Assembly (NCBI RefSeq): GCF_002260525.1
Contig: NZ_MRYI01000007.1
Span: 124,001 to 188,000 of the forward strand
Direction of reading: 5' to 3'
Source: Hahella sp. CCB-MM4
GTDB taxonomy: Bacteria > Pseudomonadota > Gammaproteobacteria > Pseudomonadales > Oleiphilaceae
Length of the DNA stretch: 64,000 bases
Both the position numbers and the translations under genes were made by a program. Position 1 is the stretch's first letter, and every line of letters begins with the position of its first letter. The notes beneath the pieces are model-generated. The model was not told the origin of the DNA. It worked only from the letters and a program-made list of their open reading frames with translations, and ran no database searches. Shown piece by piece: positions 1-64,000 of the stretch.

Positions 1-1
1 T

Positions 2-298
2 GCCCTGCGCTACCTGAATGAAATGATGAGCATGTCTCTGCTGCCATGGCTGCCGGAAGTGGGCGTAGCTACCCACTGCATATACGGGGACGTGGATAAG
101 ATCATTACTCCCCGTCATTCAAAAGAAATCAGTCAGGGAATCAAAGGGGCACAGTTAACCTGTATTCCCGGATCAGCCCACTTCCCATACCTGACTCACG
201 AAAAAATGTTCGTGCCTGTCCTGGAAGGATTTATTGATGACCAGGAACGCAAGCAGATAAAGACAGTGACTGAAGACGCGGTGGAAACCGTCAATTGA
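2..298 (+). CDS. Alpha/beta-hydrolase, C-terminal fragment (5' end outside window)
   Basis: The reading frame is open from the left edge to a TGA at 296-298, so only about 98 C-terminal residues are present. They carry the tail of an alpha/beta-hydrolase fold: a GDVDKI segment that fits the strand-7 catalytic acid loop, and a GSAHFPY segment that fits the catalytic histidine loop. The nucleophile elbow lies outside the window, so esterase, thioesterase, lactonase or C-C hydrolase cannot be told apart. The gene runs straight into the downstream monooxygenase gene (about 38 bp to the chosen ATG), which suggests it is part of the same biosynthetic operon. Confidence 0.75.
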   Translation, partial: ALRYLNEMMSMSLLPWLPEVGVATHCIYGDVDKIITPRHSKEISQGIKGAQLTCIPGSAHFPYLTHEKMFVPVLEGFIDDQERKQIKTVTEDAVETVN

Positions 299-336
299 TC
301 ACTGCTCCTAAAGGATACCCAGGAGGAAAAGAAAAA

Positions 337-1836
337 ATGTCTGGAAATGAAAAAATCGAACAATTCGTCAATTCTGCCAACAAGAGCGCGTTGTCCCTGG
401 AGGGGGCAACGGGCGCCTGGACCGGCAGGGACTATCGAGAGAGTCTTCGTGACGGTCGTAGCGTCTGGTATGACGGTGAGGAAATCGACGTTTGCAGTCA
501 TCCTCGCTTCACCGGAGTGCTGGAAACACTGCAATCGTTATATGACACGCAGTATCTGGAGGAAAATCTGGATACCACCACTTATGTGTCTGAACTCACC
601 GGTAATCGGGTCAGCTATTCCTATCTGGCACCGACCACCCGAGAGGAGCTGACAACCAAATGGAAGAACTCTCACTTCTGGATGAGCGAAAGCCTGGGTC
701 TTATGCCAAGGCTTCCCGACTTCATGTCCAATGTGGTGGTGGGCCTGTATGACTATAAAGCCCATGCCGGGGCCGTCGATCCGCAGTATGAAAAGAATAT
801 CGAAAGATACTTTGAGTATTGTCGTGAGCATGATGTCAGCATTACCCATGCGATTGGTGATCCTCAGATCGATCGCTCTGGGTCACTGGAGGATAACCCG
901 GAATTCGCGCTAAGAGTTGTTGAGATTCAGGCAGAGGGGATTGTCGTTAATGGCGCTAAGCAGCTGGCCACACTCGCTCCCTATTGCCATGAAGCGCTGA
1001 TTTATCTGTCTCCGTCGTTCGCCAAACGAAAAGACCCCAGTTATGTGGGCTGGTTTGCCGTCCCCATGGCGACTAAGGGCTTGAAGATTCTTTGTCGCGA
1101 ATCTCACTGCAAGGACTCGGGTGGCCATGAACACCGACTTTCTAATCACTACGACGAACAGGACGCCATGTTGTTCTTCGACAATGTGTTTATCCCGATG
1201 GAAAGGGTGTTCCTGTTGAATGACGCCGACACAGCCTTTAAAGGTTTCTTCCGCCTCAATGCCTGGGCGCTGTATATCGGACAGATCCGGTTCTACCACA
1301 GGCTGAAAACATTTCTCGGAATTACGTCTCTGGTCAGTAAGGCGATCGGAGTAAATGAGTTTCGCGAAATACAAAACAATCTGGGGGAGCTCGCTGTCTA
1401 TGCCGAAATGGTCAGGCTTGGCCTGGTCGGTATGGATGCCGAGGCCAAACCGACGGATTCCGGTCTGATGGCACCTAGTTCCACATTCGCCATGGACTCA
1501 TTTGCCGCCCAGATCGCGTCCCGCATTTCTGAGATTCTGCGTGTGATTTCCGGTTCGGGCATTGTCATGCACCCATCCAGAAAAGATCTGGAGAGCCCCG
1601 AACTTCGCCCTTATCTGGATCTCTACATGCGCGGTAAAGGCTGTGATGCCGAGTATAAATCACGCTTGTTCAAACTGGCCTGGGAGTTAATTGCAGACGC
1701 CTTTGGCAGCAGGCAGGAAATCTATGAACTCTGGAACCGGGGTGATGTGGTTCGAAACAGAATTCATGTGTATCAAAGCAGCCCGGACAGAGTCGAGATG
1801 GAAGAGCGCTTAACCCGCTGGATTAACTCATTCTAG
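337..1836 (+). CDS. HpaB/PvcC-type FADH2-dependent aromatic monooxygenase
   Basis: This 499-residue protein matches the 4-hydroxyphenylacetate 3-monooxygenase oxygenase-component family in length and motifs, including DPQIDRS at residues 175-181 and the YLAPTTREEL region near the N-terminus. Family members take reduced flavin from a separate reductase and ortho-hydroxylate phenols or CoA/carrier-bound aromatics; some relatives are 4-hydroxybutyryl-CoA dehydratases. An in-frame ATG at 295 exists, but AGGAGG at 321-326 is placed correctly for ATG 337. No HpaC-like reductase sits beside it, so reduced flavin must come from elsewhere (an FMN reductase lies far away at 52.5 kb). Hydroxylation of an aromatic precursor in the flanking cluster is inference. 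Confidence 0.85.
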   Translation: MSGNEKIEQFVNSANKSALSLEGATGAWTGRDYRESLRDGRSVWYDGEEIDVCSHPRFTGVLETLQSLYDTQYLEENLDTTTYVSELTGNRVSYSYLAPTTREELTTKWKNSHFWMSESLGLMPRLPDFMSNVVVGLYDYKAHAGAVDPQYEKNIERYFEYCREHDVSITHAIGDPQIDRSGSLEDNPEFALRVVEIQAEGIVVNGAKQLATLAPYCHEALIYLSPSFAKRKDPSYVGWFAVPMATKGLKILCRESHCKDSGGHEHRLSNHYDEQDAMLFFDNVFIPMERVFLLNDADTAFKGFFRLNAWALYIGQIRFYHRLKTFLGITSLVSKAIGVNEFREIQNNLGELAVYAEMVRLGLVGMDAEAKPTDSGLMAPSSTFAMDSFAAQIASRISEILRVISGSGIVMHPSRKDLESPELRPYLDLYMRGKGCDAEYKSRLFKLAWELIADAFGSRQEIYELWNRGDVVRNRIHVYQSSPDRVEMEERLTRWINSF

Positions 1837-1860
1837 GTTCAGGAATTATCAGGAGGACAA

Positions 1861-3216
1861 ATGGACAACGGACCAAACAACAAAGGCTTACCTTTTACCA
1901 TCTGGATGCTCAGCATACCGATCTTTATCGATATGCTGCTGTCTTTTTCCATGTTTTTTATCGACTCTTTCTTCCTCAGTCAGATTTCGACCACGGCTGC
2001 GGCAGCGGTCGGTACGGTGATTCCGATTTTCGTCATATTTGTACTGCTGTTTATGATGATTGCCCAGGGCGGCGCTAATGTGGCCGGGCATTATCTTGGT
2101 GCAAAACAATTTGAGGGTGCCAAGCAGACTTATACCGGGACATTCCTGATCAACAGCCTACTTGGGCTTGTGGTCTGTGTAGCGCTGCTGGCGTTTGCCC
2201 CAACGCTGGTAACCCTGTTTGGTATGACCAATGAGGCGGAATTCTTCGCCGGTGAATACCTGCGCTATATCTCCATCGCGCTGTTCCTTCTCGCTCTCAA
2301 GTCTGCCATGAGTGCGGTATGCATGTCACAGGGCAAGACCCAGTACAACCTGTACTCGGGCATTATCGTCAATGTATTGAACATCGGACTGAATTCGCTC
2401 TTTCTTTTCGGGCTGGACATGGGGCTGTACGGGATCATCCTGGCCACAATCATTTCCCAGGCTGTCACCTGCCTGTATTACCTCTATGTGGTCATCAAGC
2501 GTATGAACCACCAGTACGAGTTTGGAAAAGTCCTGCAAAAATTTGGGGAAGTCACCCGTCCCATCCTGGCGATTGGTGTTCCGGCAGCGATTCAGCCTAT
2601 CTCTGCAGAAGCCGGTATGTTTGTGCTGTCGTTATTTGCCGTCGCCATTGGTGAAGACGCGATGGCCGCCAGAGTTTTTGTCATGAACCTCCTGACTGTC
2701 TGCATATGCTGGTCATCGGCCATGTCAGTGGGTAACCAGATCATGGTGTCTCATCTGTACGGCGCCAAGCAGTATCAATTGATCGGTGAAAAAGTGGATG
2801 AACACGTGAAATTCTCCATGGCGGGAAGCCTTGTGGCAGCAGCGATACTGTTTATTGCCGGCGATGTGTTGCTGGGCGTATTTACCAGTGACCAGGCCAT
2901 CATTTCCACCGGCCTGATGCTATTGAGCTTCGGCCTGGTGATCGAGCCGCTACGCAGCCATGCCATGATGGTGTCCTATAGCCTGAAAGCCACAGGTGAT
3001 GCGCGTTTCCCGGCGATGGTCGGCGTTATCGTGACTTGGCTTGTCGCCATTCCGCTGGGCTACTTCCTGAGTATCAAGCTGGGGATCGGCGTGGCCGGAC
3101 TTTGGGTTGCGCTGCTGATTGACGAGATCTTCCGCGCGGGAATAAACAACGGCCGCTGGCTGTCAGGCAAGTGGCAGGAAACCGAGGCAATGCATCTGCA
3201 GCCTCAGGAAGCGTAA
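1861..3216 (+). CDS. MATE-family efflux transporter
   Basis: A 451-residue integral membrane protein with about twelve hydrophobic segments arranged as two MatE repeats (roughly residues 15-180 and 240-400). MATE proteins are Na+ or H+ antiporters in the inner membrane that expel cationic drugs, dyes or self-made metabolites. An AGGAGG sits eight bases before the ATG and the gene follows the monooxygenase by only 24 bp, so they are probably cotranscribed. Position within a biosynthetic operon suggests product export or self-resistance; the substrate cannot be read from the sequence. Confidence 0.9.
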   Translation: MDNGPNNKGLPFTIWMLSIPIFIDMLLSFSMFFIDSFFLSQISTTAAAAVGTVIPIFVIFVLLFMMIAQGGANVAGHYLGAKQFEGAKQTYTGTFLINSLLGLVVCVALLAFAPTLVTLFGMTNEAEFFAGEYLRYISIALFLLALKSAMSAVCMSQGKTQYNLYSGIIVNVLNIGLNSLFLFGLDMGLYGIILATIISQAVTCLYYLYVVIKRMNHQYEFGKVLQKFGEVTRPILAIGVPAAIQPISAEAGMFVLSLFAVAIGEDAMAARVFVMNLLTVCICWSSAMSVGNQIMVSHLYGAKQYQLIGEKVDEHVKFSMAGSLVAAAILFIAGDVLLGVFTSDQAIISTGLMLLSFGLVIEPLRSHAMMVSYSLKATGDARFPAMVGVIVTWLVAIPLGYFLSIKLGIGVAGLWVALLIDEIFRAGINNGRWLSGKWQETEAMHLQPQEA

Positions 3217-3246
3217 TCAGGGAAATTAAAAAAACAGGAGATAGAA

Positions 3247-3630
3247 GTGAAATACGTACGCATTTTTCTGGGAATATTCATGTTGTTCTTCGGGCTTAAC
3301 CGGATGTTCCATTTCATGCCGGAACCTCCCTGGCCGGAAGGCGCTGCTGCATTCCTGAGTGCGCTGGATATGACGGGCTATATGACCCAGACCATTTCTT
3401 TGGCGGATATTCTTGTCGGTGCCTTGCTCATTGCTAACGTGCTTGTGCCGTTTGCGTTGCTGATCGGCATGTCCGTACTGGGGCATTCAATTTTATTCCA
3501 TATGTTCCTTGCGCCGGAAACCGCTTTGTTCGCCATTGTCGGCAGCATTCTGAACATCGTATTGATATATCACTATCGTGAAAGCTATATCCCATTGTTG
3601 GGAAAAAACCTGCCACAACAACGAGTTTGA
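3247..3630 (+). CDS. DoxX-like small membrane protein
   Basis: A 127-residue protein with four hydrophobic helices beginning at residue 4, a charged loop and a short basic tail. The spacing of helices and the RIFLGIFMLFFGLNR start resemble the DoxX/DoxD-like superfamily, whose members are often linked to redox or quinone metabolism without a fixed activity. It has a weak AGGAG ribosome site and lies 30 bp behind the MATE gene and 20 bp ahead of the DHQ-synthase-like gene. No catalytic motif is visible, so the function is left open. Confidence 0.6.
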   Translation: MKYVRIFLGIFMLFFGLNRMFHFMPEPPWPEGAAAFLSALDMTGYMTQTISLADILVGALLIANVLVPFALLIGMSVLGHSILFHMFLAPETALFAIVGSILNIVLIYHYRESYIPLLGKNLPQQRV

Positions 3631-3650
3631 TTTAATAGGGAGTATTAAAT

Positions 3651-4877
3651 ATGTCTGCGCCAAAATTAGAAGTAGTTGAAAACCGGGCGACCAAAAAGGC
3701 GGTTGAAAAACAAGCACGAAGCAATGATACCCCGCCGTTGTTGTGGTACGACACCACCAAGGTTGCTGCGGATGACAAGGAAGCCCATGAAGTGATGGAC
3801 CGGGTGATTACCCATGACTTTACCGGTCTGCTGGTTCAGCCTGAACACCTGAAGGGCTACCTGACAAAAAGATTCCGCCGTCACCAGATTGTGGTCAGGG
3901 TGGATAAAGCAGAAGAGTTTGAGAATATCGAAAAACTGGTAGATGACATCAACAGAAAGTCTCTTGTGGTCATCAGCGCCAGTTTTGACATCCTGGACAT
4001 GGCTATCGAAAAGGGTTTCCAAACCTGTCTGCATATGTATGTGGACGACAAGGTTTCGTTGCATCAGGCGATCCAGCTGGGCGGCAAGCATCCTTATCTA
4101 CTGATCAGATTCCGGGATCCCACCAATATTCCTCTGGAACTGGTTATTGCTGAGCTGCAGCACACCTCCACGGTGGTCATCAAGGAAATTGAGCATAAAG
4201 AAAATATTGATGATGTCATCAACTCCATGAGCACGATGGAGTTCGGTGTCGAGGGACTGATGGTCACGCCGATGCGCCATGAAGTTCTTGACTCCATGTT
4301 TCGCCGGATTGAAGAGACCTTTATGGGCAAACTGGCCCTGGAAACGGCTGAAATTATCGAAACCCGTCCGGTGAAGGACGGCATTCGAGGATGCGTTGAC
4401 GTTTCTACCATTTTTTCCGAAGTGGAAGGCATTGTCGTGGGCTCTACTTCACAGGGCGGTTTTCTGTGCTGTCCTGAAGTCTTTGAAATGCCCTATATGA
4501 ACAAGCGGGAATTCCGGGTCAACGCCGGTGGCGTACACAGTTATGTTTTCGGTTCCAACAACCGCACCATTTACATGTCGGAAATGCGCGCAGGCGACGA
4601 TGTCATGATCGTTGGGCTTGACGGCAGTACCAGGACGGTACCACTTGGTCGGGTGAAGCTCGAAAAGCGCCCGTTGCGTCTGCTCAAAGCCCGTTTCTCC
4701 AGCGGAGAGGAAATCAGCATCCTGCTGCAGGATGACTGGCATGTCCGGATTTACTCCCACGAAGGCAAACCGGTCAACATCACGGAGTTGAAGGTCGGCT
4801 CCAAAGTTGCGGCTTATAAAGCAGTCAGCGGCAGGCATGTTGGTGTTCCGGTGAGCGAATACATCCAGGAACTGTAA
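3651..4877 (+). CDS. 3-dehydroquinate synthase II-family protein (AroB'/GriH-like)
   Basis: The 408-residue product carries the C-terminal signature of the archaeal-type 3-dehydroquinate synthase II family: RPVKDGIRGCVD at 239-250, FRVNAGGVHSYV at 288-299 and GRVKLEKRPL at 333-342. The N-terminal half is a divergent TIM-barrel-like region with about 30 extra residues at the start. In archaea the enzyme makes dehydroquinate from an aldolase product. In actinomycetes the homologue GriH (NspH) closes the ring of 3-amino-4-hydroxybenzoate together with the aldolase GriI. Ordinary gammaproteobacteria use the unrelated AroB for the shikimate pathway, so a biosynthetic role here is likely. The matching aldolase is not in the window and may lie beyond the left edge. 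The exact product is inference. Confidence 0.82.
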   Translation: MSAPKLEVVENRATKKAVEKQARSNDTPPLLWYDTTKVAADDKEAHEVMDRVITHDFTGLLVQPEHLKGYLTKRFRRHQIVVRVDKAEEFENIEKLVDDINRKSLVVISASFDILDMAIEKGFQTCLHMYVDDKVSLHQAIQLGGKHPYLLIRFRDPTNIPLELVIAELQHTSTVVIKEIEHKENIDDVINSMSTMEFGVEGLMVTPMRHEVLDSMFRRIEETFMGKLALETAEIIETRPVKDGIRGCVDVSTIFSEVEGIVVGSTSQGGFLCCPEVFEMPYMNKREFRVNAGGVHSYVFGSNNRTIYMSEMRAGDDVMIVGLDGSTRTVPLGRVKLEKRPLRLLKARFSSGEEISILLQDDWHVRIYSHEGKPVNITELKVGSKVAAYKAVSGRHVGVPVSEYIQEL

Positions 4878-4902
4878 GTATTCAGAAGCCTAAGCAAGAA
4901 GA

Positions 4903-5121
4903 GTGAAGAGCCAGGGAGTGACCGGCGTGGATCGCCATGCTGGTCACTCCCTGTCCGGCAATAACCCGAATACCGGCAATAACCCGAATACCGGCAATGA
5001 CCTGAATACCGGCAATGACCTGAATACCGGCAATAACCTGAATAAAAGTATCAGGATACAAAAAGCACCATTGCCAAGACAGGTTGTCGTTTGTGCGAAC
5101 CAGGAAATAGCGAGCAAGTAA
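4903..5121 (+). CDS. Possible small low-complexity ORF with NxxNTG repeats
   Basis: A 72-codon frame opening with GTG at 4903 translates the 18-bp tandem array as repeated GNNPNT/GNDLNT hexapeptides, then a short basic tail. There is no convincing ribosome site, no recognisable domain and the composition is that of the repeat. The repeat unit being a multiple of three keeps all copies in one frame, which could reflect translation but is also expected by chance for some arrays. I regard it as a doubtful gene. Confidence 0.2.
   Translation: MKSQGVTGVDRHAGHSLSGNNPNTGNNPNTGNDLNTGNDLNTGNNLNKSIRIQKAPLPRQVVVCANQEIASK
4957..5043 (+). repeat. 18-bp tandem repeat, about 4.8 copies
   Basis: Units of the form GGCAATAACCCGAATACC start at 4957, 4975, 4993, 5011 and 5029. 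The last is 15 bp, and copies differ at two positions (aacccg, gacctg, aacctg). The array fills the spacer between the DHQ-synthase-like and thioesterase genes. Confidence 0.95.
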
Positions 5122-5215
5122 GTGGTGTTCTGGTGAAGGTAAGCGGTGTTCTTATGAAGGTAGTGGTGAAGACAGTGGTGAAGCAGTTAATGGAAAGCAA
5201 ATAATGGAAAGAAAA
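5119..5215 (+). repeat. Three further adjacent tandem duplications (21, 12 and 14 bp)
   Basis: Two 21-bp copies lie at 5119-5139 and 5140-5160 (TAAGYGGTGTTCT core). Two 12-bp copies lie at 5162-5173 and 5174-5185 (AGTGGTGAAG core). Two 14-bp copies lie at 5188-5201 and 5202-5215 (TAATGGAAAG core). The last pair duplicates the start region of the thioesterase gene, giving ATGs at 5190 and 5204. Confidence 0.9.
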
Positions 5216-6001
5216 GACGAATCATGGATCGGCCTCCGCAGGAAGGCCCCCCGGAATAAAGCAAGGCTGGTGGTGTTTCCGTTTGCGGGAGGAAGTGCGT
5301 CGTCTTTTTATCGATGGGTAAAGGATTTTCCGTTTGCTGACGAAGTATCGCTGGATATCGTGGAGCTACCTGGACGTGGCAGGAGGCCTACGGCCCCTCT
5401 TATCCGTGATTTCGCTGACCTGAATCGGCAGTTACTACCTCATACGGCCAGTCTGGTTGATGATGTTCCCTGTATCTTTTTGGGCTATAGCATGGGGGCC
5501 ATGATTGCCTTTGAGCAGGCTCGCCTGCTAGGGCTTGAAACGGGCAGGTCACCCTCAGCGGTGATTCTGGCGGCAAGAAAGTCTCCCACCTATAACCGCA
5601 CGGGAATCCGACGACACAAAATGAGCCGCGAGAAGATCGTGGATGATCTCAAAAAGCTGGGAGGAACTCCCGAGCAGGTCATTGAGCAGCCGGAATTGTT
5701 CTCGCGATATCTGGATGTTCTCGAAGCAGACTTTCAGGCGCTGGAGAGTTGTACGACTCCTGTCGATTCTGCCATCGATTGTCCTGTGGTGGTGATCGGG
5801 GGAGTGGATGATCCGGAAACCAACACCCAGCAACTTCATGACTGGAGCCGTTTTACCAGAAGCAGTTTCAATCTCCATTTCCTGCCAGGTGGCCATTTTT
5901 TTCTTCACTCGTCACATAACGCACTCATCGAACTTGTTGCGAAACACGTTCAGAAAATTGTGGGATACCAACTAGAGTCTGAGAGAGAAAGCATATGTTA
6001 A
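5204..6001 (+). CDS. Type II (editing) thioesterase
   Basis: A 265-residue alpha/beta-hydrolase with the hallmarks of GrsT/RifR-type stand-alone thioesterases: FPFAGGSASSFY at 25-36, the nucleophile elbow GYSMGA with Ser96, an acid loop at GGVDDPE near 200 and PGGHFFLHS with the catalytic His near 230. These enzymes hydrolyse stalled or misprimed acyl groups from carrier proteins of PKS/NRPS lines. The ATG at 5204 lies within a 14-bp duplication that also creates an out-of-frame ATG at 5190. The 3' end overlaps the acyltransferase gene by seven bases, indicating translational coupling. Confidence 0.9.
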   Translation: MERKDESWIGLRRKAPRNKARLVVFPFAGGSASSFYRWVKDFPFADEVSLDIVELPGRGRRPTAPLIRDFADLNRQLLPHTASLVDDVPCIFLGYSMGAMIAFEQARLLGLETGRSPSAVILAARKSPTYNRTGIRRHKMSREKIVDDLKKLGGTPEQVIEQPELFSRYLDVLEADFQALESCTTPVDSAIDCPVVVIGGVDDPETNTQQLHDWSRFTRSSFNLHFLPGGHFFLHSSHNALIELVAKHVQKIVGYQLESERESIC

Positions 6002-6852
6002 CCGTAATGTTCCCAGGCCAGGGGGCCCAGCATAAAGGTATGGGGTCCCATCTGTACGATCAGCATGATGATCTTTTTAAGACAGCCAGCGAGGTTGTCG
6101 GCTATTCCGTCCGCCAGGTGTGCGAACAGGGCGGCAAGCAGCTTAGTAGAACGAGCATCACTCAAGTGGCGTTATTTACTGTCAATGCCATGTACTTCAG
6201 GGAAGCCCGGAATAGTGGTGTAAAACCGGACTTTCTTCTCGGTCACTCATTAGGCGAGTTTAATGCTTTGCACGCCGCCGGTGTTTTTGACTTCAGAACC
6301 GGGGTGGAAATCATCCGCAAGCGGGGAGAAGTCATGGAACAGGCAGACTCCAACGGCGGCATGTTTGCGGTGCTCGGCGTTAATCGGGATATCGTTGAAA
6401 CACTGGTTGGAGACCATGACCGGATATTCATGGCCAACGTCAATTCCTCTGAACAAGTCGTGGTTTCCGGTGACCTGGACCAGTTGAATCTTTTCAAGTC
6501 CCGGGTAGAGTCCAAGAATCTGGGGAGTGTGGTCCCGTTGAATGTGTCAGGCGCCTTCCATTCACCGCTCATGCAAAGCGCCGCTGACCAGTTCCGGGAT
6601 TTTCTGTCTTCCTATGACTTTCAACCACCGAAAATCCCAGTGATATCCAACGTTACAGCAAAAGAGCACCTGGGCAATTCCATTAAAGACAGCCTGGTTC
6701 AGCAGATGACAAGCCCTGTTCGTTGGGAAGAAAGCATCAAGCAATTGGCGAACAGAGGGCCGGGAATCTACCTCGAACTGGGGCCCAAGAACGTGTTGAC
6801 CAAGCTCAACAACTTCATTTTGCCGTCAATTTCATCCACCCGAATTCTATAG
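5995..6852 (+). CDS. Discrete malonyl-CoA:ACP acyltransferase (trans-AT type)
   Basis: The 285-residue protein is a free-standing acyltransferase: FPGQGAQ at 6-12, GHSLGE with nucleophile Ser85, and SGAFHSPLM with the AFHS motif typical of malonyl specificity. The FNALHAAGVFDFRTG stretch after the active site looks more like acyltransferases of trans-AT PKS clusters (PksC/BaeC type) than housekeeping FabD; this is a judgement from memory of the families. It overlaps the thioesterase stop and is followed after nine bases by the cupin-oxidase gene. The only PKS in the window has its own AT, so this enzyme probably serves carrier proteins encoded elsewhere. Confidence 0.88.
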   Translation: MLTVMFPGQGAQHKGMGSHLYDQHDDLFKTASEVVGYSVRQVCEQGGKQLSRTSITQVALFTVNAMYFREARNSGVKPDFLLGHSLGEFNALHAAGVFDFRTGVEIIRKRGEVMEQADSNGGMFAVLGVNRDIVETLVGDHDRIFMANVNSSEQVVVSGDLDQLNLFKSRVESKNLGSVVPLNVSGAFHSPLMQSAADQFRDFLSSYDFQPPKIPVISNVTAKEHLGNSIKDSLVQQMTSPVRWEESIKQLANRGPGIYLELGPKNVLTKLNNFILPSISSTRIL

Positions 6853-6861
6853 AGAAAGCAT

Positions 6862-7911
6862 ATGAAAGTCCGAGTTATCAGTCGAAACAGCATTCCCACT
6901 ATTTCAAAGATCAACGTCGATGGTGAAGAGCACTATATTGGTGAGGTTCAACCATTCTCCGGAAGTGAAACCTTTGCCGACTTTATGAAGAAAGGCTCCA
7001 CTGGCATCAGCTTTGTGAGGTTGCAGCCCGGCGAAGAACACAAAGTCCACACCCATGACGTGAACAGTCTGTTGATCGTTACTGCCGGTAAAGCAACATT
7101 GCTGGGTCCTGACAGCCGGCCGGTGGCGCAAAACGATGTGATCTGCATCGATGCCGGTGCGCAACATGGTTTCCGCTGTGACCTGGGCGAAGGTCTGGAG
7201 GGCATTTCCATTCAGTTCGACAGTGAAGCGTTGTTCGAGAATAAACCCAACATTGAGTTCGCCACACGCCCACTCTCGACGGCTGACCGATTGATTGCCT
7301 ATAACGAAGAAAAGTGCCGGGACATCGAGTCATCTCCGTTTTTCGAGCTGTTCAGAAACGGGACCATGCAGGACGAAGACAATATGACCATGTTCAAAAC
7401 CCGTCTTCGTCAATGGTCCGGGTTGTTTCAGCACATTATGTACAGCAGGCAATTTTCCACCGTGGATAAATTGTTCAGCGGAATATTCCTGGAACATCTG
7501 AAAGAAGAATTGGGGCATGATGAAATGCTCCCGGAGAGCGGTTACTGGGACCCTGAAATTGACGCGTTCGGTAACTGGTTCGTCCTCAAGATGCTTCAAC
7601 TGGACAACCTGGAGAAGCTTGTAGTCGTTCATCTGGTTCTGGAAAAGTGCGCGGATGTATTCCATTCCTTTGCAAAACGTTATATTTCCGAGTCCGGCGA
7701 ATATATTGATGCGCATGCGGAACTGGATCACGAACACTCTGAACTTGGGAAAGAGCTATACGACAGCCTGACGGAAGAGCAATACGTGAGTATGGAACGC
7801 CTTTGCGAACATTCCTGGCATATGCTTGAATTGCTGCTCAACCGTGTGGCAGTACTGACGCTTCAGGATATTGGCGCTGAGGAGCGTTCAAGAGAAGTGG
7901 CCATGGCTTGA
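6862..7911 (+). CDS. Cupin fused to heme-oxygenase-like di-iron oxidase (HDO)
   Basis: Residues 1-125 form a cupin with metal ligand candidates His63, His65 (HTH) and His102, but no glutamate at the usual place. Residues 150-335 are all-helical with a heme-oxygenase-like ligand pattern: Glu211/Glu216 and His219, Glu261, then His285-x3-Asp289-x2-His292. The H-x3-D-x2-H spacing is the one known in HDO enzymes such as SznF and CADD, which use a labile di-iron site to N-oxygenate amines or cut C-C bonds. SznF also pairs an HDO with a cupin, but with the cupin at the C-terminus. In this operon an amine oxygenation or oxidative cleavage is plausible (inference). ATG at 6862 follows an AGAGAAAG site. 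Confidence 0.75.
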   Translation: MKVRVISRNSIPTISKINVDGEEHYIGEVQPFSGSETFADFMKKGSTGISFVRLQPGEEHKVHTHDVNSLLIVTAGKATLLGPDSRPVAQNDVICIDAGAQHGFRCDLGEGLEGISIQFDSEALFENKPNIEFATRPLSTADRLIAYNEEKCRDIESSPFFELFRNGTMQDEDNMTMFKTRLRQWSGLFQHIMYSRQFSTVDKLFSGIFLEHLKEELGHDEMLPESGYWDPEIDAFGNWFVLKMLQLDNLEKLVVVHLVLEKCADVFHSFAKRYISESGEYIDAHAELDHEHSELGKELYDSLTEEQYVSMERLCEHSWHMLELLLNRVAVLTLQDIGAEERSREVAMA

Positions 7912-7935
7912 TGTGGAATCGCTTGATGTGGAATA
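7906..7935 (+). repeat. 15-bp direct duplication spanning the cupin-HDO stop codon
   Basis: GCTTGATGTGGAATC at 7906-7920 is followed at once by GCTTGATGTGGAATA. The first copy supplies the TGA stop of the upstream gene. Confidence 0.9.
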
Positions 7936-7956
7936 GGAGAGTTCTACCTGGAGGTA

Positions 7957-8571
7957 ATGTTGAGCAAACTTTATAGAAATATGTCGGTGGAAGAATTTGA
8001 GAAAGGTTACTTTTACGCGACTGAGCTGAAAGCCTTTGCCAAAGAGTTGGGTATTGATGTGGGAACCTTGAGGAAAAATGAGGTGGAAGACCATATCAAG
8101 GCCCGTCTGTCGGGAAGCAAGGACACGCCACTACCTAAAAGTGTTTCAAACCGGAAGACCGGGGGAAGTCGGGATAGACTGTTGCCCGACTCCTATGTTG
8201 TTAACTATGTCAGTGACAAGGCGACCAAAGCATTCCTGAAGGAAGAGATCTCAAAGAGAGATCCGGATCTCAAGGACAAGTCAGGTCAGTGGTACTGGTT
8301 GAACGATTGGCGTAAGGAGCAGATCAGAAATAACCGGAAAATCACCTATCGGGAATTGATAGACCGGCTTTATGAGCTGATGACCACCAAGGGAAGGCTG
8401 CCGAGAATTCCGTCAACCCGATTCAATAATTTCATCACAGACTTCCTGGCAGATCCCGAGAATGAAGGGGCGACTCGTCAGGAGGCGATGGACGAATGGG
8501 AAAGACTGAAAAAAATGCCTGTCCAGAAAAATTATCAGGAATATAAAAAATTTCGCAATGAAACTGCCTGA
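7957..8571 (+). CDS. SAP-like domain protein of unknown function
   Basis: This 204-residue, strongly charged protein has an N-terminal segment (about residues 12-55, YATELKAFAKELGI and EVEDHIKARL) that fits a SAP-like helix-extension-helix, a fold usually used to bind nucleic acid. The rest is helical and basic with no motif I recognise. The start is uncertain: GGAGG at 7950-7954 is only two bases from ATG 7957 but five from an in-frame TTG at 7960. It sits in the biosynthetic operon, 45 bp after the oxidase gene; a regulatory or chaperone role is only a guess. Confidence 0.6.
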   Translation: MLSKLYRNMSVEEFEKGYFYATELKAFAKELGIDVGTLRKNEVEDHIKARLSGSKDTPLPKSVSNRKTGGSRDRLLPDSYVVNYVSDKATKAFLKEEISKRDPDLKDKSGQWYWLNDWRKEQIRNNRKITYRELIDRLYELMTTKGRLPRIPSTRFNNFITDFLADPENEGATRQEAMDEWERLKKMPVQKNYQEYKKFRNETA

Positions 8572-8632
8572 TAATACTCCGTGTGACTGCTGTATGGCAT
8601 GGAAATAAACAAATCAATTTAAGGAAAACACC

Positions 8633-9085
8633 ATGAATTTGACTGATTGTGAGCATAAACATCTGCTTGGTATTACGATCAGAACCCGGAACGAAAATGA
8701 GAAATCCCGGGAGACTGCCCAGATCCCGGGCTTATGGAAAACCTTCTACGAAGAAATTTACCAGAAGGTTCTCAATGGAGAGACCGTTTATGGCGTGTAT
8801 TCCGGTTATGAATCAGATCATGCGGGTTATTTTGATGTCAGTGCCGCTGTCGAAAAAGGTGGCAATGAAGCGGAGCAAAAGGACGTTAAGCCGATGGAGC
8901 TCCAGAGCGGAAAGTACCTGAAGTTCACGCCGAAGACCGAAGGGGCCAATCAGATTTGGCATCTGTGGGAACAGGTCTGGGAGTTTTTCTCCGATGAGAA
9001 CCAGGAACTGGAGCGGGCTTACACCACGGACTACGAAGTCTTTTACCCCAACAAGGAAGTTGAACTGTATATCGCTATTAAATAG
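8633..9085 (+). CDS. GyrI-like / AraC-type effector-binding domain protein
   Basis: A 150-residue stand-alone domain with the family layout: IPGLWKTFYEEI helix, YGVYSGYESDHAGYFDVSAAVE, then a PKTEGANQIWHLWEQVWEFF helix region and a C-terminal YEVFYPNKEVELYIAIK strand. Such domains (Rob C-terminal, SbmC/GyrI, Cass2) bind small hydrophobic or cationic molecules; stand-alone versions can act as ligand sequesterers or hydrolases. In this operon it could bind the product or an intermediate, as resistance or as a sensor. AAGGA lies about eight bases before the ATG. Confidence 0.8.
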   Translation: MNLTDCEHKHLLGITIRTRNENEKSRETAQIPGLWKTFYEEIYQKVLNGETVYGVYSGYESDHAGYFDVSAAVEKGGNEAEQKDVKPMELQSGKYLKFTPKTEGANQIWHLWEQVWEFFSDENQELERAYTTDYEVFYPNKEVELYIAIK

Positions 9086-9113
9086 CTCCTGAAAGCGGCC
9101 ATGTCCGGGGTAA

Positions 9114-9881
9114 ATGTTGGAAACTGAAATCACAATGAAAGAACCTGCTACGGCGACGGTAATGACAGTCGACAGGCTGAGGTCAGCCGGAGCTTTTATT
9201 TCAGAAGAATGGTTTTTCAGTGCCCATAATATGGAAAACGTTAAAGTACACATGTGCTTGTTTTCGCCGGACAGCTATGACGATAGCCTTTTCCAAGCGT
9301 TTGGGATTGAATCCCCGGAACAGATCTTCAGTGCGGTAAGCAAGAGAAGGATGGAATATCTGGCCGGCCGCTATTCAGCCAGGAAGGCTCTCAGGGAATA
9401 CTCGGCAGGGGACGGCCAGGTGGGAATTGGACCTGCCCGCTCTCCTGTCTTTCCCGCTCCATTTAAAGGTTCCATATCCCATAGTCGAAATATGGCCTGT
9501 AGTGCAGTCACTCAATCCCCCGGCATCAAAGGTTTGGGGATCGATGTAGAACACACCATAGATGGCACACAGATTATCGAAATTGGCGAGAGTGTCGTCA
9601 GCGATGATGAAGCCCGACTTCTGATAAACACCTCATCCGCCTATGCCCAGCTGTTTACGGCCGTATTTTCCGCGAAGGAAAGCATATTTAAAGCCCTTTA
9701 CCCTCGGGTTGGCTACTATTTCGGTTTTGAATATGCTGCGCTGAGACATCTGGAGCCGGATAACAACATTTTGCTGTTTGAACTCACCAGGGCACTTTCA
9801 GATGAGTTTCCAAAAGGAAGAGTGATTTCAACCAGATTCCATATCCTGGGCGATAAGGTCTTCACTCTGGCGGTTGTCTAA
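9114..9881 (+). CDS. Sfp/EntD-type 4'-phosphopantetheinyl transferase
   Basis: The 255-residue product has the ordered PPTase motifs: RRMEYLAGRYSARKAL at 79-93, GSISHS with His123, the Mg2+-binding GIDVEH with Asp144 and Glu146, and FSAKESIFKALYP with Lys188-Glu189. It moves phosphopantetheine from CoA onto the serine of carrier domains, so it is the likely activator of the ACP in the PKS at 33.8 kb and of any carrier proteins beyond the left edge. The conserved body starts only near residue 40, so the true start may be downstream of the ATG at 9114. It is the last gene of the left biosynthetic arm. Confidence 0.9.
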   Translation: MLETEITMKEPATATVMTVDRLRSAGAFISEEWFFSAHNMENVKVHMCLFSPDSYDDSLFQAFGIESPEQIFSAVSKRRMEYLAGRYSARKALREYSAGDGQVGIGPARSPVFPAPFKGSISHSRNMACSAVTQSPGIKGLGIDVEHTIDGTQIIEIGESVVSDDEARLLINTSSAYAQLFTAVFSAKESIFKALYPRVGYYFGFEYAALRHLEPDNNILLFELTRALSDEFPKGRVISTRFHILGDKVFTLAVV

Positions 9882-9944
9882 GACTTTCACTGAAAAGTGT
9901 AAAACAATAGGGAGGTTAACAATCCTGGGATAGGTGTATGTCGT

Positions 9945-10757
9945 TTAACGATAGCTGCTGAAAACTTCTTCCCGCAGCGTATCCAGTTCCTTGTTTTCTG
10001 TCATCTCAGCCATTGTCCTGTCCAGCTCTGGCAGAATCACGAGGAAGGGGGATTTATCTCCGATACATAAGTGCCAGTTGGTAACATCCATCATATTCGG
10101 TACTTCAACGATTTCGCCTTTGTAACCAAGCAACTTCATCTGATAATTCATCAGTGGACGCTGTTCTATATAAACATCCGCCCGATTAAGCTCCAGCAGC
10201 ATCAATATCCGCTTTGAATCCTGTTCCACCCACTTATGGGCGACATCGCCGAGATGCACGCCGTGCCAGCCTCCACCCACTATGTAGGCATGGGTGAGTT
10301 GCTTCTGCTCTTTGAGTTCCTGCAGTGTATGCAGTCCCTTCAGCAGCTCAAGGTTCGGGTTATTTTTACCCGTATACATATAATAGTCGGAGGTGAAAAT
10401 CGGCAATTTGCTGGCTTTGGTATAGGTCAGTCTGTCTGCGTTGGGGATGGTGAAAAATGCATCCGCAAGTCCGTCTTTAACCAATTTCTGGCCTCTTGCC
10501 CAAGGGTAGATATGAAACTCAACTTTCAGCCCCATCCTGTTTTCAAGGAGTTCGTGTAGAAAGTCTCTCAGGATACCTTTCACTTCGTTGTCGTCAGACT
10601 GCCAGCTGAAGGGAGGGTAGTTGTCGGCAAAGGCGATCGACATGGCTCTTCCCGGATAATGGGGAGTGCCATCTTTGGCGTAGGCAGTGGTTGTGGTTTG
10701 CAGAGTGATAAGGGCCAGGAAGGCGAAAACGGAAAACAACTGTACTTTCTTTAACAT
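9945..10757 (-). CDS. Periplasmic solute-binding-like protein (SBP family 3)
   Basis: Read leftward from ATG at 10757 the protein begins with a clear signal peptide (MLKKVQLF... cleaved near AYA) and continues with a type II periplasmic-binding fold: SIAFADNYPPFSWQ, a lobe with YPWARGQKLV, and AFFTIPNADRLTYTKAS. The open frame extends to 10859, but those extra residues are hydrophilic and partly built from a 15-bp repeat, so the internal ATG is preferred. No ABC permease or ATPase genes flank it. Two paralogous proteins lie at 44.2 and 48.5 kb. Ligand unknown; amino acid or organic acid binding is typical of the fold. Confidence 0.8.
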   Translation of the reverse strand: MLKKVQLFSVFAFLALITLQTTTTAYAKDGTPHYPGRAMSIAFADNYPPFSWQSDDNEVKGILRDFLHELLENRMGLKVEFHIYPWARGQKLVKDGLADAFFTIPNADRLTYTKASKLPIFTSDYYMYTGKNNPNLELLKGLHTLQELKEQKQLTHAYIVGGGWHGVHLGDVAHKWVEQDSKRILMLLELNRADVYIEQRPLMNYQMKLLGYKGEIVEVPNMMDVTNWHLCIGDKSPFLVILPELDRTMAEMTENKELDTLREEVFSSYR

Positions 10758-10785
10758 TGTTCTCTTCAACAGTGCTCTCTTCAAG
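10756..10785 (-). repeat. 15-bp duplication at the 5' end of the solute-binding-like gene
   Basis: ATTGTTCTCTTCAAC (10756-10770) and AGTGCTCTCTTCAAG (10771-10785) share a TTCTCTTCAA-like core. Read on the minus strand they would encode two KRxLL-type units just before the preferred start codon. Confidence 0.7.
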
Positions 10786-10983
10786 CTACCCCCTCCCGAA
10801 GAACCCTGCTTAACCTGTTCTGACCATTGACAATGACAATGTGTATGTTGACTGCCCATAAAGCAATAATAGACCTAAAACTCCGTTAAAAAAATCTAAC
10901 AAATCAACATAACTGACGACCTGTACTTATGTGGTTTCGGGTCTAGTATTAGAATTTGTGTCGCCAATTTAATGGAGAAGGAA

Positions 10984-11592
10984 ATGGCTGAAGCGCAGAT
11001 CAAAGCTTGTAACTGGGCTAAAGGTTGGGCCAATAGCACTAAAACCGTGACATGGACAAACCATGAGCCGGCCAGCACATTATGTCAGTGGTACCGGACC
11101 AACGTTACCAGCAATGATCCACCCATGCCGGGTTCGCCGGGTGCGAACACCATGATGGTTTGCTTTGAACTTCCTCTATACGCCGCCGTGTGTTCAGGTG
11201 CCATTACTGCCGGTCAACTCAAGGAGTTATTTCACAGGCACTGGAACGGCAACGAGTCATGGGACAGCATCCTGAAGAATGATTGGGTGTGGAAGACCCA
11301 TAAAGTCGGTACTAACGGCGCTATGAGTGCCGGTGATATTGTATTTTTCAATCGTCTTGCGCACGTCGCCATTGCAACAGGAAATGGTGAAGAGCTTGTC
11401 AGTGTATGGGGGCTCGATGTCACCGGTATCGCTGCTAACACACCTATTGAAATCACTACGGTTTCTTCATTGTACGCCACTGTGCGCCAGCAGACCGCGC
11501 GGGTGCGTTCACCTGAGGGACTTGGTACCCGGGCTCCAGGCGGCAATCAGGTTCAGGAAGTTAAGGTGGAATACACCAGTCCACCCTGGTAG
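10984..11592 (+). CDS. Cysteine-peptidase/NlpC-P60-like small protein
   Basis: A 202-residue protein starting at ATG 10984, which has GGAG six bases upstream; an ATG at 10972 lacks a ribosome site. A cysteine (Cys60, MVCFELPLYAA) precedes a helix, and a GDIVFF...AHVAIATG segment (117-132) with His127 follows, the order seen in NlpC/P60, CHAP and other papain-like hydrolases. There is no signal peptide. It is a single-gene unit: its own promoter region lies between it and the divergent solute-binding gene and a strong terminator follows. A secreted or effector amidase role is possible, but the assignment rests on motif order only. Confidence 0.5.
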   Translation: MAEAQIKACNWAKGWANSTKTVTWTNHEPASTLCQWYRTNVTSNDPPMPGSPGANTMMVCFELPLYAAVCSGAITAGQLKELFHRHWNGNESWDSILKNDWVWKTHKVGTNGAMSAGDIVFFNRLAHVAIATGNGEELVSVWGLDVTGIAANTPIEITTVSSLYATVRQQTARVRSPEGLGTRAPGGNQVQEVKVEYTSPPW

Positions 11593-11644
11593 AAACGCAC
11601 GGTGTTGACCAAATAAAAGAATGGCTTAAATACATCGCGGACCG

Positions 11645-11675
11645 AAAAAAAGAGCTGTATATCAGCTCTTTTTTT
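11645..11675 (+). terminator. Rho-independent terminator
   Basis: A 13-bp perfect inverted repeat (AAAAAAAGAGCTG, loop TATAT, CAGCTCTTTTTTT) lies 50 bp after the peptidase-like gene. The A and T runs on the two arms make it usable in both directions. Confidence 0.9.
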
Positions 11676-12553
11676 ATTCTATTAAAATATATAAAAACAA
11701 TAGCGATCATCACATCCGGTTATCAAAGAATATTATTAAACTAATGGCAGTTAACTTGTTGACTTGAACGTCTTGGTCTATAAATATAGTCGCAACAACG
11801 GAAGTATAAATAACAACACTATCTAATTGGGGTGGAATCCGCATGGAATGCGGCGTTCAGCTTTTTAGTTCCAAAAATACACTCAGCAGGCCTCCATTTG
11901 GAGACTTATGTATATTTTTGTGTATTGCTTATGGGTTGCATCACTTTATAAAAGAAGTTGTTTTGAAATGCTGTGCCCTTGTTGAATACAAGCAATCCCG
12001 TTCTTGTCTCCAGTCGATGCTGACGTCCAAAGACAGGCATGCCCATCCCAAGCCCTGCGCTTATCAATCCTCTCTCCTTTTAGCTCATTACCCGCAAATC
12101 TGGCGCGTTAGTGAGGCTCTAGGTTCTTTTGGACCCTGCGGTGATGCAGGGGAAAGTGACAATCGCGCCACCTTGAATACCACTGTGCTTTCCAAGCATA
12201 AAATCTGCCCATCCATGCATAAGACCTGATTCAGGCTTGATGCTGGAAGGAGAATTGTAGATATAACAATATAGTTAAATAATAAAGTTAACTGATTTTA
12301 TTAAAGCCACGAGTATTATTTATATTCTTTCAAGCCTTTTGTTCCAGAGAGGTTTATTAATAGGCCTTTAACGATATATCGATAGGTCTGTTGGAGAGTA
12401 TTAATAACTTTGTCGTCAATATGCCTTTATTAGACATATAAGGCAGAGGGTATGTTTTGTCTTAATTAAATAAAAAATTATGTTTCCTGTTGGCAGTCTG
12501 GAAGGTAATAAGGAAGTAAAAATAAATTAGCCATAATAATCAGGAGCTTATAT
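11676..12553. other. Long AT-rich intergenic region upstream of the giant-protein operon
   Basis: About 880 bp with no convincing gene; a 128-codon frame at 11843-12229 has cysteine/serine-rich composition, no ribosome site and no family resemblance. It holds a short palindrome CCGCATGGAATGCGG at 11839-11853 and a possible structured RNA at 12101-12170. The last 300 bp are very AT-rich and end in CAGGAG before the first gene, so the main promoter of the downstream operon probably lies here. Confidence 0.5.
12101..12170 (+). ncRNA. Candidate structured RNA / leader element
   Basis: An outer stem TGGCGCG (12101-12107) with CGCGCCA (12164-12170) encloses hairpin GGTTC-TTTT-GGACC (12122-12135) and an overlapping alternative hairpin CCCTGC-GGTGAT-GCAGGG (12134-12151). 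The two inner hairpins share two bases, which could act as a switch. It does not match a riboswitch class I recognise, and it lies about 380 bp before the operon start. Confidence 0.25.
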
Positions 12554-13162
12554 ATGAGCGACAAGTTAAGTGACACCGAAGCAAAAGCATTTGCGGATGT
12601 TAACCAACGGTTGGGCATGGGGGCCAATGAAACTACCTTCTGTCAGGACCATATCATGTCAAAAGGCAGTGGTCCTGTGCATATGTCTTCCGATCCTCTG
12701 GCCTCTCACATCCCCCCCAAAATCATACCGGTGGCCTCCATTGCCGATATGAACAAGTTGGTGGGAATTCCCGATACAAACGATGACTCTCATGTGGAAT
12801 ACCCAGAGCCGGCCCGGCAGGAACACCTCAACCTGCTGAAGTCCGCCAATTCCACCGATGAGTTTCATCGTTCGGTCACTCCAGAAATGCATGAAAATAT
12901 CCGGAAGGCAGCCACTGCCTATGTGCTCGGAAATTCCAGCAAGGTTAAAGATTACGAGCCGCTGATTAATGCCCGTATGTTCCCAGGCAAAGTGGCGGCT
13001 TTTGTCGCAGACGATATCGTCATCACAGCCGATAACCCTCTGATCATCAAGCCCGGAGACCCTCAGGTTCATAACTACGGCACCATTACCGTTAAGCCTG
13101 GCGGCTACATTCAGGTTTCCGAAAACGCCACCATTAACTGCCAGCAATTCATAATGGAGTAG
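12554..13162 (+). CDS. Unknown 202-residue protein opening the giant-protein operon
   Basis: AGGAG at the right distance precedes the ATG. Residues 1-150 are hydrophilic and mixed alpha/coil. Residues 150-202 are a run of short beta strands (DDIVITADNPLIIKPG, YGTITVKPGGYIQV, NATINCQQFIM) typical of a small beta-roll or a beta-helix cap. No signal peptide and no family I recognise. It is followed after three bases by the first collagen-like gene, so the two are probably made together, and the beta-roll may be an assembly or anchoring module (inference). Confidence 0.6.
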   Translation: MSDKLSDTEAKAFADVNQRLGMGANETTFCQDHIMSKGSGPVHMSSDPLASHIPPKIIPVASIADMNKLVGIPDTNDDSHVEYPEPARQEHLNLLKSANSTDEFHRSVTPEMHENIRKAATAYVLGNSSKVKDYEPLINARMFPGKVAAFVADDIVITADNPLIIKPGDPQVHNYGTITVKPGGYIQVSENATINCQQFIME

Positions 13163-13165
13163 GCC

Positions 13166-13807
13166 ATGACAGATACAAAAGTAATCCAGGTGATTGTCGC
13201 TGATTACGACACCCCGGCTACAGCCGGGCAAGATGGCGGAACCGGTAGTCAGGGGCCTCAGGGGAGCCCGGCAGAGACCCACTACGATTCAGGTGACTGC
13301 AAAACAAAATGTGATACGAATCCAACCAATGGCGGTCAGGGAGGTGTCGGTGGCGAAGGCCGGCCAGGCTCTACCGGTGCGAAGGGCAGATCCGGTCCTG
13401 TCAGCATATTCAATCTGATGACTATCGAAGGAAATTTATCCATCGAAGTCTCTGGTGGAGATGGCCAGGATGGAGGTAAAGGAGGCGCTGGTGGGCCAGG
13501 AGGCCCCGGTGGAAGCGCTGGCAACAATGCCTCTCCCTGCACGGCTGCTTCCAGCGGACCACAGGGTCCCGGTGGTAGAGGCGGCGACGGGGGCAATGCC
13601 GGGGACGGTGGCTCCGGACCCAATGTGACCGTGTACTACCAGCACGTATCCGGTGATATCACCCAGAGCCCGAGCACTGGTAAACCCGGACAACCCGGTC
13701 AGGGTGGTCCTGGAGGACAAGGCAGTCCGGCAGGCATGGGAGGAAGCAACGGAAGAACAGGTAATCCGGGTACCGCGCCGACCATCACCGTTCAGCAAAT
13801 CGGATAG
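13166..13807 (+). CDS. Glycine-rich collagen-like protein A
   Basis: The 213-residue product begins with a short beta strand (VIQVIVADYDTP) and then shows two blocks of Gly-x-x/Gly-Gly-x repeats (about 15-85 and 100-210), interrupted by non-repetitive segments such as ISIFNLMTIEGNLSIEVSGG and a VTVYYQHVSGDI strand. It has two cysteine pairs or loops (DCKTKC and a later single Cys). Glycine in every second or third position suggests collagen-like or polyglycine-II-type packing. No signal peptide or sortase motif. Its neighbour at 13822 has the same architecture. Confidence 0.8.
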   Translation: MTDTKVIQVIVADYDTPATAGQDGGTGSQGPQGSPAETHYDSGDCKTKCDTNPTNGGQGGVGGEGRPGSTGAKGRSGPVSIFNLMTIEGNLSIEVSGGDGQDGGKGGAGGPGGPGGSAGNNASPCTAASSGPQGPGGRGGDGGNAGDGGSGPNVTVYYQHVSGDITQSPSTGKPGQPGQGGPGGQGSPAGMGGSNGRTGNPGTAPTITVQQIG

Positions 13808-13821
13808 GAGGCAGGTGAACC

Positions 13822-14562
13822 ATGACGGAAACTACATTACCTACCATCAGAATCACCGCGACAGAAGGCGGCAATGGTGCCGCCGGGCTGGCAGGCGTTG
13901 ACGGACAAAACAGCGCCGCCGCCGGTACCGGTCAGGATGGGCAGAACGGCAAGTCACACTGCGGTTGTACCTGTGCCAAGAATGGAACCAATGGCGCCAA
14001 TGCCGTCAGTGCCGGAGGCAACGGAGGAAATGGAACCGGCGGGGGGAACTGCCCCATGTTCATTCTGACCGTTGGCCAATTCACCTTTAGCGAGCCGGCC
14101 CAGGTGCTGAGAATTGTAAGTCAGGGCGGCACCGGCGGTAATGGCGGTGCAGGTGGTATCGGGGGCAAGGGTGCTCCTGGGGGCAATGCCGGATCTAACG
14201 CCGGAAGCTGTGTCAGTGATGGCAAGTGTGATCCTGCCAAAGGCGGCCAGGGTGGCAATGGGACTGACGGCGGCAGAGGTGGCGATGGCGGTATCGGCGG
14301 TAATGGCGGTGACATCACTGTTTATTACGTTGATGAAAAACACATTGGTCAGGTTTCCAGTCTGAGCTCGCCCGGCAAAGGAGGAGCGCCTGGACCAGGT
14401 GGAAACGGTGGAGCAGGTGGGGCCGGCGGTAAAAACGAAACGCCACCGGGAGGCGAACCCTCCAATGCCTTCCCTGGCAATTCCGGAATAAACCCGGGTA
14501 GTGGCAGGGCTGGAACCAACGGTGAGGCTGGTCAGACCAAATTTATTCCAAAAGACCAGTAA
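13822..14562 (+). CDS. Glycine-rich collagen-like protein B
   Basis: A 246-residue paralogue of the preceding gene, 14 bp downstream with its own AGGAGG. It has an initial strand (LPTIRITATEG), Gly-rich blocks, a cysteine cluster SHCGCTCAKNG, a hydrophobic strand pair (CPMFILTVGQFTF and AQVLRIVSQGG), a second cysteine loop (SCVSDGKC) and a DITVYYVDEKHIGQV strand that matches VTVYYQHVSGDI of protein A. The shared order of modules shows the pair arose by duplication. Formation of a fibre or scaffold is inferred from composition only. Confidence 0.8.
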   Translation: MTETTLPTIRITATEGGNGAAGLAGVDGQNSAAAGTGQDGQNGKSHCGCTCAKNGTNGANAVSAGGNGGNGTGGGNCPMFILTVGQFTFSEPAQVLRIVSQGGTGGNGGAGGIGGKGAPGGNAGSNAGSCVSDGKCDPAKGGQGGNGTDGGRGGDGGIGGNGGDITVYYVDEKHIGQVSSLSSPGKGGAPGPGGNGGAGGAGGKNETPPGGEPSNAFPGNSGINPGSGRAGTNGEAGQTKFIPKDQ

Positions 14563-14730
14563 ATCCAAAACCAATAGGGATTAATAGAAGCCAGGGAAGG
14601 CAAGCGTTATACGCTGTGGACCACGTCTGAAAAATGGGTGAATGAGAGATAGTCGAGTAGACAATAGAAGAGGGTGGCGTCAGTTGTTATAGACACTCAG
14701 CACGGCATACAACTTTTCAGGGAGAGAAAG

Positions 14731-16269
14731 ATGTTAGAAGATTCTAATGCTACAAGAATTGTCCTGGAGCAACTCGCCTCCCAGGCAATCCTGCCGGATA
14801 TGATAGAGAACAGTCCGAGCCTTCCACCGGGATGGGTACTGTTAAAAACCTTCAGCGCGCGATTCAGTCCCCCTTCTGTGATAGTGCAGGGATTTATCGC
14901 CAAAGGCCCCATCAATTCCAACGGCGATATTGCCGCGGCGTTATCTTTGGGCATTACCTGGGAGGATTTTCTCGGAACCAGCATCGCCCCATTTGATCCT
15001 ACCGCTCAGGCGGAACTGCCTGCTCAAGTGACCGGAACCGGCAATGTCGGCAAGGTACTCAATCTCTTCGCCAGCGCCTATAACAATGTTCGTGGCAATA
15101 TCTGGGAAGTCGTTACTGACTATTTAAGTGATCTGCCTTTATATATCTGTGGCATGAGCCTGGGTGGGCCTATTGCTCAAATTGCCGCTCTGGACCTGCG
15201 TCCAGGCAACACTGGTCCGAGTAAAGGGCAGAAGTCCCCTGACACCCAGCCTGCCGGCTACGTATTTTCTACGGCTAACTACGGCAATACAGAGTTCGCC
15301 ACTTATTTCAATAACACGGTGTCCGATCAGTTCAACTTCAGAGCCTATAAGTCCACGGAGGCGGTGGATCTCTTTCCCACTGAACCATCTGATTCACTCT
15401 ATGCTGCAGCTGGAGAAGTGGTACAGCTGAATATTTCCATTCCGGAATATGATGTTCCCTGGCTTGAGCGCAGCGACGTATTTTACCTTGAGGCATTGGG
15501 CGGCACCCCGGTTCAGCAACCACCCCAGCCAGGATTCATTTCAAATCCGCCTTCAGATTTTTCACAGACCAGAGCCTATGCATTTTCACAGCTTGTCGCT
15601 GCTGCCTACGCTTTTGCACAGCACCCCGGCAGTGTGGTGAATACCTCTCCCTACAATCTGGAAGCGATCATTGAGAGTAATGGTGCTCCGTTTGCCTACA
15701 TATTTACCAGCGTCACTGACGTGGTGGTCGCTGTTCGTGGCACCACCACCGGGCTGGAATTTCTGTCTATGGAAGCCAACTCCAGTCTGGTCGCCACTGA
15801 CTTTAACCCCGATAACCAGGCTCAGGTGCATAAGGGAGCCTATTCGGTCTATACCGGGCCGGTCTCCTCAACTGATAGCACTTCATTTTCCGACAAGCTT
15901 CTGTCGACTGTCAGTTCGATGATGAGCGGCAGAAAACTGTGGCTGACAGGACATGGTTTCGGAGGCGCCTTAGCCAATATTGCAGCGGCTGACTATGCCA
16001 TGAATCCCGGCAAAGGGCTCGAAGTCAGTGGAGTGTATACGTTTGGTTCCAACGCGGTTGCCAACAGTATCTTCAAGAGTGACTTTGACCAGTCACTGAG
16101 CGGAAAGAGTTTTCAGATACTGAGGCTGAAAGACAGGATTCCCACGTCTATCGGCGTGTTTGGAACGCTGTTTGTGGTAGGTGATCAACTGGTTTTAAAC
16201 GGACAGTTGGCGGTGGATGAGTCAACCTATCATTCATTGGATGGCTATATACGGTTAACCGCTCCCTAG
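14731..16269 (+). CDS. Tandem lipase-fold (class 3 lipase-like) protein with split catalytic residues
   Basis: The 512-residue protein contains two alpha/beta-hydrolase halves. The first has the elbow GMSLGG with Ser143 and an acid at EAVD213, but where a lipase would carry its histidine there is RSDVFYLEAL without one. The second has GHGFGG, so the nucleophile serine is replaced by Gly409, while the acid Asp468 (LKDRIP) and His501 (YHSLDGY) are kept. It is thus unclear whether it is catalytic, pseudo-enzymatic or uses a composite site. ATG 14731 has GGAG six bases upstream and is preferred over GTG 14674. No signal peptide. It precedes the 3160-residue gene by 58 bp. Confidence 0.75.
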   Translation: MLEDSNATRIVLEQLASQAILPDMIENSPSLPPGWVLLKTFSARFSPPSVIVQGFIAKGPINSNGDIAAALSLGITWEDFLGTSIAPFDPTAQAELPAQVTGTGNVGKVLNLFASAYNNVRGNIWEVVTDYLSDLPLYICGMSLGGPIAQIAALDLRPGNTGPSKGQKSPDTQPAGYVFSTANYGNTEFATYFNNTVSDQFNFRAYKSTEAVDLFPTEPSDSLYAAAGEVVQLNISIPEYDVPWLERSDVFYLEALGGTPVQQPPQPGFISNPPSDFSQTRAYAFSQLVAAAYAFAQHPGSVVNTSPYNLEAIIESNGAPFAYIFTSVTDVVVAVRGTTTGLEFLSMEANSSLVATDFNPDNQAQVHKGAYSVYTGPVSSTDSTSFSDKLLSTVSSMMSGRKLWLTGHGFGGALANIAAADYAMNPGKGLEVSGVYTFGSNAVANSIFKSDFDQSLSGKSFQILRLKDRIPTSIGVFGTLFVVGDQLVLNGQLAVDESTYHSLDGYIRLTAP

Positions 16270-16327
16270 AGCAATGCCGGAACGCACCAAACCACATTAG
16301 CAACCAACATCATAGTGGAACATTCCC

Positions 16328-19300
16328 ATGACTATTATCGAAAAAACTGTTCCTGCAAGGGCAGAAGAGAGCGTTCCTGGTAGTAGTGGTATTACGTTTT
16401 CAGGGTTGGATCCCATCCTGGGCAGTTTAGGGGTGTTAGGCAATCTGCTGGTATCTGATGGTCAGGATACCTACACATTGAATAACGATTGGTTTACAGA
16501 CCCTATCACCAGCATGAAAGAGGGGTTCAGCCGCAATCCTGAACAGTTTCAGGCACTGCTCTCCCAGATATTGGGCGATGTGGAAGGAAATGCGTTAGGG
16601 GCACCGGTCAGGGATCCCACAGTTCTTGGAACCTGGTATCCCATAAAAAACGGGGATGTGGAAACCGGTCTGTATCTTGTCAGTTATAACAAGGCAGGTG
16701 ACACGGTCCTGGGATTCGGTGCCTTGCACGAATGGAAAGTGCCCCAGGCGCCATCGGAAGCCCTGCTTCAGGTGACCGCCTTTGTCCTGGTGCCCTTCGT
16801 AAAAGTGGGGAGTGGCAGCTTCGACCTGACGTTCGACTCGGTCGGCTATCCTATTTTGATGGGGGCAGCGGTGGACGGGGCTGCCACCACTCCTTTGGTG
16901 GATATTAACGGTGTCCAGTTCAATGGAGTAAAGGCCAGTGTCTCCATCGATTTTGCCGCCAGTAATCCGTTCGGTGTTTCACTTGAGGTGCTGGCATTAC
17001 AATTGCCCGGCGATGCCCAGCCATCCAATCGTTCCATCGCTGACCTCGAAGCCATATCGGGTGTGCAGCTGACCAATACCGCCAGCGCCCTGTTCGTTGG
17101 CGCATTGACCAAAACCTTCCCGGATCAGGAAGACAGGATACGGTACTTTGCGCCGCTATTTGGTCTTTCCTCCATGGTGCCGGGCTCGAGCGTCAGCCTG
17201 CCGATACTGGCCTGGTATGACTTGTTTGCCAATTCCAGCAATCCGGCAGAACCGTTCCAGAACTGGTTTACCGCTATCGGGTCGGATCCCCAGCTCCTGA
17301 GCACCTGGTTGTCCTGCCTGGGAGGCTTTATCGGCGACAAATCCGTGTCTGTGACGGGAACCGGAGATCGCAATACGCCTTTTGCCGTCGCTATTCTCTC
17401 CTTTGAATCTATCGGCACTTTGCAGGTGACTACCGCTTCGGTGGTTGAGGAAAATCACGGACGGTTTTTCTATCCGGGGTTAGCGTTTGCCGGCAAATCC
17501 ATTGCGCTTGGCACCTCGGATGCCGTCTTTATCCCGAGCGCCAATCTCGAACTGGGGGCGTTTGCCCTCAGCCAGCAGGGAATATCCGCGTCACCGGAAC
17601 TGAACTTCCTGTTTAAGTTTGCCTTGCAGAACAAAACCGACGGCGACCCGTTGGCAACGTTTCAGGAGTCTGGTGACAGCTACAGCGTCGGTTCGCTTGA
17701 AGGGGGCCTGACCCTGGACCTGAGTGGCAAGCCGGTTCCACATTTCTATCTTAACAACGTGGATATACCTTCAAGCAGCTTCCAGACATTGGATCTGCTG
17801 TCGCCGACACAACTGGCGGATGCCGGGGCCGCTCTTTTAAGTGATGGACTGAAGACGCTTCTGGGTGTCAGTTCTGACAACCCCAATGCGCTATCAAACA
17901 ATATTGCCGCTGTATTGGGGCTGATAGCACCGGGAAGTGCAGGGGACAACTGGCCGGAGGATCTGGTTCCACCATTCTCCGCGAGCGGGATGGAGAACTC
18001 CATTCTCAACCCTATCAAGGCACTGGCGGATTACTATCTGAGTATTCTGGAATACTCAGGCAAGGTCGCGAATCAATCTGCTTTTTACTACATGGTGGAG
18101 AGCTTTGCCCTGTTGCTGGAGAAAGATACCGGCTCCACCAGTATTACGGTCACCGGTGACGGGACACCACAATCCCCCTGGCTGGCGGGAATTTCGATCA
18201 GTAATACGGCACTGCCCGCGTACGTCCAGTTTTTCCAGGAACCCATTGAGGGTGGCGGAAGCAGACTGAATCTCGGGGTGTCGATGATACCTGAGATTGT
18301 CGTCAGTACTGTTACCGTGAAACCTTCCCTGAATCTTTCCGTGGCCAGCATCGAGTTTCCTTCATCAGGCAATCTGTCTGCCACCTGGCTACCGATTGCC
18401 TCCGCGGCTCTGAGTCTGCCTAATCCCATACAGACGCCTGAGGTCGGTGGGTTGTCTGTCAGCATCGGGCCGTCCCAGCTGTCTGCGGCTTGGAGCCGCT
18501 TCAGCGGTTGGTCCTGGTCCATGTTTGTGGATGAGCCGGCGCTGGTCGTCAATGGAGATAAAATTTCTCTCGGGCAGAGTCTGAATTTTGATGACCAAAG
18601 CTCGCTTCAGGATCTGGTGACCACAGGGCAGGCGACCTTTGCCCCGTTCCTGGTGGCCGCCCTGGGAACATTCCTCATGCGGACAGAAACGCGGCCGGGT
18701 CTGTTCTTTACCGGTGCCATGGGATTGGTGCCGGATATCACAAGTTCCCCCATATTCCCTCAGGGACTGGCTTGGAGCGGTTTCGACCAATTTACCATTA
18801 CCAGTTTCAGCAATCCGTTTCCGGATCTGCGCAAGCAATTGGCCAGCGACTATGCCAGTCAGGCCAAAGCGCAGAGTATGTTATCTCTGCTTGCCTGGAC
18901 CATTGATACTTCCTTGACCAAGGCTCCTGACATCGGTGGAACCGGAACCTATAACGATCCTTATCCCATGCCGATTCCCTTCGGCTTTGATATCTACAGC
19001 TGGTTCACGCCACAGGATCAGGTGCTGGGGCTTGGGGTAGGGCGAGAGGATAACTTTCAGTACCAGACCACTGTCAGTGGTACCGACGTCAAATTCAAGT
19101 TTGATCTGCAAAGCCGGCTAAGCCTCATTGAATATTCGCTCGCCAAGGGCGCCCTGGATAATCTGAACAATCTGCCGGCCTTTAATTTCCTGGGGACTCT
19201 GTCCAACCCGGATGGAACACTATTGGTCGACCTTCCGGATAATCTCGGCAGTGTGGAAAAAGTGATTCTGGGGTGCAACTTATCGATCAGTTCTTCCGGA

Positions 19301-22300
19301 GGAATTACCTTTGTTCCGGTGGTCACATTATCCGGTGCGACACTGCCCGGACAGGCTAAGCAGGATATCACGCTGGAGACATACCAGAGCGACAGTTTTA
19401 CCTCAGCTCTGCAATCCAGTTTCCAGACATTGCTGAATGCTGCCGTCCAGGCTGCCGTGGTGCAGGTGAAAGATGTCGCCGGATTTACCACGGCTTACGA
19501 TCTGCTTTCAATTCTGGGCCTGACGTTAACCCGGAAGGCGGACAACGATCCCTACGGTATCAACAGTTCCGGATGGCAGGGGCTGCTTTCGGATCCGAAC
19601 AGCTACATTCGCAATCAGTTGATTTCCCTACTGGAAAACCAGGAATCCCGCACGGAATTTTTCAACTTCCTACAGCAGGTATTCCACATCACCATACCCA
19701 GCTTCCCGACCTCCTTCCTGGAGCTCATGGCGGGGCTGGAAATCTGTGGCCCTGCGGATCAAGGGTATCCGCTGCAACCGCTGGCTGTTCTGCAGATTCT
19801 GTCTAATCCGGTTGACGGTCTGAAGACCCGCTTTGATAACCTGTTCTCCAATGCACAAACACTTGCCACTCTGACGGGAGAATTGACTCGAAACATACCC
19901 GAAGCCAAGTACGGCAGGGTCTCGTTCTCGTCCAATACCAACGGCGTTATTTCTGTGCAGGTTCTCCCCGCCGATGCGTTCGAACTGGGGAGCTTTCTCC
20001 AGGTGAGCGGCGGAATCCAGCTGGATTTGGTCAACCGCAAGCTTACCGGTGACATATCCGCCTATAACCCGACTTTGCAACTGTCGTTGGTAGACAGTCT
20101 GACGCTCGATCTTGCGACAGGCTCAGTAGAAGTGTCGGTCGGCAGTGAAATTGTCTGGGGCAATGACTCCAAGCCTGCCGCACAGCCTCTGACGTTACTG
20201 CCGTTTAACAGTGATTCATTCTTGAATCAGGTGGCTGACCTGGCGCCGGTTTACAGTTTAAATATTCTGCTGAATGCGGGGATTGAAGAACGGCTTCTGA
20301 AGCCTTATCCGCTGATACAGAAACTGTTTGTCGGATTTGGGCTGGCAGTAACTGCCGAAGGACAAAACGGCTACCAGATGGCCGCCATTCTGGGGATTCT
20401 CCGGGATCCACTGGGCTGGTTGCTTTCGGATGCGGTATTGGGTACTAACGGCCGATTTGACGTGGCCAAATTCGTGGAACTGCTGGGGAATCTCCCGCAG
20501 GTTGCATCGTCTACCGGAATCACCTTGACTCCGACGCCGAGTCAGGGGCTGGACATCAGTGGCTTGCCCTACAACTTCGGTATCAGCCTGACCGGGGCCG
20601 ATGGCATGGCCAGCCTGGGCTTTACCACTCAGGATATTTCCATTGCCGATAACCTAGGCAAACTCGATAAGTTAAATCTCAATATCGGCATCGGCCCCAC
20701 CTATCAGCCCGCGTTTTCAGGGCAGATGGAAATTTCAGCACCCGAGTTACCGGCGCCCTTCTTTACCACGGTCGGATACAACCGGGGCTTCCTGCTGAAA
20801 CTGTCCCAGGGAACTGCTTCCGCCCCCACAGGTTTAGGTGTACAGCTGTTCCCATTCCAGGGATGGGGAACTGTGGCGGGAGAGGCGGCCAGTCTCGCTG
20901 CTGCAACGGTTATCCAGCAAATCACCCCGAAACTTCTGGATGCTTTGGAAAACTCAGGGGCTCAGGCTTTTGTATCAAGGATGCGGACCTTTGCGACCAG
21001 TGTGGATCTGGAGGCTTTGGTTAACGAAATCCTGGCCACATTAACGCCGGAAAACTTCAGTAAATACAGTGCGGATCAATTGCTTCAAATGCTGTTGACG
21101 CAGGCATTTGACTGGCTCAAAGAACGTTTCTCCACAACGACAGCTCCTCAAACTGCCGACGCGGTCAAAACGTTGTTGTCCAATGTACTGCCGACTCAGA
21201 TCACGACCGAAGGTGGTCGGGTGGTGTTTAACCCCGGCGCGGATATTCCCATACAGGTTAAAGCGGGCCTGAATTCGGACGGTTATCTGGGACTGTGGAG
21301 CGACCTTAACGTACCGGAGTTGAAAATCGTCCAGGTGGATGTGGCGGAGACCGGTGTCGGCGTCAAAATCGACACTGGTGATATCCAGGTCAGCTTCGGT
21401 GTGCGCACCTTAATCCCGGTAGAGAGTCTGAACGGTCCGGCCTTGAGCCTGAATTATGTACAGGGCAGTGGCTTCGTCCTGGCATTCGATCCGTTGGCAG
21501 ACCCTTCGAATCCCTCACAGGCATCCTCGCTCAGCAGAGAATTACTACCGGTATTTTTCCCCGGCGAAGGCAGTCTTTCCACACGCCTGGAAGACTGGCT
21601 GCTGGATGTCATCAAAGATGTATTGCCCCGGTATATCTCTCTGCTGGTGCTGAATCAGAGCACGGTTCACCAGTGGCTTGAAACCCCGATTATCAATGAT
21701 GAAAAAGCGCCCACTCCAGTACTGATTTTTGAGGCGACATCGCTGGTCATCGTGGCTCCGGATACTAACCCCAAAGTGTATCTGCTCAATAGCTTTGATG
21801 CCCTGACGGCAATTACCCCCAAGAGCTTTTTTGGGAACTTCATCAAGACACTGATGGAGAACTCTTTAACGTTGCTGACCTTTGGGGCGAACAAGCAAGG
21901 CAAGATTACTATCGGGCCTCAGACCGGAACCCAGGATCACTATGGTATCCAGGTGGCCGCGCCGGATCTCACGCTTGCTTCAATCCCGAGTCTGGTGATT
22001 CAACTGGGGGCTTCGGATACCGCTTGGATAAGCGGTAGCGGAGGGCCGTCCGGCGATCCGGGTATCGGCTTCTATGTGCCTGTCACTGACAGCGGCGGCA
22101 ATGTTGAGGTGGATTTCACGTCGCTGAACATGGCGCTCTATAACGTTGGTTTCGACTATATCGGCACTAACGGTAAGCCTCTGGTGAATCTCAGCCGCTT
22201 CACCATGGATGCTGTGCAGCCCCGGGCATTGTTCAGTCTGAGTTTTGACAAGGGGTCACCAACACTGGATTTCGGTGCCGGTATCACCTTGAAGGATATT

Positions 22301-25300
22301 GCCATCTCGCTATCACCGAATAGTCTGGCATCGGGTGCGGGCGGTAATCCCATTGCCAGCAACCTGCTCGGTTCAGGAGGGGATAGTTCCCAGCAGAATC
22401 CGCCCACCAATCCAACGTTCTCCGCATCGGCCGGATATGTCTCCAATATCTACGTCAACCTCAAGAGCAATACCGGTAACGGCGATGAAGTGATTCTTCC
22501 CATACAGCGTTCCTTTGGGCCGCTGTATGTGGAAAATCTGGGGTTGGGTTGGGAACAGGCCACCAAGTATCTGGACTTCCTGTTTTCAGGCAGTGTCGAG
22601 CTGGCCGGGCTCAAGGCAAGCCTGATTGGTCTGACAGTTGGCGTACCGACGAAAACCCCAACGGAGTTTGATAAATATTCCATAGATCTGCAGGGACTGA
22701 ACATCACCTATCAGGGCGGTAGTGTGTCGGTGAATGCCGGTCTGTTGAAGTCTGACAATCCCATCGAATATAACGGTGTGGCGATTGTCAGTGCCGGTGA
22801 TTTTACCCTTGGGGCTCTGGGCTCTTACGCTGAAATTCCGACGCCGGACGGCGATAATGTTCCGTCTCTGTTCGTCTTCGGTGCTTTGGATTTCCCCCTG
22901 GGCGGTATTCCAGAGTTCTTTATTACCGGGGTCGCTGCCGGTTTCAGCTATAACCGATCGCTGACGATTCCGCCGATCGATGAGGTCCAGACTTTCCCAT
23001 TGGTGGAAGGTGTGGCAAAAGGCACCTTCAGCAGCGGCGAGGATCCGAAGTCAGCTCTGGTAAAACTGGGTGAAAGTGTACAGCCGGAAATAGGGCAGTA
23101 CTGGCTGGCAGCGGGACTGAAGTTCACCACATACAAACTGTTGAACTCAACCGCACTGCTGTTTATCAGTTTCGGGCGCGAGTTTGAGATCAACCTGCTC
23201 GGGCTCAGTTATGCCTCGCTGCCGCCTGAGGTCAAACAGAACATGGCGCTGGCTTATTTTGAGCTAGCCCTGAAAGTATCGTTCAGGCCGTCAGATGGGG
23301 TTGTGTCAGCAGAAGCCCAGCTGACCCCGAATTCCTTTGTCCTGTCCACGGATTGCAAAGTGACCGGTGGTTTCGCGTTCTACCTCTGGTACAAAACAAT
23401 TCAGGCAGCAGACGGCGGAACCATTCCTGCGGGACAGTTCGTTATCACCCTGGGCGGATACCACCCGGCCTTCCAGAAACCGTCCTATTATCCGACCGTT
23501 CCCCGTTTGGGCATGGTCTGGAAAATGGACATCAGCGTCGGCAAGATCAGCATAGACGGCGGCGCTTATTTTGCGCTATGTCCGACCGCGGTGATGGCCG
23601 GAGGTTACCTGGATGTGACCTTCGAACTCGGGCCGCTCAAGGCGTGGTTGAACGCTTACGCCAACTTCCTGATCGAATGGCAGCCGTTCTACTTTAACGT
23701 CGGTATCGGGGTGACGGTTGGAGCCTCCTTCGGCACTACCATCGCGGGTGTTTCCATCACCATCAAAGCCGAACTGGGTGCTCAACTTCAGTTGGAAGGG
23801 CCTCCCACACACGGCAAGGTGGAAGTGGACTGGTATGTGATTTCCTTCACCATCCCGGTTGGCTCGGGCTCCAATGCGACCGAAGACAATAACCTGGATT
23901 GGTCCGCCTTTGAGCAGAACTTCCTGCCTGCACCAGTGCAGTCCGGAAGTGGTGGAAGCAGCCAGGCGAAATTGCTGGCGGCATCAGACGCCAGTGTCCA
24001 ACAGGTGGTGAAATGGAATGCTCTATCCGGCCTGCTGAACCAGAATACGGACAGTGATATCTGGCTGGTACAACCGGTGCCGTTCTCTGTCTCTTCCGCT
24101 TCGGCGATTCCCTGCCGGGAGGTCACTGTGACGGCAGATGACGGCAGCGACAAAAAAGTGGTTTATCAGCAGAATAGCAGCGCTCCACTTGGGGTGCGCC
24201 CGATGGGGTATAACGACAATCTCGACTCTCCACTGAATGTTGAAGTGATAGACCAGGGCGGAGGTCTTGTGGATCTGGTCGCTCGCGGACTCACCCTGAC
24301 GTTGGGCAAAAACGGAGCTCCCAGTGCCTTGTGGTCCCAGGATCCGCTGAACCGGCAACAGGCTCCTGCGGCTGATGATCTGCTGATTCCCGGCGCATTC
24401 TTCGGTCTGACACTGGCGGCGGATGCCTATCTCTATACCGGAGATGTACCCGCATTTCCGATATCGAATCTGAAGTATACGTTAGGGGATATTAAAGACC
24501 TGCCGTTCTCTTCCGTACCTGATTATCCCGCAGCGCAGACATACTCTCAGTTGAATGCCTATACACAATTGATGACTTCCATCATGTCCAGCGATGTGAT
24601 TCCGGTACGTAACGCCATCTATGCCACCCTGGAAGCCTATAACATTCTGGCCCCGGCCGATCCTGACCTGTCGGTGACGGCTTCATCGGCGGATCTGGTG
24701 CTTCAGGCGCCCCCGGTGATTGCTCGGATTGGCGTTTACCAGAATGGTGGTGTCGTTGAGCCCGGGAATGCTCCTGTATTGACTGCTGCACCAAAAGTAG
24801 CCGCATCGCCAAAACAGGCGCAGGTTAAGTCTCCAGAGTTGCTTGGGCTATTCAGGCGCTATCGCTCTACCGCACCGGCAGCAAAAACATTGACCGCCAT
24901 GCCTTCCTATCGTGGTCAGGCAAAAGGACGCTGGACTGTTACCAGTGGCGTGGTCAAGCGTTCAGCGGCAGCCACCAGCCTCAGCAGCATTCCTGAGCCG
25001 GAATTCCGTACTCTCTATAACGGAGGTATCGCGGTCTGGAAGGTCGACAACCAGACAGGCAGCACAATTGATGTGTCCGGCAAACTTCCTGTGGTTGTGG
25101 CGACTTTCAACCGTAGCGGTGCACTACTGGTCCTGACAACGCTGGCACCGGATTACGGCACCTACACCTTGCCTGAAGGAACCGCCAGTGTTGCTGTGCA
25201 GGTCTTCGGTGGTGAGGCTGGCGATACCATCGGCTGGCAGCGTGACACCGTCCTGTCCAAGGTGAGTTCCTGCTGGACAGCGGCGGATGCGTGCCTGATC

Positions 25301-25810
25301 CGGGTTCAGAACAGCCAGCGTATCGATGCCATCGGCGGTGCCGAAATAGGTGTCCTGGCGGCAGACAAACTACTACAGCGCAACCGGATAACTGGGGCCA
25401 ACCAGCGGCAGTACGACGGCTGGATTCAAACTCTGTTCCCGGCCGGTTCCAGCATGATCGGGGTTTTACTGTCCGGTAGTGATGTCTCCGCAGACGCCAT
25501 CTCGATGACCCTCGCAAGAGGCCGGATACCGACCAAACAGGATCAGGTCAGTGTGTCGAACAGGGAACAGTACAGCGACAGCACATTGCTGCTGTACCAA
25601 GTACCTGACGGAGCTGATACCGATTACATCGGAAGCCTGTTAACCATGGAAGACGACAGCACTTCCGTGCTTGGAATCTACGGCCTGAGCAATGTCGATG
25701 CGATGGCTAAAACCACACTCTGGAATCGCCTGAGCCTGGACTACCAGGCATTGGATCTGGAACAACCGGAACAGGCGTCAGTACAGGTTAAAGTTCAGAC
25801 AAAGGGATAA
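16328..25810 (+). CDS. Giant 3160-residue DUF6603-like protein
   Basis: The single uninterrupted frame encodes about 330 kDa of beta-strand-rich sequence. From residue 1 to about 2000 it repeats loosely related units of amphipathic strands, helices such as LAxWxxxxLxxL, and short VTGxGxxxxPW-type loops. Residues about 2100-2530 (GVAAGFSYNR, CKVTGGFAFYLWY, GGYHPAF near 2376 and LEGPPTHGKVEVDW near 2489) look like the DUF6603 region known from large bacterial and fungal proteins of unknown role. The last 600 residues contain basic linkers and beta-sandwich-like stretches. There is no signal peptide, transmembrane helix, catalytic motif or known toxin domain that I can see. The gene is followed after four bases by the next one. 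Confidence 0.8.
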   Translation: MTIIEKTVPARAEESVPGSSGITFSGLDPILGSLGVLGNLLVSDGQDTYTLNNDWFTDPITSMKEGFSRNPEQFQALLSQILGDVEGNALGAPVRDPTVLGTWYPIKNGDVETGLYLVSYNKAGDTVLGFGALHEWKVPQAPSEALLQVTAFVLVPFVKVGSGSFDLTFDSVGYPILMGAAVDGAATTPLVDINGVQFNGVKASVSIDFAASNPFGVSLEVLALQLPGDAQPSNRSIADLEAISGVQLTNTASALFVGALTKTFPDQEDRIRYFAPLFGLSSMVPGSSVSLPILAWYDLFANSSNPAEPFQNWFTAIGSDPQLLSTWLSCLGGFIGDKSVSVTGTGDRNTPFAVAILSFESIGTLQVTTASVVEENHGRFFYPGLAFAGKSIALGTSDAVFIPSANLELGAFALSQQGISASPELNFLFKFALQNKTDGDPLATFQESGDSYSVGSLEGGLTLDLSGKPVPHFYLNNVDIPSSSFQTLDLLSPTQLADAGAALLSDGLKTLLGVSSDNPNALSNNIAAVLGLIAPGSAGDNWPEDLVPPFSASGMENSILNPIKALADYYLSILEYSGKVANQSAFYYMVESFALLLEKDTGSTSITVTGDGTPQSPWLAGISISNTALPAYVQFFQEPIEGGGSRLNLGVSMIPEIVVSTVTVKPSLNLSVASIEFPSSGNLSATWLPIASAALSLPNPIQTPEVGGLSVSIGPSQLSAAWSRFSGWSWSMFVDEPALVVNGDKISLGQSLNFDDQSSLQDLVTTGQATFAPFLVAALGTFLMRTETRPGLFFTGAMGLVPDITSSPIFPQGLAWSGFDQFTITSFSNPFPDLRKQLASDYASQAKAQSMLSLLAWTIDTSLTKAPDIGGTGTYNDPYPMPIPFGFDIYSWFTPQDQVLGLGVGREDNFQYQTTVSGTDVKFKFDLQSRLSLIEYSLAKGALDNLNNLPAFNFLGTLSNPDGTLLVDLPDNLGSVEKVILGCNLSISSSGGITFVPVVTLSGATLPGQAKQDITLETYQSDSFTSALQSSFQTLLNAAVQAAVVQVKDVAGFTTAYDLLSILGLTLTRKADNDPYGINSSGWQGLLSDPNSYIRNQLISLLENQESRTEFFNFLQQVFHITIPSFPTSFLELMAGLEICGPADQGYPLQPLAVLQILSNPVDGLKTRFDNLFSNAQTLATLTGELTRNIPEAKYGRVSFSSNTNGVISVQVLPADAFELGSFLQVSGGIQLDLVNRKLTGDISAYNPTLQLSLVDSLTLDLATGSVEVSVGSEIVWGNDSKPAAQPLTLLPFNSDSFLNQVADLAPVYSLNILLNAGIEERLLKPYPLIQKLFVGFGLAVTAEGQNGYQMAAILGILRDPLGWLLSDAVLGTNGRFDVAKFVELLGNLPQVASSTGITLTPTPSQGLDISGLPYNFGISLTGADGMASLGFTTQDISIADNLGKLDKLNLNIGIGPTYQPAFSGQMEISAPELPAPFFTTVGYNRGFLLKLSQGTASAPTGLGVQLFPFQGWGTVAGEAASLAAATVIQQITPKLLDALENSGAQAFVSRMRTFATSVDLEALVNEILATLTPENFSKYSADQLLQMLLTQAFDWLKERFSTTTAPQTADAVKTLLSNVLPTQITTEGGRVVFNPGADIPIQVKAGLNSDGYLGLWSDLNVPELKIVQVDVAETGVGVKIDTGDIQVSFGVRTLIPVESLNGPALSLNYVQGSGFVLAFDPLADPSNPSQASSLSRELLPVFFPGEGSLSTRLEDWLLDVIKDVLPRYISLLVLNQSTVHQWLETPIINDEKAPTPVLIFEATSLVIVAPDTNPKVYLLNSFDALTAITPKSFFGNFIKTLMENSLTLLTFGANKQGKITIGPQTGTQDHYGIQVAAPDLTLASIPSLVIQLGASDTAWISGSGGPSGDPGIGFYVPVTDSGGNVEVDFTSLNMALYNVGFDYIGTNGKPLVNLSRFTMDAVQPRALFSLSFDKGSPTLDFGAGITLKDIAISLSPNSLASGAGGNPIASNLLGSGGDSSQQNPPTNPTFSASAGYVSNIYVNLKSNTGNGDEVILPIQRSFGPLYVENLGLGWEQATKYLDFLFSGSVELAGLKASLIGLTVGVPTKTPTEFDKYSIDLQGLNITYQGGSVSVNAGLLKSDNPIEYNGVAIVSAGDFTLGALGSYAEIPTPDGDNVPSLFVFGALDFPLGGIPEFFITGVAAGFSYNRSLTIPPIDEVQTFPLVEGVAKGTFSSGEDPKSALVKLGESVQPEIGQYWLAAGLKFTTYKLLNSTALLFISFGREFEINLLGLSYASLPPEVKQNMALAYFELALKVSFRPSDGVVSAEAQLTPNSFVLSTDCKVTGGFAFYLWYKTIQAADGGTIPAGQFVITLGGYHPAFQKPSYYPTVPRLGMVWKMDISVGKISIDGGAYFALCPTAVMAGGYLDVTFELGPLKAWLNAYANFLIEWQPFYFNVGIGVTVGASFGTTIAGVSITIKAELGAQLQLEGPPTHGKVEVDWYVISFTIPVGSGSNATEDNNLDWSAFEQNFLPAPVQSGSGGSSQAKLLAASDASVQQVVKWNALSGLLNQNTDSDIWLVQPVPFSVSSASAIPCREVTVTADDGSDKKVVYQQNSSAPLGVRPMGYNDNLDSPLNVEVIDQGGGLVDLVARGLTLTLGKNGAPSALWSQDPLNRQQAPAADDLLIPGAFFGLTLAADAYLYTGDVPAFPISNLKYTLGDIKDLPFSSVPDYPAAQTYSQLNAYTQLMTSIMSSDVIPVRNAIYATLEAYNILAPADPDLSVTASSADLVLQAPPVIARIGVYQNGGVVEPGNAPVLTAAPKVAASPKQAQVKSPELLGLFRRYRSTAPAAKTLTAMPSYRGQAKGRWTVTSGVVKRSAAATSLSSIPEPEFRTLYNGGIAVWKVDNQTGSTIDVSGKLPVVVATFNRSGALLVLTTLAPDYGTYTLPEGTASVAVQVFGGEAGDTIGWQRDTVLSKVSSCWTAADACLIRVQNSQRIDAIGGAEIGVLAADKLLQRNRITGANQRQYDGWIQTLFPAGSSMIGVLLSGSDVSADAISMTLARGRIPTKQDQVSVSNREQYSDSTLLLYQVPDGADTDYIGSLLTMEDDSTSVLGIYGLSNVDAMAKTTLWNRLSLDYQALDLEQPEQASVQVKVQTKG

Positions 25811-25814
25811 GCCA

Positions 25815-27353
25815 ATGAGCACAAAAGTCACTGTCGGAAGTGGCGCTATCGGCGCTGGTGAAATCAAATTTTACGATTCGATTCAACCGCCGCTGACTGC
25901 CGGGTCTTATACCCTGCAGGCCACTCAAACCATTCAGAATCTGCCTGGGCAGAAAGACGATCCAACTTACGTGGCAAGTCAGCAGTTAAGGGTGGACGGT
26001 CCACGTTTTACTCTGGACCCGTCACAGATCAGCTCAGTCTTTCCGCCGGCCAATCAATTGGGTAATTTTGATAACGATTTACCTCATATCGTTTTCAACA
26101 ATTTTGCTTTGCCCTGGTCCCGTGAAATCAATCCGCTATCTCAGGATATTAACCAGATCCCCTGGATGGGACTGCTGACGTTGTATCCGGATGATATGCC
26201 GTCAATGACCAACGTTAATCCGAACGTTTCGCCACCCCAGACCATCACTGTCTCCGAACTGATTCATCCATCCAACGCAAAAGTTCTGCCGCCGGATCTG
26301 GGAGATACCATTTACGAACCCGACAGTACCAAGGTGACCGTGGTGGATGTGAATCTGGCGTTCTTCCAGGCCATTGCTCCGTCTCTGGATGAGTTGCCGT
26401 TTCTTGCCCATGGCAGACAGGTGAATACGGACGGGAAAGTCATGCTCGGCATGGATGCCGACGGCTGCTTTTCTCTGCTGGTAGGCAACCGTCTGCCAAT
26501 GGCCACGGACGACGGGATTACCAAGAACACGATCTATCTGGTTTCCTATGAAGGCCACCAGGATCATTTGCACGGAAGCACCATTTCCGGCGATTACAAT
26601 CAGATTCGGCTGGTGTTGCTGGGTTCCTGGGAGTTCAGTGCGGCCCCCGCCAGGGGCAGTTTCATACAACTGATGGAAGACCTTTGCGACAAAGGACGTG
26701 GAGGCGTCACCCTGTATCAAATGCCGAAGCAGCAGACCAATCTTCCTCTTACTCCGAATGTAACCGTGGATGAGGCCTTGGACATAGGCTATGTGGCCCT
26801 GCAAAACAACATGCGTGTTGGGGAGAACGCCACCTCCTGGTATCGCGGACCACTGGTTCCGGCGCCGACCAAAAGAGATTTTAGCTACGGCCCCTACATC
26901 TTCAGCGATCACGCGATGCAATACGATCCGGGTACGGGGATATTCAATCACGCCTATAGCGCTGCCTGGCAGATCGGCAGGCTGCTGGCACTGTCGGATG
27001 CGACCTTTGCCCAGCAGTTGTTCCAGTGGCGCATGGACTACATTACCGAGATTAACAACGACGCCAAAAACGAAGAAATTCAATTGAAAGCTTCAGCCAT
27101 GATGGCACCGGAAGCCAACGGTGCCGCCGTCAACATGGTCAGTGCCACCCAGAGCCTGATGGCGACCAAGCTTTCCAAAGTGAAGTGGCCGAAAGTCACC
27201 CCGCGTACCCAGACCACTTTGGGCGATCATCTTCCCGGCATCATGAATAGTGATGAGGTTTCTGCCATTCACCAGAGCGGCGAGGATCCCCTGATCGAAC
27301 TGTCCAGAAAACTGAAAGGTGGCAGCGGAAAAGTAAAAGGAGCGAAAGCATGA
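25815..27353 (+). CDS. Unknown 512-residue protein, giant-protein operon
   Basis: The frame begins four bases after the giant gene and overlaps the next gene by four bases (ATGA), so it is translationally coupled on both sides. The N-terminal third is strand-rich (VTVGSGAIGAGEIKF, AGSYTLQATQTIQNLPG), the middle has an LLVGNRLPMA / TIYLVSYEGHQDHL core, and the C-terminal 150 residues are helical with a lysine-rich tail. I do not recognise a family with a known role. Proteins with similar 'value-plus-name' strand motifs occur beside other giant proteins of this kind, but that is memory, not a search. Confidence 0.65.
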   Translation: MSTKVTVGSGAIGAGEIKFYDSIQPPLTAGSYTLQATQTIQNLPGQKDDPTYVASQQLRVDGPRFTLDPSQISSVFPPANQLGNFDNDLPHIVFNNFALPWSREINPLSQDINQIPWMGLLTLYPDDMPSMTNVNPNVSPPQTITVSELIHPSNAKVLPPDLGDTIYEPDSTKVTVVDVNLAFFQAIAPSLDELPFLAHGRQVNTDGKVMLGMDADGCFSLLVGNRLPMATDDGITKNTIYLVSYEGHQDHLHGSTISGDYNQIRLVLLGSWEFSAAPARGSFIQLMEDLCDKGRGGVTLYQMPKQQTNLPLTPNVTVDEALDIGYVALQNNMRVGENATSWYRGPLVPAPTKRDFSYGPYIFSDHAMQYDPGTGIFNHAYSAAWQIGRLLALSDATFAQQLFQWRMDYITEINNDAKNEEIQLKASAMMAPEANGAAVNMVSATQSLMATKLSKVKWPKVTPRTQTTLGDHLPGIMNSDEVSAIHQSGEDPLIELSRKLKGGSGKVKGAKA

Positions 27354-28282
27354 AATCCTGGATGAATCGTAGCTCTCTGCATGAATCCATTGTCAATCGA
27401 ATGGTGGCGGCTTCCCAAACGCCGGATGAAAAACCGGTACTGACTGACAGTATTGCCCAGTGGTTGGCACAGCTGACATTGCTCTACGGCGTACCGACCT
27501 CCTACCTGACGCCGGATGTCCGAATGCTGCCTAACGAGTCCATGCGTTTTTTCTTCCTGGATCGTAACTGGCTCGACCGGATGGTAGACGGTGCTTTGAG
27601 CGTCGGTGTGCTCTCCACCCAGACCAGTCTGTTCAATGAAGTTTTCTTCGAGGACATCTATCAACAGATAGATCAGGCCCAGCAGAAGCTGAGAGCCCAG
27701 TTGAAAAACCAGGAACCGGTCAGTAGTGGCACTGTCGGTGGACCTATTACCGGTCTATTGTTTCGCTCCCAGGTCGTCTCGGGTTGGCCCGGGCTGGAAG
27801 TATACGCGTCTGCGCAAGGGGCTGAGTTGCCCATATTGCGAATGGATCGTCTGGCGCCGAGTGTGCTGCTTTGCCTCTTCGACGGAGTGCCGGATGACGT
27901 GGATTTCGTTGAGCCGAGCGAAGCACTCCATTTCGGTATCACCAGAGAAAAAGGTGCCTCGGACTTTAAGGTCAGCCTGCGCGGTCTGGGGCTTCCCACC
28001 GTAGAGGAATATCCACCTGGCGAGCAGATTCCGGATCCTCAAACCCCTGGGGCGTTTTTGACCGCCCCGGGGAATCTGCGTACCAACAACTCTCAACCCG
28101 GCGTAGTCGATATTCAGGGGCTGGTGTCATCGATCGAATCGAATATGCCTCAGGGCGCTCTGGATAACGGGAAAATCGAACCGGGCGGATTTGCGGTGCA
28201 ATTGGTTCAGGGGGCCGGCAAACAGAGTTACAAAATCAGTAACGGTACGCCTTATCCCAAATGCGCTTATAGCGGGAACTAG
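27350..28282 (+). CDS. Unknown 310-residue protein, giant-protein operon
   Basis: AAGGAG precedes the ATG, which overlaps the upstream stop. The sequence has a helical N-terminus, then RMLPNESMRFFFLDRNWLDR and DGALSVG, a glutamine-rich helix, and a strand block (GWPGLEVYA, RMDRLAPSVLLCLFDGVPDDVDFVEPSEALHFGI). The phrase 'LPxESxRFFxxDxNWxxxxxDGAxSxG' feels conserved across bacteria, but I know no function for it. No signal peptide or membrane segment. The tight coupling with the 512-residue gene suggests a stoichiometric partner. Confidence 0.65.
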   Translation: MKSWMNRSSLHESIVNRMVAASQTPDEKPVLTDSIAQWLAQLTLLYGVPTSYLTPDVRMLPNESMRFFFLDRNWLDRMVDGALSVGVLSTQTSLFNEVFFEDIYQQIDQAQQKLRAQLKNQEPVSSGTVGGPITGLLFRSQVVSGWPGLEVYASAQGAELPILRMDRLAPSVLLCLFDGVPDDVDFVEPSEALHFGITREKGASDFKVSLRGLGLPTVEEYPPGEQIPDPQTPGAFLTAPGNLRTNNSQPGVVDIQGLVSSIESNMPQGALDNGKIEPGGFAVQLVQGAGKQSYKISNGTPYPKCAYSGN

Positions 28283-28333
28283 CCGTGGGCTTCAAATGGA
28301 TCAACCCATCAACGACTAAGAGTGGAAAGTAAC

Positions 28334-31300
28334 ATGGCCGCACAGACAAATCTCATGCCGGTATGGCCCGGCCCCCGTGTCCTGGTTCCTATGGCGACGG
28401 ATATTCTGCTGGTGGGCAAACCGGATCAGAACACCACTTATGCCAGCACCAAGAACAGCTACCTTGACCTGTATCTGAGCCCTGGAGCAGTATTGCCTTC
28501 GCCGTTTACCACGTCGACGCTGGGGGTGGGAGCACACATCATGTGGACGCTGCCTTTCAGCCTGCGCAGCGGTTCACAAAGCGCCCAGGAAGAGCAGGTG
28601 GGATTCAGGCTGGTGCCCAACCGCTGGCTGGTAACGCGCTTCAAATATTCATCCGGTAGCAATGGAACCATTACGCCGCCACAGGTGACGGCAACGGTTC
28701 TGCAAAGCGATACACTCTTCGATATTTCCAGCAACCCGTCTGCCTATAACCAATATCCTTACCCACAGGACGCCAGCTTTCCGCTGCGTGGGATAGGGGT
28801 GGCACAGGAACTGGCTACATGGCAGGGCGTGGCCGGACCGGACAAGCCGTTCCTGCAGGCCGTCGGACCCGGAACCTTGTCGTGGTCGGTGGCTTACGAC
28901 AATATCAAAAATGTATTTTCCCTCTATGACGACTTTGGTCAGGAAGCCGCTGACAGCGCCATATATACCTATTCCATTATCGGCTGGTACGCCAATCCGG
29001 ACGATGATGTTCTGAGCTCCCTTCCGGTGACCGACAGTGCAGATTGGAAAGCCGCACTGGAACAGGGTTTTGCCTGGTCCCCCGGCCCCTCGGTGGGAGA
29101 CGTGGACAATGGAGTGGATGCCTGGAAACAATGGCAGCAGTCGCATGGATTGCAGGGCACGTTCAACCCGGATTCCATTCAACTACCTGAGCAGGAAAAA
29201 GCCGCCATTATCGCCTGGCATAACTGGCAGCAGGCCAATGGCGTGACCGCCGAACAGCCGGACCTGCCAACCAAACTGTTGTGTCACTCCATGGTGGCTA
29301 CCGTCAATTGGCAGGGTAACGGCCATGCTTATGGCACCGGCGTGCCGGGCGACTATGCGGACTTTCCTGCGGTGGCCATCGGCAATACTTCGACAGAAGC
29401 TATTTCGGTGTATATGGCCAATAAAGTGGTAGAGGAACTGGGGGAAGATCCTTCCTTTATTCCCGAAATAGAGCGGGCACTTTCAGCCTTCCAGAAAGAT
29501 CTCCTGTTCGATCTTGCCAACAACGAAGTGAACAAAGTTGAAACACGGCTGCATAACGACGAATTCGAACTCGGTTACGGTGGCCAGCAATGGGTTGTGG
29601 TTCGGCCGGAAAGCACTACCGAAGACATACAGGCCACCGGAGGCCAGCAGACGATTCCGCTGAATGCCACCGATACCCAGACACTGATTGCGCTGAACAA
29701 GCTGCAAAGCGAAGTCAACACACTCTTTGGTTTGATTTCCAGTCAGCGTGGCGAACTCTTCCTGCTGTCGGTGAAAAAGCTTCAGTTGAACCGTCATTCC
29801 GATCCGGACATCGTGACCAAGGTCAACGACAGTATCAGCGCCATTACAGGGGCTTTGACTGCCAACCTGACGTCCTATGATCAGAAGACCACTCAGGTGG
29901 ATAGTGACGCCAAGTCTTTTCAGGACACCTTGGGCGACCAGTTCGTTCTCAAGCCGGTCGACCTGACACCTAACGCAGCACCCAATGATCCTGTGGTGAT
30001 GCTGGCCGGCGGGAAGCTTGATGCGAAGCTGAACGCTCCAGGACAGTACAAGGAAGATCAGTTGTTGTTCGTCCGCTTTACCGGGCAGACGGTCACGGGC
30101 ATTGATATTACCTATACCCCGGAAGGAGGCAGTGCCGGCCCCAAAGAAACGATTGGCGCTGCAGAACTGTTGGCTAGCGGAAATGTCGTTCTGCCCACCT
30201 GGAACGCCATTCCCAAAGAGGTCATGGACCTCTGGATTGAATTGTTGCTGCTGGATACCAGTAATGCCGGTTTGATTGCCAGCCTCTATTTTCAAAAGGC
30301 AGGCATCACTCCCACCGATGACGATCTCACGGCATTGACCGCCCAGATTCAGAAGCAGCAAACCGCTCCTTGGAACAGCGCAGATCAGCTGGGTGTGCAT
30401 CCCCAGGCATTGGGCGTTGTGGCTGGCATAAACGGCCTGCTGCCCTCAGAGGAATCCGTAGCCTTCAGAACCCAGCAGCCCTGGACGCCAATTTATCTAG
30501 ACTGGAAAATCTCATGGTTCCCGTCTTCCATGGATTCGGCGGATGCGCTCAACGGCTGGACATTGGGAGATATCGACTTCTCCTACACCGGCACTACCAT
30601 TCCGACACCGCCGGATAAATTGATCTATGAAGGGCGGACCACGATCAATACCAAGACGGCCCAGAATATCCAACAGAAATTCGCCAGTTTCGAAAGCGAT
30701 CCGAACTATCAGAACTTACCGGATTTCATTATTTCGAACCTGACCAAGGTGGCCAACGATATCAAGGAGATTGATATCGTGACCCAGTCCATGGGCGGAC
30801 TGGGTAAGCAATTGGCGACAGAAATCACCTCCATGAACACTTTCACCGAGGAGTACGCCGACCTGCTGGGCAATACCAGTAGCCTGTTCCGTCCTGTGGT
30901 GGGATCCGAGACAGAATCCGGCCCGTTCTTCCCCATTAGGTCCGGACACTTCCAGGTGATTGATCTATGGATGGTGGATTCTTTCGGCCAGATCTGGCGG
31001 GGCAAGGACCCAAGCTTCGGCGCAGAGTCGCCCATATTGAATATCTATTGGTCTGAAGAGCTGACGACACCTCCCAGCATCGACAAGGCTGAAACCTATG
31101 GTCAGTTGCCGCCCAGGCTGGAACAACCGGTGAGGGCCAATCCCAGATTTCTGCAGGCGGATAATGATGCCATATTCAGTAATTCCTCGGATCGGACCAG
31201 TCCCATATGCGGGTGGGTCATGGCCAATCATCTGGATAACTCGCTGATGGTGTTTGATGCTGAGGGAAATAACCTGGGCGCTATCATCAAAATTCAGCGG

Positions 31301-32299
31301 CAAATGACGGGGAGCGAAACCAGTGCGGAGTTTTCCATTCGTTGGGATGCGGTGCCCGGTAGTAATACACCTTTAGGTGCTCCACCGAATCTGCCCAATG
31401 AGCATTTGCAGAGCTTTATCCTGAATTTATTGGCGACCGCTTCACAAGGCTCGTCGGCCTATGACGAGTTGATGTCCGCCATTGATGCAACATTGTGGTC
31501 CATGGGGAATTTCCCGCTACAGGACGGCAATCTTTCGATATTGCTGGGAAGGCCTTTAGCGGTGGTCAGGGCCGAGCTGAATGTGCCTGTCGCCGGAACG
31601 CCCATATACAACCAGAGCTGGCCGGATACCGGCAGGTACTATGAAAGTAATGGGGAGTACCTTCCTACCAATCCTCCCTACATGTCCGTGCCATTTCCTT
31701 TCAGGGTGGGGGATAGTCTGTCTCAGCAAAACGGGGTGATGGGGTATTTCCAAGCTGACCAATACGACACTTTCTATGCGGTATACGGGATTCAAAACCA
31801 GACTGCGGCCATGAAGAGCCTGTTGACAGGGATAAGCGGCAGCCGGGCGGACAGCAGTGCCATGCTGAAGGCGATCACCACTCCCGCCGGCTTTACCAGT
31901 GGCTATGTGAAAGAGAATCATCTGATCTCTATCGCGCCGGGAGATGAACCCGTCAAGCTGACCGTGCTGATCGATCCTTCCGGGGACATGCCAGTGATTT
32001 CAGGCGGGTTGCCGACCCGGGAACTGACCTTGCCGACAGGACCCGTCGGCAACGCCATGAAGAATTTTACGGCGACTTTCCGTACCGGTCCGCTGTTGCT
32101 GGATCCGGACAAAATCAGGATGCCTACGCCGGCCGAAGTCAGAGGCAACTGGGGATGGGCTGCGCGGAAAGATGTCACTCAGTGGAACCCGAATGTCCAG
32201 GTGACCAACTACACACCGGTGGCGACCCTGGAAAGTACTATTCCAACGCTGATAGAAGGCTGGCTGACACTGTCCGGTGCCGAGTCTGAGGAAATCTGA
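28334..32299 (+). CDS. Unknown 1321-residue protein, giant-protein operon
   Basis: A GTG at 28322 is possible, but GGAAAG lies four bases before ATG 28334, which I prefer. The N-terminal 120 residues contain WTLPFSLRSGSQ and FRLVPNRWLVTRF. Then comes a segment YSIIGWYANPDDD and two Trp-rich repeats (AWKQWQQSHGLQG and AWHNWQQANGVTA, about 260 and 300). A long helical, probably coiled-coil stretch covers about 455-545, with strand-rich sequence to the end. No catalytic motif, signal peptide or transmembrane segment. Size, architecture and operon position suggest a structural subunit; function unknown. Confidence 0.65.
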   Translation: MAAQTNLMPVWPGPRVLVPMATDILLVGKPDQNTTYASTKNSYLDLYLSPGAVLPSPFTTSTLGVGAHIMWTLPFSLRSGSQSAQEEQVGFRLVPNRWLVTRFKYSSGSNGTITPPQVTATVLQSDTLFDISSNPSAYNQYPYPQDASFPLRGIGVAQELATWQGVAGPDKPFLQAVGPGTLSWSVAYDNIKNVFSLYDDFGQEAADSAIYTYSIIGWYANPDDDVLSSLPVTDSADWKAALEQGFAWSPGPSVGDVDNGVDAWKQWQQSHGLQGTFNPDSIQLPEQEKAAIIAWHNWQQANGVTAEQPDLPTKLLCHSMVATVNWQGNGHAYGTGVPGDYADFPAVAIGNTSTEAISVYMANKVVEELGEDPSFIPEIERALSAFQKDLLFDLANNEVNKVETRLHNDEFELGYGGQQWVVVRPESTTEDIQATGGQQTIPLNATDTQTLIALNKLQSEVNTLFGLISSQRGELFLLSVKKLQLNRHSDPDIVTKVNDSISAITGALTANLTSYDQKTTQVDSDAKSFQDTLGDQFVLKPVDLTPNAAPNDPVVMLAGGKLDAKLNAPGQYKEDQLLFVRFTGQTVTGIDITYTPEGGSAGPKETIGAAELLASGNVVLPTWNAIPKEVMDLWIELLLLDTSNAGLIASLYFQKAGITPTDDDLTALTAQIQKQQTAPWNSADQLGVHPQALGVVAGINGLLPSEESVAFRTQQPWTPIYLDWKISWFPSSMDSADALNGWTLGDIDFSYTGTTIPTPPDKLIYEGRTTINTKTAQNIQQKFASFESDPNYQNLPDFIISNLTKVANDIKEIDIVTQSMGGLGKQLATEITSMNTFTEEYADLLGNTSSLFRPVVGSETESGPFFPIRSGHFQVIDLWMVDSFGQIWRGKDPSFGAESPILNIYWSEELTTPPSIDKAETYGQLPPRLEQPVRANPRFLQADNDAIFSNSSDRTSPICGWVMANHLDNSLMVFDAEGNNLGAIIKIQRQMTGSETSAEFSIRWDAVPGSNTPLGAPPNLPNEHLQSFILNLLATASQGSSAYDELMSAIDATLWSMGNFPLQDGNLSILLGRPLAVVRAELNVPVAGTPIYNQSWPDTGRYYESNGEYLPTNPPYMSVPFPFRVGDSLSQQNGVMGYFQADQYDTFYAVYGIQNQTAAMKSLLTGISGSRADSSAMLKAITTPAGFTSGYVKENHLISIAPGDEPVKLTVLIDPSGDMPVISGGLPTRELTLPTGPVGNAMKNFTATFRTGPLLLDPDKIRMPTPAEVRGNWGWAARKDVTQWNPNVQVTNYTPVATLESTIPTLIEGWLTLSGAESEEI

Positions 32300-32362
32300 C
32301 CACGAATGAATTCAATGCCGGAAGCGACCCGGCAGAAAAATAATAGCAAGGGAGTCATGCCA

Positions 32363-33799
32363 ATGAGTAACAGTTCAAGCACCGTTTTTGACTATAGCTT
32401 CGCGCCACCCCAGGTATTCGTTGCGACGACCACAGACCTGACCCTGACTGTATCTAATCCCATTGACGGCCCGACAATACAATGGCAGGGCGGGCCGAAC
32501 GGAGATGAAATCGATGTGACCTTTCCAACCGGAAGCGACATCAGTGACCTGATGAATCAACTCCCGGTACAGACCAGGGTGGTACAACCCCAGGGATTCA
32601 GCTGCGTACGCTCAGGTGACTATTTCGCCATTAAATCAGCTGTCGGAACCACGATCGAGCCGGGCGATAAAATTGTGGTGGTGTTTGAAAGTGCGGTCAT
32701 TAACGGTAAAACCGGCAGCGCCACTGTCGGCATCCAGGAATACATTGGTACCGCCAACAACCGTACCTCGGCCGCGATTTCAAAAATTGCCCAGGAGCTG
32801 GCCGTTATTGCCTGGTTAGATCCATATGTGGTGGGCTTATACGAGCAAGCTAACCTGAACTGGCAATCAGCGGCGGGCATCGGTGTCAAAATCTTCGGAT
32901 TCTCCGGCGGTACCGGGGAAAAGGATTTTCCTGTCAGCGGAGATCCCCCTTATCCGGGCACCACCAAGGTGAATGTGCCTTCCACCACAGAATCCCAGAG
33001 AACCTATACCTTACAGGTCTATACCGGCGATAACCGTCACGCCCAGCAGGATGTGACGCTGACGCAACATTCTCCGTTGATTACGTCATTTACCGGCGAC
33101 AAGACCTCACCCCTTAAAGTGAATTCAAGCGTGACCCTGACCTGGCACAGCTTGTTTGGAGCCGGAACAACCCTGAGTTCCAATTCCGGACTGGACCGCA
33201 ATAATCCCCAGTCGCCGTTAGACGTAAATCCCGGTCAGGAATTGTTGAAGACCTATTTCAACAACTACAGCAATTTACCTGAAACCGTCACCTATACATT
33301 GGCCGTGAACGGATTTCAGGAGCCCGCCTATGCCGATGTGTCGTTCACCCTGGCTCCCGTAGGTTTGGTCTACTTCAAATACACGACGAATAACGAAGGC
33401 CAGCTATCCGGCGTGAAAGCGGTACTTGATCCGGAGCAGTGGACTGCCCAGAAAATCGAATTTCCCAGCAGCGATCTCGCGATCCTGACTTTCTACCAGC
33501 CCGGTGGAAAAGCGGAAAAATATTATCTGGGAAGCGGCGACACGGAGCATCCACAGATTCAGTACTTCAATGCCCAAAGTAAAGGGGACAACATGTTTGA
33601 ATTCAGCTGGGTCACCGCCAACCTGGATGCCTCCAAGGGCATGGTTCTGCTACCGGGAAATATTCAGATTACCGGTAACGAGGTCGCTTCCGGCAGCAAG
33701 TCGCTGACGGTCACCAGCACCGCTGAATATACCCTCAGCGGGGTGGGAACCAATGGTCAATCGATTGTCAGCAAACTGGTCGTACAAGCTGGCTCCTGA
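32363..33799 (+). CDS. Unknown Ig-like/beta-sandwich protein closing the operon
   Basis: Three in-frame ATGs precede the body; AAGGGAG (32348-32354) is best spaced for ATG 32363, giving 478 residues. The product is almost all beta: an N-terminal domain with FVATTTDLTLTVSNP and PGDKIVVVFESAVING, a Ser/Gly/Pro linker, an Ig-like domain near 240-340 (LITSFTGDK, SVTLTWHSLFGAG), and a C-terminal repeat of short strands ending in LVVQAGS. This is the pattern of an adhesion or scaffold protein, but without an export signal. About 50 bp separate it from the PKS gene. Confidence 0.6.
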   Translation: MSNSSSTVFDYSFAPPQVFVATTTDLTLTVSNPIDGPTIQWQGGPNGDEIDVTFPTGSDISDLMNQLPVQTRVVQPQGFSCVRSGDYFAIKSAVGTTIEPGDKIVVVFESAVINGKTGSATVGIQEYIGTANNRTSAAISKIAQELAVIAWLDPYVVGLYEQANLNWQSAAGIGVKIFGFSGGTGEKDFPVSGDPPYPGTTKVNVPSTTESQRTYTLQVYTGDNRHAQQDVTLTQHSPLITSFTGDKTSPLKVNSSVTLTWHSLFGAGTTLSSNSGLDRNNPQSPLDVNPGQELLKTYFNNYSNLPETVTYTLAVNGFQEPAYADVSFTLAPVGLVYFKYTTNNEGQLSGVKAVLDPEQWTAQKIEFPSSDLAILTFYQPGGKAEKYYLGSGDTEHPQIQYFNAQSKGDNMFEFSWVTANLDASKGMVLLPGNIQITGNEVASGSKSLTVTSTAEYTLSGVGTNGQSIVSKLVVQAGS

Positions 33800-33848
33800 T
33801 AAGCGGGCTCTAAAAACAGCCTCTGAAAATTAGAAGAAGAAATGGTTT

Positions 33849-36800
33849 ATGAGAAAAAATACTGTTGCAGACCTTGTACTAACCCTGCCTGAAGGCAGGG
33901 CTGATGAAATCGCCTTGCGCTTCCTTGATAGCCGTGGACAGGAATCCACATCGTTCACCTTTGCGGGCTTGCGCCGGCATTGCCTGATCGTCGCGGAAAA
34001 TCTGGACCGGCTGAATATTACAGGCTCCATTACCTTACTGGCGTTGGAAAATCAGGCTGACTTTGTCGTCGGCTTTTTCGGCACGATGTTGGCGGGTATG
34101 ATTCCCGCCCCCGTGGCACCGCTACGTCACGCGAAAGATAAGGTCGGATATGGACGTCTGGTGTCAATTCTTCGGCAGGGAAAAGCGGGATGCGTTGTTG
34201 TGGAAGCATCCCAGTCCGAAGAGGTCAGGGCACATCTCAAGGCTGAAGGGCTACCATCGGTCACCGTCCTGTCGATCGAATCGCTTCGAACCGGGGAGCT
34301 GGATAACATTCCGCTACCGAAATCCTATCCTTCCGATATCGCCTACATACAGTACACCTCAGGCTCAACGTCAGAACCCAAAGGGGTGGTGCTAAGGCAT
34401 TCCAGTGTCATCACCCATATGAGGCAGATGCAGCAGGTGTTTGCGCTGGAGGAACGTGCACGGGTGGTGGGGTGGCTGCCCATGCACCACGACATGGGCC
34501 TGGTTGGTGACTTGTTCATTCCTCTGTTTGAAGGCGGTACAGGGGTGTATATGACTCCCCGGACCTTTCTTCAGTCTCCGCAACTATGGCTCAAGGCCGT
34601 CACTGAATATCGGGCTAACTTATCGGCAGCACCCACCTTTGCCTTTGAATACTGTTGTCGCAAGGTAGAGCCGGACGCTTCGTTGGATCTCTCTTGTTGG
34701 AGCAAAGTGTGTGTCGGTTCTGAAACCGTATCGCTCCAGGTATTGGATCGATTCTGCCGCACATTTGCCTCATCTGGTTTTGAACGTAATGCCTTCCTTC
34801 CGGTATACGGTCTCGCCGAAGCCACACTGTTGGTAGCGGGCGGTCGCCACGGTCTGGAAGGGCTTGACTCCAAAGTGGTGAAACGGAAGGAGTCATTCAA
34901 AGGCGATGGAAGCCCGCAGCCTAAAAGGGCATTAATCCCCTATGCGCTGAACGACGGGATTCAGGTGGATATTCGCAATCGCGAAAGCGGAATGCCTGAA
35001 AGGGAAGGGGTTGAAGGTGACATCTGGGTCAGTGGTCCGGCCACGACAGTCGGTTACCTTGAAGAACTTTCACCGGAGACGTCATTTCCCGAAAGCCCCA
35101 CAATCAAAACCGGCGACCTTGGATTCATCCAGAACGGATTCCTGTATGTGACCGGACGTGCCAAAGATACGGTGATCGTGAGGGGGGTTAACTATTCCTC
35201 CGAAGACCTTGAATATGCGGTTGGCTGCGGGCAGGACCTGCTGCAGAGCAATGATCACTGCGTGTGTGTTTCTCAAATCAGCGATGCCGGGGAAAGTTTT
35301 TACCTATTCCAGGAAGTGCAACGGCATCTGCCTGAAGAGAGCCAGGAAAGGCTCATCGAGCAGATAAAAGCCAACCTGATCGACGGCTTTGGTATTACCG
35401 CTGACAATATTGTACTTGTTCCCCGGGGGACATTGCCCAGGACAGCCAACTATAAGCTGGCACGCAGGGCTTGCCTCGAGCGCTATCTGCGCGGCGAGAT
35501 GAAGGTTCTTCAATCTTCGGAAGAGCGTGGCATTTCAACAGAAAGGCATTTGCCAGAAGCATCTTTTCTGAAAACCTCGAAAACCCAGGAAACCGTGGAA
35601 GCAGATCCGGTCGTGGTAGTCGGCATGGCCTGCAAGTTTCCCGGGCATGTGACAGATCCTGAATCGTTCTGGGATTTGTTGATCAGCGGAAAGGATGCCA
35701 TTACTGAAGTTCCACCTGAGCGCTGGGACAATAATGTGTTTTATGATGCCCGGCCGGCTGTCCCCGGAAAGGTCAGTACTAGGTGGGCCGGATTTGTGGA
35801 TGGAATTGATCAGTTTGATCCCGCCTTATTCGGGGTCTCTGCAGTGGAGGCGCCAGAAATCGATCCACAGCAGAGAATGCTACTGGAAACTTCCTGGCGG
35901 CTGATAGAAAACGCCGGATGGCAGAAACAGCAGTTGGCGGGATCCGATACCGGCGTGTTCATCGGCATCTCCACTAACGATTATCTGTATATGAAGATAA
36001 AGCTGTCGCCGGGAATGAACAGTTTTAATGCTTATTCCGGCCTGGGCAACGCCAATAGTGTCGCAGCCAATCGACTCTCATTTTTCTATGACCTCAAGGG
36101 ACCGAGCATGGCGGTCGATACCGCCTGCTCATCGTCGCTGACAGCGTTTCATCTGGGCGCACGGGCCATTTTGAATGGAGATTGTTCTCAGGCCATTGTG
36201 GGTGGCGTCAATGCCATATTGTCTCCGGGGCCGACCATCACCTTGTCCCAGTTCAACATGATGTCACCGGAAGGGCGCTGTAAGACGTTTGATGCTTCCG
36301 CTGACGGGTACGTCAGAGCTGAAGGATGTGGACTGGTGATGCTCAAGCGCCAGTCGGCCGCTTTACGGGATGGTGACGCAATTCTGGCTGTCGTTGCAGC
36401 GTCTGGGGTCGGTCAGGATGGCCTTAGCGCTGGCATGACGTCTCCAAACGGTAGCGCCCAGGATCGTTTATTGCGCCATTGTCTCAAAGAAGCGGGGCTG
36501 GCAGCTGCGGATATCAGCTATGTGGAAGCACACGGAACCGGCACCCCCACCGGGGATCCGGTTGAAATGGAACAGATAAGCAAGATTTACGGCAGTAGCA
36601 GATCTTATGGAAGCACAAAAGAATTCGAACATTCAGGGAAGGAGGTAATGCCATGCGACGCTCCAACAGATACCTGCGAAGACACATGCTATGTGGGAGC
36701 CGTCAAGGCGAACATCGGCCATCTGGAGGCCGGAGCGGGGATCGCCAGTGTTATCAAATCCCTGCTGATGCTGCAGAAGGGAATGATTCCACCCCAGATC

Positions 36801-39800
36801 CATCTACACCAGTTGAACCCGAAGATTCGTCTTCAGGAGTCAAGACTGAACATTCCTACCGAACCTCATAAGTGGCTGCCCAGGTCCGGTCATCGACATC
36901 TGGCGATCAGTTCCTTTGGCTTTGGCGGCTCCCTGGCTCATACGATATTGAAGCAGGCGGACAAAGAGGCAGAACGGCGGCAGCCGCTACCGCCGGACCC
37001 GTTTTACTACCATCAGCATCCTTTTGTGCTGTCAGCCGTTTCTCCGGAAGCACTCGGTCGTCAGGCAGCGCATTGGGAAGAGTGGCTGAATACGGCTCCG
37101 GACATCGCTGTTCGCGATCTTTGCTACAGCCAGGCCCTCGGTCGCACGCACATGAAATACCGCACCTATTTCCTGGTGGATTCACTGCCGGCGCTAAAAG
37201 AAAAACTTCATGGCTATCTACAGACGGACAGATGCTATCTGCAGACTGATAAATACCATGTACAGGCGGACAGATACCCGGCAACAGGCAAGCCGAGTCA
37301 GATTTGTTTCCTGTTTACCGGGCAGGGTGAGCACTACCTGCATATGGGAAGGGAGTTATATTCCCGCTTTCCTACATTTCGCCAGGCGTTCGATCGTTGT
37401 GCCCGGGTTCTGGATAACCCGGATGAAGGCTTTACTCTAGCTGAAATGGCATTCGAGAACGACGATACACGTCACTGGAATGATATCTACATGCAGCCCA
37501 TATTGTTCGCCGTTCAGTATGCTTTGGGGATGTTGTGGCAGGCTGCAGGAGTCAGGCCGGATGTATTGCTCGGCCATAGCCTGGGGGAATACGCAGCGGC
37601 TTGTCTTGCTGGTTGCTTCGAGCCGGAAGTCGGTATGCATTTACTGAAAAGGCGGGCGGAACTGACCAATTCGATCACGAATAAGGGCTTCATGGCCACG
37701 ATATTCACTGATCACCAGCAGGTACGGGCGGTAATGGATCCTGATCGGGTACAGATTGCTGCCATTAACAGCCGCCATAAAACCGTGATTTCAGGTGAAA
37801 TCGAGGAGATGGAACGACTGATCAGTCACTTTGAATCCAAAGGGGTGGAAGTTTATCGATTAAAGACCGATCAGGCTTTTCACAGCCATTTGATTGATCC
37901 CATTCTGCAGGATTACCGCCAGTGGGCTGAAAAGTTTGAATTCAAGCGGCCAACGAAACAGTGGTTGTCCAGTGTTCGGGGTGATTTTATGAATTCCCGT
38001 CCCGATGCTGACCATTGGTGTGATCACCTGCGCCATACGGTGTTGTTTGAAGACGCAGTGGCGAAACTTGACCAAAACCAGGATTGGGCATTCCTGGAAT
38101 TGGGTCCTGGAGCCAGTACGCTGGCAGCCGTCAGGGAAAACCTTCCGAATTGCAAAGGCCTGCTGCTGAGATCGCTGAACATCAAGAAAGGCGATCGTAC
38201 GGAATTGTTTTACTTCCTGGACTCCCTTGGCAAGCTCTATCAATCCGGTATGGACATTCGCTGGGAAAATTTACTTTACGGAAGGTTTTGCCCGGAGCTT
38301 ATCCCCGGCCAGAAATTTATGCATCAGTCCTATTGGATTAAGGGTTTTAATGCTGAGGCGCTGACTGCGTTTGCCAAAGCTGAAGATGGGCAGCTTTCTT
38401 TGGGGCACAAAACGGCCAGCCAGCCGGGACATTACAAGCTCGATTGGGTGGGGGATGACAGTCGTCTTGGCCTGGATGCAGATGTCTTTCTGAAACAAAA
38501 CCCGGACAACTGGCTGATTGTGGCTGAGCCGGGAAGGCTGACCGATAGGCTTCTTGCGCGGCTGAGGAAATCCCAGAAACGTGTCTATTGGATCGCTGTT
38601 TCCACGCAGTCCGGAATAAAGATAGGAAAGCCTGATGCGGTATTGCCTCCGGAGGCAACTGTTCAGGACTGGGCGTCCACCATTGCCGTATTCGAAAACT
38701 ATCGCAGGCAGGCCGGGCACAGGGAATGGAAAATGATCTACCTGGCCCAGGGGCAAGCGACCTCAGATGCTCTCTCAGCCCGCGAAATTGATACTTCGGT
38801 GGCTACTGTAACGGGCTCATTACTGTCGATGCTGAAGGCGGTGAAAAACAACGGCTTGATGCTACAACTGTGGGTTGTTTGTGAAAACTCTCAAAATGTC
38901 TTTGGTGACCAGATTTGTGGGAACAAGAGTGGTGGGAACAATAGTGACGGGAACGGTGGCTGTAACAAGATTCCAGAGCTCAATTTACCTCTGTCCACAC
39001 TTTGGGGATTTTCCAAAACCCTGTTCCTGGAGCATCCGGAATGGCGTGGCGGGCTGATCGATATTGATCGGAACGAATCTCTGGATGAGCGTGTCACCGG
39101 AATGCTGCAGAAAATTCTGAAGCCCTCTGGCGAACACAGTGTTGCATTACGCGGTGGCAGGCAGTTTATCCAGCAGATCATTCCCAAAAAGGTGGCCAAG
39201 GGAGAGCCTCTTAAATTCCGTGATGACGGTGCTTTTTTGATCACCGGAGGTCTTGGGGGGTTAGGGCTGGAATCCGCTCGCTGGGTCGTGGAGAACGGAG
39301 GTCGGCATGTGGTGCTGGTGAGCAGGAGTCCTTTGCCGGATCGAAAAGATTGGCGCTCAATGAGCGAGTCTGAAGCGTATTACGAAAAGGTTCAGAGAGT
39401 GCTCGAGCTTGAGCGCAAAGGGGCCAGGGTAGACGTTGTCTCCATGGATATCCGTCAGGAGGACAGCCTGAGCCAACTGTTTGAGCAATATGTCATACGC
39501 GGGGTCATCCATGCGGCCGGGGTCAACTGGTTTTCCAAAGTCATGGATACCAACAGGGAAGAATTCCTCAGAACCCTCAAAATCAAGACCTCATCGACCT
39601 GGGCACTGCATCGATTGAGCCGGAATTGTGATCTGGACTGCTTTATCCTGTTTTCGTCCGTATCGGCTTTGTGGGGGTCGGTGGAGCTGAGTCATTACAC
39701 CGCCGCAAATCATTTCATGGATATGCTCAGTCAATATCGAAAGGCCTGTGGCCTGCTGGCAACCTGCATAAATTGGGGGCCATGGGCGGACGTGGGAATG

Positions 39801-41099
39801 AGTGCGAAGCCTCATGAGGTTGAGGTGTTGCAGCAACTCGGATTCCGTTTGATGCCTCCTCAGGAAGCGCTTAAAGCCATGTCTCTTGAGGTGGTTGACG
39901 GCGCTCCATTAAGTCTGGTGACGGAAATGGATTGGGACCGTTTCCAGACATTCACCAACTTCTCGCTGCAGCCTTCACTGTTTGCCAAAGTGGTAACGGA
40001 CTCACCCTCTATGGTGCGTTCATCCGAGCAGGGATTGGCCCGCATCATGCGAAGTTCTCCGGAAAAGGCCCGCTCGCTGATTGAAGAAGTGGTCAGGATG
40101 GAGTTGCGAATGGTCATGCTGATTGATTCGATTAACGATGTGGACTCCGAGCAGCGTTTCAATTTCCTGGGGATGGATTCCCTGATGGCCATTTCTTTCG
40201 CCGCAAAGCTGGAGGAGTACTTCGGCTGTAAGCTGCCAAACACGTTGGCTTATAACTATCCCCACATCAAAGCTGTCAGTGATTTTCTCTATTCTCGGGT
40301 TTACCTGGGGGAAGATCCGGCCGAGCAGGAAGCGGCCACCGAAGAGCCGGCCTCCGGCAAGTGGTTCAGGACGATGAAGCATGCCGCAACAGAGGTGTCA
40401 GTCACCCTCTATTGTTTTCCCTACGCGGGAGCCGGCGCCTCCGTATATGCCGGGTGGTCTGAGGTATTTGGTGACGACATTGAAATCATCGCCGTTAACC
40501 CTCCGGGAAGAGAGGATTGGAGTGATACAGCGCCATTGACGAGTCTGGATAGTCTGGTTGAGGTTCTTGAATCGGAATTTTCTCCACCTAACCGTGAATT
40601 CATATTTTTCGGACACAGCCTGGGCGCGTTGATGGCTTTTGCGCTATATCAGCGACTGAAAAAAGTGGGTAGAAAACTGCCTGTCAGAATGGTGTTGTCT
40701 GGCGCGGCCGTACCGGGTGAAAAAACTCAGGGGAATCTTCATACACTTCCAACGGAGGCATTTGTGGAGGAGGTGGCCAAATACTGCATAAATCCACCAG
40801 AGACAATTCGTGCCTTTGAGCCACTTATCCGTGCCGATATCCAGATGTTCGAACAGTTTGATAATCCGGGAGGTCGGGTCGACATCCCTCTGGCAGTCGT
40901 TGCAGGTGATCAGGATTCTGTTGTTAAAACCGAGGATGTCAAAGCATGGGAAAACCTGGCCGATGGTGAATTTGATTATGTCTGTCTTCCTGGAGGGCAT
41001 GATCTGGTAAAACAGTGTCCGCGTGAGCTGGCCGCTATCATCCTGAAAGGCAGGCAGATAACCAGACCTGTACCCGCGACAGAATCGGTGGAGGAGTAA
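33849..41099 (+). CDS. Single-module PKS: FAAL-KS-AT-KR-ACP-TE
   Basis: The 2416-residue enzyme starts with a fatty acyl-AMP ligase (1-560: YTSGSTSEPKG, LPMHHDMGL, TGDLGF). Then come a ketosynthase (585-1035, Cys760, His895, His958), an acyltransferase (1150-1450, Ser1244 in GHSLGE; AFHS suggests malonyl), a ketoreductase (GGLGGLG near 1799; Ser1937, Tyr1950 with Asn four residues on), an ACP (Ser2111 in GMDSL) and a C-terminal thioesterase of type II-like sequence (Ser2257 in GHSLGA). All key residues are present. It should activate a fatty or other carboxylic acid, extend it once with malonate, reduce the ketone and release the product. No ACP lies between FAAL and KS. Two linker repeats (37215, 38917) interrupt it. 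Confidence 0.93.
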   Translation: MRKNTVADLVLTLPEGRADEIALRFLDSRGQESTSFTFAGLRRHCLIVAENLDRLNITGSITLLALENQADFVVGFFGTMLAGMIPAPVAPLRHAKDKVGYGRLVSILRQGKAGCVVVEASQSEEVRAHLKAEGLPSVTVLSIESLRTGELDNIPLPKSYPSDIAYIQYTSGSTSEPKGVVLRHSSVITHMRQMQQVFALEERARVVGWLPMHHDMGLVGDLFIPLFEGGTGVYMTPRTFLQSPQLWLKAVTEYRANLSAAPTFAFEYCCRKVEPDASLDLSCWSKVCVGSETVSLQVLDRFCRTFASSGFERNAFLPVYGLAEATLLVAGGRHGLEGLDSKVVKRKESFKGDGSPQPKRALIPYALNDGIQVDIRNRESGMPEREGVEGDIWVSGPATTVGYLEELSPETSFPESPTIKTGDLGFIQNGFLYVTGRAKDTVIVRGVNYSSEDLEYAVGCGQDLLQSNDHCVCVSQISDAGESFYLFQEVQRHLPEESQERLIEQIKANLIDGFGITADNIVLVPRGTLPRTANYKLARRACLERYLRGEMKVLQSSEERGISTERHLPEASFLKTSKTQETVEADPVVVVGMACKFPGHVTDPESFWDLLISGKDAITEVPPERWDNNVFYDARPAVPGKVSTRWAGFVDGIDQFDPALFGVSAVEAPEIDPQQRMLLETSWRLIENAGWQKQQLAGSDTGVFIGISTNDYLYMKIKLSPGMNSFNAYSGLGNANSVAANRLSFFYDLKGPSMAVDTACSSSLTAFHLGARAILNGDCSQAIVGGVNAILSPGPTITLSQFNMMSPEGRCKTFDASADGYVRAEGCGLVMLKRQSAALRDGDAILAVVAASGVGQDGLSAGMTSPNGSAQDRLLRHCLKEAGLAAADISYVEAHGTGTPTGDPVEMEQISKIYGSSRSYGSTKEFEHSGKEVMPCDAPTDTCEDTCYVGAVKANIGHLEAGAGIASVIKSLLMLQKGMIPPQIHLHQLNPKIRLQESRLNIPTEPHKWLPRSGHRHLAISSFGFGGSLAHTILKQADKEAERRQPLPPDPFYYHQHPFVLSAVSPEALGRQAAHWEEWLNTAPDIAVRDLCYSQALGRTHMKYRTYFLVDSLPALKEKLHGYLQTDRCYLQTDKYHVQADRYPATGKPSQICFLFTGQGEHYLHMGRELYSRFPTFRQAFDRCARVLDNPDEGFTLAEMAFENDDTRHWNDIYMQPILFAVQYALGMLWQAAGVRPDVLLGHSLGEYAAACLAGCFEPEVGMHLLKRRAELTNSITNKGFMATIFTDHQQVRAVMDPDRVQIAAINSRHKTVISGEIEEMERLISHFESKGVEVYRLKTDQAFHSHLIDPILQDYRQWAEKFEFKRPTKQWLSSVRGDFMNSRPDADHWCDHLRHTVLFEDAVAKLDQNQDWAFLELGPGASTLAAVRENLPNCKGLLLRSLNIKKGDRTELFYFLDSLGKLYQSGMDIRWENLLYGRFCPELIPGQKFMHQSYWIKGFNAEALTAFAKAEDGQLSLGHKTASQPGHYKLDWVGDDSRLGLDADVFLKQNPDNWLIVAEPGRLTDRLLARLRKSQKRVYWIAVSTQSGIKIGKPDAVLPPEATVQDWASTIAVFENYRRQAGHREWKMIYLAQGQATSDALSAREIDTSVATVTGSLLSMLKAVKNNGLMLQLWVVCENSQNVFGDQICGNKSGGNNSDGNGGCNKIPELNLPLSTLWGFSKTLFLEHPEWRGGLIDIDRNESLDERVTGMLQKILKPSGEHSVALRGGRQFIQQIIPKKVAKGEPLKFRDDGAFLITGGLGGLGLESARWVVENGGRHVVLVSRSPLPDRKDWRSMSESEAYYEKVQRVLELERKGARVDVVSMDIRQEDSLSQLFEQYVIRGVIHAAGVNWFSKVMDTNREEFLRTLKIKTSSTWALHRLSRNCDLDCFILFSSVSALWGSVELSHYTAANHFMDMLSQYRKACGLLATCINWGPWADVGMSAKPHEVEVLQQLGFRLMPPQEALKAMSLEVVDGAPLSLVTEMDWDRFQTFTNFSLQPSLFAKVVTDSPSMVRSSEQGLARIMRSSPEKARSLIEEVVRMELRMVMLIDSINDVDSEQRFNFLGMDSLMAISFAAKLEEYFGCKLPNTLAYNYPHIKAVSDFLYSRVYLGEDPAEQEAATEEPASGKWFRTMKHAATEVSVTLYCFPYAGAGASVYAGWSEVFGDDIEIIAVNPPGREDWSDTAPLTSLDSLVEVLESEFSPPNREFIFFGHSLGALMAFALYQRLKKVGRKLPVRMVLSGAAVPGEKTQGNLHTLPTEAFVEEVAKYCINPPETIRAFEPLIRADIQMFEQFDNPGGRVDIPLAVVAGDQDSVVKTEDVKAWENLADGEFDYVCLPGGHDLVKQCPRELAAIILKGRQITRPVPATESVEE
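37215..37277 (+). repeat. 21-bp repeat x3 in the KS-AT linker of the PKS
   Basis: Units at 37215, 37236 and 37257 encode YLQTDRC, YLQTDKY and HVQADRY, seven residues each. The repeat precedes the AT domain and leaves the frame intact. Confidence 0.9.
38917..38961 (+). repeat. 15-bp repeat x3 between AT and KR of the PKS
   Basis: Units GTGGGAACAAGAGTG, GTGGGAACAATAGTG and ACGGGAACGGTGGCT follow each other and encode a GNKSG-GNNSD-GNGG-type Gly/Asn linker within the ketoreductase structural region. Confidence 0.85.
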
Positions 41100-41102
41100 A
41101 TT

Positions 41103-41888
41103 ATGTTGGATACCAAGGTTCAGCGGTCCAAACCGATTCCCTGGTTCAATGAATTCGGAGGGCGCTATTCCGGCGATCGTCCGGCATTTTATGACCCGGC
41201 CAAACTGCCCTGGGTTAAAATCCTTGAGGACAACTGGGTAATCATCAGAGACGAAATGTTTGCCCTCAAGGACTCGAAGCCCCAGCGGCTGCAGCCCTAT
41301 TTCATCAATAAGTCCATGTCATTTCCGCCCCGGAGCTGGCAGACCATGGGGCTGTATTTCTGGACGTTTACCATGCATCGCAATTGCAGGAGTTGTCCGC
41401 AGACGGTGAGTATACTCAAGACGATTCCGCACCTGGTGTCCTGTTCTCTGAGTCTCCTTGAGCCCAATTCCAATATCAATCCCCATCAGGGGGATACCGA
41501 TGCTGTCATCCGCTGTCATCTGGGGTTGTCTATCCCCGGAACGCTCCCGGAATGTGGTCTACAGGTGGATATGGAAAAGCATTCCTGGCAGGAGGGAAGG
41601 GTGCTGCCATTTTGCGATGCCAGGTCTCATACCGCCTGGAACCATACCAAGGGACGGCGCTACGTATTGATACTGGACGTCATGCGACCGGAATTTGCGA
41701 GGCAGAAGGATCGGGTGTGTGCCAGGGTGCTGGCCTCGTCAATCCTGCAGATGTTATATCAACGATACCCCGGGTTAGGGAATCGGTCCGGATATGTTAA
41801 GAGCCTTATCTATTCGTTGTCCTACGGCATGATTCGCCTGGCTCTGCCGATCCAGCGATGGAAATTCTGGCGACATTTCTGTCGGTGA
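41103..41888 (+). CDS. Aspartyl/asparaginyl beta-hydroxylase-like dioxygenase
   Basis: The 261-residue protein matches the soluble AspH-type Fe(II)/2-oxoglutarate dioxygenase family: NPHQGDTD with iron ligand candidate His128, RCHLGLSIPG, DARSHTAWNH with His176 (48 residues apart, as the two histidines are 46 apart in human AspH), and Arg186 in RRYVLILDVMRP for 2-oxoglutarate. It begins three bases after the PKS stop with GGAGGAG upstream, so it is cotranscribed. Family members hydroxylate peptide or lipid side chains (for example LpxO); here hydroxylation of the PKS product or its acyl chain is the natural inference. Confidence 0.85.
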   Translation: MLDTKVQRSKPIPWFNEFGGRYSGDRPAFYDPAKLPWVKILEDNWVIIRDEMFALKDSKPQRLQPYFINKSMSFPPRSWQTMGLYFWTFTMHRNCRSCPQTVSILKTIPHLVSCSLSLLEPNSNINPHQGDTDAVIRCHLGLSIPGTLPECGLQVDMEKHSWQEGRVLPFCDARSHTAWNHTKGRRYVLILDVMRPEFARQKDRVCARVLASSILQMLYQRYPGLGNRSGYVKSLIYSLSYGMIRLALPIQRWKFWRHFCR

Positions 41889-41921
41889 AGATCTGCCGAT
41901 AAAGATCTGTCGGTAAAGATT
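41881..41921 (+). repeat. 14-bp repeat x3 at the 3' end of the dioxygenase gene
   Basis: GTCGGTGAAGATCT, GCCGATAAAGATCT and GTCGGTAAAGATT run head to tail across the stop codon region (stop at 41886-41888). Confidence 0.9.
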
Positions 41922-41964
41922 AGAACAGTGCTGCTGTAGTTAAAGATGCTCTTGTGTAAGAGAA

Positions 41965-41997
41965 CACCATCAGCCGAAATCCATTCAGCTGATGGTG
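41965..41997 (-). terminator. Hairpin terminator for the PEP-CTERM gene
   Basis: CACCATCAGC (41965-41974) and GCTGATGGTG (41988-41997) form a perfect 10-bp stem with a 13-base loop, 25 bp past the minus-strand stop. A short TTCTCTT follows on that strand. It may also end the dioxygenase transcript from the other side. Confidence 0.65.
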
Positions 41998-42022
41998 CTG
42001 GCAAAACGAAATTTCGATGAGT

Positions 42023-42793
42023 TTATGACTTGGCCTTGCGGCGACGTTTGGCAGCCAGTCCTGCCAGACCAAATCCGAGCAGCCCCAGAGCAGCAGGTTC
42101 CGGACAGTCGACGGGCTCCGGGCAATCAACTATGTCATCGATGGTGACCTTCAACAGCTTGAACATGTCGTTTTGTTCCTTGCAGAGATCATCAATGAAT
42201 CCGAATATGGGGTTATAGACGCCAATGAGCCAGAATTTTGAGGAGATGTTGGTGTTGACTGCGGTCTCGTTTGTCGCGGTATCCGCGTAATTGCCCACCA
42301 CACTCCAATCATCGGTAAGCAGGCCTTCCCATTCCTTATCAGTAAGGTCATAGGCCGGGTCTGATCCTTCGTAAGCCAGAACGGAAACGTCCGCATCATG
42401 GTGATACCAACCATTTTGGAAAGAGGTCACGTTAACTGCTTCCGAGAAACTCAACATAAACATGTCAAAGTCACCGTCTGGCCCCCCTTCGCTGTCTGCA
42501 GCATGTTGTGGGGAAGCGCAATGAACCTGGGCATACTCGTCATCGTTGCATATTCCCAGACCATTCCAGCGTCCCAAGGCGCCGCGTTCCAACTTGTTGT
42601 CGTTGGCGCCACCCGTGTCGCTCCAGCCGGTCACGGTCAAAAAGAGATCACCTCGTGAATACAGATTGGAAGCGTGATAAGACCCGTAGTTAATTCCCTC
42701 GTTAAGGTCCCATGAAATGATGTCTGCATTGGCGGCGGATGAACTTAATCCCAACAACAACATGCTATTTCTTAATATTTTATACATGCCCAT
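42023..42793 (-). CDS. PEP-CTERM sorting-signal protein
   Basis: The 256-residue protein starts with a signal peptide (MLLLGLSSSAANA) and ends with the tripartite PEP-CTERM signal: PEPAALGLLGFGLAGLAA followed by KRRRK. Such proteins are exported and handled by exosortase EpsH at the membrane, often in EPS-producing bacteria; no exosortase is in the window. The body is acidic and aromatic-rich (NGWYHHDADVSVLAYEG), resembling extracellular beta-sandwich domains in this class. A duplicated VDCPEP motif (18-bp repeat) sits just before the PEP signal. The upstream 490 bp are AT-rich and likely hold its promoter. Confidence 0.88.
   Translation of the reverse strand: MGMYKILRNSMLLLGLSSSAANADIISWDLNEGINYGSYHASNLYSRGDLFLTVTGWSDTGGANDNKLERGALGRWNGLGICNDDEYAQVHCASPQHAADSEGGPDGDFDMFMLSFSEAVNVTSFQNGWYHHDADVSVLAYEGSDPAYDLTDKEWEGLLTDDWSVVGNYADTATNETAVNTNISSKFWLIGVYNPIFGFIDDLCKEQNDMFKLLKVTIDDIVDCPEPVDCPEPAALGLLGFGLAGLAAKRRRKAKS
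42095..42130 (-). repeat. 18-bp duplication encoding VDCPEP-VDCPEP
   Basis: Two 18-bp copies (42095-42112 and 42113-42130) encode the hexapeptide twice, so the PEP motif of the sorting signal is itself duplicated. Confidence 0.85.
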
Positions 42794-43285
42794 TATTTCT
42801 CCATTTATATATTGTTAGAAAGGCTAAATAAGCCGATCCATACAAGGCAATAGATGTGCCAAATGTATAAAATCAATAACTTATATATAAATGAATGCTT
42901 GGGTTGTAAACAATGGCGACAATAACAATTAACCTATATATATTGGCTGTAATCCACGATATATAGATAAAAAATATAGGGGGCATAGGCCGGAGGGTTG
43001 GTCGGTATAGGTAAGCTGTAGTCCCTGTTAGACGGGCCTCAGCCCTGCCTAATCCAAGGTGTAAGTAAAAGGAAAGATGTTGTTTGACTGTCTAAAATAA
43101 GTGGGATGTAATTGTTGGTTTTAGATGTATGTAATTGGTTGTGTGTTTTAGGTTGTTTGGTAGAGAATGAGTATATGATGACGTATATATTGATATCGCC
43201 TCAAATTGCATAATTGAATTTTGATCGAGTCAATTAAGAAAGTTCTGGCGCTTGTGTATATCGATCCGTCATATTCAAAGAAGCG
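42794..43285. other. AT-rich intergenic region
   Basis: About 490 bp between the PEP-CTERM gene (start) and the response regulator gene (stop), both on the minus strand. The stretch has long A/T-rich runs and several TATATA tracts but no frame with a ribosome site and no repeat family seen. It probably contains the PEP-CTERM promoter. Confidence 0.6.
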
Positions 43286-43843
43286 TTATCCCAACAGGCG
43301 TTGAACCTCAGACAGCAGGTCCTCATTGCTGAACGGCTTCGCCAAAGCTCCATCAGCGCCAAGCTTCAGGGCTTCCTCAAGTCGTTCGTCACTTTCTCCG
43401 GAAACCACCAGAATTTTGGTAAAGAAGGGAAAGGTTTGTTTTTGCAGGAAGCGCAGGACCCCCATGCCGTCAATGCCTGGCATTCGAATATCCAACGTCA
43501 GTAATCTGGGTTTGAATGTGTGGAGGAGAGAACCTGCCAGGAAGCCATCACTGGCGACGACGGTTTCATAGCCGGCGTTACGAAGCACCCGCTCAATGGC
43601 TTTTGCCATGGGAGCTTCATCTTCAGCAATCAAAATACGCCGCGGCTGCCCCATCCATTCTTCCGGTTCTGGGATATTGTGTCCGCGCATGAAATCTTTC
43701 AGATCGGTCATCGGTACCCGATGATCTCCGCGACCGGGAAGTTTGTAGGCTCCCAGCTCACCCCGCTCAATCCAGCGGATCACCGTCCGAAAACTTACTC
43801 CGCAAAACTTGGCAACTTCAGTCGTGGTATAGACATCTTTCAT
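43286..43843 (-). CDS. Response regulator with N-terminal MerR/excisionase-like HTH
   Basis: Starting at ATG 43843 (GGAAG seven bases upstream; an earlier in-frame start at 43903 lacks one) the 185-residue protein has a DNA-binding domain first (TTTEVAKFCGVSFRTVIRWIERGELGAYKLPG at about 6-37), then a receiver domain. The receiver has acidic Glu74-Asp75, phospho-acceptor Asp118 in LTLDIRMPG, Ser148 and Lys169. HTH-before-receiver order is the reverse of most response regulators. No histidine kinase is adjacent, so it is an orphan whose input must come from elsewhere. Confidence 0.85.
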   Translation of the reverse strand: MKDVYTTTEVAKFCGVSFRTVIRWIERGELGAYKLPGRGDHRVPMTDLKDFMRGHNIPEPEEWMGQPRRILIAEDEAPMAKAIERVLRNAGYETVVASDGFLAGSLLHTFKPRLLTLDIRMPGIDGMGVLRFLQKQTFPFFTKILVVSGESDERLEEALKLGADGALAKPFSNEDLLSEVQRLLG

Positions 43844-43933
43844 TGACGGACTTCCTTTTTCAATGATTCGGTTCAAGTTAGTTCCGAATGTCAGGATAGT
43901 CAATTTAGATTTGGTGAAATGTTGTAAACGAAT

Positions 43934-43953
43934 GGCTCTTCTTTTTAAGAGCC
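43934..43953. other. Perfect 7-bp inverted repeat between divergent genes
   Basis: GGCTCTT, a six-base loop CTTTTT, then AAGAGCC, midway between the start of the response regulator gene (-) and the solute-binding gene (+). No U-tract follows, so an operator or leader hairpin is as likely as a terminator. The rest of the 43844-44154 spacer shows nothing else distinct. Confidence 0.35.
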
Positions 43954-44154
43954 GAAGGCCTTAGACGCATTGAAACAGAAGTCCTTGGCTGAATCGAAAG
44001 CTGCAACCAAAAGCCTTGGCTGAACACAGGTTTCAAGGGATGATGGGTTACTGGTTCTGGAAGTTGAGGAGCCGTCGGCGCAGGAAAAAGCTGAGGTAAG
44101 CAGGGAGATGCCGATAAAAGTTAAATCACTGAATATTATCTATACTAAAGCCGT

Positions 44155-44937
44155 ATGCGTACCGTAACAGCAGCCGTAATTGCTCTACTCATCACCCTGA
44201 ATGTTGCCCGGGCGGAAGTTGTACGTATTACAAACGGGGAATGGCCGCCTTATCTGTCTGAAAACTACAATCACTATGGCGTTGCTTCCCACATTGTGAC
44301 GGAGGCGCTGAAGCTGGAAGGGGTTGAAGTGGAATATGGCTTCTTCCCCTGGGTTCGATCAATGGAGTTTGCCAAGAGTGGATTGTGGGATGCGACCATT
44401 GTCTGGACCCGGAGTGCCGAGCGGGAAGCCTATTTTTATTTCAGTGACCCGGTTATCAGGATGGAGGTCGTCTTCTTTCACCGGCGAGACAAGGCGTTTA
44501 AATGGAGCTCCCTGGAGGATTTGAGAGGGTATCGAATTGGCGGCACAATAGGTTATTTTTACGGTGCTGAATTCGCCCGGCTTGAGGAAAGCAAAATACT
44601 CACTATCTCGCGTCTCCGCTCAGATGAGCAGAATCTGAAATTGCTGCTTGCTGATCGATTGGACTTATTTCCAATCGAACTGGAAGTGGGTTATGAAGTG
44701 CTGCGGCGCCACTTTACCCAGCAGCAGATTGATCTACTTACGACCACACGCCCATTCCGGGAAACCAGCTACCACATGCTCGTGTCAAAAGCCTCAGACA
44801 AAGCCGAAATGCTTCTAAACTCGTTTAATCGAGGACTGGAAAAGCTCAAGCAGTCAGGAAAATTTGACACCATGCTGAAATCTGCTGCGTTCGGTGCCTA
44901 CTACCCTGTAGAGCCGTCGAATCCTAAGACGGATTAG
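44155..44937 (+). CDS. Periplasmic solute-binding-like protein (SBP family 3), paralogue 2
   Basis: The 260-residue product has a 20-residue signal peptide (cleaved after ARA) and the fold signature VVRITNGEWPPYLSENYNHYG, FFPWVRSMEFAKSG, ATIVWTRSAEREAYFYFSDPV and YRIGGTIGYFYG. It is closely similar in motif order to the protein at 48482-49255 and more distantly to that at 9945-10757. No transport genes are beside it; in marine gammaproteobacteria such orphan binding proteins are common and may feed chemosensory or signalling systems rather than ABC importers (inference). Confidence 0.85.
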   Translation: MRTVTAAVIALLITLNVARAEVVRITNGEWPPYLSENYNHYGVASHIVTEALKLEGVEVEYGFFPWVRSMEFAKSGLWDATIVWTRSAEREAYFYFSDPVIRMEVVFFHRRDKAFKWSSLEDLRGYRIGGTIGYFYGAEFARLEESKILTISRLRSDEQNLKLLLADRLDLFPIELEVGYEVLRRHFTQQQIDLLTTTRPFRETSYHMLVSKASDKAEMLLNSFNRGLEKLKQSGKFDTMLKSAAFGAYYPVEPSNPKTD

Positions 44938-44972
44938 ACTGGCCAATAACGAATTAGGCTAGTCAAGAGTAG
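44933..44972 (+). repeat. Diverged 20-bp duplication at a gene 3' end
   Basis: ATTAGACTGGCCAATAACGA (44933-44952) and ATTAGGCTAGTCAAGAGTAG (44953-44972) are similar; the first overlaps the TAG stop of the solute-binding gene. Confidence 0.5.
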
Positions 44973-44986
44973 AGCCTAGAGCTTCA

Positions 44987-47344
44987 TCAGATATGCCCGC
45001 TCTTCAGAGGCCAATTATCGATCAATCGATCCAGTGCACAGTTGGCGACACTGTCGGCCACGGCCTGTTTCTGCATATGGTCCATCGAAGGTTCCGATAG
45101 CCACCAGCCCAAAGGTACGTGAAAATTGTCACCTTCCGAAAGCCGGACGACATACATATTCTTGCTGAGCTCTGGCGCATCACAGGAGGTTTTCGATGAT
45201 GGCGGCAAATCGTTGACGTCAATGCGCTTCATGTAGTCAATCGTTTGAGCGACACTGTAGACGGTTCCGCCACTTCTGGAGCTCAGTATTCCCTGTAGTG
45301 GGCTGGTAATCTCAGTGAAAGGGAGTGGCGCCGAATCCGGTTCCGGATTATGTCTGGTAATGTTGAAGTAGTTTGCGGTGAGTTCCTGGTCGTTTGGAAT
45401 GGCAATCACTACCGGGACATAAAGGGTGGAATCCTGTTCCAGTTTACCTGTTTGTCTTAAATAACCGATCATGTCTCTGATACTGGATAGCCCGAAATTC
45501 TCAACATAGCCTCCGTCAATGATATGACGTCGCTCGACGGGAGCCTGTTCATTGTTGATGGTTCCGGGAGGGGTGACATAAGGGAATCGGGCAGCATTTA
45601 ACGCCATGGTGCTTAGTCTCAAATCACAGGCGCTGTCGGCGGCCGGATTCGCGTCGGAAGTCATGCAGTGCATCTGTCTGAAAATATCGTACTTGTCGAC
45701 GAACACAGTACTTTCGATCGGGAATGGCGCGGTAATAAGCACCGATCCTGTTTCCTGATGTGCTCCCATGCTCATAATGATGGGAGTCCAGAAACTTTCT
45801 TCTTTCGCCTTCTTGTAAAAGGCATTTACGCCGATGCCAAGACAGTTTTCCCCCCAGGTGTCGTTAAATCCGTTTTCCCAGGATTTTTCCAGTACGGCGG
45901 CTCTATCCCGTGAAAGGAAGTTCCAGCTGTTGATAGGGAAAAATCGATACAGCAGATCGTTATAAAGCATTGAAGTGGCAACTGGAGAGAGATAGTCCCT
46001 TCCCACGGATTGGTGCAATCCTTCCTTCAGATTCAGTCCCAACTGTATTTCGCGGGATGGATGATTTGTTTCCTGGGATGGGGTGCCTGTTTCTTGAGGT
46101 GGTGCACTTGTTTCCTGGGAAGAATCCCTTTGCCGACAGGCGGAATAACCGCCGTTCATCATATAGACAGACGGCGCATAGAAAACACTGCCAACGCTTC
46201 CGCCTGATACGCCGGCCGCAATAAAGACGTTGCGGTGAAAGCCCGGAATTCTTCTCTCCAGTTCAGCTAGAACCAGAGTGCTCCAATAGCTGGCTCGAAG
46301 TCCGCCCCCTTGATTGGCCACAAAAAATACCGGTACAAATTTGCGACCGGATTGGGAAATAGAGAGAAGGGGGGAATGGCTTTGGTCTTTGAATTGATTC
46401 CAGGCGTCATTAAAGGTTGGGTAGGCGAATGTGAATTCCTTTTCTGGAATTCGCCTCACAGCATGATTGTCCGTGTCAATAACCATGCTTACCACGATGG
46501 CATAGAGAAAAGTCAGAGTCAGAATGGGATAGGGCGTTTCCAGCAAGGACCAGGCTTTCAAAATTGGGAGCCAGTTTCTGATCGCCTCGATAATTCTGTG
46601 TCCAACGGTGTACATAAGGAGGGTGAGCGTAACCGTAATACTGCCAATCCCCACCAATATTGAAGCCAGGGTCCCAAACAGGCGACCCAGTGAGGCCGGG
46701 TCAGCGAGTGCGACAATTAACACGATGAGGTATATAAAACCTCCGATCAACAGCCAGGTCCGGCTCCTTAAAATCCAGTGTTTGCTTTGCTCGGAATCCA
46801 GGTGATCGCAGGTTGCCGATTGGTTTGTCCGTTTGACGATCAGCCACATCAGATAAGGGCGATAGATGACAAACAGCGTTACCAGTATCCCCGCCACCAG
46901 ACTGATTGCCATGGCATAGTATTGTGAGCGGAGATAAGCCGATATCGCCAGCAGCAGTGGCAGCAATGAGGCATAGATTCGTGGGAGCCACTCTGCGACA
47001 AAAGGTGATATGCCGGGAGAGGGCGCATCCACGGCTCGAATTTTTCCGCCAGCTTTGAGAGGCGCTCTATGGTAGTTCAGGCTATCACTTCTGATGGACG
47101 CCATTCGGTAGAAAATATAACGTGCCGACCACCACAAAAGTAGCGAGCACCATGAGAGAGCGAAGCAGTAAGCGATTTGATATTTCAGCGGCCCTTCGTC
47201 ATCTATCTGATACACCAGGTCAATGAACTGATCGTTGGTAAAGACCAGTAATCCCACCAGGGATATCATAAAGAAGGGAAAAAAGGTGGCACTGATACCG
47301 GCAAAAAAGCTGGAAAAAAACGATAGTCGCTGATGTTCGGTCAC
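44987..47344 (-). CDS. Membrane-anchored patatin-like phospholipase
   Basis: The 785-residue protein begins with about 280 residues containing six to seven hydrophobic helices, so the enzyme is tied to the inner membrane. The catalytic half has an anion hole ANQGGGLRASYWS, the nucleophile elbow GVSGGS with Ser380, and the dyad acid in DGGYVENFG (Asp610). Patatins release fatty acids from phospholipids or galactolipids. Between the elbow and the rest of the domain lies a 28-residue hinge made from four 7-residue QET-type repeats (46047-46130). No export signal beyond the first membrane helix. Confidence 0.85.
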   Translation of the reverse strand: MTEHQRLSFFSSFFAGISATFFPFFMISLVGLLVFTNDQFIDLVYQIDDEGPLKYQIAYCFALSWCSLLLWWSARYIFYRMASIRSDSLNYHRAPLKAGGKIRAVDAPSPGISPFVAEWLPRIYASLLPLLLAISAYLRSQYYAMAISLVAGILVTLFVIYRPYLMWLIVKRTNQSATCDHLDSEQSKHWILRSRTWLLIGGFIYLIVLIVALADPASLGRLFGTLASILVGIGSITVTLTLLMYTVGHRIIEAIRNWLPILKAWSLLETPYPILTLTFLYAIVVSMVIDTDNHAVRRIPEKEFTFAYPTFNDAWNQFKDQSHSPLLSISQSGRKFVPVFFVANQGGGLRASYWSTLVLAELERRIPGFHRNVFIAAGVSGGSVGSVFYAPSVYMMNGGYSACRQRDSSQETSAPPQETGTPSQETNHPSREIQLGLNLKEGLHQSVGRDYLSPVATSMLYNDLLYRFFPINSWNFLSRDRAAVLEKSWENGFNDTWGENCLGIGVNAFYKKAKEESFWTPIIMSMGAHQETGSVLITAPFPIESTVFVDKYDIFRQMHCMTSDANPAADSACDLRLSTMALNAARFPYVTPPGTINNEQAPVERRHIIDGGYVENFGLSSIRDMIGYLRQTGKLEQDSTLYVPVVIAIPNDQELTANYFNITRHNPEPDSAPLPFTEITSPLQGILSSRSGGTVYSVAQTIDYMKRIDVNDLPPSSKTSCDAPELSKNMYVVRLSEGDNFHVPLGWWLSEPSMDHMQKQAVADSVANCALDRLIDNWPLKSGHI
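46047..46130 (-). repeat. 21-bp repeat x4 in the patatin gene
   Basis: Units begin at 46047, 46068, 46089 and 46110 and encode SQETSAP, PQETGTP, SQETNHP and SREIQLG on the minus strand. The units diverge more toward one end. Confidence 0.85.
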
Positions 47345-47735
47345 AAAATCCCCTCCGACGCCTCACTTGAAACAATCAGTGGAGGAAACATCTCTGCAAT
47401 TCAGCTTGGGTGATCATGGGCTACCGTCAGACATGTGAGGCGGTAGTATCGACCAGGCGGTGCACAGAATTTTCATCCATTGAATTCCGTCCCTTACCAC
47501 CTATGAGGGAGTGTTTTACTTCAACGTTGCCTAAATTAAAAAAGCACAACAAATGTTCTCAGATTGCCTAAACACTAGACAACTATCAGACAGTTATCAA
47601 CTCTGGATGTTTAAGCGTATCCCCTCCAGATAGTCCTGCTATTCAATCCATGGCAAATGGCCGATCAAATCAGTGATGAGAATATCGTCAATAGTTACCT
47701 CGTAGTCTTAAACGACTATCTTAAGCAGTTTTCTT
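47345..47735. other. Intergenic region upstream of the patatin gene
   Basis: About 390 bp without a supported gene. It should contain the patatin promoter on the minus strand; no regular repeat or strong hairpin was seen in it. Confidence 0.5.
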
Positions 47736-47770
47736 AAAAAGCGAGCACCCCGTCAATAATTTACGGGGTG
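47736..47770 (-). terminator. Rho-independent terminator of the MatP-like gene
   Basis: CACCCCGT (47746-47753) pairs with ACGGGGTG (47763-47770). On the minus strand the stem is followed by CTCGCTTTTT. It overlaps the stop codon at 47761-47763 and repeats the core octamer found at the gene's promoter. Confidence 0.7.
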
Positions 47771-48180
47771 GTTTTTGACTTGTTGTATTCGGTTTCCAGA
47801 GCCATCTCAAGATATTCGCTGATGGTCATCCCCGATTGAATCGCCAGGGTGGAAACCATTTTGTGCGCCATAAGAGTAAGATCGACACGCTTCACACCTG
47901 ACACCTTGCCGGACTTTCGGCGGCTTCTCAATCGTGCCTGTTTGATGGAGTTTTTCATGGCGGCCCAGTCAGCAGCGCTGAACCACCTTTCGCACCAGGT
48001 GTTCAACTCGCCGGATAGCTCGCTGGCAGGTTCATATTCCTCAAGTGCGCATTCCCTTCTCGCAAATACGAGTTGGTCATCCACATAAGATAACCAGTCC
48101 AAATCTTTGATTTTATGATCAATCCAGCTCTTTGCGAACGGCATATCTGAGATGGTGATGGTGTATTTTTTCTTGGCCAC
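47761..48180 (-). CDS. MatP-like ribbon-helix-helix DNA-binding protein
   Basis: The 139-residue protein resembles MatP in layout: an acidic helical N-terminal half with WCERWFSAADW, a basic stretch MKNSIKQARLRSRRK, and a C-terminal ribbon-helix-helix (KRVDLTLMAHKMVSTLA, SGMTISEYLEMALE). MatP organises the terminus macrodomain by binding matS sites; other RHH proteins (ParG, CopG, TraY) repress their own promoters. Upstream lie five copies of an ACGGGGTAA core, four of them exactly 34 bp apart, the first 8 bp before the start codon, which fits autoregulation or array binding. Whether it is a chromosome-organising protein or a plasmid/element-type repressor is not settled. Confidence 0.7.
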   Translation of the reverse strand: MAKKKYTITISDMPFAKSWIDHKIKDLDWLSYVDDQLVFARRECALEEYEPASELSGELNTWCERWFSAADWAAMKNSIKQARLRSRRKSGKVSGVKRVDLTLMAHKMVSTLAIQSGMTISEYLEMALETEYNKSKTTP

Positions 48181-48187
48181 TAAACGA

Positions 48188-48348
48188 ATTACCCCGTAAC
48201 TACAAATAAAGGTCTGCGCGCATTATAAAGAGATGAACGGGGTAACTCCACCGACTTTTGATGTCGGGTAACGGGGTAATCCTAACCGTTTAAACTAACG
48301 AGTAGCGGGGTAACTTTTTCGATGGGCGTCGTACGGTTACGGGGTAGT
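48188..48348. promoter_or_regulatory. Regularly spaced operator-like repeat array
   Basis: One inverted copy ATTACCCCGT (48188-48197) is followed by direct copies ACGGGGTAAC (48237), ACGGGGTAAT (48271), GCGGGGTAAC (48305) and ACGGGGTAGT (48339), at intervals of exactly 34 bp. Each is preceded by a weaker GTA/GGTA/GTT half, so the conserved block is about 15 bp. It lies in the promoter of the MatP-like gene. Confidence 0.8.
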
Positions 48349-48481
48349 GAGTGTGATAAACAGGGCGCGTTAGGGTGTGATTTTAGTCGGGGAGACATAA
48401 CGAGAATTCTGCTCTGTCAGGGGGCGCTCTGTTGGAGGAAGATCAGGTTGGAGGAGAATCAGGCAGGCAGGAGTTGCCCGA
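48349..48481. other. Spacer with a 16-bp duplication
   Basis: Between the repeat array and the next gene lies a stretch with TTGGAGGAAGATCAGG (48432-48447) followed by TTGGAGGAGAATCAGG (48448-48463). An overlapping 67-codon frame is not supported. Confidence 0.6.
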
Positions 48482-49255
48482 CTAAGGTTTGTCACTCGCA
48501 TAAAAGTCATCGATATACTGTTTGATCTTGTGATCGCGTTTCAGCTTTTTGAGCCCCCGGTTAAAGACCTCCATGAGTTTCGCGTTTGCGCTATTGGTTT
48601 TCGATAGCAGGAGGTGTAGGGACCGCTCATTTTCAGCAATGAGGCTTTTTGGGTGATGAGTAACCAGCTTTCGTTCCTCCGGCTTGAATTTTTGCTTCAG
48701 AATGAAATATCCAACCTCTGTGGTGATGGGGAAAATATCGATATGACCTGCCAGAAGCATGCGAAAGTTGGTCTCATCGGATTTTGCACGACTGATATTA
48801 AACTCCTGGGATTTTTCAGCGTTGCTGTAATCATCGTTGTACCCATAACCGATAGTGCCACCGATATGAAGTGATTTCAGGTCGCTGAATTTTTGCCAGT
48901 CGAACTTGAAAGATTTCAGGTGAAAGAAAACGGTCTGGCTCTCGATGATGGGGTCGCTATAGTAAAAGTCTTTGGCAAATTTTGCCTTGTAGCGCCAGAC
49001 GCCGGTGCCGTCCAGTTTACCGTCTATCGCCATCTGCATCCCTCGTTTCCATGGTACAAAAACGTATTCAACCTTGATGCCTTCATTTCTAAAGGCTTCA
49101 GTGATGATGCGGGAGGCAATGCCATAATGCTCGAGGTTCTTTGAATGATATGGAGGCCATTCGCCATTGGCGAGATGTACGACATCGGCAGCATCGACAA
49201 ACTGGCTGACAAGCATGGAAAGAAATAGTGCGATCAGATATCTATGTTTGGGCAC
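48482..49255 (-). CDS. Periplasmic solute-binding-like protein (SBP family 3), paralogue 3
   Basis: Read leftward from a GTG at 49255, the 257-residue product has a signal peptide (YLIALFLSMLVSQFVDA) and motifs nearly identical in order to the 44155 protein: LANGEWPPYHSKN, FVPWKRGMQMA, LHIGGTIGYGYNDD and a C-terminal FNRGLKKLKRD shared with FNRGLEKLKQS. It is the closest paralogue in the window of the gene at 44155-44937. No permease or kinase genes flank it, so its partner is unknown. Confidence 0.85.
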   Translation of the reverse strand: MPKHRYLIALFLSMLVSQFVDAADVVHLANGEWPPYHSKNLEHYGIASRIITEAFRNEGIKVEYVFVPWKRGMQMAIDGKLDGTGVWRYKAKFAKDFYYSDPIIESQTVFFHLKSFKFDWQKFSDLKSLHIGGTIGYGYNDDYSNAEKSQEFNISRAKSDETNFRMLLAGHIDIFPITTEVGYFILKQKFKPEERKLVTHHPKSLIAENERSLHLLLSKTNSANAKLMEVFNRGLKKLKRDHKIKQYIDDFYASDKP

Positions 49256-49470
49256 ATAAAATAGTGATGTAAAGGCTGTTGCTCTCAGTATAGATCAAAG
49301 GTCGGAGTTTATTTCTTTCGGATGCTTTACTCATGGTTAACCGTAGTGCTTTATCATCCGAATACGGTAGCGACTGTCATCAATGTTGTGCGGCCTAGCC
49401 CTAATGGCTGTATGGAACGAAAAATAGTTCTGATAAGATTTTTCCTTTTAAATCAACAAGGAACGGAAAA

Positions 49471-50748
49471 ATGTTCAAGGAAATAGTCTGCACCCTGGGC
49501 GTAAGCCTATTGGCCTCACCCTTTCTAACCAACGCAGAGCCATTTCAAATCAGCAGTTCAAGAGCTGAGCCTACCTTTGCAGCAGGAGTGCTTTCCGAAG
49601 AAGGTAAATATGCGGTTGCCTGGCAGGGTGACGGTGCTGAGGGATGGATCGTCGATAATGTTGGCAAGCAGTATAAGAAGATTCAAACCAATACCTTGTC
49701 CGAAAAATTAAAGCCGAGTCAGATTTTACCGTTGGCAGATGAGCAGTTTCTCGTCGTCTATAACCGTATCGGCTATGACGGATATGGTGGTTACGGACAG
49801 ATTTATGATGGCAATGGGATCATGCTCGGCGAGACCGTAAAGCTGACGGAGGATATTGAGGAACGGGTAGAATCAACTGAAGATATCTGGAGTGCCGTTT
49901 TGGCCAACGGTAACGTGGTTATCACCTGGGCGGAGCATCACAATAATATATATGGTGATATTCAGGGTGCCACTGTTTACGCTCAGATTTTTAGCCCGAA
50001 TCTACAAAAAATAGGCCCCCCAATTAAGGTAAGTACGGATTATTCTGGTTCAGCAATATCTTACAGGAGCGATACACGGGTAACCGCTTTTGAGAATGGA
50101 GACTTCGTCGTCACCTTTGAAGCGAATAAATTCTACGGTAGGCGCTATACTCAATCGGGCTACCCAAAGAAAAACAGGGAATTCATCATTGGTGAAAAAG
50201 CAGACGTCGACCATGAGCCTCAGTTGCTAACGCTTTCGGACAGCCGCTATGTCGTGGCATGGACTGTATGGACAAATCGCGTCTTTGGCGAGCGGAAAAC
50301 TTATATTCAGGTTTTGAGTGAAAACGATGTTCGTTTGGGAGAGCCGTACATATTGACCCATAACGGCAATTACAGAATCGAAATGGAAGGACTGACGAAG
50401 CGCTCTACCAGAAATTTTTGGGTTTCCTATATGTTTTACCAGAAAGGAAATTATCACCTGGCAACCGTTCCTTTCAGGCTGGAGAAAGATAACACCCTTG
50501 CTCCGGCAGGGGAGACATTATTGCTGGAGGATGATGCAAATTCGCATGATGACGAATGGTATAACTTTATCCCGGAACGGTCAGGCATCCTGCTAAATTA
50601 TCGTGCGAATCGTTACTTAAATCTAAGTCTGGACTCTGATGGACGCCTCAGCGGAGAACAGCTCTGGACAAAGGATTGCGAAGGCGGAACCGGGGAGTGG
50701 ACGCAGCTATGTTCTTCTCCGGCACCCCAAAACGATGATGATCTGTAA
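49471..50748 (+). CDS. Secreted beta-propeller-like protein of unknown function
   Basis: The 425-residue protein has a signal peptide (MFKEIVCTLGVSLLASPFLTNA) and then a sequence of about eight blocks with alternating strands and phrases such as YAVAWQGDG, FLVVYNRIGYDGYG, VVITWAEHHNN, FVVTFEANKF and YVVAWTVWTN. That pattern is typical of propeller blades in extracellular sensors or adhesins. The C-terminus has two cysteines (DCEGGTGEWTQLC), then an acidic tail. AAGGAAC precedes the ATG. No neighbour suggests a partner. Confidence 0.75.
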   Translation: MFKEIVCTLGVSLLASPFLTNAEPFQISSSRAEPTFAAGVLSEEGKYAVAWQGDGAEGWIVDNVGKQYKKIQTNTLSEKLKPSQILPLADEQFLVVYNRIGYDGYGGYGQIYDGNGIMLGETVKLTEDIEERVESTEDIWSAVLANGNVVITWAEHHNNIYGDIQGATVYAQIFSPNLQKIGPPIKVSTDYSGSAISYRSDTRVTAFENGDFVVTFEANKFYGRRYTQSGYPKKNREFIIGEKADVDHEPQLLTLSDSRYVVAWTVWTNRVFGERKTYIQVLSENDVRLGEPYILTHNGNYRIEMEGLTKRSTRNFWVSYMFYQKGNYHLATVPFRLEKDNTLAPAGETLLLEDDANSHDDEWYNFIPERSGILLNYRANRYLNLSLDSDGRLSGEQLWTKDCEGGTGEWTQLCSSPAPQNDDDL

Positions 50749-50763
50749 ATGATATTTCCCTAC

Positions 50764-50785
50764 TAAAGCAAGAGTAAAGCAAGAG
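50764..50785 (+). repeat. Perfect 11-bp direct duplication
   Basis: TAAAGCAAGAG is present twice head to tail immediately after the secreted-protein gene. Confidence 0.9.
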
Positions 50786-50821
50786 CTTCAGTCGACACCT
50801 TTTTAGTGATGTCGACTGAAG
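50786..50821. terminator. Strong hairpin between convergent genes
   Basis: CTTCAGTCGAC and GTCGACTGAAG form an 11-bp perfect stem around a 14-base loop holding a CTTTTTAG run, between the secreted-protein gene (+) and the DoxX gene (-). Likely a bidirectional terminator. Confidence 0.65.
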
Positions 50822-50851
50822 TGACCGCTGATGTCAGGCAGTTATTTTTAT

Positions 50852-51235
50852 CTACACGATTGACTCTGCGTTAGTCGGCTTCATCACTATGCGTCCATAG
50901 GCAATCAGCGCGCATACAATGAAGACGATAAGCCAATAAATCATCTGCCCGTAGTTTGGATTGTCTGAAAATATCAACACACCGGAAAAGAACAGCATTT
51001 CCATCCCGACACCTACCGCACCGACAGGTGCCAACATGGCCAGTTGTTTCTTGAACGCGGGAAGAATCAGGCAAAGACTGCAAAGGAACTCAAAGATAAT
51101 TAGCGACAGCCAGACATTATGGGGGATGGCCTGCAAGGATGCTAAGGTGTCCTCGGAGTTAGTGAACTTCCATGCAGCTCCCATAATCGTATGTGCTGCT
51201 AACAGGATCTGGATAATCCACAAAAAAATATTCAT
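50852..51235 (-). CDS. DoxX-like membrane protein coupled to ECF sigma factor
   Basis: A 127-residue four-helix membrane protein (helices near 3-20, 42-62, 65-87 and 97-115) with the DoxX-like pattern, including NVWLSLIIFEFLCSLCLILPAF. Its ATG overlaps the stop of the upstream sigma factor gene in the ATGA arrangement, so translation is coupled. ECF sigma factors with a SnoaL-like C-terminal domain are often linked to small redox or DoxX-family membrane proteins, which fits a common stress-response role (inference). Confidence 0.8.
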   Translation of the reverse strand: MNIFLWIIQILLAAHTIMGAAWKFTNSEDTLASLQAIPHNVWLSLIIFEFLCSLCLILPAFKKQLAMLAPVGAVGVGMEMLFFSGVLIFSDNPNYGQMIYWLIVFIVCALIAYGRIVMKPTNAESIV

Positions 51236-52146
51236 AAATGGCTCCCTTGTTCAGAATCAATGATTTCAATATCGATGCCGCCAAGCCTTTTTTGATCCAT
51301 TACAATCTCGATGGCGGTAATTTTTCCTCCCTCTATGGAAAAGCAGAACGCGACAACCGGTTTTCCTCCTGGGGCCCAGGTAGCGCCAAAAGCTCCATTT
51401 ACGAGTGCAAGCTGAGCTGCCGCCGCTTTTCCTTTGAAGGTGTTGGCCACATTTTGAGCGCCTTTGATTTCAGGCTTAAAGGGAGGAGCTCCCCGGGATT
51501 TGTTGATTTCAGCAACTTTCACTGCAGTATCGTCTGCTTGAAGAGATACATCAGGATGAAGGAGTTTGATCAGCGCCTCAAAATTCCCTTCTCTTGAAGC
51601 TGCCAAAAAAGCAGAAATAATTTCTCTGGGACGTTCTACTTCACGCTCTGAATTGTCAAAGCCGATGACCCTCCGGCGTGCTCGGCTTGCAAGCTTTCTG
51701 GTTGCAGCTTCTGAGCGATCAATAACAGGCGCGATCTCATCAAAGGAAAGGTCAAACAGATCATGCAAAACGTATGCGATTCGTTCTGCCGGGGACAATA
51801 TATCCAGGACGACAAGTAGCGCTGCCCCTACAGAGTCCGCCAGAAGTATATCTTTCTCTGGATTTGCTACCTCTTCATCAGAAAGCTCATAACCGCTTTC
51901 GTCAAGTTGCTCCTCACGCCACCTGTCTCGGGAGCGAAGTTTGTCCAGGCAAACTCTGGCCACGACCGTTGTCAGCCATCCGCCCAGATTTTCTATTTTT
52001 TCTGATTCCGATCGCGTGAGCCTTATCCAGGCTTCCTGAACCGCATCTTCAGCTTCGCCGGAAGATCCCAGCATTCTAAAGGCGATGGACTCCAGGTGAT
52101 GGCGGGCTTCTTCAAAACTCTCCGTAAGCCAATCCTTCTTATTCAT
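51232..52146 (-). CDS. ECF sigma factor with SnoaL-like C-terminal domain
   Basis: The 304-residue protein has sigma region 2 (AFRMLGSSGEAEDAVQEAWIRL), region 4 (LDILSPAERIAYVLHDLFDLSFDEIAPVIDRSEAATRKLASRARRRV) and a SnoaL-like C-terminal extension (about 185-300). The layout is that of the SigJ/ECF41-ECF56 group, in which the extension controls activity without an anti-sigma protein. The family's DGGGK motif is not clearly kept here (ADDTAVK in its place). The gene is translated together with the DoxX gene and lies divergent from the FMN reductase gene, a possible target. Confidence 0.88.
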   Translation of the reverse strand: MNKKDWLTESFEEARHHLESIAFRMLGSSGEAEDAVQEAWIRLTRSESEKIENLGGWLTTVVARVCLDKLRSRDRWREEQLDESGYELSDEEVANPEKDILLADSVGAALLVVLDILSPAERIAYVLHDLFDLSFDEIAPVIDRSEAATRKLASRARRRVIGFDNSEREVERPREIISAFLAASREGNFEALIKLLHPDVSLQADDTAVKVAEINKSRGAPPFKPEIKGAQNVANTFKGKAAAAQLALVNGAFGATWAPGGKPVVAFCFSIEGGKITAIEIVMDQKRLGGIDIEIIDSEQGSHL

Positions 52147-52504
52147 TTAACCATTATTCCTCTTTGATTTTTTACTTTTTGTTCCGCAGATTTTTAATGC
52201 TTTATAGGGATGACGATTGGTCTCTCTAAATTGTGACCAGAATACTGATTTATTTGCCTGCAAGCAGTCTTTCGCCATGAGAGGGTGTTGGCTGGAGGAA
52301 GTCTCCATGAAGCCACCTTTTTTGGCTTAGTGGTCTAAATTGAATAATAGTCACTCAGCTATGCTGTAACGGTAGGGCGCTTAATTGAGACTTTGAAATT
52401 AACGCACAACTTTAAATAGTCTCTATAACAATATGTAATAAAAGAGAAATATTAAAATTAAAGTAAATTCTTAAGTATTCGTAACTCGATTGGAGGATTC
52501 TGGC
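52147..52504. other. Divergent promoter region, sigma factor and FMN reductase genes
   Basis: About 360 bp, AT-rich toward the FMN reductase side. No inverted repeat or small gene stood out. Confidence 0.5.
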
Positions 52505-53095
52505 ATGACAATCAAGATAGTCACTATTTGCGGAAGTGTTCGGCCGGGGAATTTCACTGCAAAGGCATTGAAAATTGCAGAAGACGAACTCAGGAAAAGT
52601 TCCGGACTGGAAGTAACTTCAATTGATTTAGTCCCTTTGGCATTGCCTCTACCTGGTATGCCGGCAAAAGATCCTGATGCTGTGGCAAATTTTCAGCAAA
52701 CAGTTGCAGATGCTACAGGTGTTTTAATGGCATCTCCAGAATACCATGGTGGTATCAGCAGCCCAATGAAATTGGCGATCGACAATCTCGGTTTCCCCAG
52801 CAAACTATCGGGCAAGCCGGTCTCTATACTCGGAGTCGCTTCGGGCGTTATCGGGGCGATTAAATCTACCGAACAATTGCGGGCAATCTGTGCTCATGTT
52901 GGAGCTGTTCCACTGCCTCTTGCTGTATCGATCCCCAAAGTACAGCTGGCCTTCGATGCCGATGGGAATTGTGTGGATCAACATGTGGAGGACCTGATTC
53001 GCAGATCTGCCAGGAGTCTCATCGATTATATTCAAAATGCGGTTTGTCCCAAGATCAGCCTCGAAGCGATCTTGCGGGAGATGGAGGACGCATAA
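52505..53095 (+). CDS. NADPH-dependent FMN reductase
   Basis: The 196-residue flavodoxin-fold protein starts at ATG 52505 (GGAGG eight bases upstream; a TTG at 52490 is less likely). It has the FMN phosphate loop GSVRPGNFTAKA and the conserved ASPEYHGGISSPMKLAID segment of the SsuE/azoreductase-like NADPH:FMN reductases. It can supply reduced flavin, in principle also for the HpaB-type enzyme at the left end, though nothing but family membership links them. It is divergent from the ECF sigma factor. Confidence 0.88.
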   Translation: MTIKIVTICGSVRPGNFTAKALKIAEDELRKSSGLEVTSIDLVPLALPLPGMPAKDPDAVANFQQTVADATGVLMASPEYHGGISSPMKLAIDNLGFPSKLSGKPVSILGVASGVIGAIKSTEQLRAICAHVGAVPLPLAVSIPKVQLAFDADGNCVDQHVEDLIRRSARSLIDYIQNAVCPKISLEAILREMEDA

Positions 53096-53181
53096 CGCGG
53101 GAGGCTTCCATGAACCGGGAGGCATTGTAGGTAGGCGGAAGCCCCTTGCAGGTAAAGGTTCTGAGGAAAAAATGGTCAATC

Positions 53182-54318
53182 TCAAATATAGCCATATTGT
53201 TTTCTTGAATCACCGCTCCTTTGTTGCCAAAACTCTGAATTGAGCCAACGTCGCTCCAAGCCGTAAACATGGGCTCGGTTCTGACAATATATATCGTATT
53301 GCTGTAAGACTTTTTCGCTGAAGGGGGAGGTGTACGAGCGATCTTTCGCGAAAAAGGCGGCTACTTTATCGGCCGCCATCAGGCCATGGCTCAAGGCTTT
53401 GTATATTCCCTGCGCGGCAATGGGATCAAAACTTAATGCTGCATCCCCGATCGCGATCCAGTTGTCCTCCTCAGCCTTGGGTAGAAGACCCGAGTAAATG
53501 GGGCAGGTGAGATAACTGTGTGATTCAAGTTGGAGTTTGGAAATACTGGGTCCCACAAAGGTGGTTGCTGCCAGCGCATTTTCAAATGCCAGGTAATGAT
53601 CCTCCCTAAGTGCATAAAGGGAGTCTTTCCCGGTGACGATCATGCTGACGACTTTGCTGTCGGGAAGCAGAGCCTGGTAATACCAACCCTCGGGTGTGGC
53701 TTCCAGTTGAATTTGTTTGACTCCTTTCCCTTGTTTGACCTGAGCAAACCGCACGATAGCAAACAGCTGGTCGTCTACCTGTTTCTGGATGTTTCGGGTG
53801 TGGGCAAATCGCGCCTTAAAACCGGTAGCGTCAACCACAAAGCGGGCTTTGACCTGAATTTGGTTTTTGTGGGATGTGTGGGCAAGATAAAGGGTGTGGG
53901 GGTAGTCCTCTTCGTTCTGAGTTTGTGCATCAATAAACTGAGTTGTCCAGCTTATTCGCGCTCCGCATTTTTCTGCGTTATCCGCCAGCATTTTATCGAA
54001 TAACTGTCGGTTCAGGCGCCATGAGGGGCCCATTGGGTTGACGATGAAATCGTTATAGCCGACATCGGCACGCCCCCATACGGAAGCATAGCCCGGACAG
54101 GTTTCGTGTCCCGACTGATAGAAGTCTTTGGCGATGCCCAGTTGTTTCAGCAGTAGCATGGTTTCCGGAGGGCAGTTTTCTCCCACCCGTTCTTCACCTG
54201 GTGCCTGGCGCTCCACCACTAACACTGAAGCCTGGGTTCGGTTGCGAATGGCGATGGCCGCCGCCAGTCCGGCGGGGCCACCTCCAAGTATCACCACATC
54301 GTAAGTTGTATCAATCAT
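53182..54318 (-). CDS. LodB-like FAD-dependent oxidoreductase
   Basis: A 378-residue flavoprotein with the dinucleotide fold at the start (MIDTTYDVVILGGGPAG; VVERQ) and the second FAD motif GDAALSFDPIAAQG, in the halogenase/geranylgeranyl-reductase superfamily. The open frame extends 30 codons upstream, but the Rossmann fold starts right at Met 54318, so that start is chosen; it leaves 13 bp after the LodA-like gene. LodB-type proteins are needed to build the cysteine tryptophylquinone cofactor of LodA in Marinomonas. Gene order ferritin-like, LodA-like, LodB-like supports that role here. Confidence 0.82.
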   Translation of the reverse strand: MIDTTYDVVILGGGPAGLAAAIAIRNRTQASVLVVERQAPGEERVGENCPPETMLLLKQLGIAKDFYQSGHETCPGYASVWGRADVGYNDFIVNPMGPSWRLNRQLFDKMLADNAEKCGARISWTTQFIDAQTQNEEDYPHTLYLAHTSHKNQIQVKARFVVDATGFKARFAHTRNIQKQVDDQLFAIVRFAQVKQGKGVKQIQLEATPEGWYYQALLPDSKVVSMIVTGKDSLYALREDHYLAFENALAATTFVGPSISKLQLESHSYLTCPIYSGLLPKAEEDNWIAIGDAALSFDPIAAQGIYKALSHGLMAADKVAAFFAKDRSYTSPFSEKVLQQYDIYCQNRAHVYGLERRWLNSEFWQQRSGDSRKQYGYI

Positions 54319-54331
54319 TATTGAGTGGACT

Positions 54332-56407
54332 TTATTTGTGTGGGCAACCTCTTTTTTTCTTGGATGGATTGGCATTGAACGGCCAGCCCGGTACGGGGTC
54401 CGTGGCATCTCCAGGATTGGTCAGTTGACTTTGTACCTCAAGATACAGTTCTGGAGAGTAGGTTTGGGAATCGCTGTCGACATTCGTTCCCTGAACGATG
54501 ATGCCAATTTTGTCCCAGTCCGTCACTGACTGCAGCGGGTCCTGGAAGGTTGCGGCGGAGGCTGGATTAACGGCATAGGTGCCTGGACCGCGAATCGACC
54601 ATTTTTGCATCGGCAACACGTTGTTGTACACCTCTTCTGCCACATAGACTGCGTCTGGCCGTTGTGAGGGCCAGGACCAGTATAGAGTCGTTACTGAGCC
54701 GTTGCTCTCATTGACTCCATCGGTATTGATGGCCGTGGCATGAATGGAGCAAGAGTTGTAGTCCGTCTGCCATGGGATGGCCATGAACTTGGAAACATCT
54801 CCCGGTTGCAGCCCATCCGTCATGTCATGCAAGGGAATCCATCCGCTGCTCAAATACGGGGTGTCTTTCTGCAGTCCTTGATAGGTCAGAGGATAATGTT
54901 TGATCCGGAAAGGACCGGCGCCGCTGGTCTTCCAATCCTGTATATAAATGTCCTTTTCCATGATCGTGTAGCTGACTTCAATGCCGGGTACATAGCGCCC
55001 TCCAAGACAGTTGGACATGGATGCCATGTCGAGGATTTCGCCAGGTCCCAGTTTTCCAGGGTCTCCTTTGTCGAATTTTCCTTTGCTCCACTGTTCGAGT
55101 AGAAAATACTGGGTTTTGGTCACCGTCAGGAAGGAAGTCCCGGCAGCGCCCAGGGATAAAGGCATCAGCGGCGTTCCGATATTGGTCTCGTCAGCATTCG
55201 GATTTCGAATGAAGTTGAGGGCCGCCATGATGGTTTTATTGGGGTCGTCATCCTCATTGATCGATTCCACCGCAGAGTGAGCCTGTAGCGCCAACGGCGG
55301 CAGATTGGCTGTCCATCTCTGTAGATTGCAGGCAATAAAGACCGGCTGTATATCCTGGGTAAAGTTCGGGGTGTAGTGAGGGTTATATTTCTTTTCCACC
55401 TCACCGTCCGGTTTGCCGTAAAGGTCCGGTTGTAAATCCAGATCGCGGACAAACATGTTGTAGACGTCATCCCATACCGAAACGACATTGCGAATTTGGG
55501 GAGCATAAGCCGGGTCACCACAGACAACCCAAGCGCCAAACGCTTCTTCAGTGCTGTCATCCTCGAAGATGAGGGTCACTTTCACCGGGCCGTCTGAGGC
55601 AGAGTCGAACCAGCCCACATTGTTCAGGTCTCCGGTCATCTGGATCGGTACGCCGTATTCATCATATTGTCCGACCGCGTTTCCGGAGGCTGCCAGGACC
55701 AGTAGTCTTCCTTTGTCATCCGTCAGGATTTGGCCCAGAGTGTCCAATGGCCCACTTGGCTCAAACAGTTCGTCATTGGTGTCATCGGGGAATCGGATCG
55801 GGTAATCGGGCAGGGGTTCTATTTTTCCGTTATCCCCTATGCAGGAAGCCTGGGAACATTGGTTAAAGTTCGCCAGTTCCCGGGATTTAGCCCTGATGGC
55901 TCTGGGGCCGGCATCGATCATCAGGCGGTTTAACCGGTAGTCGGAATCGATTGTGCCATGCACTTCAGGGTTTCGTAATTGAGGAACCTGGCCGTCAGCA
56001 TACGCCTCGATTCCTTTGTTGTTTACAACGTTGTAGGCGGCGGCTTTTTTATTCGCCAGATGGCAGGACCAGACAAGATCTTTCACGACTCTGCCGTCTG
56101 GCAGCCTGGTTCCCAGAGTGACTTCAATACCGTCGCCCCCTGGATAAGCCGTGGTCCCGTCGGTTTCGTAGGCAAATATGCGAAATCTTGCTGCCTGCTT
56201 CTTCAAATTACCCTCATCATCACGAAGGTCTTTGCTGGATACGGGGGTGTTCTCGGTGCCTTTTTTAATGGGTAAGCCACCTGTGACATCTGTTCCTTTT
56301 TGCGGAAGCCCGGCACTGGTCTCAGGAGAAAGAATGTACTCTTCGCTAGTGCCAAAGCGGGCAAAATTCACTGTAGGGTGTACCCTGAAAACGGTTTTCT
56401 TGTTCAT
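54332..56407 (-). CDS. LodA-like quinoprotein amino-acid oxidase
   Basis: The 691-residue protein follows the LodA family from the start (VFRVHPTVNFARFGTSEEYI, KKQAARFRIFAYE, VWSCHLANKKAAAYNVV, DAGPRAIRAK) to the C-terminal half. The cofactor residues in LodA are a cysteine and a tryptophan that form CTQ. Candidates here are Cys467 in NCLGGRYVPGIEVSY and Trp546 in AIPWQTDYNSC. LodA itself oxidises lysine at the epsilon position and releases H2O2, an antibacterial activity; other members act on glycine or other amino acids, so the substrate is unknown. The order ferritin-like, LodA, LodB on one strand points to a single operon. Confidence 0.85.
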   Translation of the reverse strand: MNKKTVFRVHPTVNFARFGTSEEYILSPETSAGLPQKGTDVTGGLPIKKGTENTPVSSKDLRDDEGNLKKQAARFRIFAYETDGTTAYPGGDGIEVTLGTRLPDGRVVKDLVWSCHLANKKAAAYNVVNNKGIEAYADGQVPQLRNPEVHGTIDSDYRLNRLMIDAGPRAIRAKSRELANFNQCSQASCIGDNGKIEPLPDYPIRFPDDTNDELFEPSGPLDTLGQILTDDKGRLLVLAASGNAVGQYDEYGVPIQMTGDLNNVGWFDSASDGPVKVTLIFEDDSTEEAFGAWVVCGDPAYAPQIRNVVSVWDDVYNMFVRDLDLQPDLYGKPDGEVEKKYNPHYTPNFTQDIQPVFIACNLQRWTANLPPLALQAHSAVESINEDDDPNKTIMAALNFIRNPNADETNIGTPLMPLSLGAAGTSFLTVTKTQYFLLEQWSKGKFDKGDPGKLGPGEILDMASMSNCLGGRYVPGIEVSYTIMEKDIYIQDWKTSGAGPFRIKHYPLTYQGLQKDTPYLSSGWIPLHDMTDGLQPGDVSKFMAIPWQTDYNSCSIHATAINTDGVNESNGSVTTLYWSWPSQRPDAVYVAEEVYNNVLPMQKWSIRGPGTYAVNPASAATFQDPLQSVTDWDKIGIIVQGTNVDSDSQTYSPELYLEVQSQLTNPGDATDPVPGWPFNANPSKKKRGCPHK

Positions 56408-56425
56408 GATTGATCATCCCTTCAA

Positions 56426-57409
56426 TTAGTTGGCGTAGCTGTATTTGGGGGTAACTCCATGCTCCCAGCAATTGCGAATTGCTCCTCCGACACTGGCCAT
56501 TATCGGGAAGAAATTGTCGGGATTTTCCCCGCTGAACAGCCCTTCAAGAAGAGAGGTAAGTTGAGTGAATTGATCGATCAGAATTTTTTCCAGCTGCTTG
56601 TCTTCGTTCGTGTATTCGCTGCACGGTTTGGTAGGGAAAGTTTCGGGCAAGAGAGCCCCATTGTCTCCACCTTCGGTTTTGATCTGATTGAACTTGGTGA
56701 AGTGATCCTGGGCGGGCTCAATATCATCGGCCGTATTCTGGAAGACACTGGGAATCGTTTCATCGACTTTGCATTGGCCCTCGCCCTGATCGGTAATGAG
56801 GTCTATCAAGAGTCCCACCTGATCAAAGCCTTTCGCACCTGATTGGGTCACGATCATGTCGGGCATGTTGCGATAAAAGCTTGAGAAGTAGTCTACCTGT
56901 CTCACGCCTCCCTTGATCTTTCCTCTTAGCAGGTAAGCGCCAAAACGCAGTGCTTCGTAAAACGCGCCGATGCTGCCATATTCTTCGATTCTTGATTGAA
57001 GAATGATTTCTTTTTTGGTGGTATCAAACTCCGGAATCTCCACCAGGCACATGGCATTGATGTGCAGTTCATCGAGAGGCCCAATTTCGGCCGTATAAGG
57101 CTTATAGGGCTTGGTGGATTCAGGTGGGTCAAGGCTGAAGTTCAGATGGGGGATATAGGTTCCCTCATATACCGGAGTGTTGATTTTGGGCGACAAACCA
57201 TAGGCGTTGGCCATATTGGCGGCACATTGTAGGTGCAGCATTTCCTGGTTCACGATGGTTCGTATTAACTGATAGGCGGTGGAATTGCGGTCCTTAATCG
57301 AATACATGGCGGACATGTAGAAGGGGATAGTCCACAATTCAAGATCCACAGCAGCTTGCAAATGGGTGTCCAGATGTTCCAGAGCCCATTCATGGTGTTC
57401 TATTTTCAT
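56426..57409 (-). CDS. Ferritin-like domain protein heading the LodA/LodB operon
   Basis: A 327-residue helical protein whose N-terminal 170 residues resemble the ferritin-like domain of the VioB/PF12902 group: Glu24 in DLELWTIPFYMSAMYS and Glu56-x-x-His59 in NQEMLHLQCAANMANAYG could bind a di-iron centre. AAGGACG precedes the ATG and the gene runs into the LodA-like gene with an 18-bp gap. A role in cofactor maturation, metal supply or a coupled oxidation is possible. I could not assign a reaction from the sequence. Confidence 0.75.
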   Translation of the reverse strand: MKIEHHEWALEHLDTHLQAAVDLELWTIPFYMSAMYSIKDRNSTAYQLIRTIVNQEMLHLQCAANMANAYGLSPKINTPVYEGTYIPHLNFSLDPPESTKPYKPYTAEIGPLDELHINAMCLVEIPEFDTTKKEIILQSRIEEYGSIGAFYEALRFGAYLLRGKIKGGVRQVDYFSSFYRNMPDMIVTQSGAKGFDQVGLLIDLITDQGEGQCKVDETIPSVFQNTADDIEPAQDHFTKFNQIKTEGGDNGALLPETFPTKPCSEYTNEDKQLEKILIDQFTQLTSLLEGLFSGENPDNFFPIMASVGGAIRNCWEHGVTPKYSYAN

Positions 57410-57881
57410 TAGACTCGTCCTTGTAAATGAGTGAGTTTGATCCGCTATTCTTTGAGTAATTGCGCGAGTTCGACGCGCTGAAATCAGGTGGCTATTTCCG
57501 TTCGATAAAGCATGTGATTACCTTTCCCTGTGTACAAAGGAGGGATTTTGCTTTTAGTAGACTCGAATTCCTGCTGTTGCCTTTGTCTGCTTTTTGAGCA
57601 ACATCATAGTTATAGTTGAGATATGCCAAAAATCCATCGAAAGAGGAGGGCAAAGGAAAAGTGAGCGGGGAAGGCTGGCGAAAGAAAGGTCGACGAAAGA
57701 AAGGTAGGGGGTTGGAACCTGTTCGGTAGTCTTGCGAAGGTTAACTATTTGAGTTTCTTCTTGCACGATCCTTTGGAATGATTGCCTGATACTACGGAAG
57801 GGCAGTAAACAAGGGTGATAATTCTTCTCACTCTCGACAGCAATCGCTATCTTAAGTTATTGCATTATTTGGAGTGAAATA
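57410..57881. other. Intergenic region between the LodA operon and a divergent AraC gene
   Basis: About 470 bp. It contains a 15-bp duplication (CGAAAGAAAGGT core at 57679-57690 and 57694-57705) and several short frames without ribosome sites. Both flanking promoters should lie here, which makes the AraC-type gene a likely regulator of the operon (inference). Confidence 0.6.
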
Positions 57882-58796
57882 GTGTTCGACAAGATCGATG
57901 AACTCAAGCAACTGATTAGCAGGAATACAACGAAAGAGGGAGCTACCGACACCGATGTTCCCCGACTCTCATTGATCAGGTTGAATGCTCCCAGTTGTAA
58001 GATGTTTGTAGTACAGGAACCGTCAATAGGTATCGCTGCTCAAGGACATAAATCGGTAGTACTCGGCGACAAAACCTTTGAATATAATCCTTCTCAATTT
58101 TTGGCGGTGTCGGTGGATGTCCCTGTTATCGGACAGGTGTTGAAGGCGACTCCCGAAGAACCCTACCTTTGTCTGCGTCTGGACATTAATACCAAATTAC
58201 TCAGCAGTATTATTACCGAGCTCAATTCGGATTTTCCAAGAAATAATGAGGTTGGTCCGGGTATCAAAGTGGCCCCCATTACCGAAGAGCTGCTTGACGC
58301 GGCCATTCGTTACGTCCGTCTTGTGGAAGACCCTGAAGCCATCCCTGTTCTTGCTCCTTTGGTGGAAAAAGAGATTCTTTATCGCATGTTAAAGAGTGAT
58401 CAGGCCTCGCTGTTATGGCATATCGCTCAGGGAGAAAGCCGAATGCGACAAGTGAATCGGGCCATTGACTGGCTGAAGAAGAATTTTGATAAGCCGTTCA
58501 GCATTATGGAGTTGGCAAGTGTCGCCGGCATGAGTTCTTCTTCGTTGCACCAGCACTTTAAAGCCATTACCAATATGAGCCCGTTGAACTATCAGAAGCA
58601 ACTTCGGTTGCAGCACGCCAGGCAGCTTATCTTTACTGAGTCCATGGATGCGGCGACTGCCGGTCATGCGGTAGGTTATGAAAGCCCATCCCAATTCAGT
58701 CGCGAATACAAGCGGTTGTTTGGTGCCCCCCCAAAACAGGATATCGCCAATCTCCTGGCTCAACCGACTTTTGCAGACGCTTCAAGCTCGGTGTGA
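57882..58796 (+). CDS. AraC-family transcriptional regulator
   Basis: The 304-residue protein starts at GTG 57882 (GGAG seven bases upstream). Its N-terminal 190 residues form an AraC_N-type cupin-like sensing domain (SIGIAAQGHKSVVLGDKTFEYNPSQFLAVSVDVPV) and the C-terminal 100 carry the double HTH (FSIMELASVAGMSSSSLHQHFKAITNMSPLNYQKQLRL; AGHAVGYESPSQFSREYKRLFG). It is divergent from the ferritin-like/LodA/LodB operon. No other gene nearby suggests a different target. Confidence 0.9.
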   Translation: MFDKIDELKQLISRNTTKEGATDTDVPRLSLIRLNAPSCKMFVVQEPSIGIAAQGHKSVVLGDKTFEYNPSQFLAVSVDVPVIGQVLKATPEEPYLCLRLDINTKLLSSIITELNSDFPRNNEVGPGIKVAPITEELLDAAIRYVRLVEDPEAIPVLAPLVEKEILYRMLKSDQASLLWHIAQGESRMRQVNRAIDWLKKNFDKPFSIMELASVAGMSSSSLHQHFKAITNMSPLNYQKQLRLQHARQLIFTESMDAATAGHAVGYESPSQFSREYKRLFGAPPKQDIANLLAQPTFADASSSV

Positions 58797-58849
58797 TGCA
58801 AGTCATACGGCGAGATAGAAGTCATTCGGTGTGATACAAGTCATAAGAA
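58793..58849 (+). repeat. 19-bp repeat x3 after the AraC gene
   Basis: Units at 58793, 58812 and 58831 share a GTGATNCAAGTCAT-like core. The first copy includes the TGA stop of the regulator. Confidence 0.85.
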
Positions 58850-58945
58850 GGAGGTCGCAGATATAGCGCCTCCTTTTTAGTGTTGATTCTAGAAAAGAGT
58901 TGTAACTATATAATATTACTAATTTAAAATTATATGAACTGAAGT

Positions 58946-59911
58946 CTACGCTGCCACTCTGATGTGCTTTTTATCCTTTGTTGATGCACCACTATGGCAG
59001 ACGCTACAGAGCTGCCAGCGCTCCTTGATAACTTCGCTGATGAGGTTTCGCATCCAGATTGAACCGGGGTCTCTATCATCACGAGTATGCCAAGCCAGAC
59101 AAATACTCGCAGGCTCCATTTTGAAAGGTAGGTCGGTTTGTCGGATCCCGTCCTCATACCCTAAGCCTCCGGTAGCGATTCTTGGTATGGTGGCGATCAT
59201 ATCGGAATTCCTAAGCAGCTCTGGAACAATGGCAAAGTGATTGACCGTTAGGCTGACACGTCTTGCATGTCCTTGCTCGCTCAATGTCTGATCAACCACG
59301 CCTGAAGAATTTCCTGAGAATGAAACCATTAAATGTCTGGCTTGTATGAAGTCCTCAAGCTGAATCGGCTTGTTAGCCAAAGGATGATCTTCTCTCATGA
59401 GCAATACATAGTCACTGTCAAACAACCAATGACTCCGAATGCTGTTGTCATGCCCTGAAAGCTTGCCCACTGCCAGATCTATAGTTGCCTCCCTGAGTTG
59501 ATTGGAAGCATCTTCGAGCGTATAGGGAACAGCATAAAGATCCACACCTGGAGCGATCTCTGTCAATTGCTTGGAAAGCTCAAGCCATACCATATCTGCG
59601 ACAGCATCCCGGATGGCTATTTTGAATTTTCGTTTTGATGTTGCTGGGTGAAACTCTCTGACATCAAGCGCGTTATTGAGATCAGACAAGGGCAACTTAA
59701 CCTGTTCCCAAAGGCTTTTTGCAAAGGCGGTTGGCTCGATGGTGCGGCCTTTTTTGATAAACATTGGATCGTTCCACAAAAGCCGCATTCTGGAGACGAT
59801 ATTGGAAACCGCGGGCTGTGTCATTCCCAAACGGTCACTGGCGCGGGTAATTGACCTCTCTGTCATGATTGCGTTGAAAACGAATATTAGGTTCATGTCC
59901 TGACTTCGCAT
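58946..59911 (-). CDS. LysR-family transcriptional regulator
   Basis: A 321-residue LysR protein with the HTH (NLIFVFNAIMTERSITRASDRLGMTQPAVSNIVSRMR) and a substrate-binding-like effector domain (from about residue 90). Start ATG 59911 has GAGG five bases upstream; a GTG at 59917 is less likely. It shares strand with the AraC-type gene next to it. No adjacent pathway gene identifies its target. A group of Cys/His residues at the C-terminus (CSVCHSG) is unusual for the family. Confidence 0.9.
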   Translation of the reverse strand: MRSQDMNLIFVFNAIMTERSITRASDRLGMTQPAVSNIVSRMRLLWNDPMFIKKGRTIEPTAFAKSLWEQVKLPLSDLNNALDVREFHPATSKRKFKIAIRDAVADMVWLELSKQLTEIAPGVDLYAVPYTLEDASNQLREATIDLAVGKLSGHDNSIRSHWLFDSDYVLLMREDHPLANKPIQLEDFIQARHLMVSFSGNSSGVVDQTLSEQGHARRVSLTVNHFAIVPELLRNSDMIATIPRIATGGLGYEDGIRQTDLPFKMEPASICLAWHTRDDRDPGSIWMRNLISEVIKERWQLCSVCHSGASTKDKKHIRVAA

Positions 59912-60047
59912 AATCACCTCAACGTTGAAATCTGTTTATTCCATGGTTTCTATTGTTCAACGAATCAGTGAAGAGTGGGTATGTGGATACTCCTCAAATC
60001 TTGCACGATACTCCAGGAAGGAATTTGCGAAGCACTTTAAATTTTGG

Positions 60048-60962
60048 CTAACTTGCATTCGTTTGAACGATTCGCTTCCGGTACGCAGAAGGGGTGCAAT
60101 TGAATTTTTTCTTAAAGCTATAGGAAAAGTGGGCGCTGCTGTTATATCCAACCGTCAGAGCGATTTCTGTCACTGTGCCTCCATCTTCCTCCAGTAACCT
60201 CTTTGCCCACGCAAGCCGTGACTGTGTAATCAGTTCACTGGGAGAGGTGTTAAAGTGTTGTTGGGTCTTGCGAAAAAGAGTGCTTCGCTCCAGTGCTAAT
60301 TTTTGGGCCATTCTATCAACGTTGAAATCGGGCTCCTGGATTCCATCCATAAGTACTGCTTCTATGCGGGAAATAAATTGTTTATCCCTGTTAACCAAAG
60401 GCGCTGAATTGGGGGTGGTGTTGAGTGAATGATGGTTTATGCCGTTACCCGCCTGTTTTTCTTTCGCGATGTTCTGAGCCATTTCATTTAACAGCACCAC
60501 CTTTTCCCGATACCGGTTGTAGAAGATTGAAAATATCACCGCAATTGTTGTGGTGACAAAAAAGAAGGCTGTCGCCAACGGCCACACTCTGGCAATGGGT
60601 AACACGATTCCATAAAAAGCCAGTGTGTAGGTAGTCCAGGCCATATGCGTAGCCAATCCCAGCCAGCATAGACAGGCGGTTATGAACGAATAGCGATCAC
60701 GTGACGCATAACAGACGATTAAAAACACGAGATAAAAATTCAGTGCGCATAGAGCAGCAGGAACAGGGATCGAGATTAGCGGGCCAAGCGATTGGTAATC
60801 AAAGCTTTCCTGGAAGGTCGGCGGAGGTTCCTGTAATCCGTTGGCGTCCAGCAGCATTCGCCGGATATGGAAGGTCAATGCTATGTAGGTAGCCGTAAAA
60901 ATAAGAGCTAATTTTGCGTGATCGCAAAGCCGGACGGTGGGTACTTTGATGGCCACAAACAT
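60048..60962 (-). CDS. Membrane-anchored AraC-type regulator
   Basis: The 304-residue protein begins with four to five hydrophobic segments (about 17-150), followed by a basic linker and a C-terminal AraC HTH pair (FNVDRMAQKLALERSTLFRKTQQHFN; VTEIALTVGYNSSAHFSYSFKKKFN). AraC-type domains fused to multi-spanning membrane parts sense a signal at the membrane. AAGGGA precedes the ATG. It runs in the same direction as the LysR gene, with 136 bp between them, so cotranscription is uncertain. Confidence 0.88.
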   Translation of the reverse strand: MFVAIKVPTVRLCDHAKLALIFTATYIALTFHIRRMLLDANGLQEPPPTFQESFDYQSLGPLISIPVPAALCALNFYLVFLIVCYASRDRYSFITACLCWLGLATHMAWTTYTLAFYGIVLPIARVWPLATAFFFVTTTIAVIFSIFYNRYREKVVLLNEMAQNIAKEKQAGNGINHHSLNTTPNSAPLVNRDKQFISRIEAVLMDGIQEPDFNVDRMAQKLALERSTLFRKTQQHFNTSPSELITQSRLAWAKRLLEEDGGTVTEIALTVGYNSSAHFSYSFKKKFNCTPSAYRKRIVQTNAS

Positions 60963-61078
60963 TCCCTTATTTGCATCAAATACGAGTCTGGTAATTTCAA
61001 ACGTCGAGTAGTTTTTAATATAGTTCAGAAGGGAGACTGTGTCGCTCTTAGTAGGGAAAACTAGCCGGGCTACATAAG

Positions 61079-61120
61079 TGAGAAATCAAAGCTCCACAGT
61101 GAAAAATCAAAGCTCCACAG
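61079..61120 (+). repeat. 21-bp direct duplication
   Basis: TGAGAAATCAAAGCTCCACAG (61079-61099) and TGAAAAATCAAAGCTCCACAG (61100-61120) differ at one base. They lie in the spacer upstream of the membrane AraC-type gene. Confidence 0.95.
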
Positions 61121-61231
61121 TCTCTTGGAGGTGGGGTTAGTTTCTTGAAATTTGGATGAATGTTTCCAGTATGAATGATCTCTTCGGGATTGGTTTTTTA
61201 GTGTGGATAACCAGAAAATGGCCTGGGTAGG

Positions 61232-61753
61232 CTATATTTTTGTCCAAACACCCACGTAAGTGTACTTATCCTGATGTACCTCATGATTCTCGCTAATCTG
61301 GAGGATACCAGAACCCCACTTTTCCGCATCGTTGTATAAGGTGGTTACTGAGCTGGCAATACTGGGCGGCTCGACATCGCCGGTTTCAAAAGTAAATACA
61401 TATAATTCGTTGCCATTTGAAAAACCTTTGATTTGGCCGAGAACCCGGCCTTTGTTGATAGTCTTACCATCAGATGAGCCGTATATCTCGCCGTCATTTG
61501 GAACGAATTCCCCTTTCGATGTTACGTAACCTGATGCCAGGTTGTGGCTTCGCTGATCCGGAAATGAAAACTTTAATCCGGATTTGATGCCACCCAGCAG
61601 AATGGTATTGAGGCATTTATTCGTTGACCACGCACCATCAACTTCCGGATTCAGATCGACCTCATCTTTGAGAATATGCATTAGTCCCAGTACTCGGCCG
61701 GTACAGCTCTCAATGAATGCATATTGAAATATATCCGATTTGTTTTTACTCAT
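61232..61753 (-). CDS. Unknown 173-residue protein
   Basis: Read from ATG 61753 (GGAGGAG five bases upstream; the open frame extends to 61783 but without a site). The sequence is strand-rich with repeated short motifs (GRVLGLMHILKDEVDL, GRVLGQIKGFSNGNELYVFTFETGDVEP) and ends in YTYVGVWTKI; it may be a small beta-barrel. There is no signal peptide. It follows the jelly-roll gene on the same strand after about 47 bp, so the two could form one operon. Confidence 0.55.
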   Translation of the reverse strand: MSKNKSDIFQYAFIESCTGRVLGLMHILKDEVDLNPEVDGAWSTNKCLNTILLGGIKSGLKFSFPDQRSHNLASGYVTSKGEFVPNDGEIYGSSDGKTINKGRVLGQIKGFSNGNELYVFTFETGDVEPPSIASSVTTLYNDAEKWGSGILQISENHEVHQDKYTYVGVWTKI

Positions 61754-61800
61754 TTTTTCTCCTCCATGTTTTGCTGAATACACATTGAAAAATTGAGTGG

Positions 61801-62337
61801 TTAGTTCATTTTGATAATGGTTATTTGAGAAAAAATTCGATTGACGGATTCTCCGTCTGACACAGTGAGAAAAACATTTTTATTGTCGACGTTCCCAGCT
61901 TGATGGATCAGCTGGATATGGATCATGTCTTCAACGTTCAATATCGTGTCAATAAATGAGGGTGCCGTGCTTGTGTGGGATACGGTACCAACGGCTATGG
62001 CTTTTTCTGCATCAGAAGGTGCCTCGATAATGGTTCCTTTTTCGAAGATAGCGCAGTAGCCTCCATTTGACTTCTCACATATAGAAACTGTAAGTGATTT
62101 CGTTATCCCGTCCTCCATGTCTAATTCATCCACGTAGGAGACAATTGACATGGCAGTTATATGGAAACACCCTCTGGTGAGCGAGATGGTCGTGCCGTCT
62201 TCACTAAGGCTGATATCATTACCTCTATTTATTTTAGTCTTGTTGAAAACCCTTAAGTTGCTGCCTGACTCCATTTTCTTTGACGAAGTAGTGTTGGCAG
62301 TCTCACAATAAATCGCGAAGCTCTCTGCTGAATTCAT
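61801..62337 (-). CDS. C1q/TNF-like jelly-roll protein
   Basis: The 178-residue product is beta-rich and follows the order of a C1q/TNF-like jelly roll: FNKTKINRGNDISLSEDGTTISLTRGCFHITAMSIVSYVDE, a KSLTVSICEKSNGGYCAIFE pair, and VEDMIHIQLIHQAGN before FLTVSDGES. Such domains usually trimerise and cap fibrous or surface proteins. It has no signal peptide here. It is upstream of the 173-residue gene and downstream of the VWA-domain gene, all on one strand. Confidence 0.6.
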   Translation of the reverse strand: MNSAESFAIYCETANTTSSKKMESGSNLRVFNKTKINRGNDISLSEDGTTISLTRGCFHITAMSIVSYVDELDMEDGITKSLTVSICEKSNGGYCAIFEKGTIIEAPSDAEKAIAVGTVSHTSTAPSFIDTILNVEDMIHIQLIHQAGNVDNKNVFLTVSDGESVNRIFSQITIIKMN

Positions 62338-62555
62338 AATATTTATCCCTATAAGTATCCTTGAATGAATAGCTTGTTGCCGGCAGATCAGTACGCCATT
62401 AGCCGATTAACTCCTCTTGCTACCGGTTATAAGATGTTAGAGAGAAGCGGGTGGAAAGGGGTATCGATTATGTTGCGAGGTTTATCGGTGAGGTTGTTGA
62501 ATGTAGGATTATGCCGCCCATCAATGGCGGCATAATAGATCAGGCAGGTAGCGAT

Positions 62556-63797
62556 TCATTCAAACACAAACGCTTTCTTTTCTCCTTGCGTACGTATGGA
62601 AGACATCATGGCGTCGTTGACGGTGTTGGCTTCGGGTTCGCTCTGCTTACTCTCTTCCTTCGCAACGTAGGCGGCACGAGCTTCAGTCAATGCTTTGATT
62701 TCATTCTGTAGCTGCTGACGCTCAGTTTTCTTTTCCTCGATGAAGTCTTTCTTTTGTTCCGGGCTCATTTGGGCCATTGGTGCCGGCAGGGTTTCCTGAT
62801 CCAGATCTTCCAGTTCAACTTCTCCTGATTCAAGGGCATCAACCAGATCCCACTTGGCATTGTTGTAAAGTGAGGAAACTTTGCTTTTAACCCGCTTGGC
62901 CAACAGTCCCAGCGATATGTCATTACTTTTCTGGTCTTGCTCATACTGGCGACTGGCAGCCTCTTCACCTTCGCTGCCGTAGGGGACATAAGTCTGATTG
63001 AGCTTGCTATTGAGTTCTGCGATTTTCTGGTCTTGAGGCGCCACAATGTGGGCGACCTGCTGGTTTTGATCGATGCTCATATAATTTCCGCCAGCCAGAA
63101 GCGCACCCTGGCGCCAACCGTTTTCTCCCCCCTGGTTATAATCCCCAGCGAAGATCGTGTTAACCGTGATGTCTTTTTCCTTGGCAATTTTAATGGCCTG
63201 AGTGTAAGCGATTGGGCCTTGTGTGAAAGGCTCGTTACCCGCTATGAAAATGGCTCGCATATCCGAGGAAGACTGACTCCATTGCAATCCATTCACCGCG
63301 GATTTAATTGCATATCCGCAGTACTCGCTTCCACCGTTGGTCGTCAGTGAGAATAGGGCTTCAGACACCCGGTCCAGCTCCTGGGTGAGCCCGGTTACCT
63401 GGCGAATAAAGCCGTTTTGCGAGGCCAACCCGTCATTTCCATATTCGAATACTGCGACTTCCAAAATTGGGGTAATGCCGTTTTGCTTGGCTTTGGAAAA
63501 CTCATCCACCATCTCCCAAAGCTGGTTGCGGGTCTGATCGATCAGGCCGTCCATGCTATTGCTGGTATCAAGCAATATGGCGACCTGAATTTTGGGTGGG
63601 TTGGCTAAAGTTTGTTGCGCCTGTGTGGTTTGCGGGCTTCTGCTGTCGGCCCAAAGGTAACCTGAGCAGCCCAGAGAGGTAACTAACGCCGCCACCAGAA
63701 GAGACTTATGAAAAGAAAGCTTTGGCGAAGGCTTGGATGTTTGATTGCTGGAAGAAGGTTTGGATGTTTGATTGCTGGAAACAGTGGAAATCATCAT
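62556..63797 (-). CDS. VWA-domain protein with N-terminal membrane anchor
   Basis: Starting at ATG 63797 (AGGAG six bases upstream; a longer frame to 63875 has no site), the 413-residue protein has a 20-residue repeat region (SNQTSKPS twice), a hydrophobic anchor (SLLVAALVTSLGCSGYLWA) and a von Willebrand type A domain with the MIDAS start DTSNS at 77-81 and a second acid/threonine pattern further on. The C-terminal third is Lys/Glu-rich helix, probably coiled coil. The protein is likely held at the inner membrane and faces the periplasm. A role in adhesion, or as a metal-dependent scaffold, is inferred from family. Confidence 0.8.
   Translation of the reverse strand: MMISTVSSNQTSKPSSSNQTSKPSPKLSFHKSLLVAALVTSLGCSGYLWADSRSPQTTQAQQTLANPPKIQVAILLDTSNSMDGLIDQTRNQLWEMVDEFSKAKQNGITPILEVAVFEYGNDGLASQNGFIRQVTGLTQELDRVSEALFSLTTNGGSEYCGYAIKSAVNGLQWSQSSSDMRAIFIAGNEPFTQGPIAYTQAIKIAKEKDITVNTIFAGDYNQGGENGWRQGALLAGGNYMSIDQNQQVAHIVAPQDQKIAELNSKLNQTYVPYGSEGEEAASRQYEQDQKSNDISLGLLAKRVKSKVSSLYNNAKWDLVDALESGEVELEDLDQETLPAPMAQMSPEQKKDFIEEKKTERQQLQNEIKALTEARAAYVAKEESKQSEPEANTVNDAMMSSIRTQGEKKAFVFE
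63731..63784 (-). repeat. 27-bp duplication in the VWA gene
   Basis: 63731-63757 and 63758-63784 are near-identical and encode the nine-residue unit SNQTSKPSS twice. The unit is a multiple of three. Confidence 0.95.
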
Positions 63798-63875
63798 GTC
63801 GGGCTCCTGATTATTTGCTTCTCTGTTGATGAAATCAGGATAAGGAGATGACTCACTGAATATCAGGCAGCGCAA

Positions 63876-64000
63876 TGTAAAAGTTCAAGAGTAGGTTTTA
63901 CCTAAAGTTTACATAACCGAAGCCTGGACTCTCTCGTGAGGGCGAAGGCAGGGTGTACATCTCATCAAATAGACCGGTTTTTCATGCTGCCGATAAACTG
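63876..64000. other. Right-edge sequence without a gene
   Basis: About 125 bp beyond the VWA-domain gene. Nothing was recognised; it should hold the promoter of that gene. Confidence 0.5.

What the first reader, a model, noticed from the sequence alone, without database searches (positions are those of the whole stretch)
12554..33799. Nine-gene, 21-kb operon of giant and glycine-rich proteins with no assigned system
Seen: nine + strand genes, mostly 0-60 bp apart (some overlapping), no signal peptides or membrane segments, containing two collagen-like proteins, a tandem lipase-fold protein, a 3160-residue DUF6603-like protein and four more large unknowns (512, 310, 1321 and 478 residues). Established: DUF6603 has no known role. 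Inferred: a large multi-protein particle, surface layer or lipid-handling assembly. It lies between two arms of a biosynthetic cluster, and none of its coding frames carries the short tandem repeats seen elsewhere.
Basis: partly seen in the sequence, partly recalled or inferred. Interest (0 to 1): 0.8.

Follow-up and report, generated by a model that had tools for sequence, protein, structure and literature searches.

The report
Widespread giant-protein assembly with lipid synthase
A run of eleven bacterial genes encodes several very large proteins of unknown function plus an enzyme that probably makes a fatty molecule; the same core genes sit together in many unrelated bacteria, which points to an undescribed molecular machine or particle.

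Summary
The large unknown proteins recur beside DUF6603 genes in ten bacterial phyla. Of 66 loci with at least 9 kb held downstream of the DUF6603 domain, 66 carry the 512-aa family, 66 the 310-aa family and 64 the 1325-aa family. Across 398 genomes of the window's phylum, DUF6603, the 512-aa family and the 1325-aa family fall in exactly the same 9. The unit is larger than reported: a FAAL-KS-AT-KR-ACP-TE polyketide synthase and a hydroxylase directly downstream belong to it; that synthase lies within about 8 kb in 18 of 25 genomes of this clade, so 12554-41888 is an 11-gene cassette. The upstream 'arm' is not linked. The 'lipase' family has mostly lost its nucleophile. The 1325-aa family has a confident model (pLDDT 87) with no Foldseek match at E<=0.001 in PDB or BFVD. 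DUF6603 is a long amphipathic beta-meander. Most likely reading: a soluble giant particle with exchangeable recognition arms that, in this clade, carries or presents a dedicated lipid. Existence of the system is secure; the mechanism is inference.

The parts
12554..13162 (+). P0001, 202-aa family; in one ORF with a Gly-rich part in five relatives
   Evidence: HMM match in 16 of 80 loci; 396-463 aa ORFs with 18-19% Gly that begin with the P0001 match in L045-L048 and L065
13166..13807 (+). P0002, Gly-rich protein (28.6% Gly, 3-residue periodicity)
   Evidence: Gly-rich ORFs at the same place in other loci
13822..14562 (+). P0003, Gly-rich protein (30.5% Gly)
14674..16269 (+). P0004, tandem class-3 lipase fold, nucleophile Ser mostly lost in the family
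   Evidence: Pfam Lipase_3; HMM match in 24 of 80 loci; alignment of 21 sequences
16328..25810 (+). P0005, 3160-aa DUF6603 protein; N-terminal repeats about 260 aa apart; DUF6603 domain 2059-2572
   Evidence: model and strand analysis of a relative
25815..27353 (+). P0006, core family F6
   Evidence: 76 of 80 loci; same 9 of 398 genomes as DUF6603
27350..28282 (+). P0007, core family F7; in one ORF with F6 in 24 loci
   Evidence: 74 of 80 loci; fusions
28322..32299 (+). P0008, core family F8; no known fold found
   Evidence: 73 of 80 loci; same 9 of 398 genomes; model of a relative pLDDT 86.9, pTM 0.83; no Foldseek match at E<=0.001
32306..33799 (+). P0009, family F9; Ig-like in the window by eye only; recognition-type domains in other members
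   Evidence: 62 of 80 loci by two methods together; Pfam tally over 52 members
33849..41099 (+). P0010, polyketide synthase FAAL-KS-AT-KR-ACP-TE
   Evidence: Pfam, motifs, conserved neighbour
41103..41888 (+). P0011, PF05118 hydroxylase, best NCBIfam model OlsC (below its cut-off)
11645..11675 (+). terminator-like hairpin between the upstream genes and the cassette
   Evidence: 13 pairs; the number of such hits in that region (5) equals the shuffle mean (4.8), so only a consensus match

Best explanation
Shown: DUF6603, F6, F7 and F8 form a co-inherited gene set in bacteria, mostly with a fifth gene F9; the window holds an 11-gene version that adds P0001, two Gly-rich proteins, a tandem lipase-fold protein, a fatty-acid-activating polyketide synthase and a PF05118 hydroxylase. 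Inferred: DUF6603, F6, F7 and F8 assemble into one giant soluble particle; DUF6603 contributes long amphipathic beta-sheets, one face of which holds acyl chains; F9 (and here the Gly-rich proteins) are the exchangeable outer arms that bind a surface or ligand. In this clade the synthase activates a fatty acid, extends it by one malonyl unit, reduces it to a 3-hydroxyacyl chain and releases it; the OlsC/LpxO-like enzyme may add a further hydroxyl; the mostly catalytically dead lipase fold binds rather than cuts the product, which is loaded on, or presented by, the particle.
For: F6 66/66, F7 66/66, F8 64/66 beside DUF6603 where at least 9 kb downstream is held. DUF6603, F6 and F8 in the same 9 of 398 genomes. 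Distance matrices correlate 0.71-0.94 against at most 0.17 in 500 shuffles. F6 and F7 in one ORF in 24 loci. DUF6603 core model mostly pLDDT 83-98 (one block of ten at 72) with about 25 strands and strong face alternation (2.61 against 1.25 +/- 0.18). Weak Foldseek matches to ApoB100, ushers, porins and LptD. PKS motifs present, FAAL by PDB match, OlsC as best NCBIfam model of P0011. Lipase Ser lost in most family members. F9 members carry Kelch, LamG, lactonase-type propeller or S74 domains. Few Cys in P0005 (8/3160) and P0008 (2/1325), against 41/2416 in the PKS.
Against: No physical interaction, lipid binding or secretion route is shown. The PKS is not near 7 of the 25 loci examined in this clade, and in the fetched stretches of all 80 loci it is seen in 10, so lipid synthesis is not needed for the core. 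ApoB and porin matches have TM-scores of 0.04-0.28 in the 50 rows shown: they only say 'long antiparallel sheet'. The window and its sister keep the Ser of the first lipase half. P0011's NCBIfam scores (113 and 82 bits) are far below the curated cut-offs (450, 500), and my pattern for its metal site found nothing (pattern recalled), so its activity and substrate are open. F9 membership is by single-linkage BLAST and may chain. A Paenibacillus sonchi plasmid has F6-F7 and F8 (F8 in two ORFs) with no DUF6603 found, beside a transposase gene. Low Cys is only a hint of an extracellular site.
Confidence: 0.35

Rival explanations
1. A contact or injection-type antagonism particle: the core is a delivery body, F9 a tail-fibre-like receptor binder, and the upstream enzyme-fold proteins (lipase, metallo-beta-lactamase, M64 peptidase) are cargo.
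For: A cyanobacterial F9 has LamG plus Peptidase_S74, and a Chloroflexi F9 has LamG plus weak, below-cut-off Gp10_C and Collar matches; PHROGs tail-fibre matches for the cyanobacterial F9; the P. polymyxa plasmid locus lies downstream of baseplate-type genes; M64 peptidase and a weak metallo-beta-lactamase match upstream of DUF6603 in G190.
Against: No PHROGs match for P0001-P0003 or P0005-P0009 (P0004 not scanned); no phage record holds DUF6603 or F8 and no viral contig holds DUF6603; no sheath, tube or ATPase turned up among the recurrent flanking families that I scanned; the lipase family has mostly lost its nucleophile.
Confidence: 0.2
2. An extracellular matrix or surface layer made of giant beta-proteins, Gly-rich fibres and Ig/Kelch/LamG modules.
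For: Gly 3-residue periodicity; F9 domain types; low Cys.
Against: No membrane-like segment and polar N termini, no anchor or S-layer domain in Pfam for the window proteins, and the same genes occur in Gram-negative, Gram-positive and cyanobacterial hosts.
Confidence: 0.2
3. An intracellular compartment or scaffold that organises and stores the lipid made by the PKS.
For: PKS and hydroxylase inside the cassette with gaps of 49 and 3 bp and conserved neighbours.
Against: The core is found without this PKS nearby in 7 of 25 loci of the clade, and the binding-type F9 arms are unexplained by a scaffold.
Confidence: 0.15
4. A chance cluster of unrelated genes.
For: None found for the core; the upstream neighbours of the cassette do look like chance neighbours.
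Confidence: 0.01

Closest known systems
Pfam PF20248 (DUF6603)
   Same: P0005 is a clear member (E 2.4e-137)
   Different: Pfam describes a 502-position domain of unknown function; the partner set F6-F9, the repeats and the PKS cassette are not part of that entry as seen here. The paper search for DUF6603 returned 0.
FAAL-type polyketide synthases (likeness to olefin synthases and other lipid PKSs is recalled, not tested)
   Same: FAAL, KS, AT, KR, ACP and TE
   Different: Embedded in a giant-protein operon; no ACP between FAAL and KS and no sulfotransferase domain in the Pfam result.
OlsC / LpxO acyl 2-hydroxylases and AspH (PF05118)
   Same: Same Pfam family; OlsC 113 bits, LpxO 82 bits; PDB AspH match
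   Different: Far below the OlsC and LpxO equivalog cut-offs; substrate unknown.
Large lipid-transfer proteins / ApoB100
   Same: Top Foldseek hit of the DUF6603 model, long sheets
   Different: TM-scores 0.11/0.04 and no credible sequence match: not evidence of membership.

Membership tests
DUF6603 (PF20248) | domain match over the curated cut-off (27 bits) | tested here: met
   459 bits
Class 3 lipase, active enzyme | GxSxG nucleophile serine | tested here: inconclusive
   Read by eye in 21 aligned sequences: first half Ser only in the window, L040 and L053 (3 of 21); second half Ser only in L042 and L044 (2 of 21); the window's second half reads GHGFG
Collagen-like protein | long uninterrupted G-x-y runs / Pfam Collagen | tested here: not met
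   at most 7 triplets by my pattern; no Pfam hit at 0.1; one weak NCBIfam match far below its cut-off; period 3 present
Type I PKS module | KS Cys-His-His, AT Ser, KR GxGGxG and Tyr, ACP Ser, TE Ser (motifs recalled) | tested here: met
   motifs at 757, 893, 955, 1242, 1799, 1950, 2108, 2255
OlsC ornithine-lipid hydroxylase | NCBIfam NF052565 cut-off 450 bits | tested here: not met
   113 bits
Phage tail / contractile injection system | homologous tail proteins | tested here: not met
   P0001-P0003 and P0005-P0009 have no PHROGs match at 0.01; no phage record with DUF6603 or F8, no viral contig with DUF6603. A cyanobacterial F9 does match tail-fibre families
Large lipid-transfer protein (ApoB/vitellogenin) | global fold or sequence similarity | tested here: inconclusive
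   E 3.8e-5 but TM 0.11/0.04; no credible PDB sequence relative
Known anti-phage defence system | PADLOC models | not tested

The most novel reading that the evidence does not exclude
DUF6603-F6-F7-F8-F9 is an undescribed class of giant prokaryotic particle: a soluble, lipid-carrying protein body (a bacterial analogue in function, not ancestry, of a lipoprotein particle) with swappable recognition arms, spread between phyla, and in one clade bundled with its own lipid synthase.
Probability: 0.25. Interest if true: 0.92.

Novelty: categorically new. Interest (0 to 1): 0.74.

Why it matters
A gene set seen complete in ten bacterial phyla (several of them by metagenome bins), whose nine proteins here add up to about 770 kDa at one copy each and whose largest partner has a confident model without a match in the fold libraries searched, has no described function in the paper searches made here. 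It gives a defined minimal set to express, a fixed operon to delete and a linked biosynthetic enzyme whose product can be measured, so the question what DUF6603 does becomes directly testable.

Tried and rejected
PDB sequence profiles of F8, F6, F7, F9 and DUF6603: no credible relative. F8's matches are mostly helical or coiled-coil proteins at its helical region (best E 0.0032); I read these as composition. The best for DUF6603 is E 0.19, for F6 0.43, for F9 0.25, for F7 none up to E 1.

NCBIfam for P0001-P0009: two weak matches only, P0002 to a collagen-like adhesin model (E 0.00093) and P0004 to MenH (E 0.057), both far below their cut-offs.

Papers: DUF6603, 0 papers; one search with no result; three others of which I saw only the 6, 6 and 8 listed of 16, 19 and 97, with nothing on this system. 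One search gave PMC9030710, of which I read passages only: it lists Hahella biosynthetic clusters; the terms fatty acyl-AMP and hypothetical do not occur in it.

ApoB as a real homologue: rejected as unproven because of the TM-scores.

Viral origin: no relative in viral contigs or phages.

Rows dropped or flawed: the 80 loci are the best of 453 relatives in a capped list, ranked by similarity to one alignment, so they are biased; the 398-genome test is the unbiased one, though F8 was sought there with a single sequence. The 25 genomes are 25 of the 31 fetched loci that I count to the window's clade (L051, L052, L064, L068, L081, L101 left out). The ten genomes were chosen from the 18 positives. 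In one search the L047 row is an artefact of my own trimming (branch 10). In one search, L052 has broken reading frames and was counted as found on its pieces. In one search, cluster 0 is single-linkage and may chain. The greedy ORF lists contain antisense ORFs in high-GC loci. In one search, L052 (two short ORFs) and L096 were left out by my length and name filters. On re-check I cut the P0001/Gly-rich fusion from seven loci to five (L052 and L053 were not borne out) and widened the PKS distance from 7 to about 8 kb.

Full report
Observation. The nine + strand genes are there, tightly packed (gaps of 3, 14, 111, 58, 4, -4, 39 and 6 bp), without strongly hydrophobic segments. Pfam finds DUF6603 in the 3160-aa protein (residues 2059-2572) and a class 3 lipase fold in the 531-aa protein. 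The 512-, 310-, 1325- and 497-aa proteins have no Pfam match at E 0.1 and no NCBIfam match. The next two genes, a 2416-aa polyketide synthase and a 261-aa PF05118 hydroxylase, follow after 49 and 3 bp.

I scanned genome contigs with a DUF6603 alignment: 453 relatives in a capped list, best 80 kept. Profiles made from other genomes plus the window found F6 (512-aa family) in 76 of 80 loci, F7 (310-aa) in 74 and F8 (1325-aa) in 73; 70 hold all three. Most misses lie near contig ends; of the 66 loci with at least 9 kb after the DUF6603 domain, 66, 66 and 64 carry F6, F7 and F8. The two exceptions are L056, where F8 was not found, and L119, where an F9 gene lies at the upstream edge and F8 may lie beyond the stretch. 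L110 has 3.7 kb downstream without F6-F8, and L095 has F8 but no detected F6 or F7 in 5 kb, also with broader profiles. F8 lies downstream in 65 and upstream in 8. F6 and F7 share one ORF in 24 loci. F9 relatives occur in 62 of 80 loci by two methods together. Among plasmids, one Paenibacillus sonchi locus has F6-F7 and F8 but no DUF6603 was found there; its F8 is in two ORFs and a transposase gene is near.

Unbiased test. In one even draw of 398 genomes of the window's phylum, DUF6603, F6 and F8 each occur in 9 genomes, the same 9; none of the other 389 has a match to any of the three. In the draw of 38 close relatives, own genome included, 3 have DUF6603, and 5 of the other 6 same-genus genomes lack it: patchy gain or loss. 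Distances among DUF6603, F6, F7 and F8 correlate at 0.71-0.94 over 61-73 loci, against at most 0.17 in 500 name shuffles; shared ancestry inflates such values. On the tree the window sits with Hahella ganghwensis in a starred set of 13 rows, 10 of them Bacteroidota, which suggests transfer between phyla. L047 in that tree is an artefact of my trimming.

The unit is 11 genes. The first nine genes recur in order in relatives such as Parapedobacter (L041) and a Flavobacteriales bin (L042); P0001 and a Gly-rich part are one ORF in L045-L048 and L065. In 25 genomes of this clade I sought P0010 and P0011. By comparing coordinates, a largely collinear PKS (35-87% identity) lies on the same contig within about 8 kb in 18 of 25 (the genomes of L040-L050, L053-L055, L057, L058, L060, L061; convergent in L053 and L054; cut by the contig end in L042). 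It is not among the listed matches there in 7 of 25 (L056, L059, L062, L063, L065, L066, L067). The hydroxylase is next to it in 16 of 25; in L042 the contig ends first, and in L055 the best match lies on another contig. Flanks of ten of the 18 show the PKS and hydroxylase in 10 of 10 and no upstream neighbour shared beyond the two Chitinophaga genomes, apart from isolated similarities; the window's upstream HpaB, MATE, DHQS II, cupin and PPTase genes have no counterpart there. A kinase-like gene (Pfam APH) follows the hydroxylase in Fulvivirga, Algoriphagus, Belliella and Vibrio, and a distant relative (23-28% identity) precedes the PKS in one gammaproteobacterial bin.

The PKS is FAAL-KS-AT-KR-ACP-TE with KS, AT, KR, ACP and TE motifs present; its first 567 residues match FAAL structures. 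By established PKS logic it would extend an activated fatty acid by one malonyl unit to a 3-hydroxyacyl product; this is inference. P0011 scores best with OlsC (113 bits), then LpxO (82), both below the cut-offs, and with AspH in the PDB; my recalled metal-site pattern found nothing, so lipid hydroxylation, protein hydroxylation and inactivity are all open.

The lipase fold. In 21 aligned sequences the nucleophile serine of the first half is present in the window, L040 and L053 only, and that of the second half in L042 and L044 only (read by eye). The C-terminal His column (window ...YHSL) reads His in all 21. A binding rather than a cutting role fits the family; the window's first half could still be active.

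Structures. DUF6603 (974 residues of a Lachnospiraceae protein, 70 sequences): mean pLDDT 77.5, core about 240-750 mostly 83-98, and a long run of antiparallel-looking strands. Strand residues alternate between a hydrophobic and a polar face: mean difference 2.61 against 1.25 +/- 0.18 in shuffles. Foldseek's six matches at E <= 0.001 are ApoB100 (twice), PapC (twice), FimD and an Mtr complex chain, all with TM-scores of 0.04-0.18: a shared style of sheet, not a shared fold. F8 (1200 residues of a Taibaiella protein, 60 sequences): mean pLDDT 86.9, pTM 0.83, mixed alpha/beta with a pair of long helices; no match at E <= 0.001 in the PDB (best 0.25) or BFVD (best 0.098). AlphaFold DB was not available. 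The N-terminal 1200 residues of P0005 match themselves at offsets of roughly 250-260, 520 and 780, hence repeats about 260 residues apart.

The arms. Of 52 F9 members (single-linkage set), 9 match Kelch, 6 LamG, 5 lactonase-type propellers and 2 Peptidase_S74; a Chloroflexi member also matches Gp10_C and Collar below their cut-offs. The window's own F9 matches nothing in Pfam or PHROGs. The variety at this one position looks like exchangeable recognition modules. The Gly-rich proteins have strong period-3 glycine.

Distribution and other versions. The DUF6603 loci fall in twelve groups at phylum rank; ten of these have at least one locus with F6, F7 and F8 (Pseudomonadota, Bacteroidota, Acidobacteriota, Cyanobacteriota, Bacillota, Actinomycetota, Fibrobacterota, Verrucomicrobiota, Chloroflexota, Thermodesulfobacteriota). 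Plasmids of Streptomyces, Embleya and Paenibacillus carry relatives; a haloarchaeal plasmid has DUF6603 with a weak F6 match next to it. Two genomes (G190, G261) have homologous genes upstream of DUF6603 which in G190 match M64 peptidase, FabA-like, ketoacyl synthase and a weak metallo-beta-lactamase: fatty-acid enzymes again, in another subtype. No relative of the DUF6603 alignment was found in viral contigs, and none of DUF6603 or F8 in phage records.

Judgement. That this is one real, conserved system without a described role in the searches made is well supported. That its products form one particle rests on co-inheritance, fusion and the absence of catalytic families. That it handles lipid rests on the PKS and hydroxylase, the mostly dead lipase and the amphipathic sheet; each is indirect. 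I therefore give 0.35 to the combined mechanism and list delivery-particle, matrix and scaffold readings as live rivals.

Noticed in passing
window 53182-57409 (- strand): A flavin oxidoreductase, an L-lysine epsilon-oxidase-like protein (LodA_N/LodA_C) and a PF12902 ferritin-like protein in a row, a possible quinoprotein oxidase cluster.
   Followed up: no
window 295-9881 (+ strand): Separate cluster with HpaB, MATE, DHQS II, thioesterase, stand-alone acyltransferase, cupin and phosphopantetheinyl transferase; the PPTase could serve the cassette's PKS.
   Followed up: partly
   Followed up: partly
L019 1054-6660: Baseplate-V-like, DUF4280 and pentapeptide genes upstream of the Paenibacillus polymyxa plasmid DUF6603 locus.
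   Followed up: no
L020 14042-23263: Paenibacillus sonchi plasmid with F6-F7 and F8 (in two ORFs) but no DUF6603 found, near an IS630 transposase gene; possibly a decayed or displaced copy.
   Followed up: no
L120 10966-30808: Haloarchaeal plasmid with DUF6603, a protein with a weak F6 match and a 3124-aa decapeptide-repeat protein.
   Followed up: no
L052 2309-19917: In Marinomonas rhodophyticola the lipase, DUF6603, F6, F7 and F8 frames are broken, whereas the closely related L053 keeps them open; decay or draft errors.
   Followed up: no
window 46067-46120: A 21-bp tandem repeat inside a patatin-like protein gene (44987-47344).
   Followed up: no
L091, L104, L105, L107: A conserved upstream family (487-524 aa) with HxHxDH-like and HHGS motifs (recalled as metallo-beta-lactamase type); the one member scanned (L107) had no Pfam match.
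   Followed up: partly
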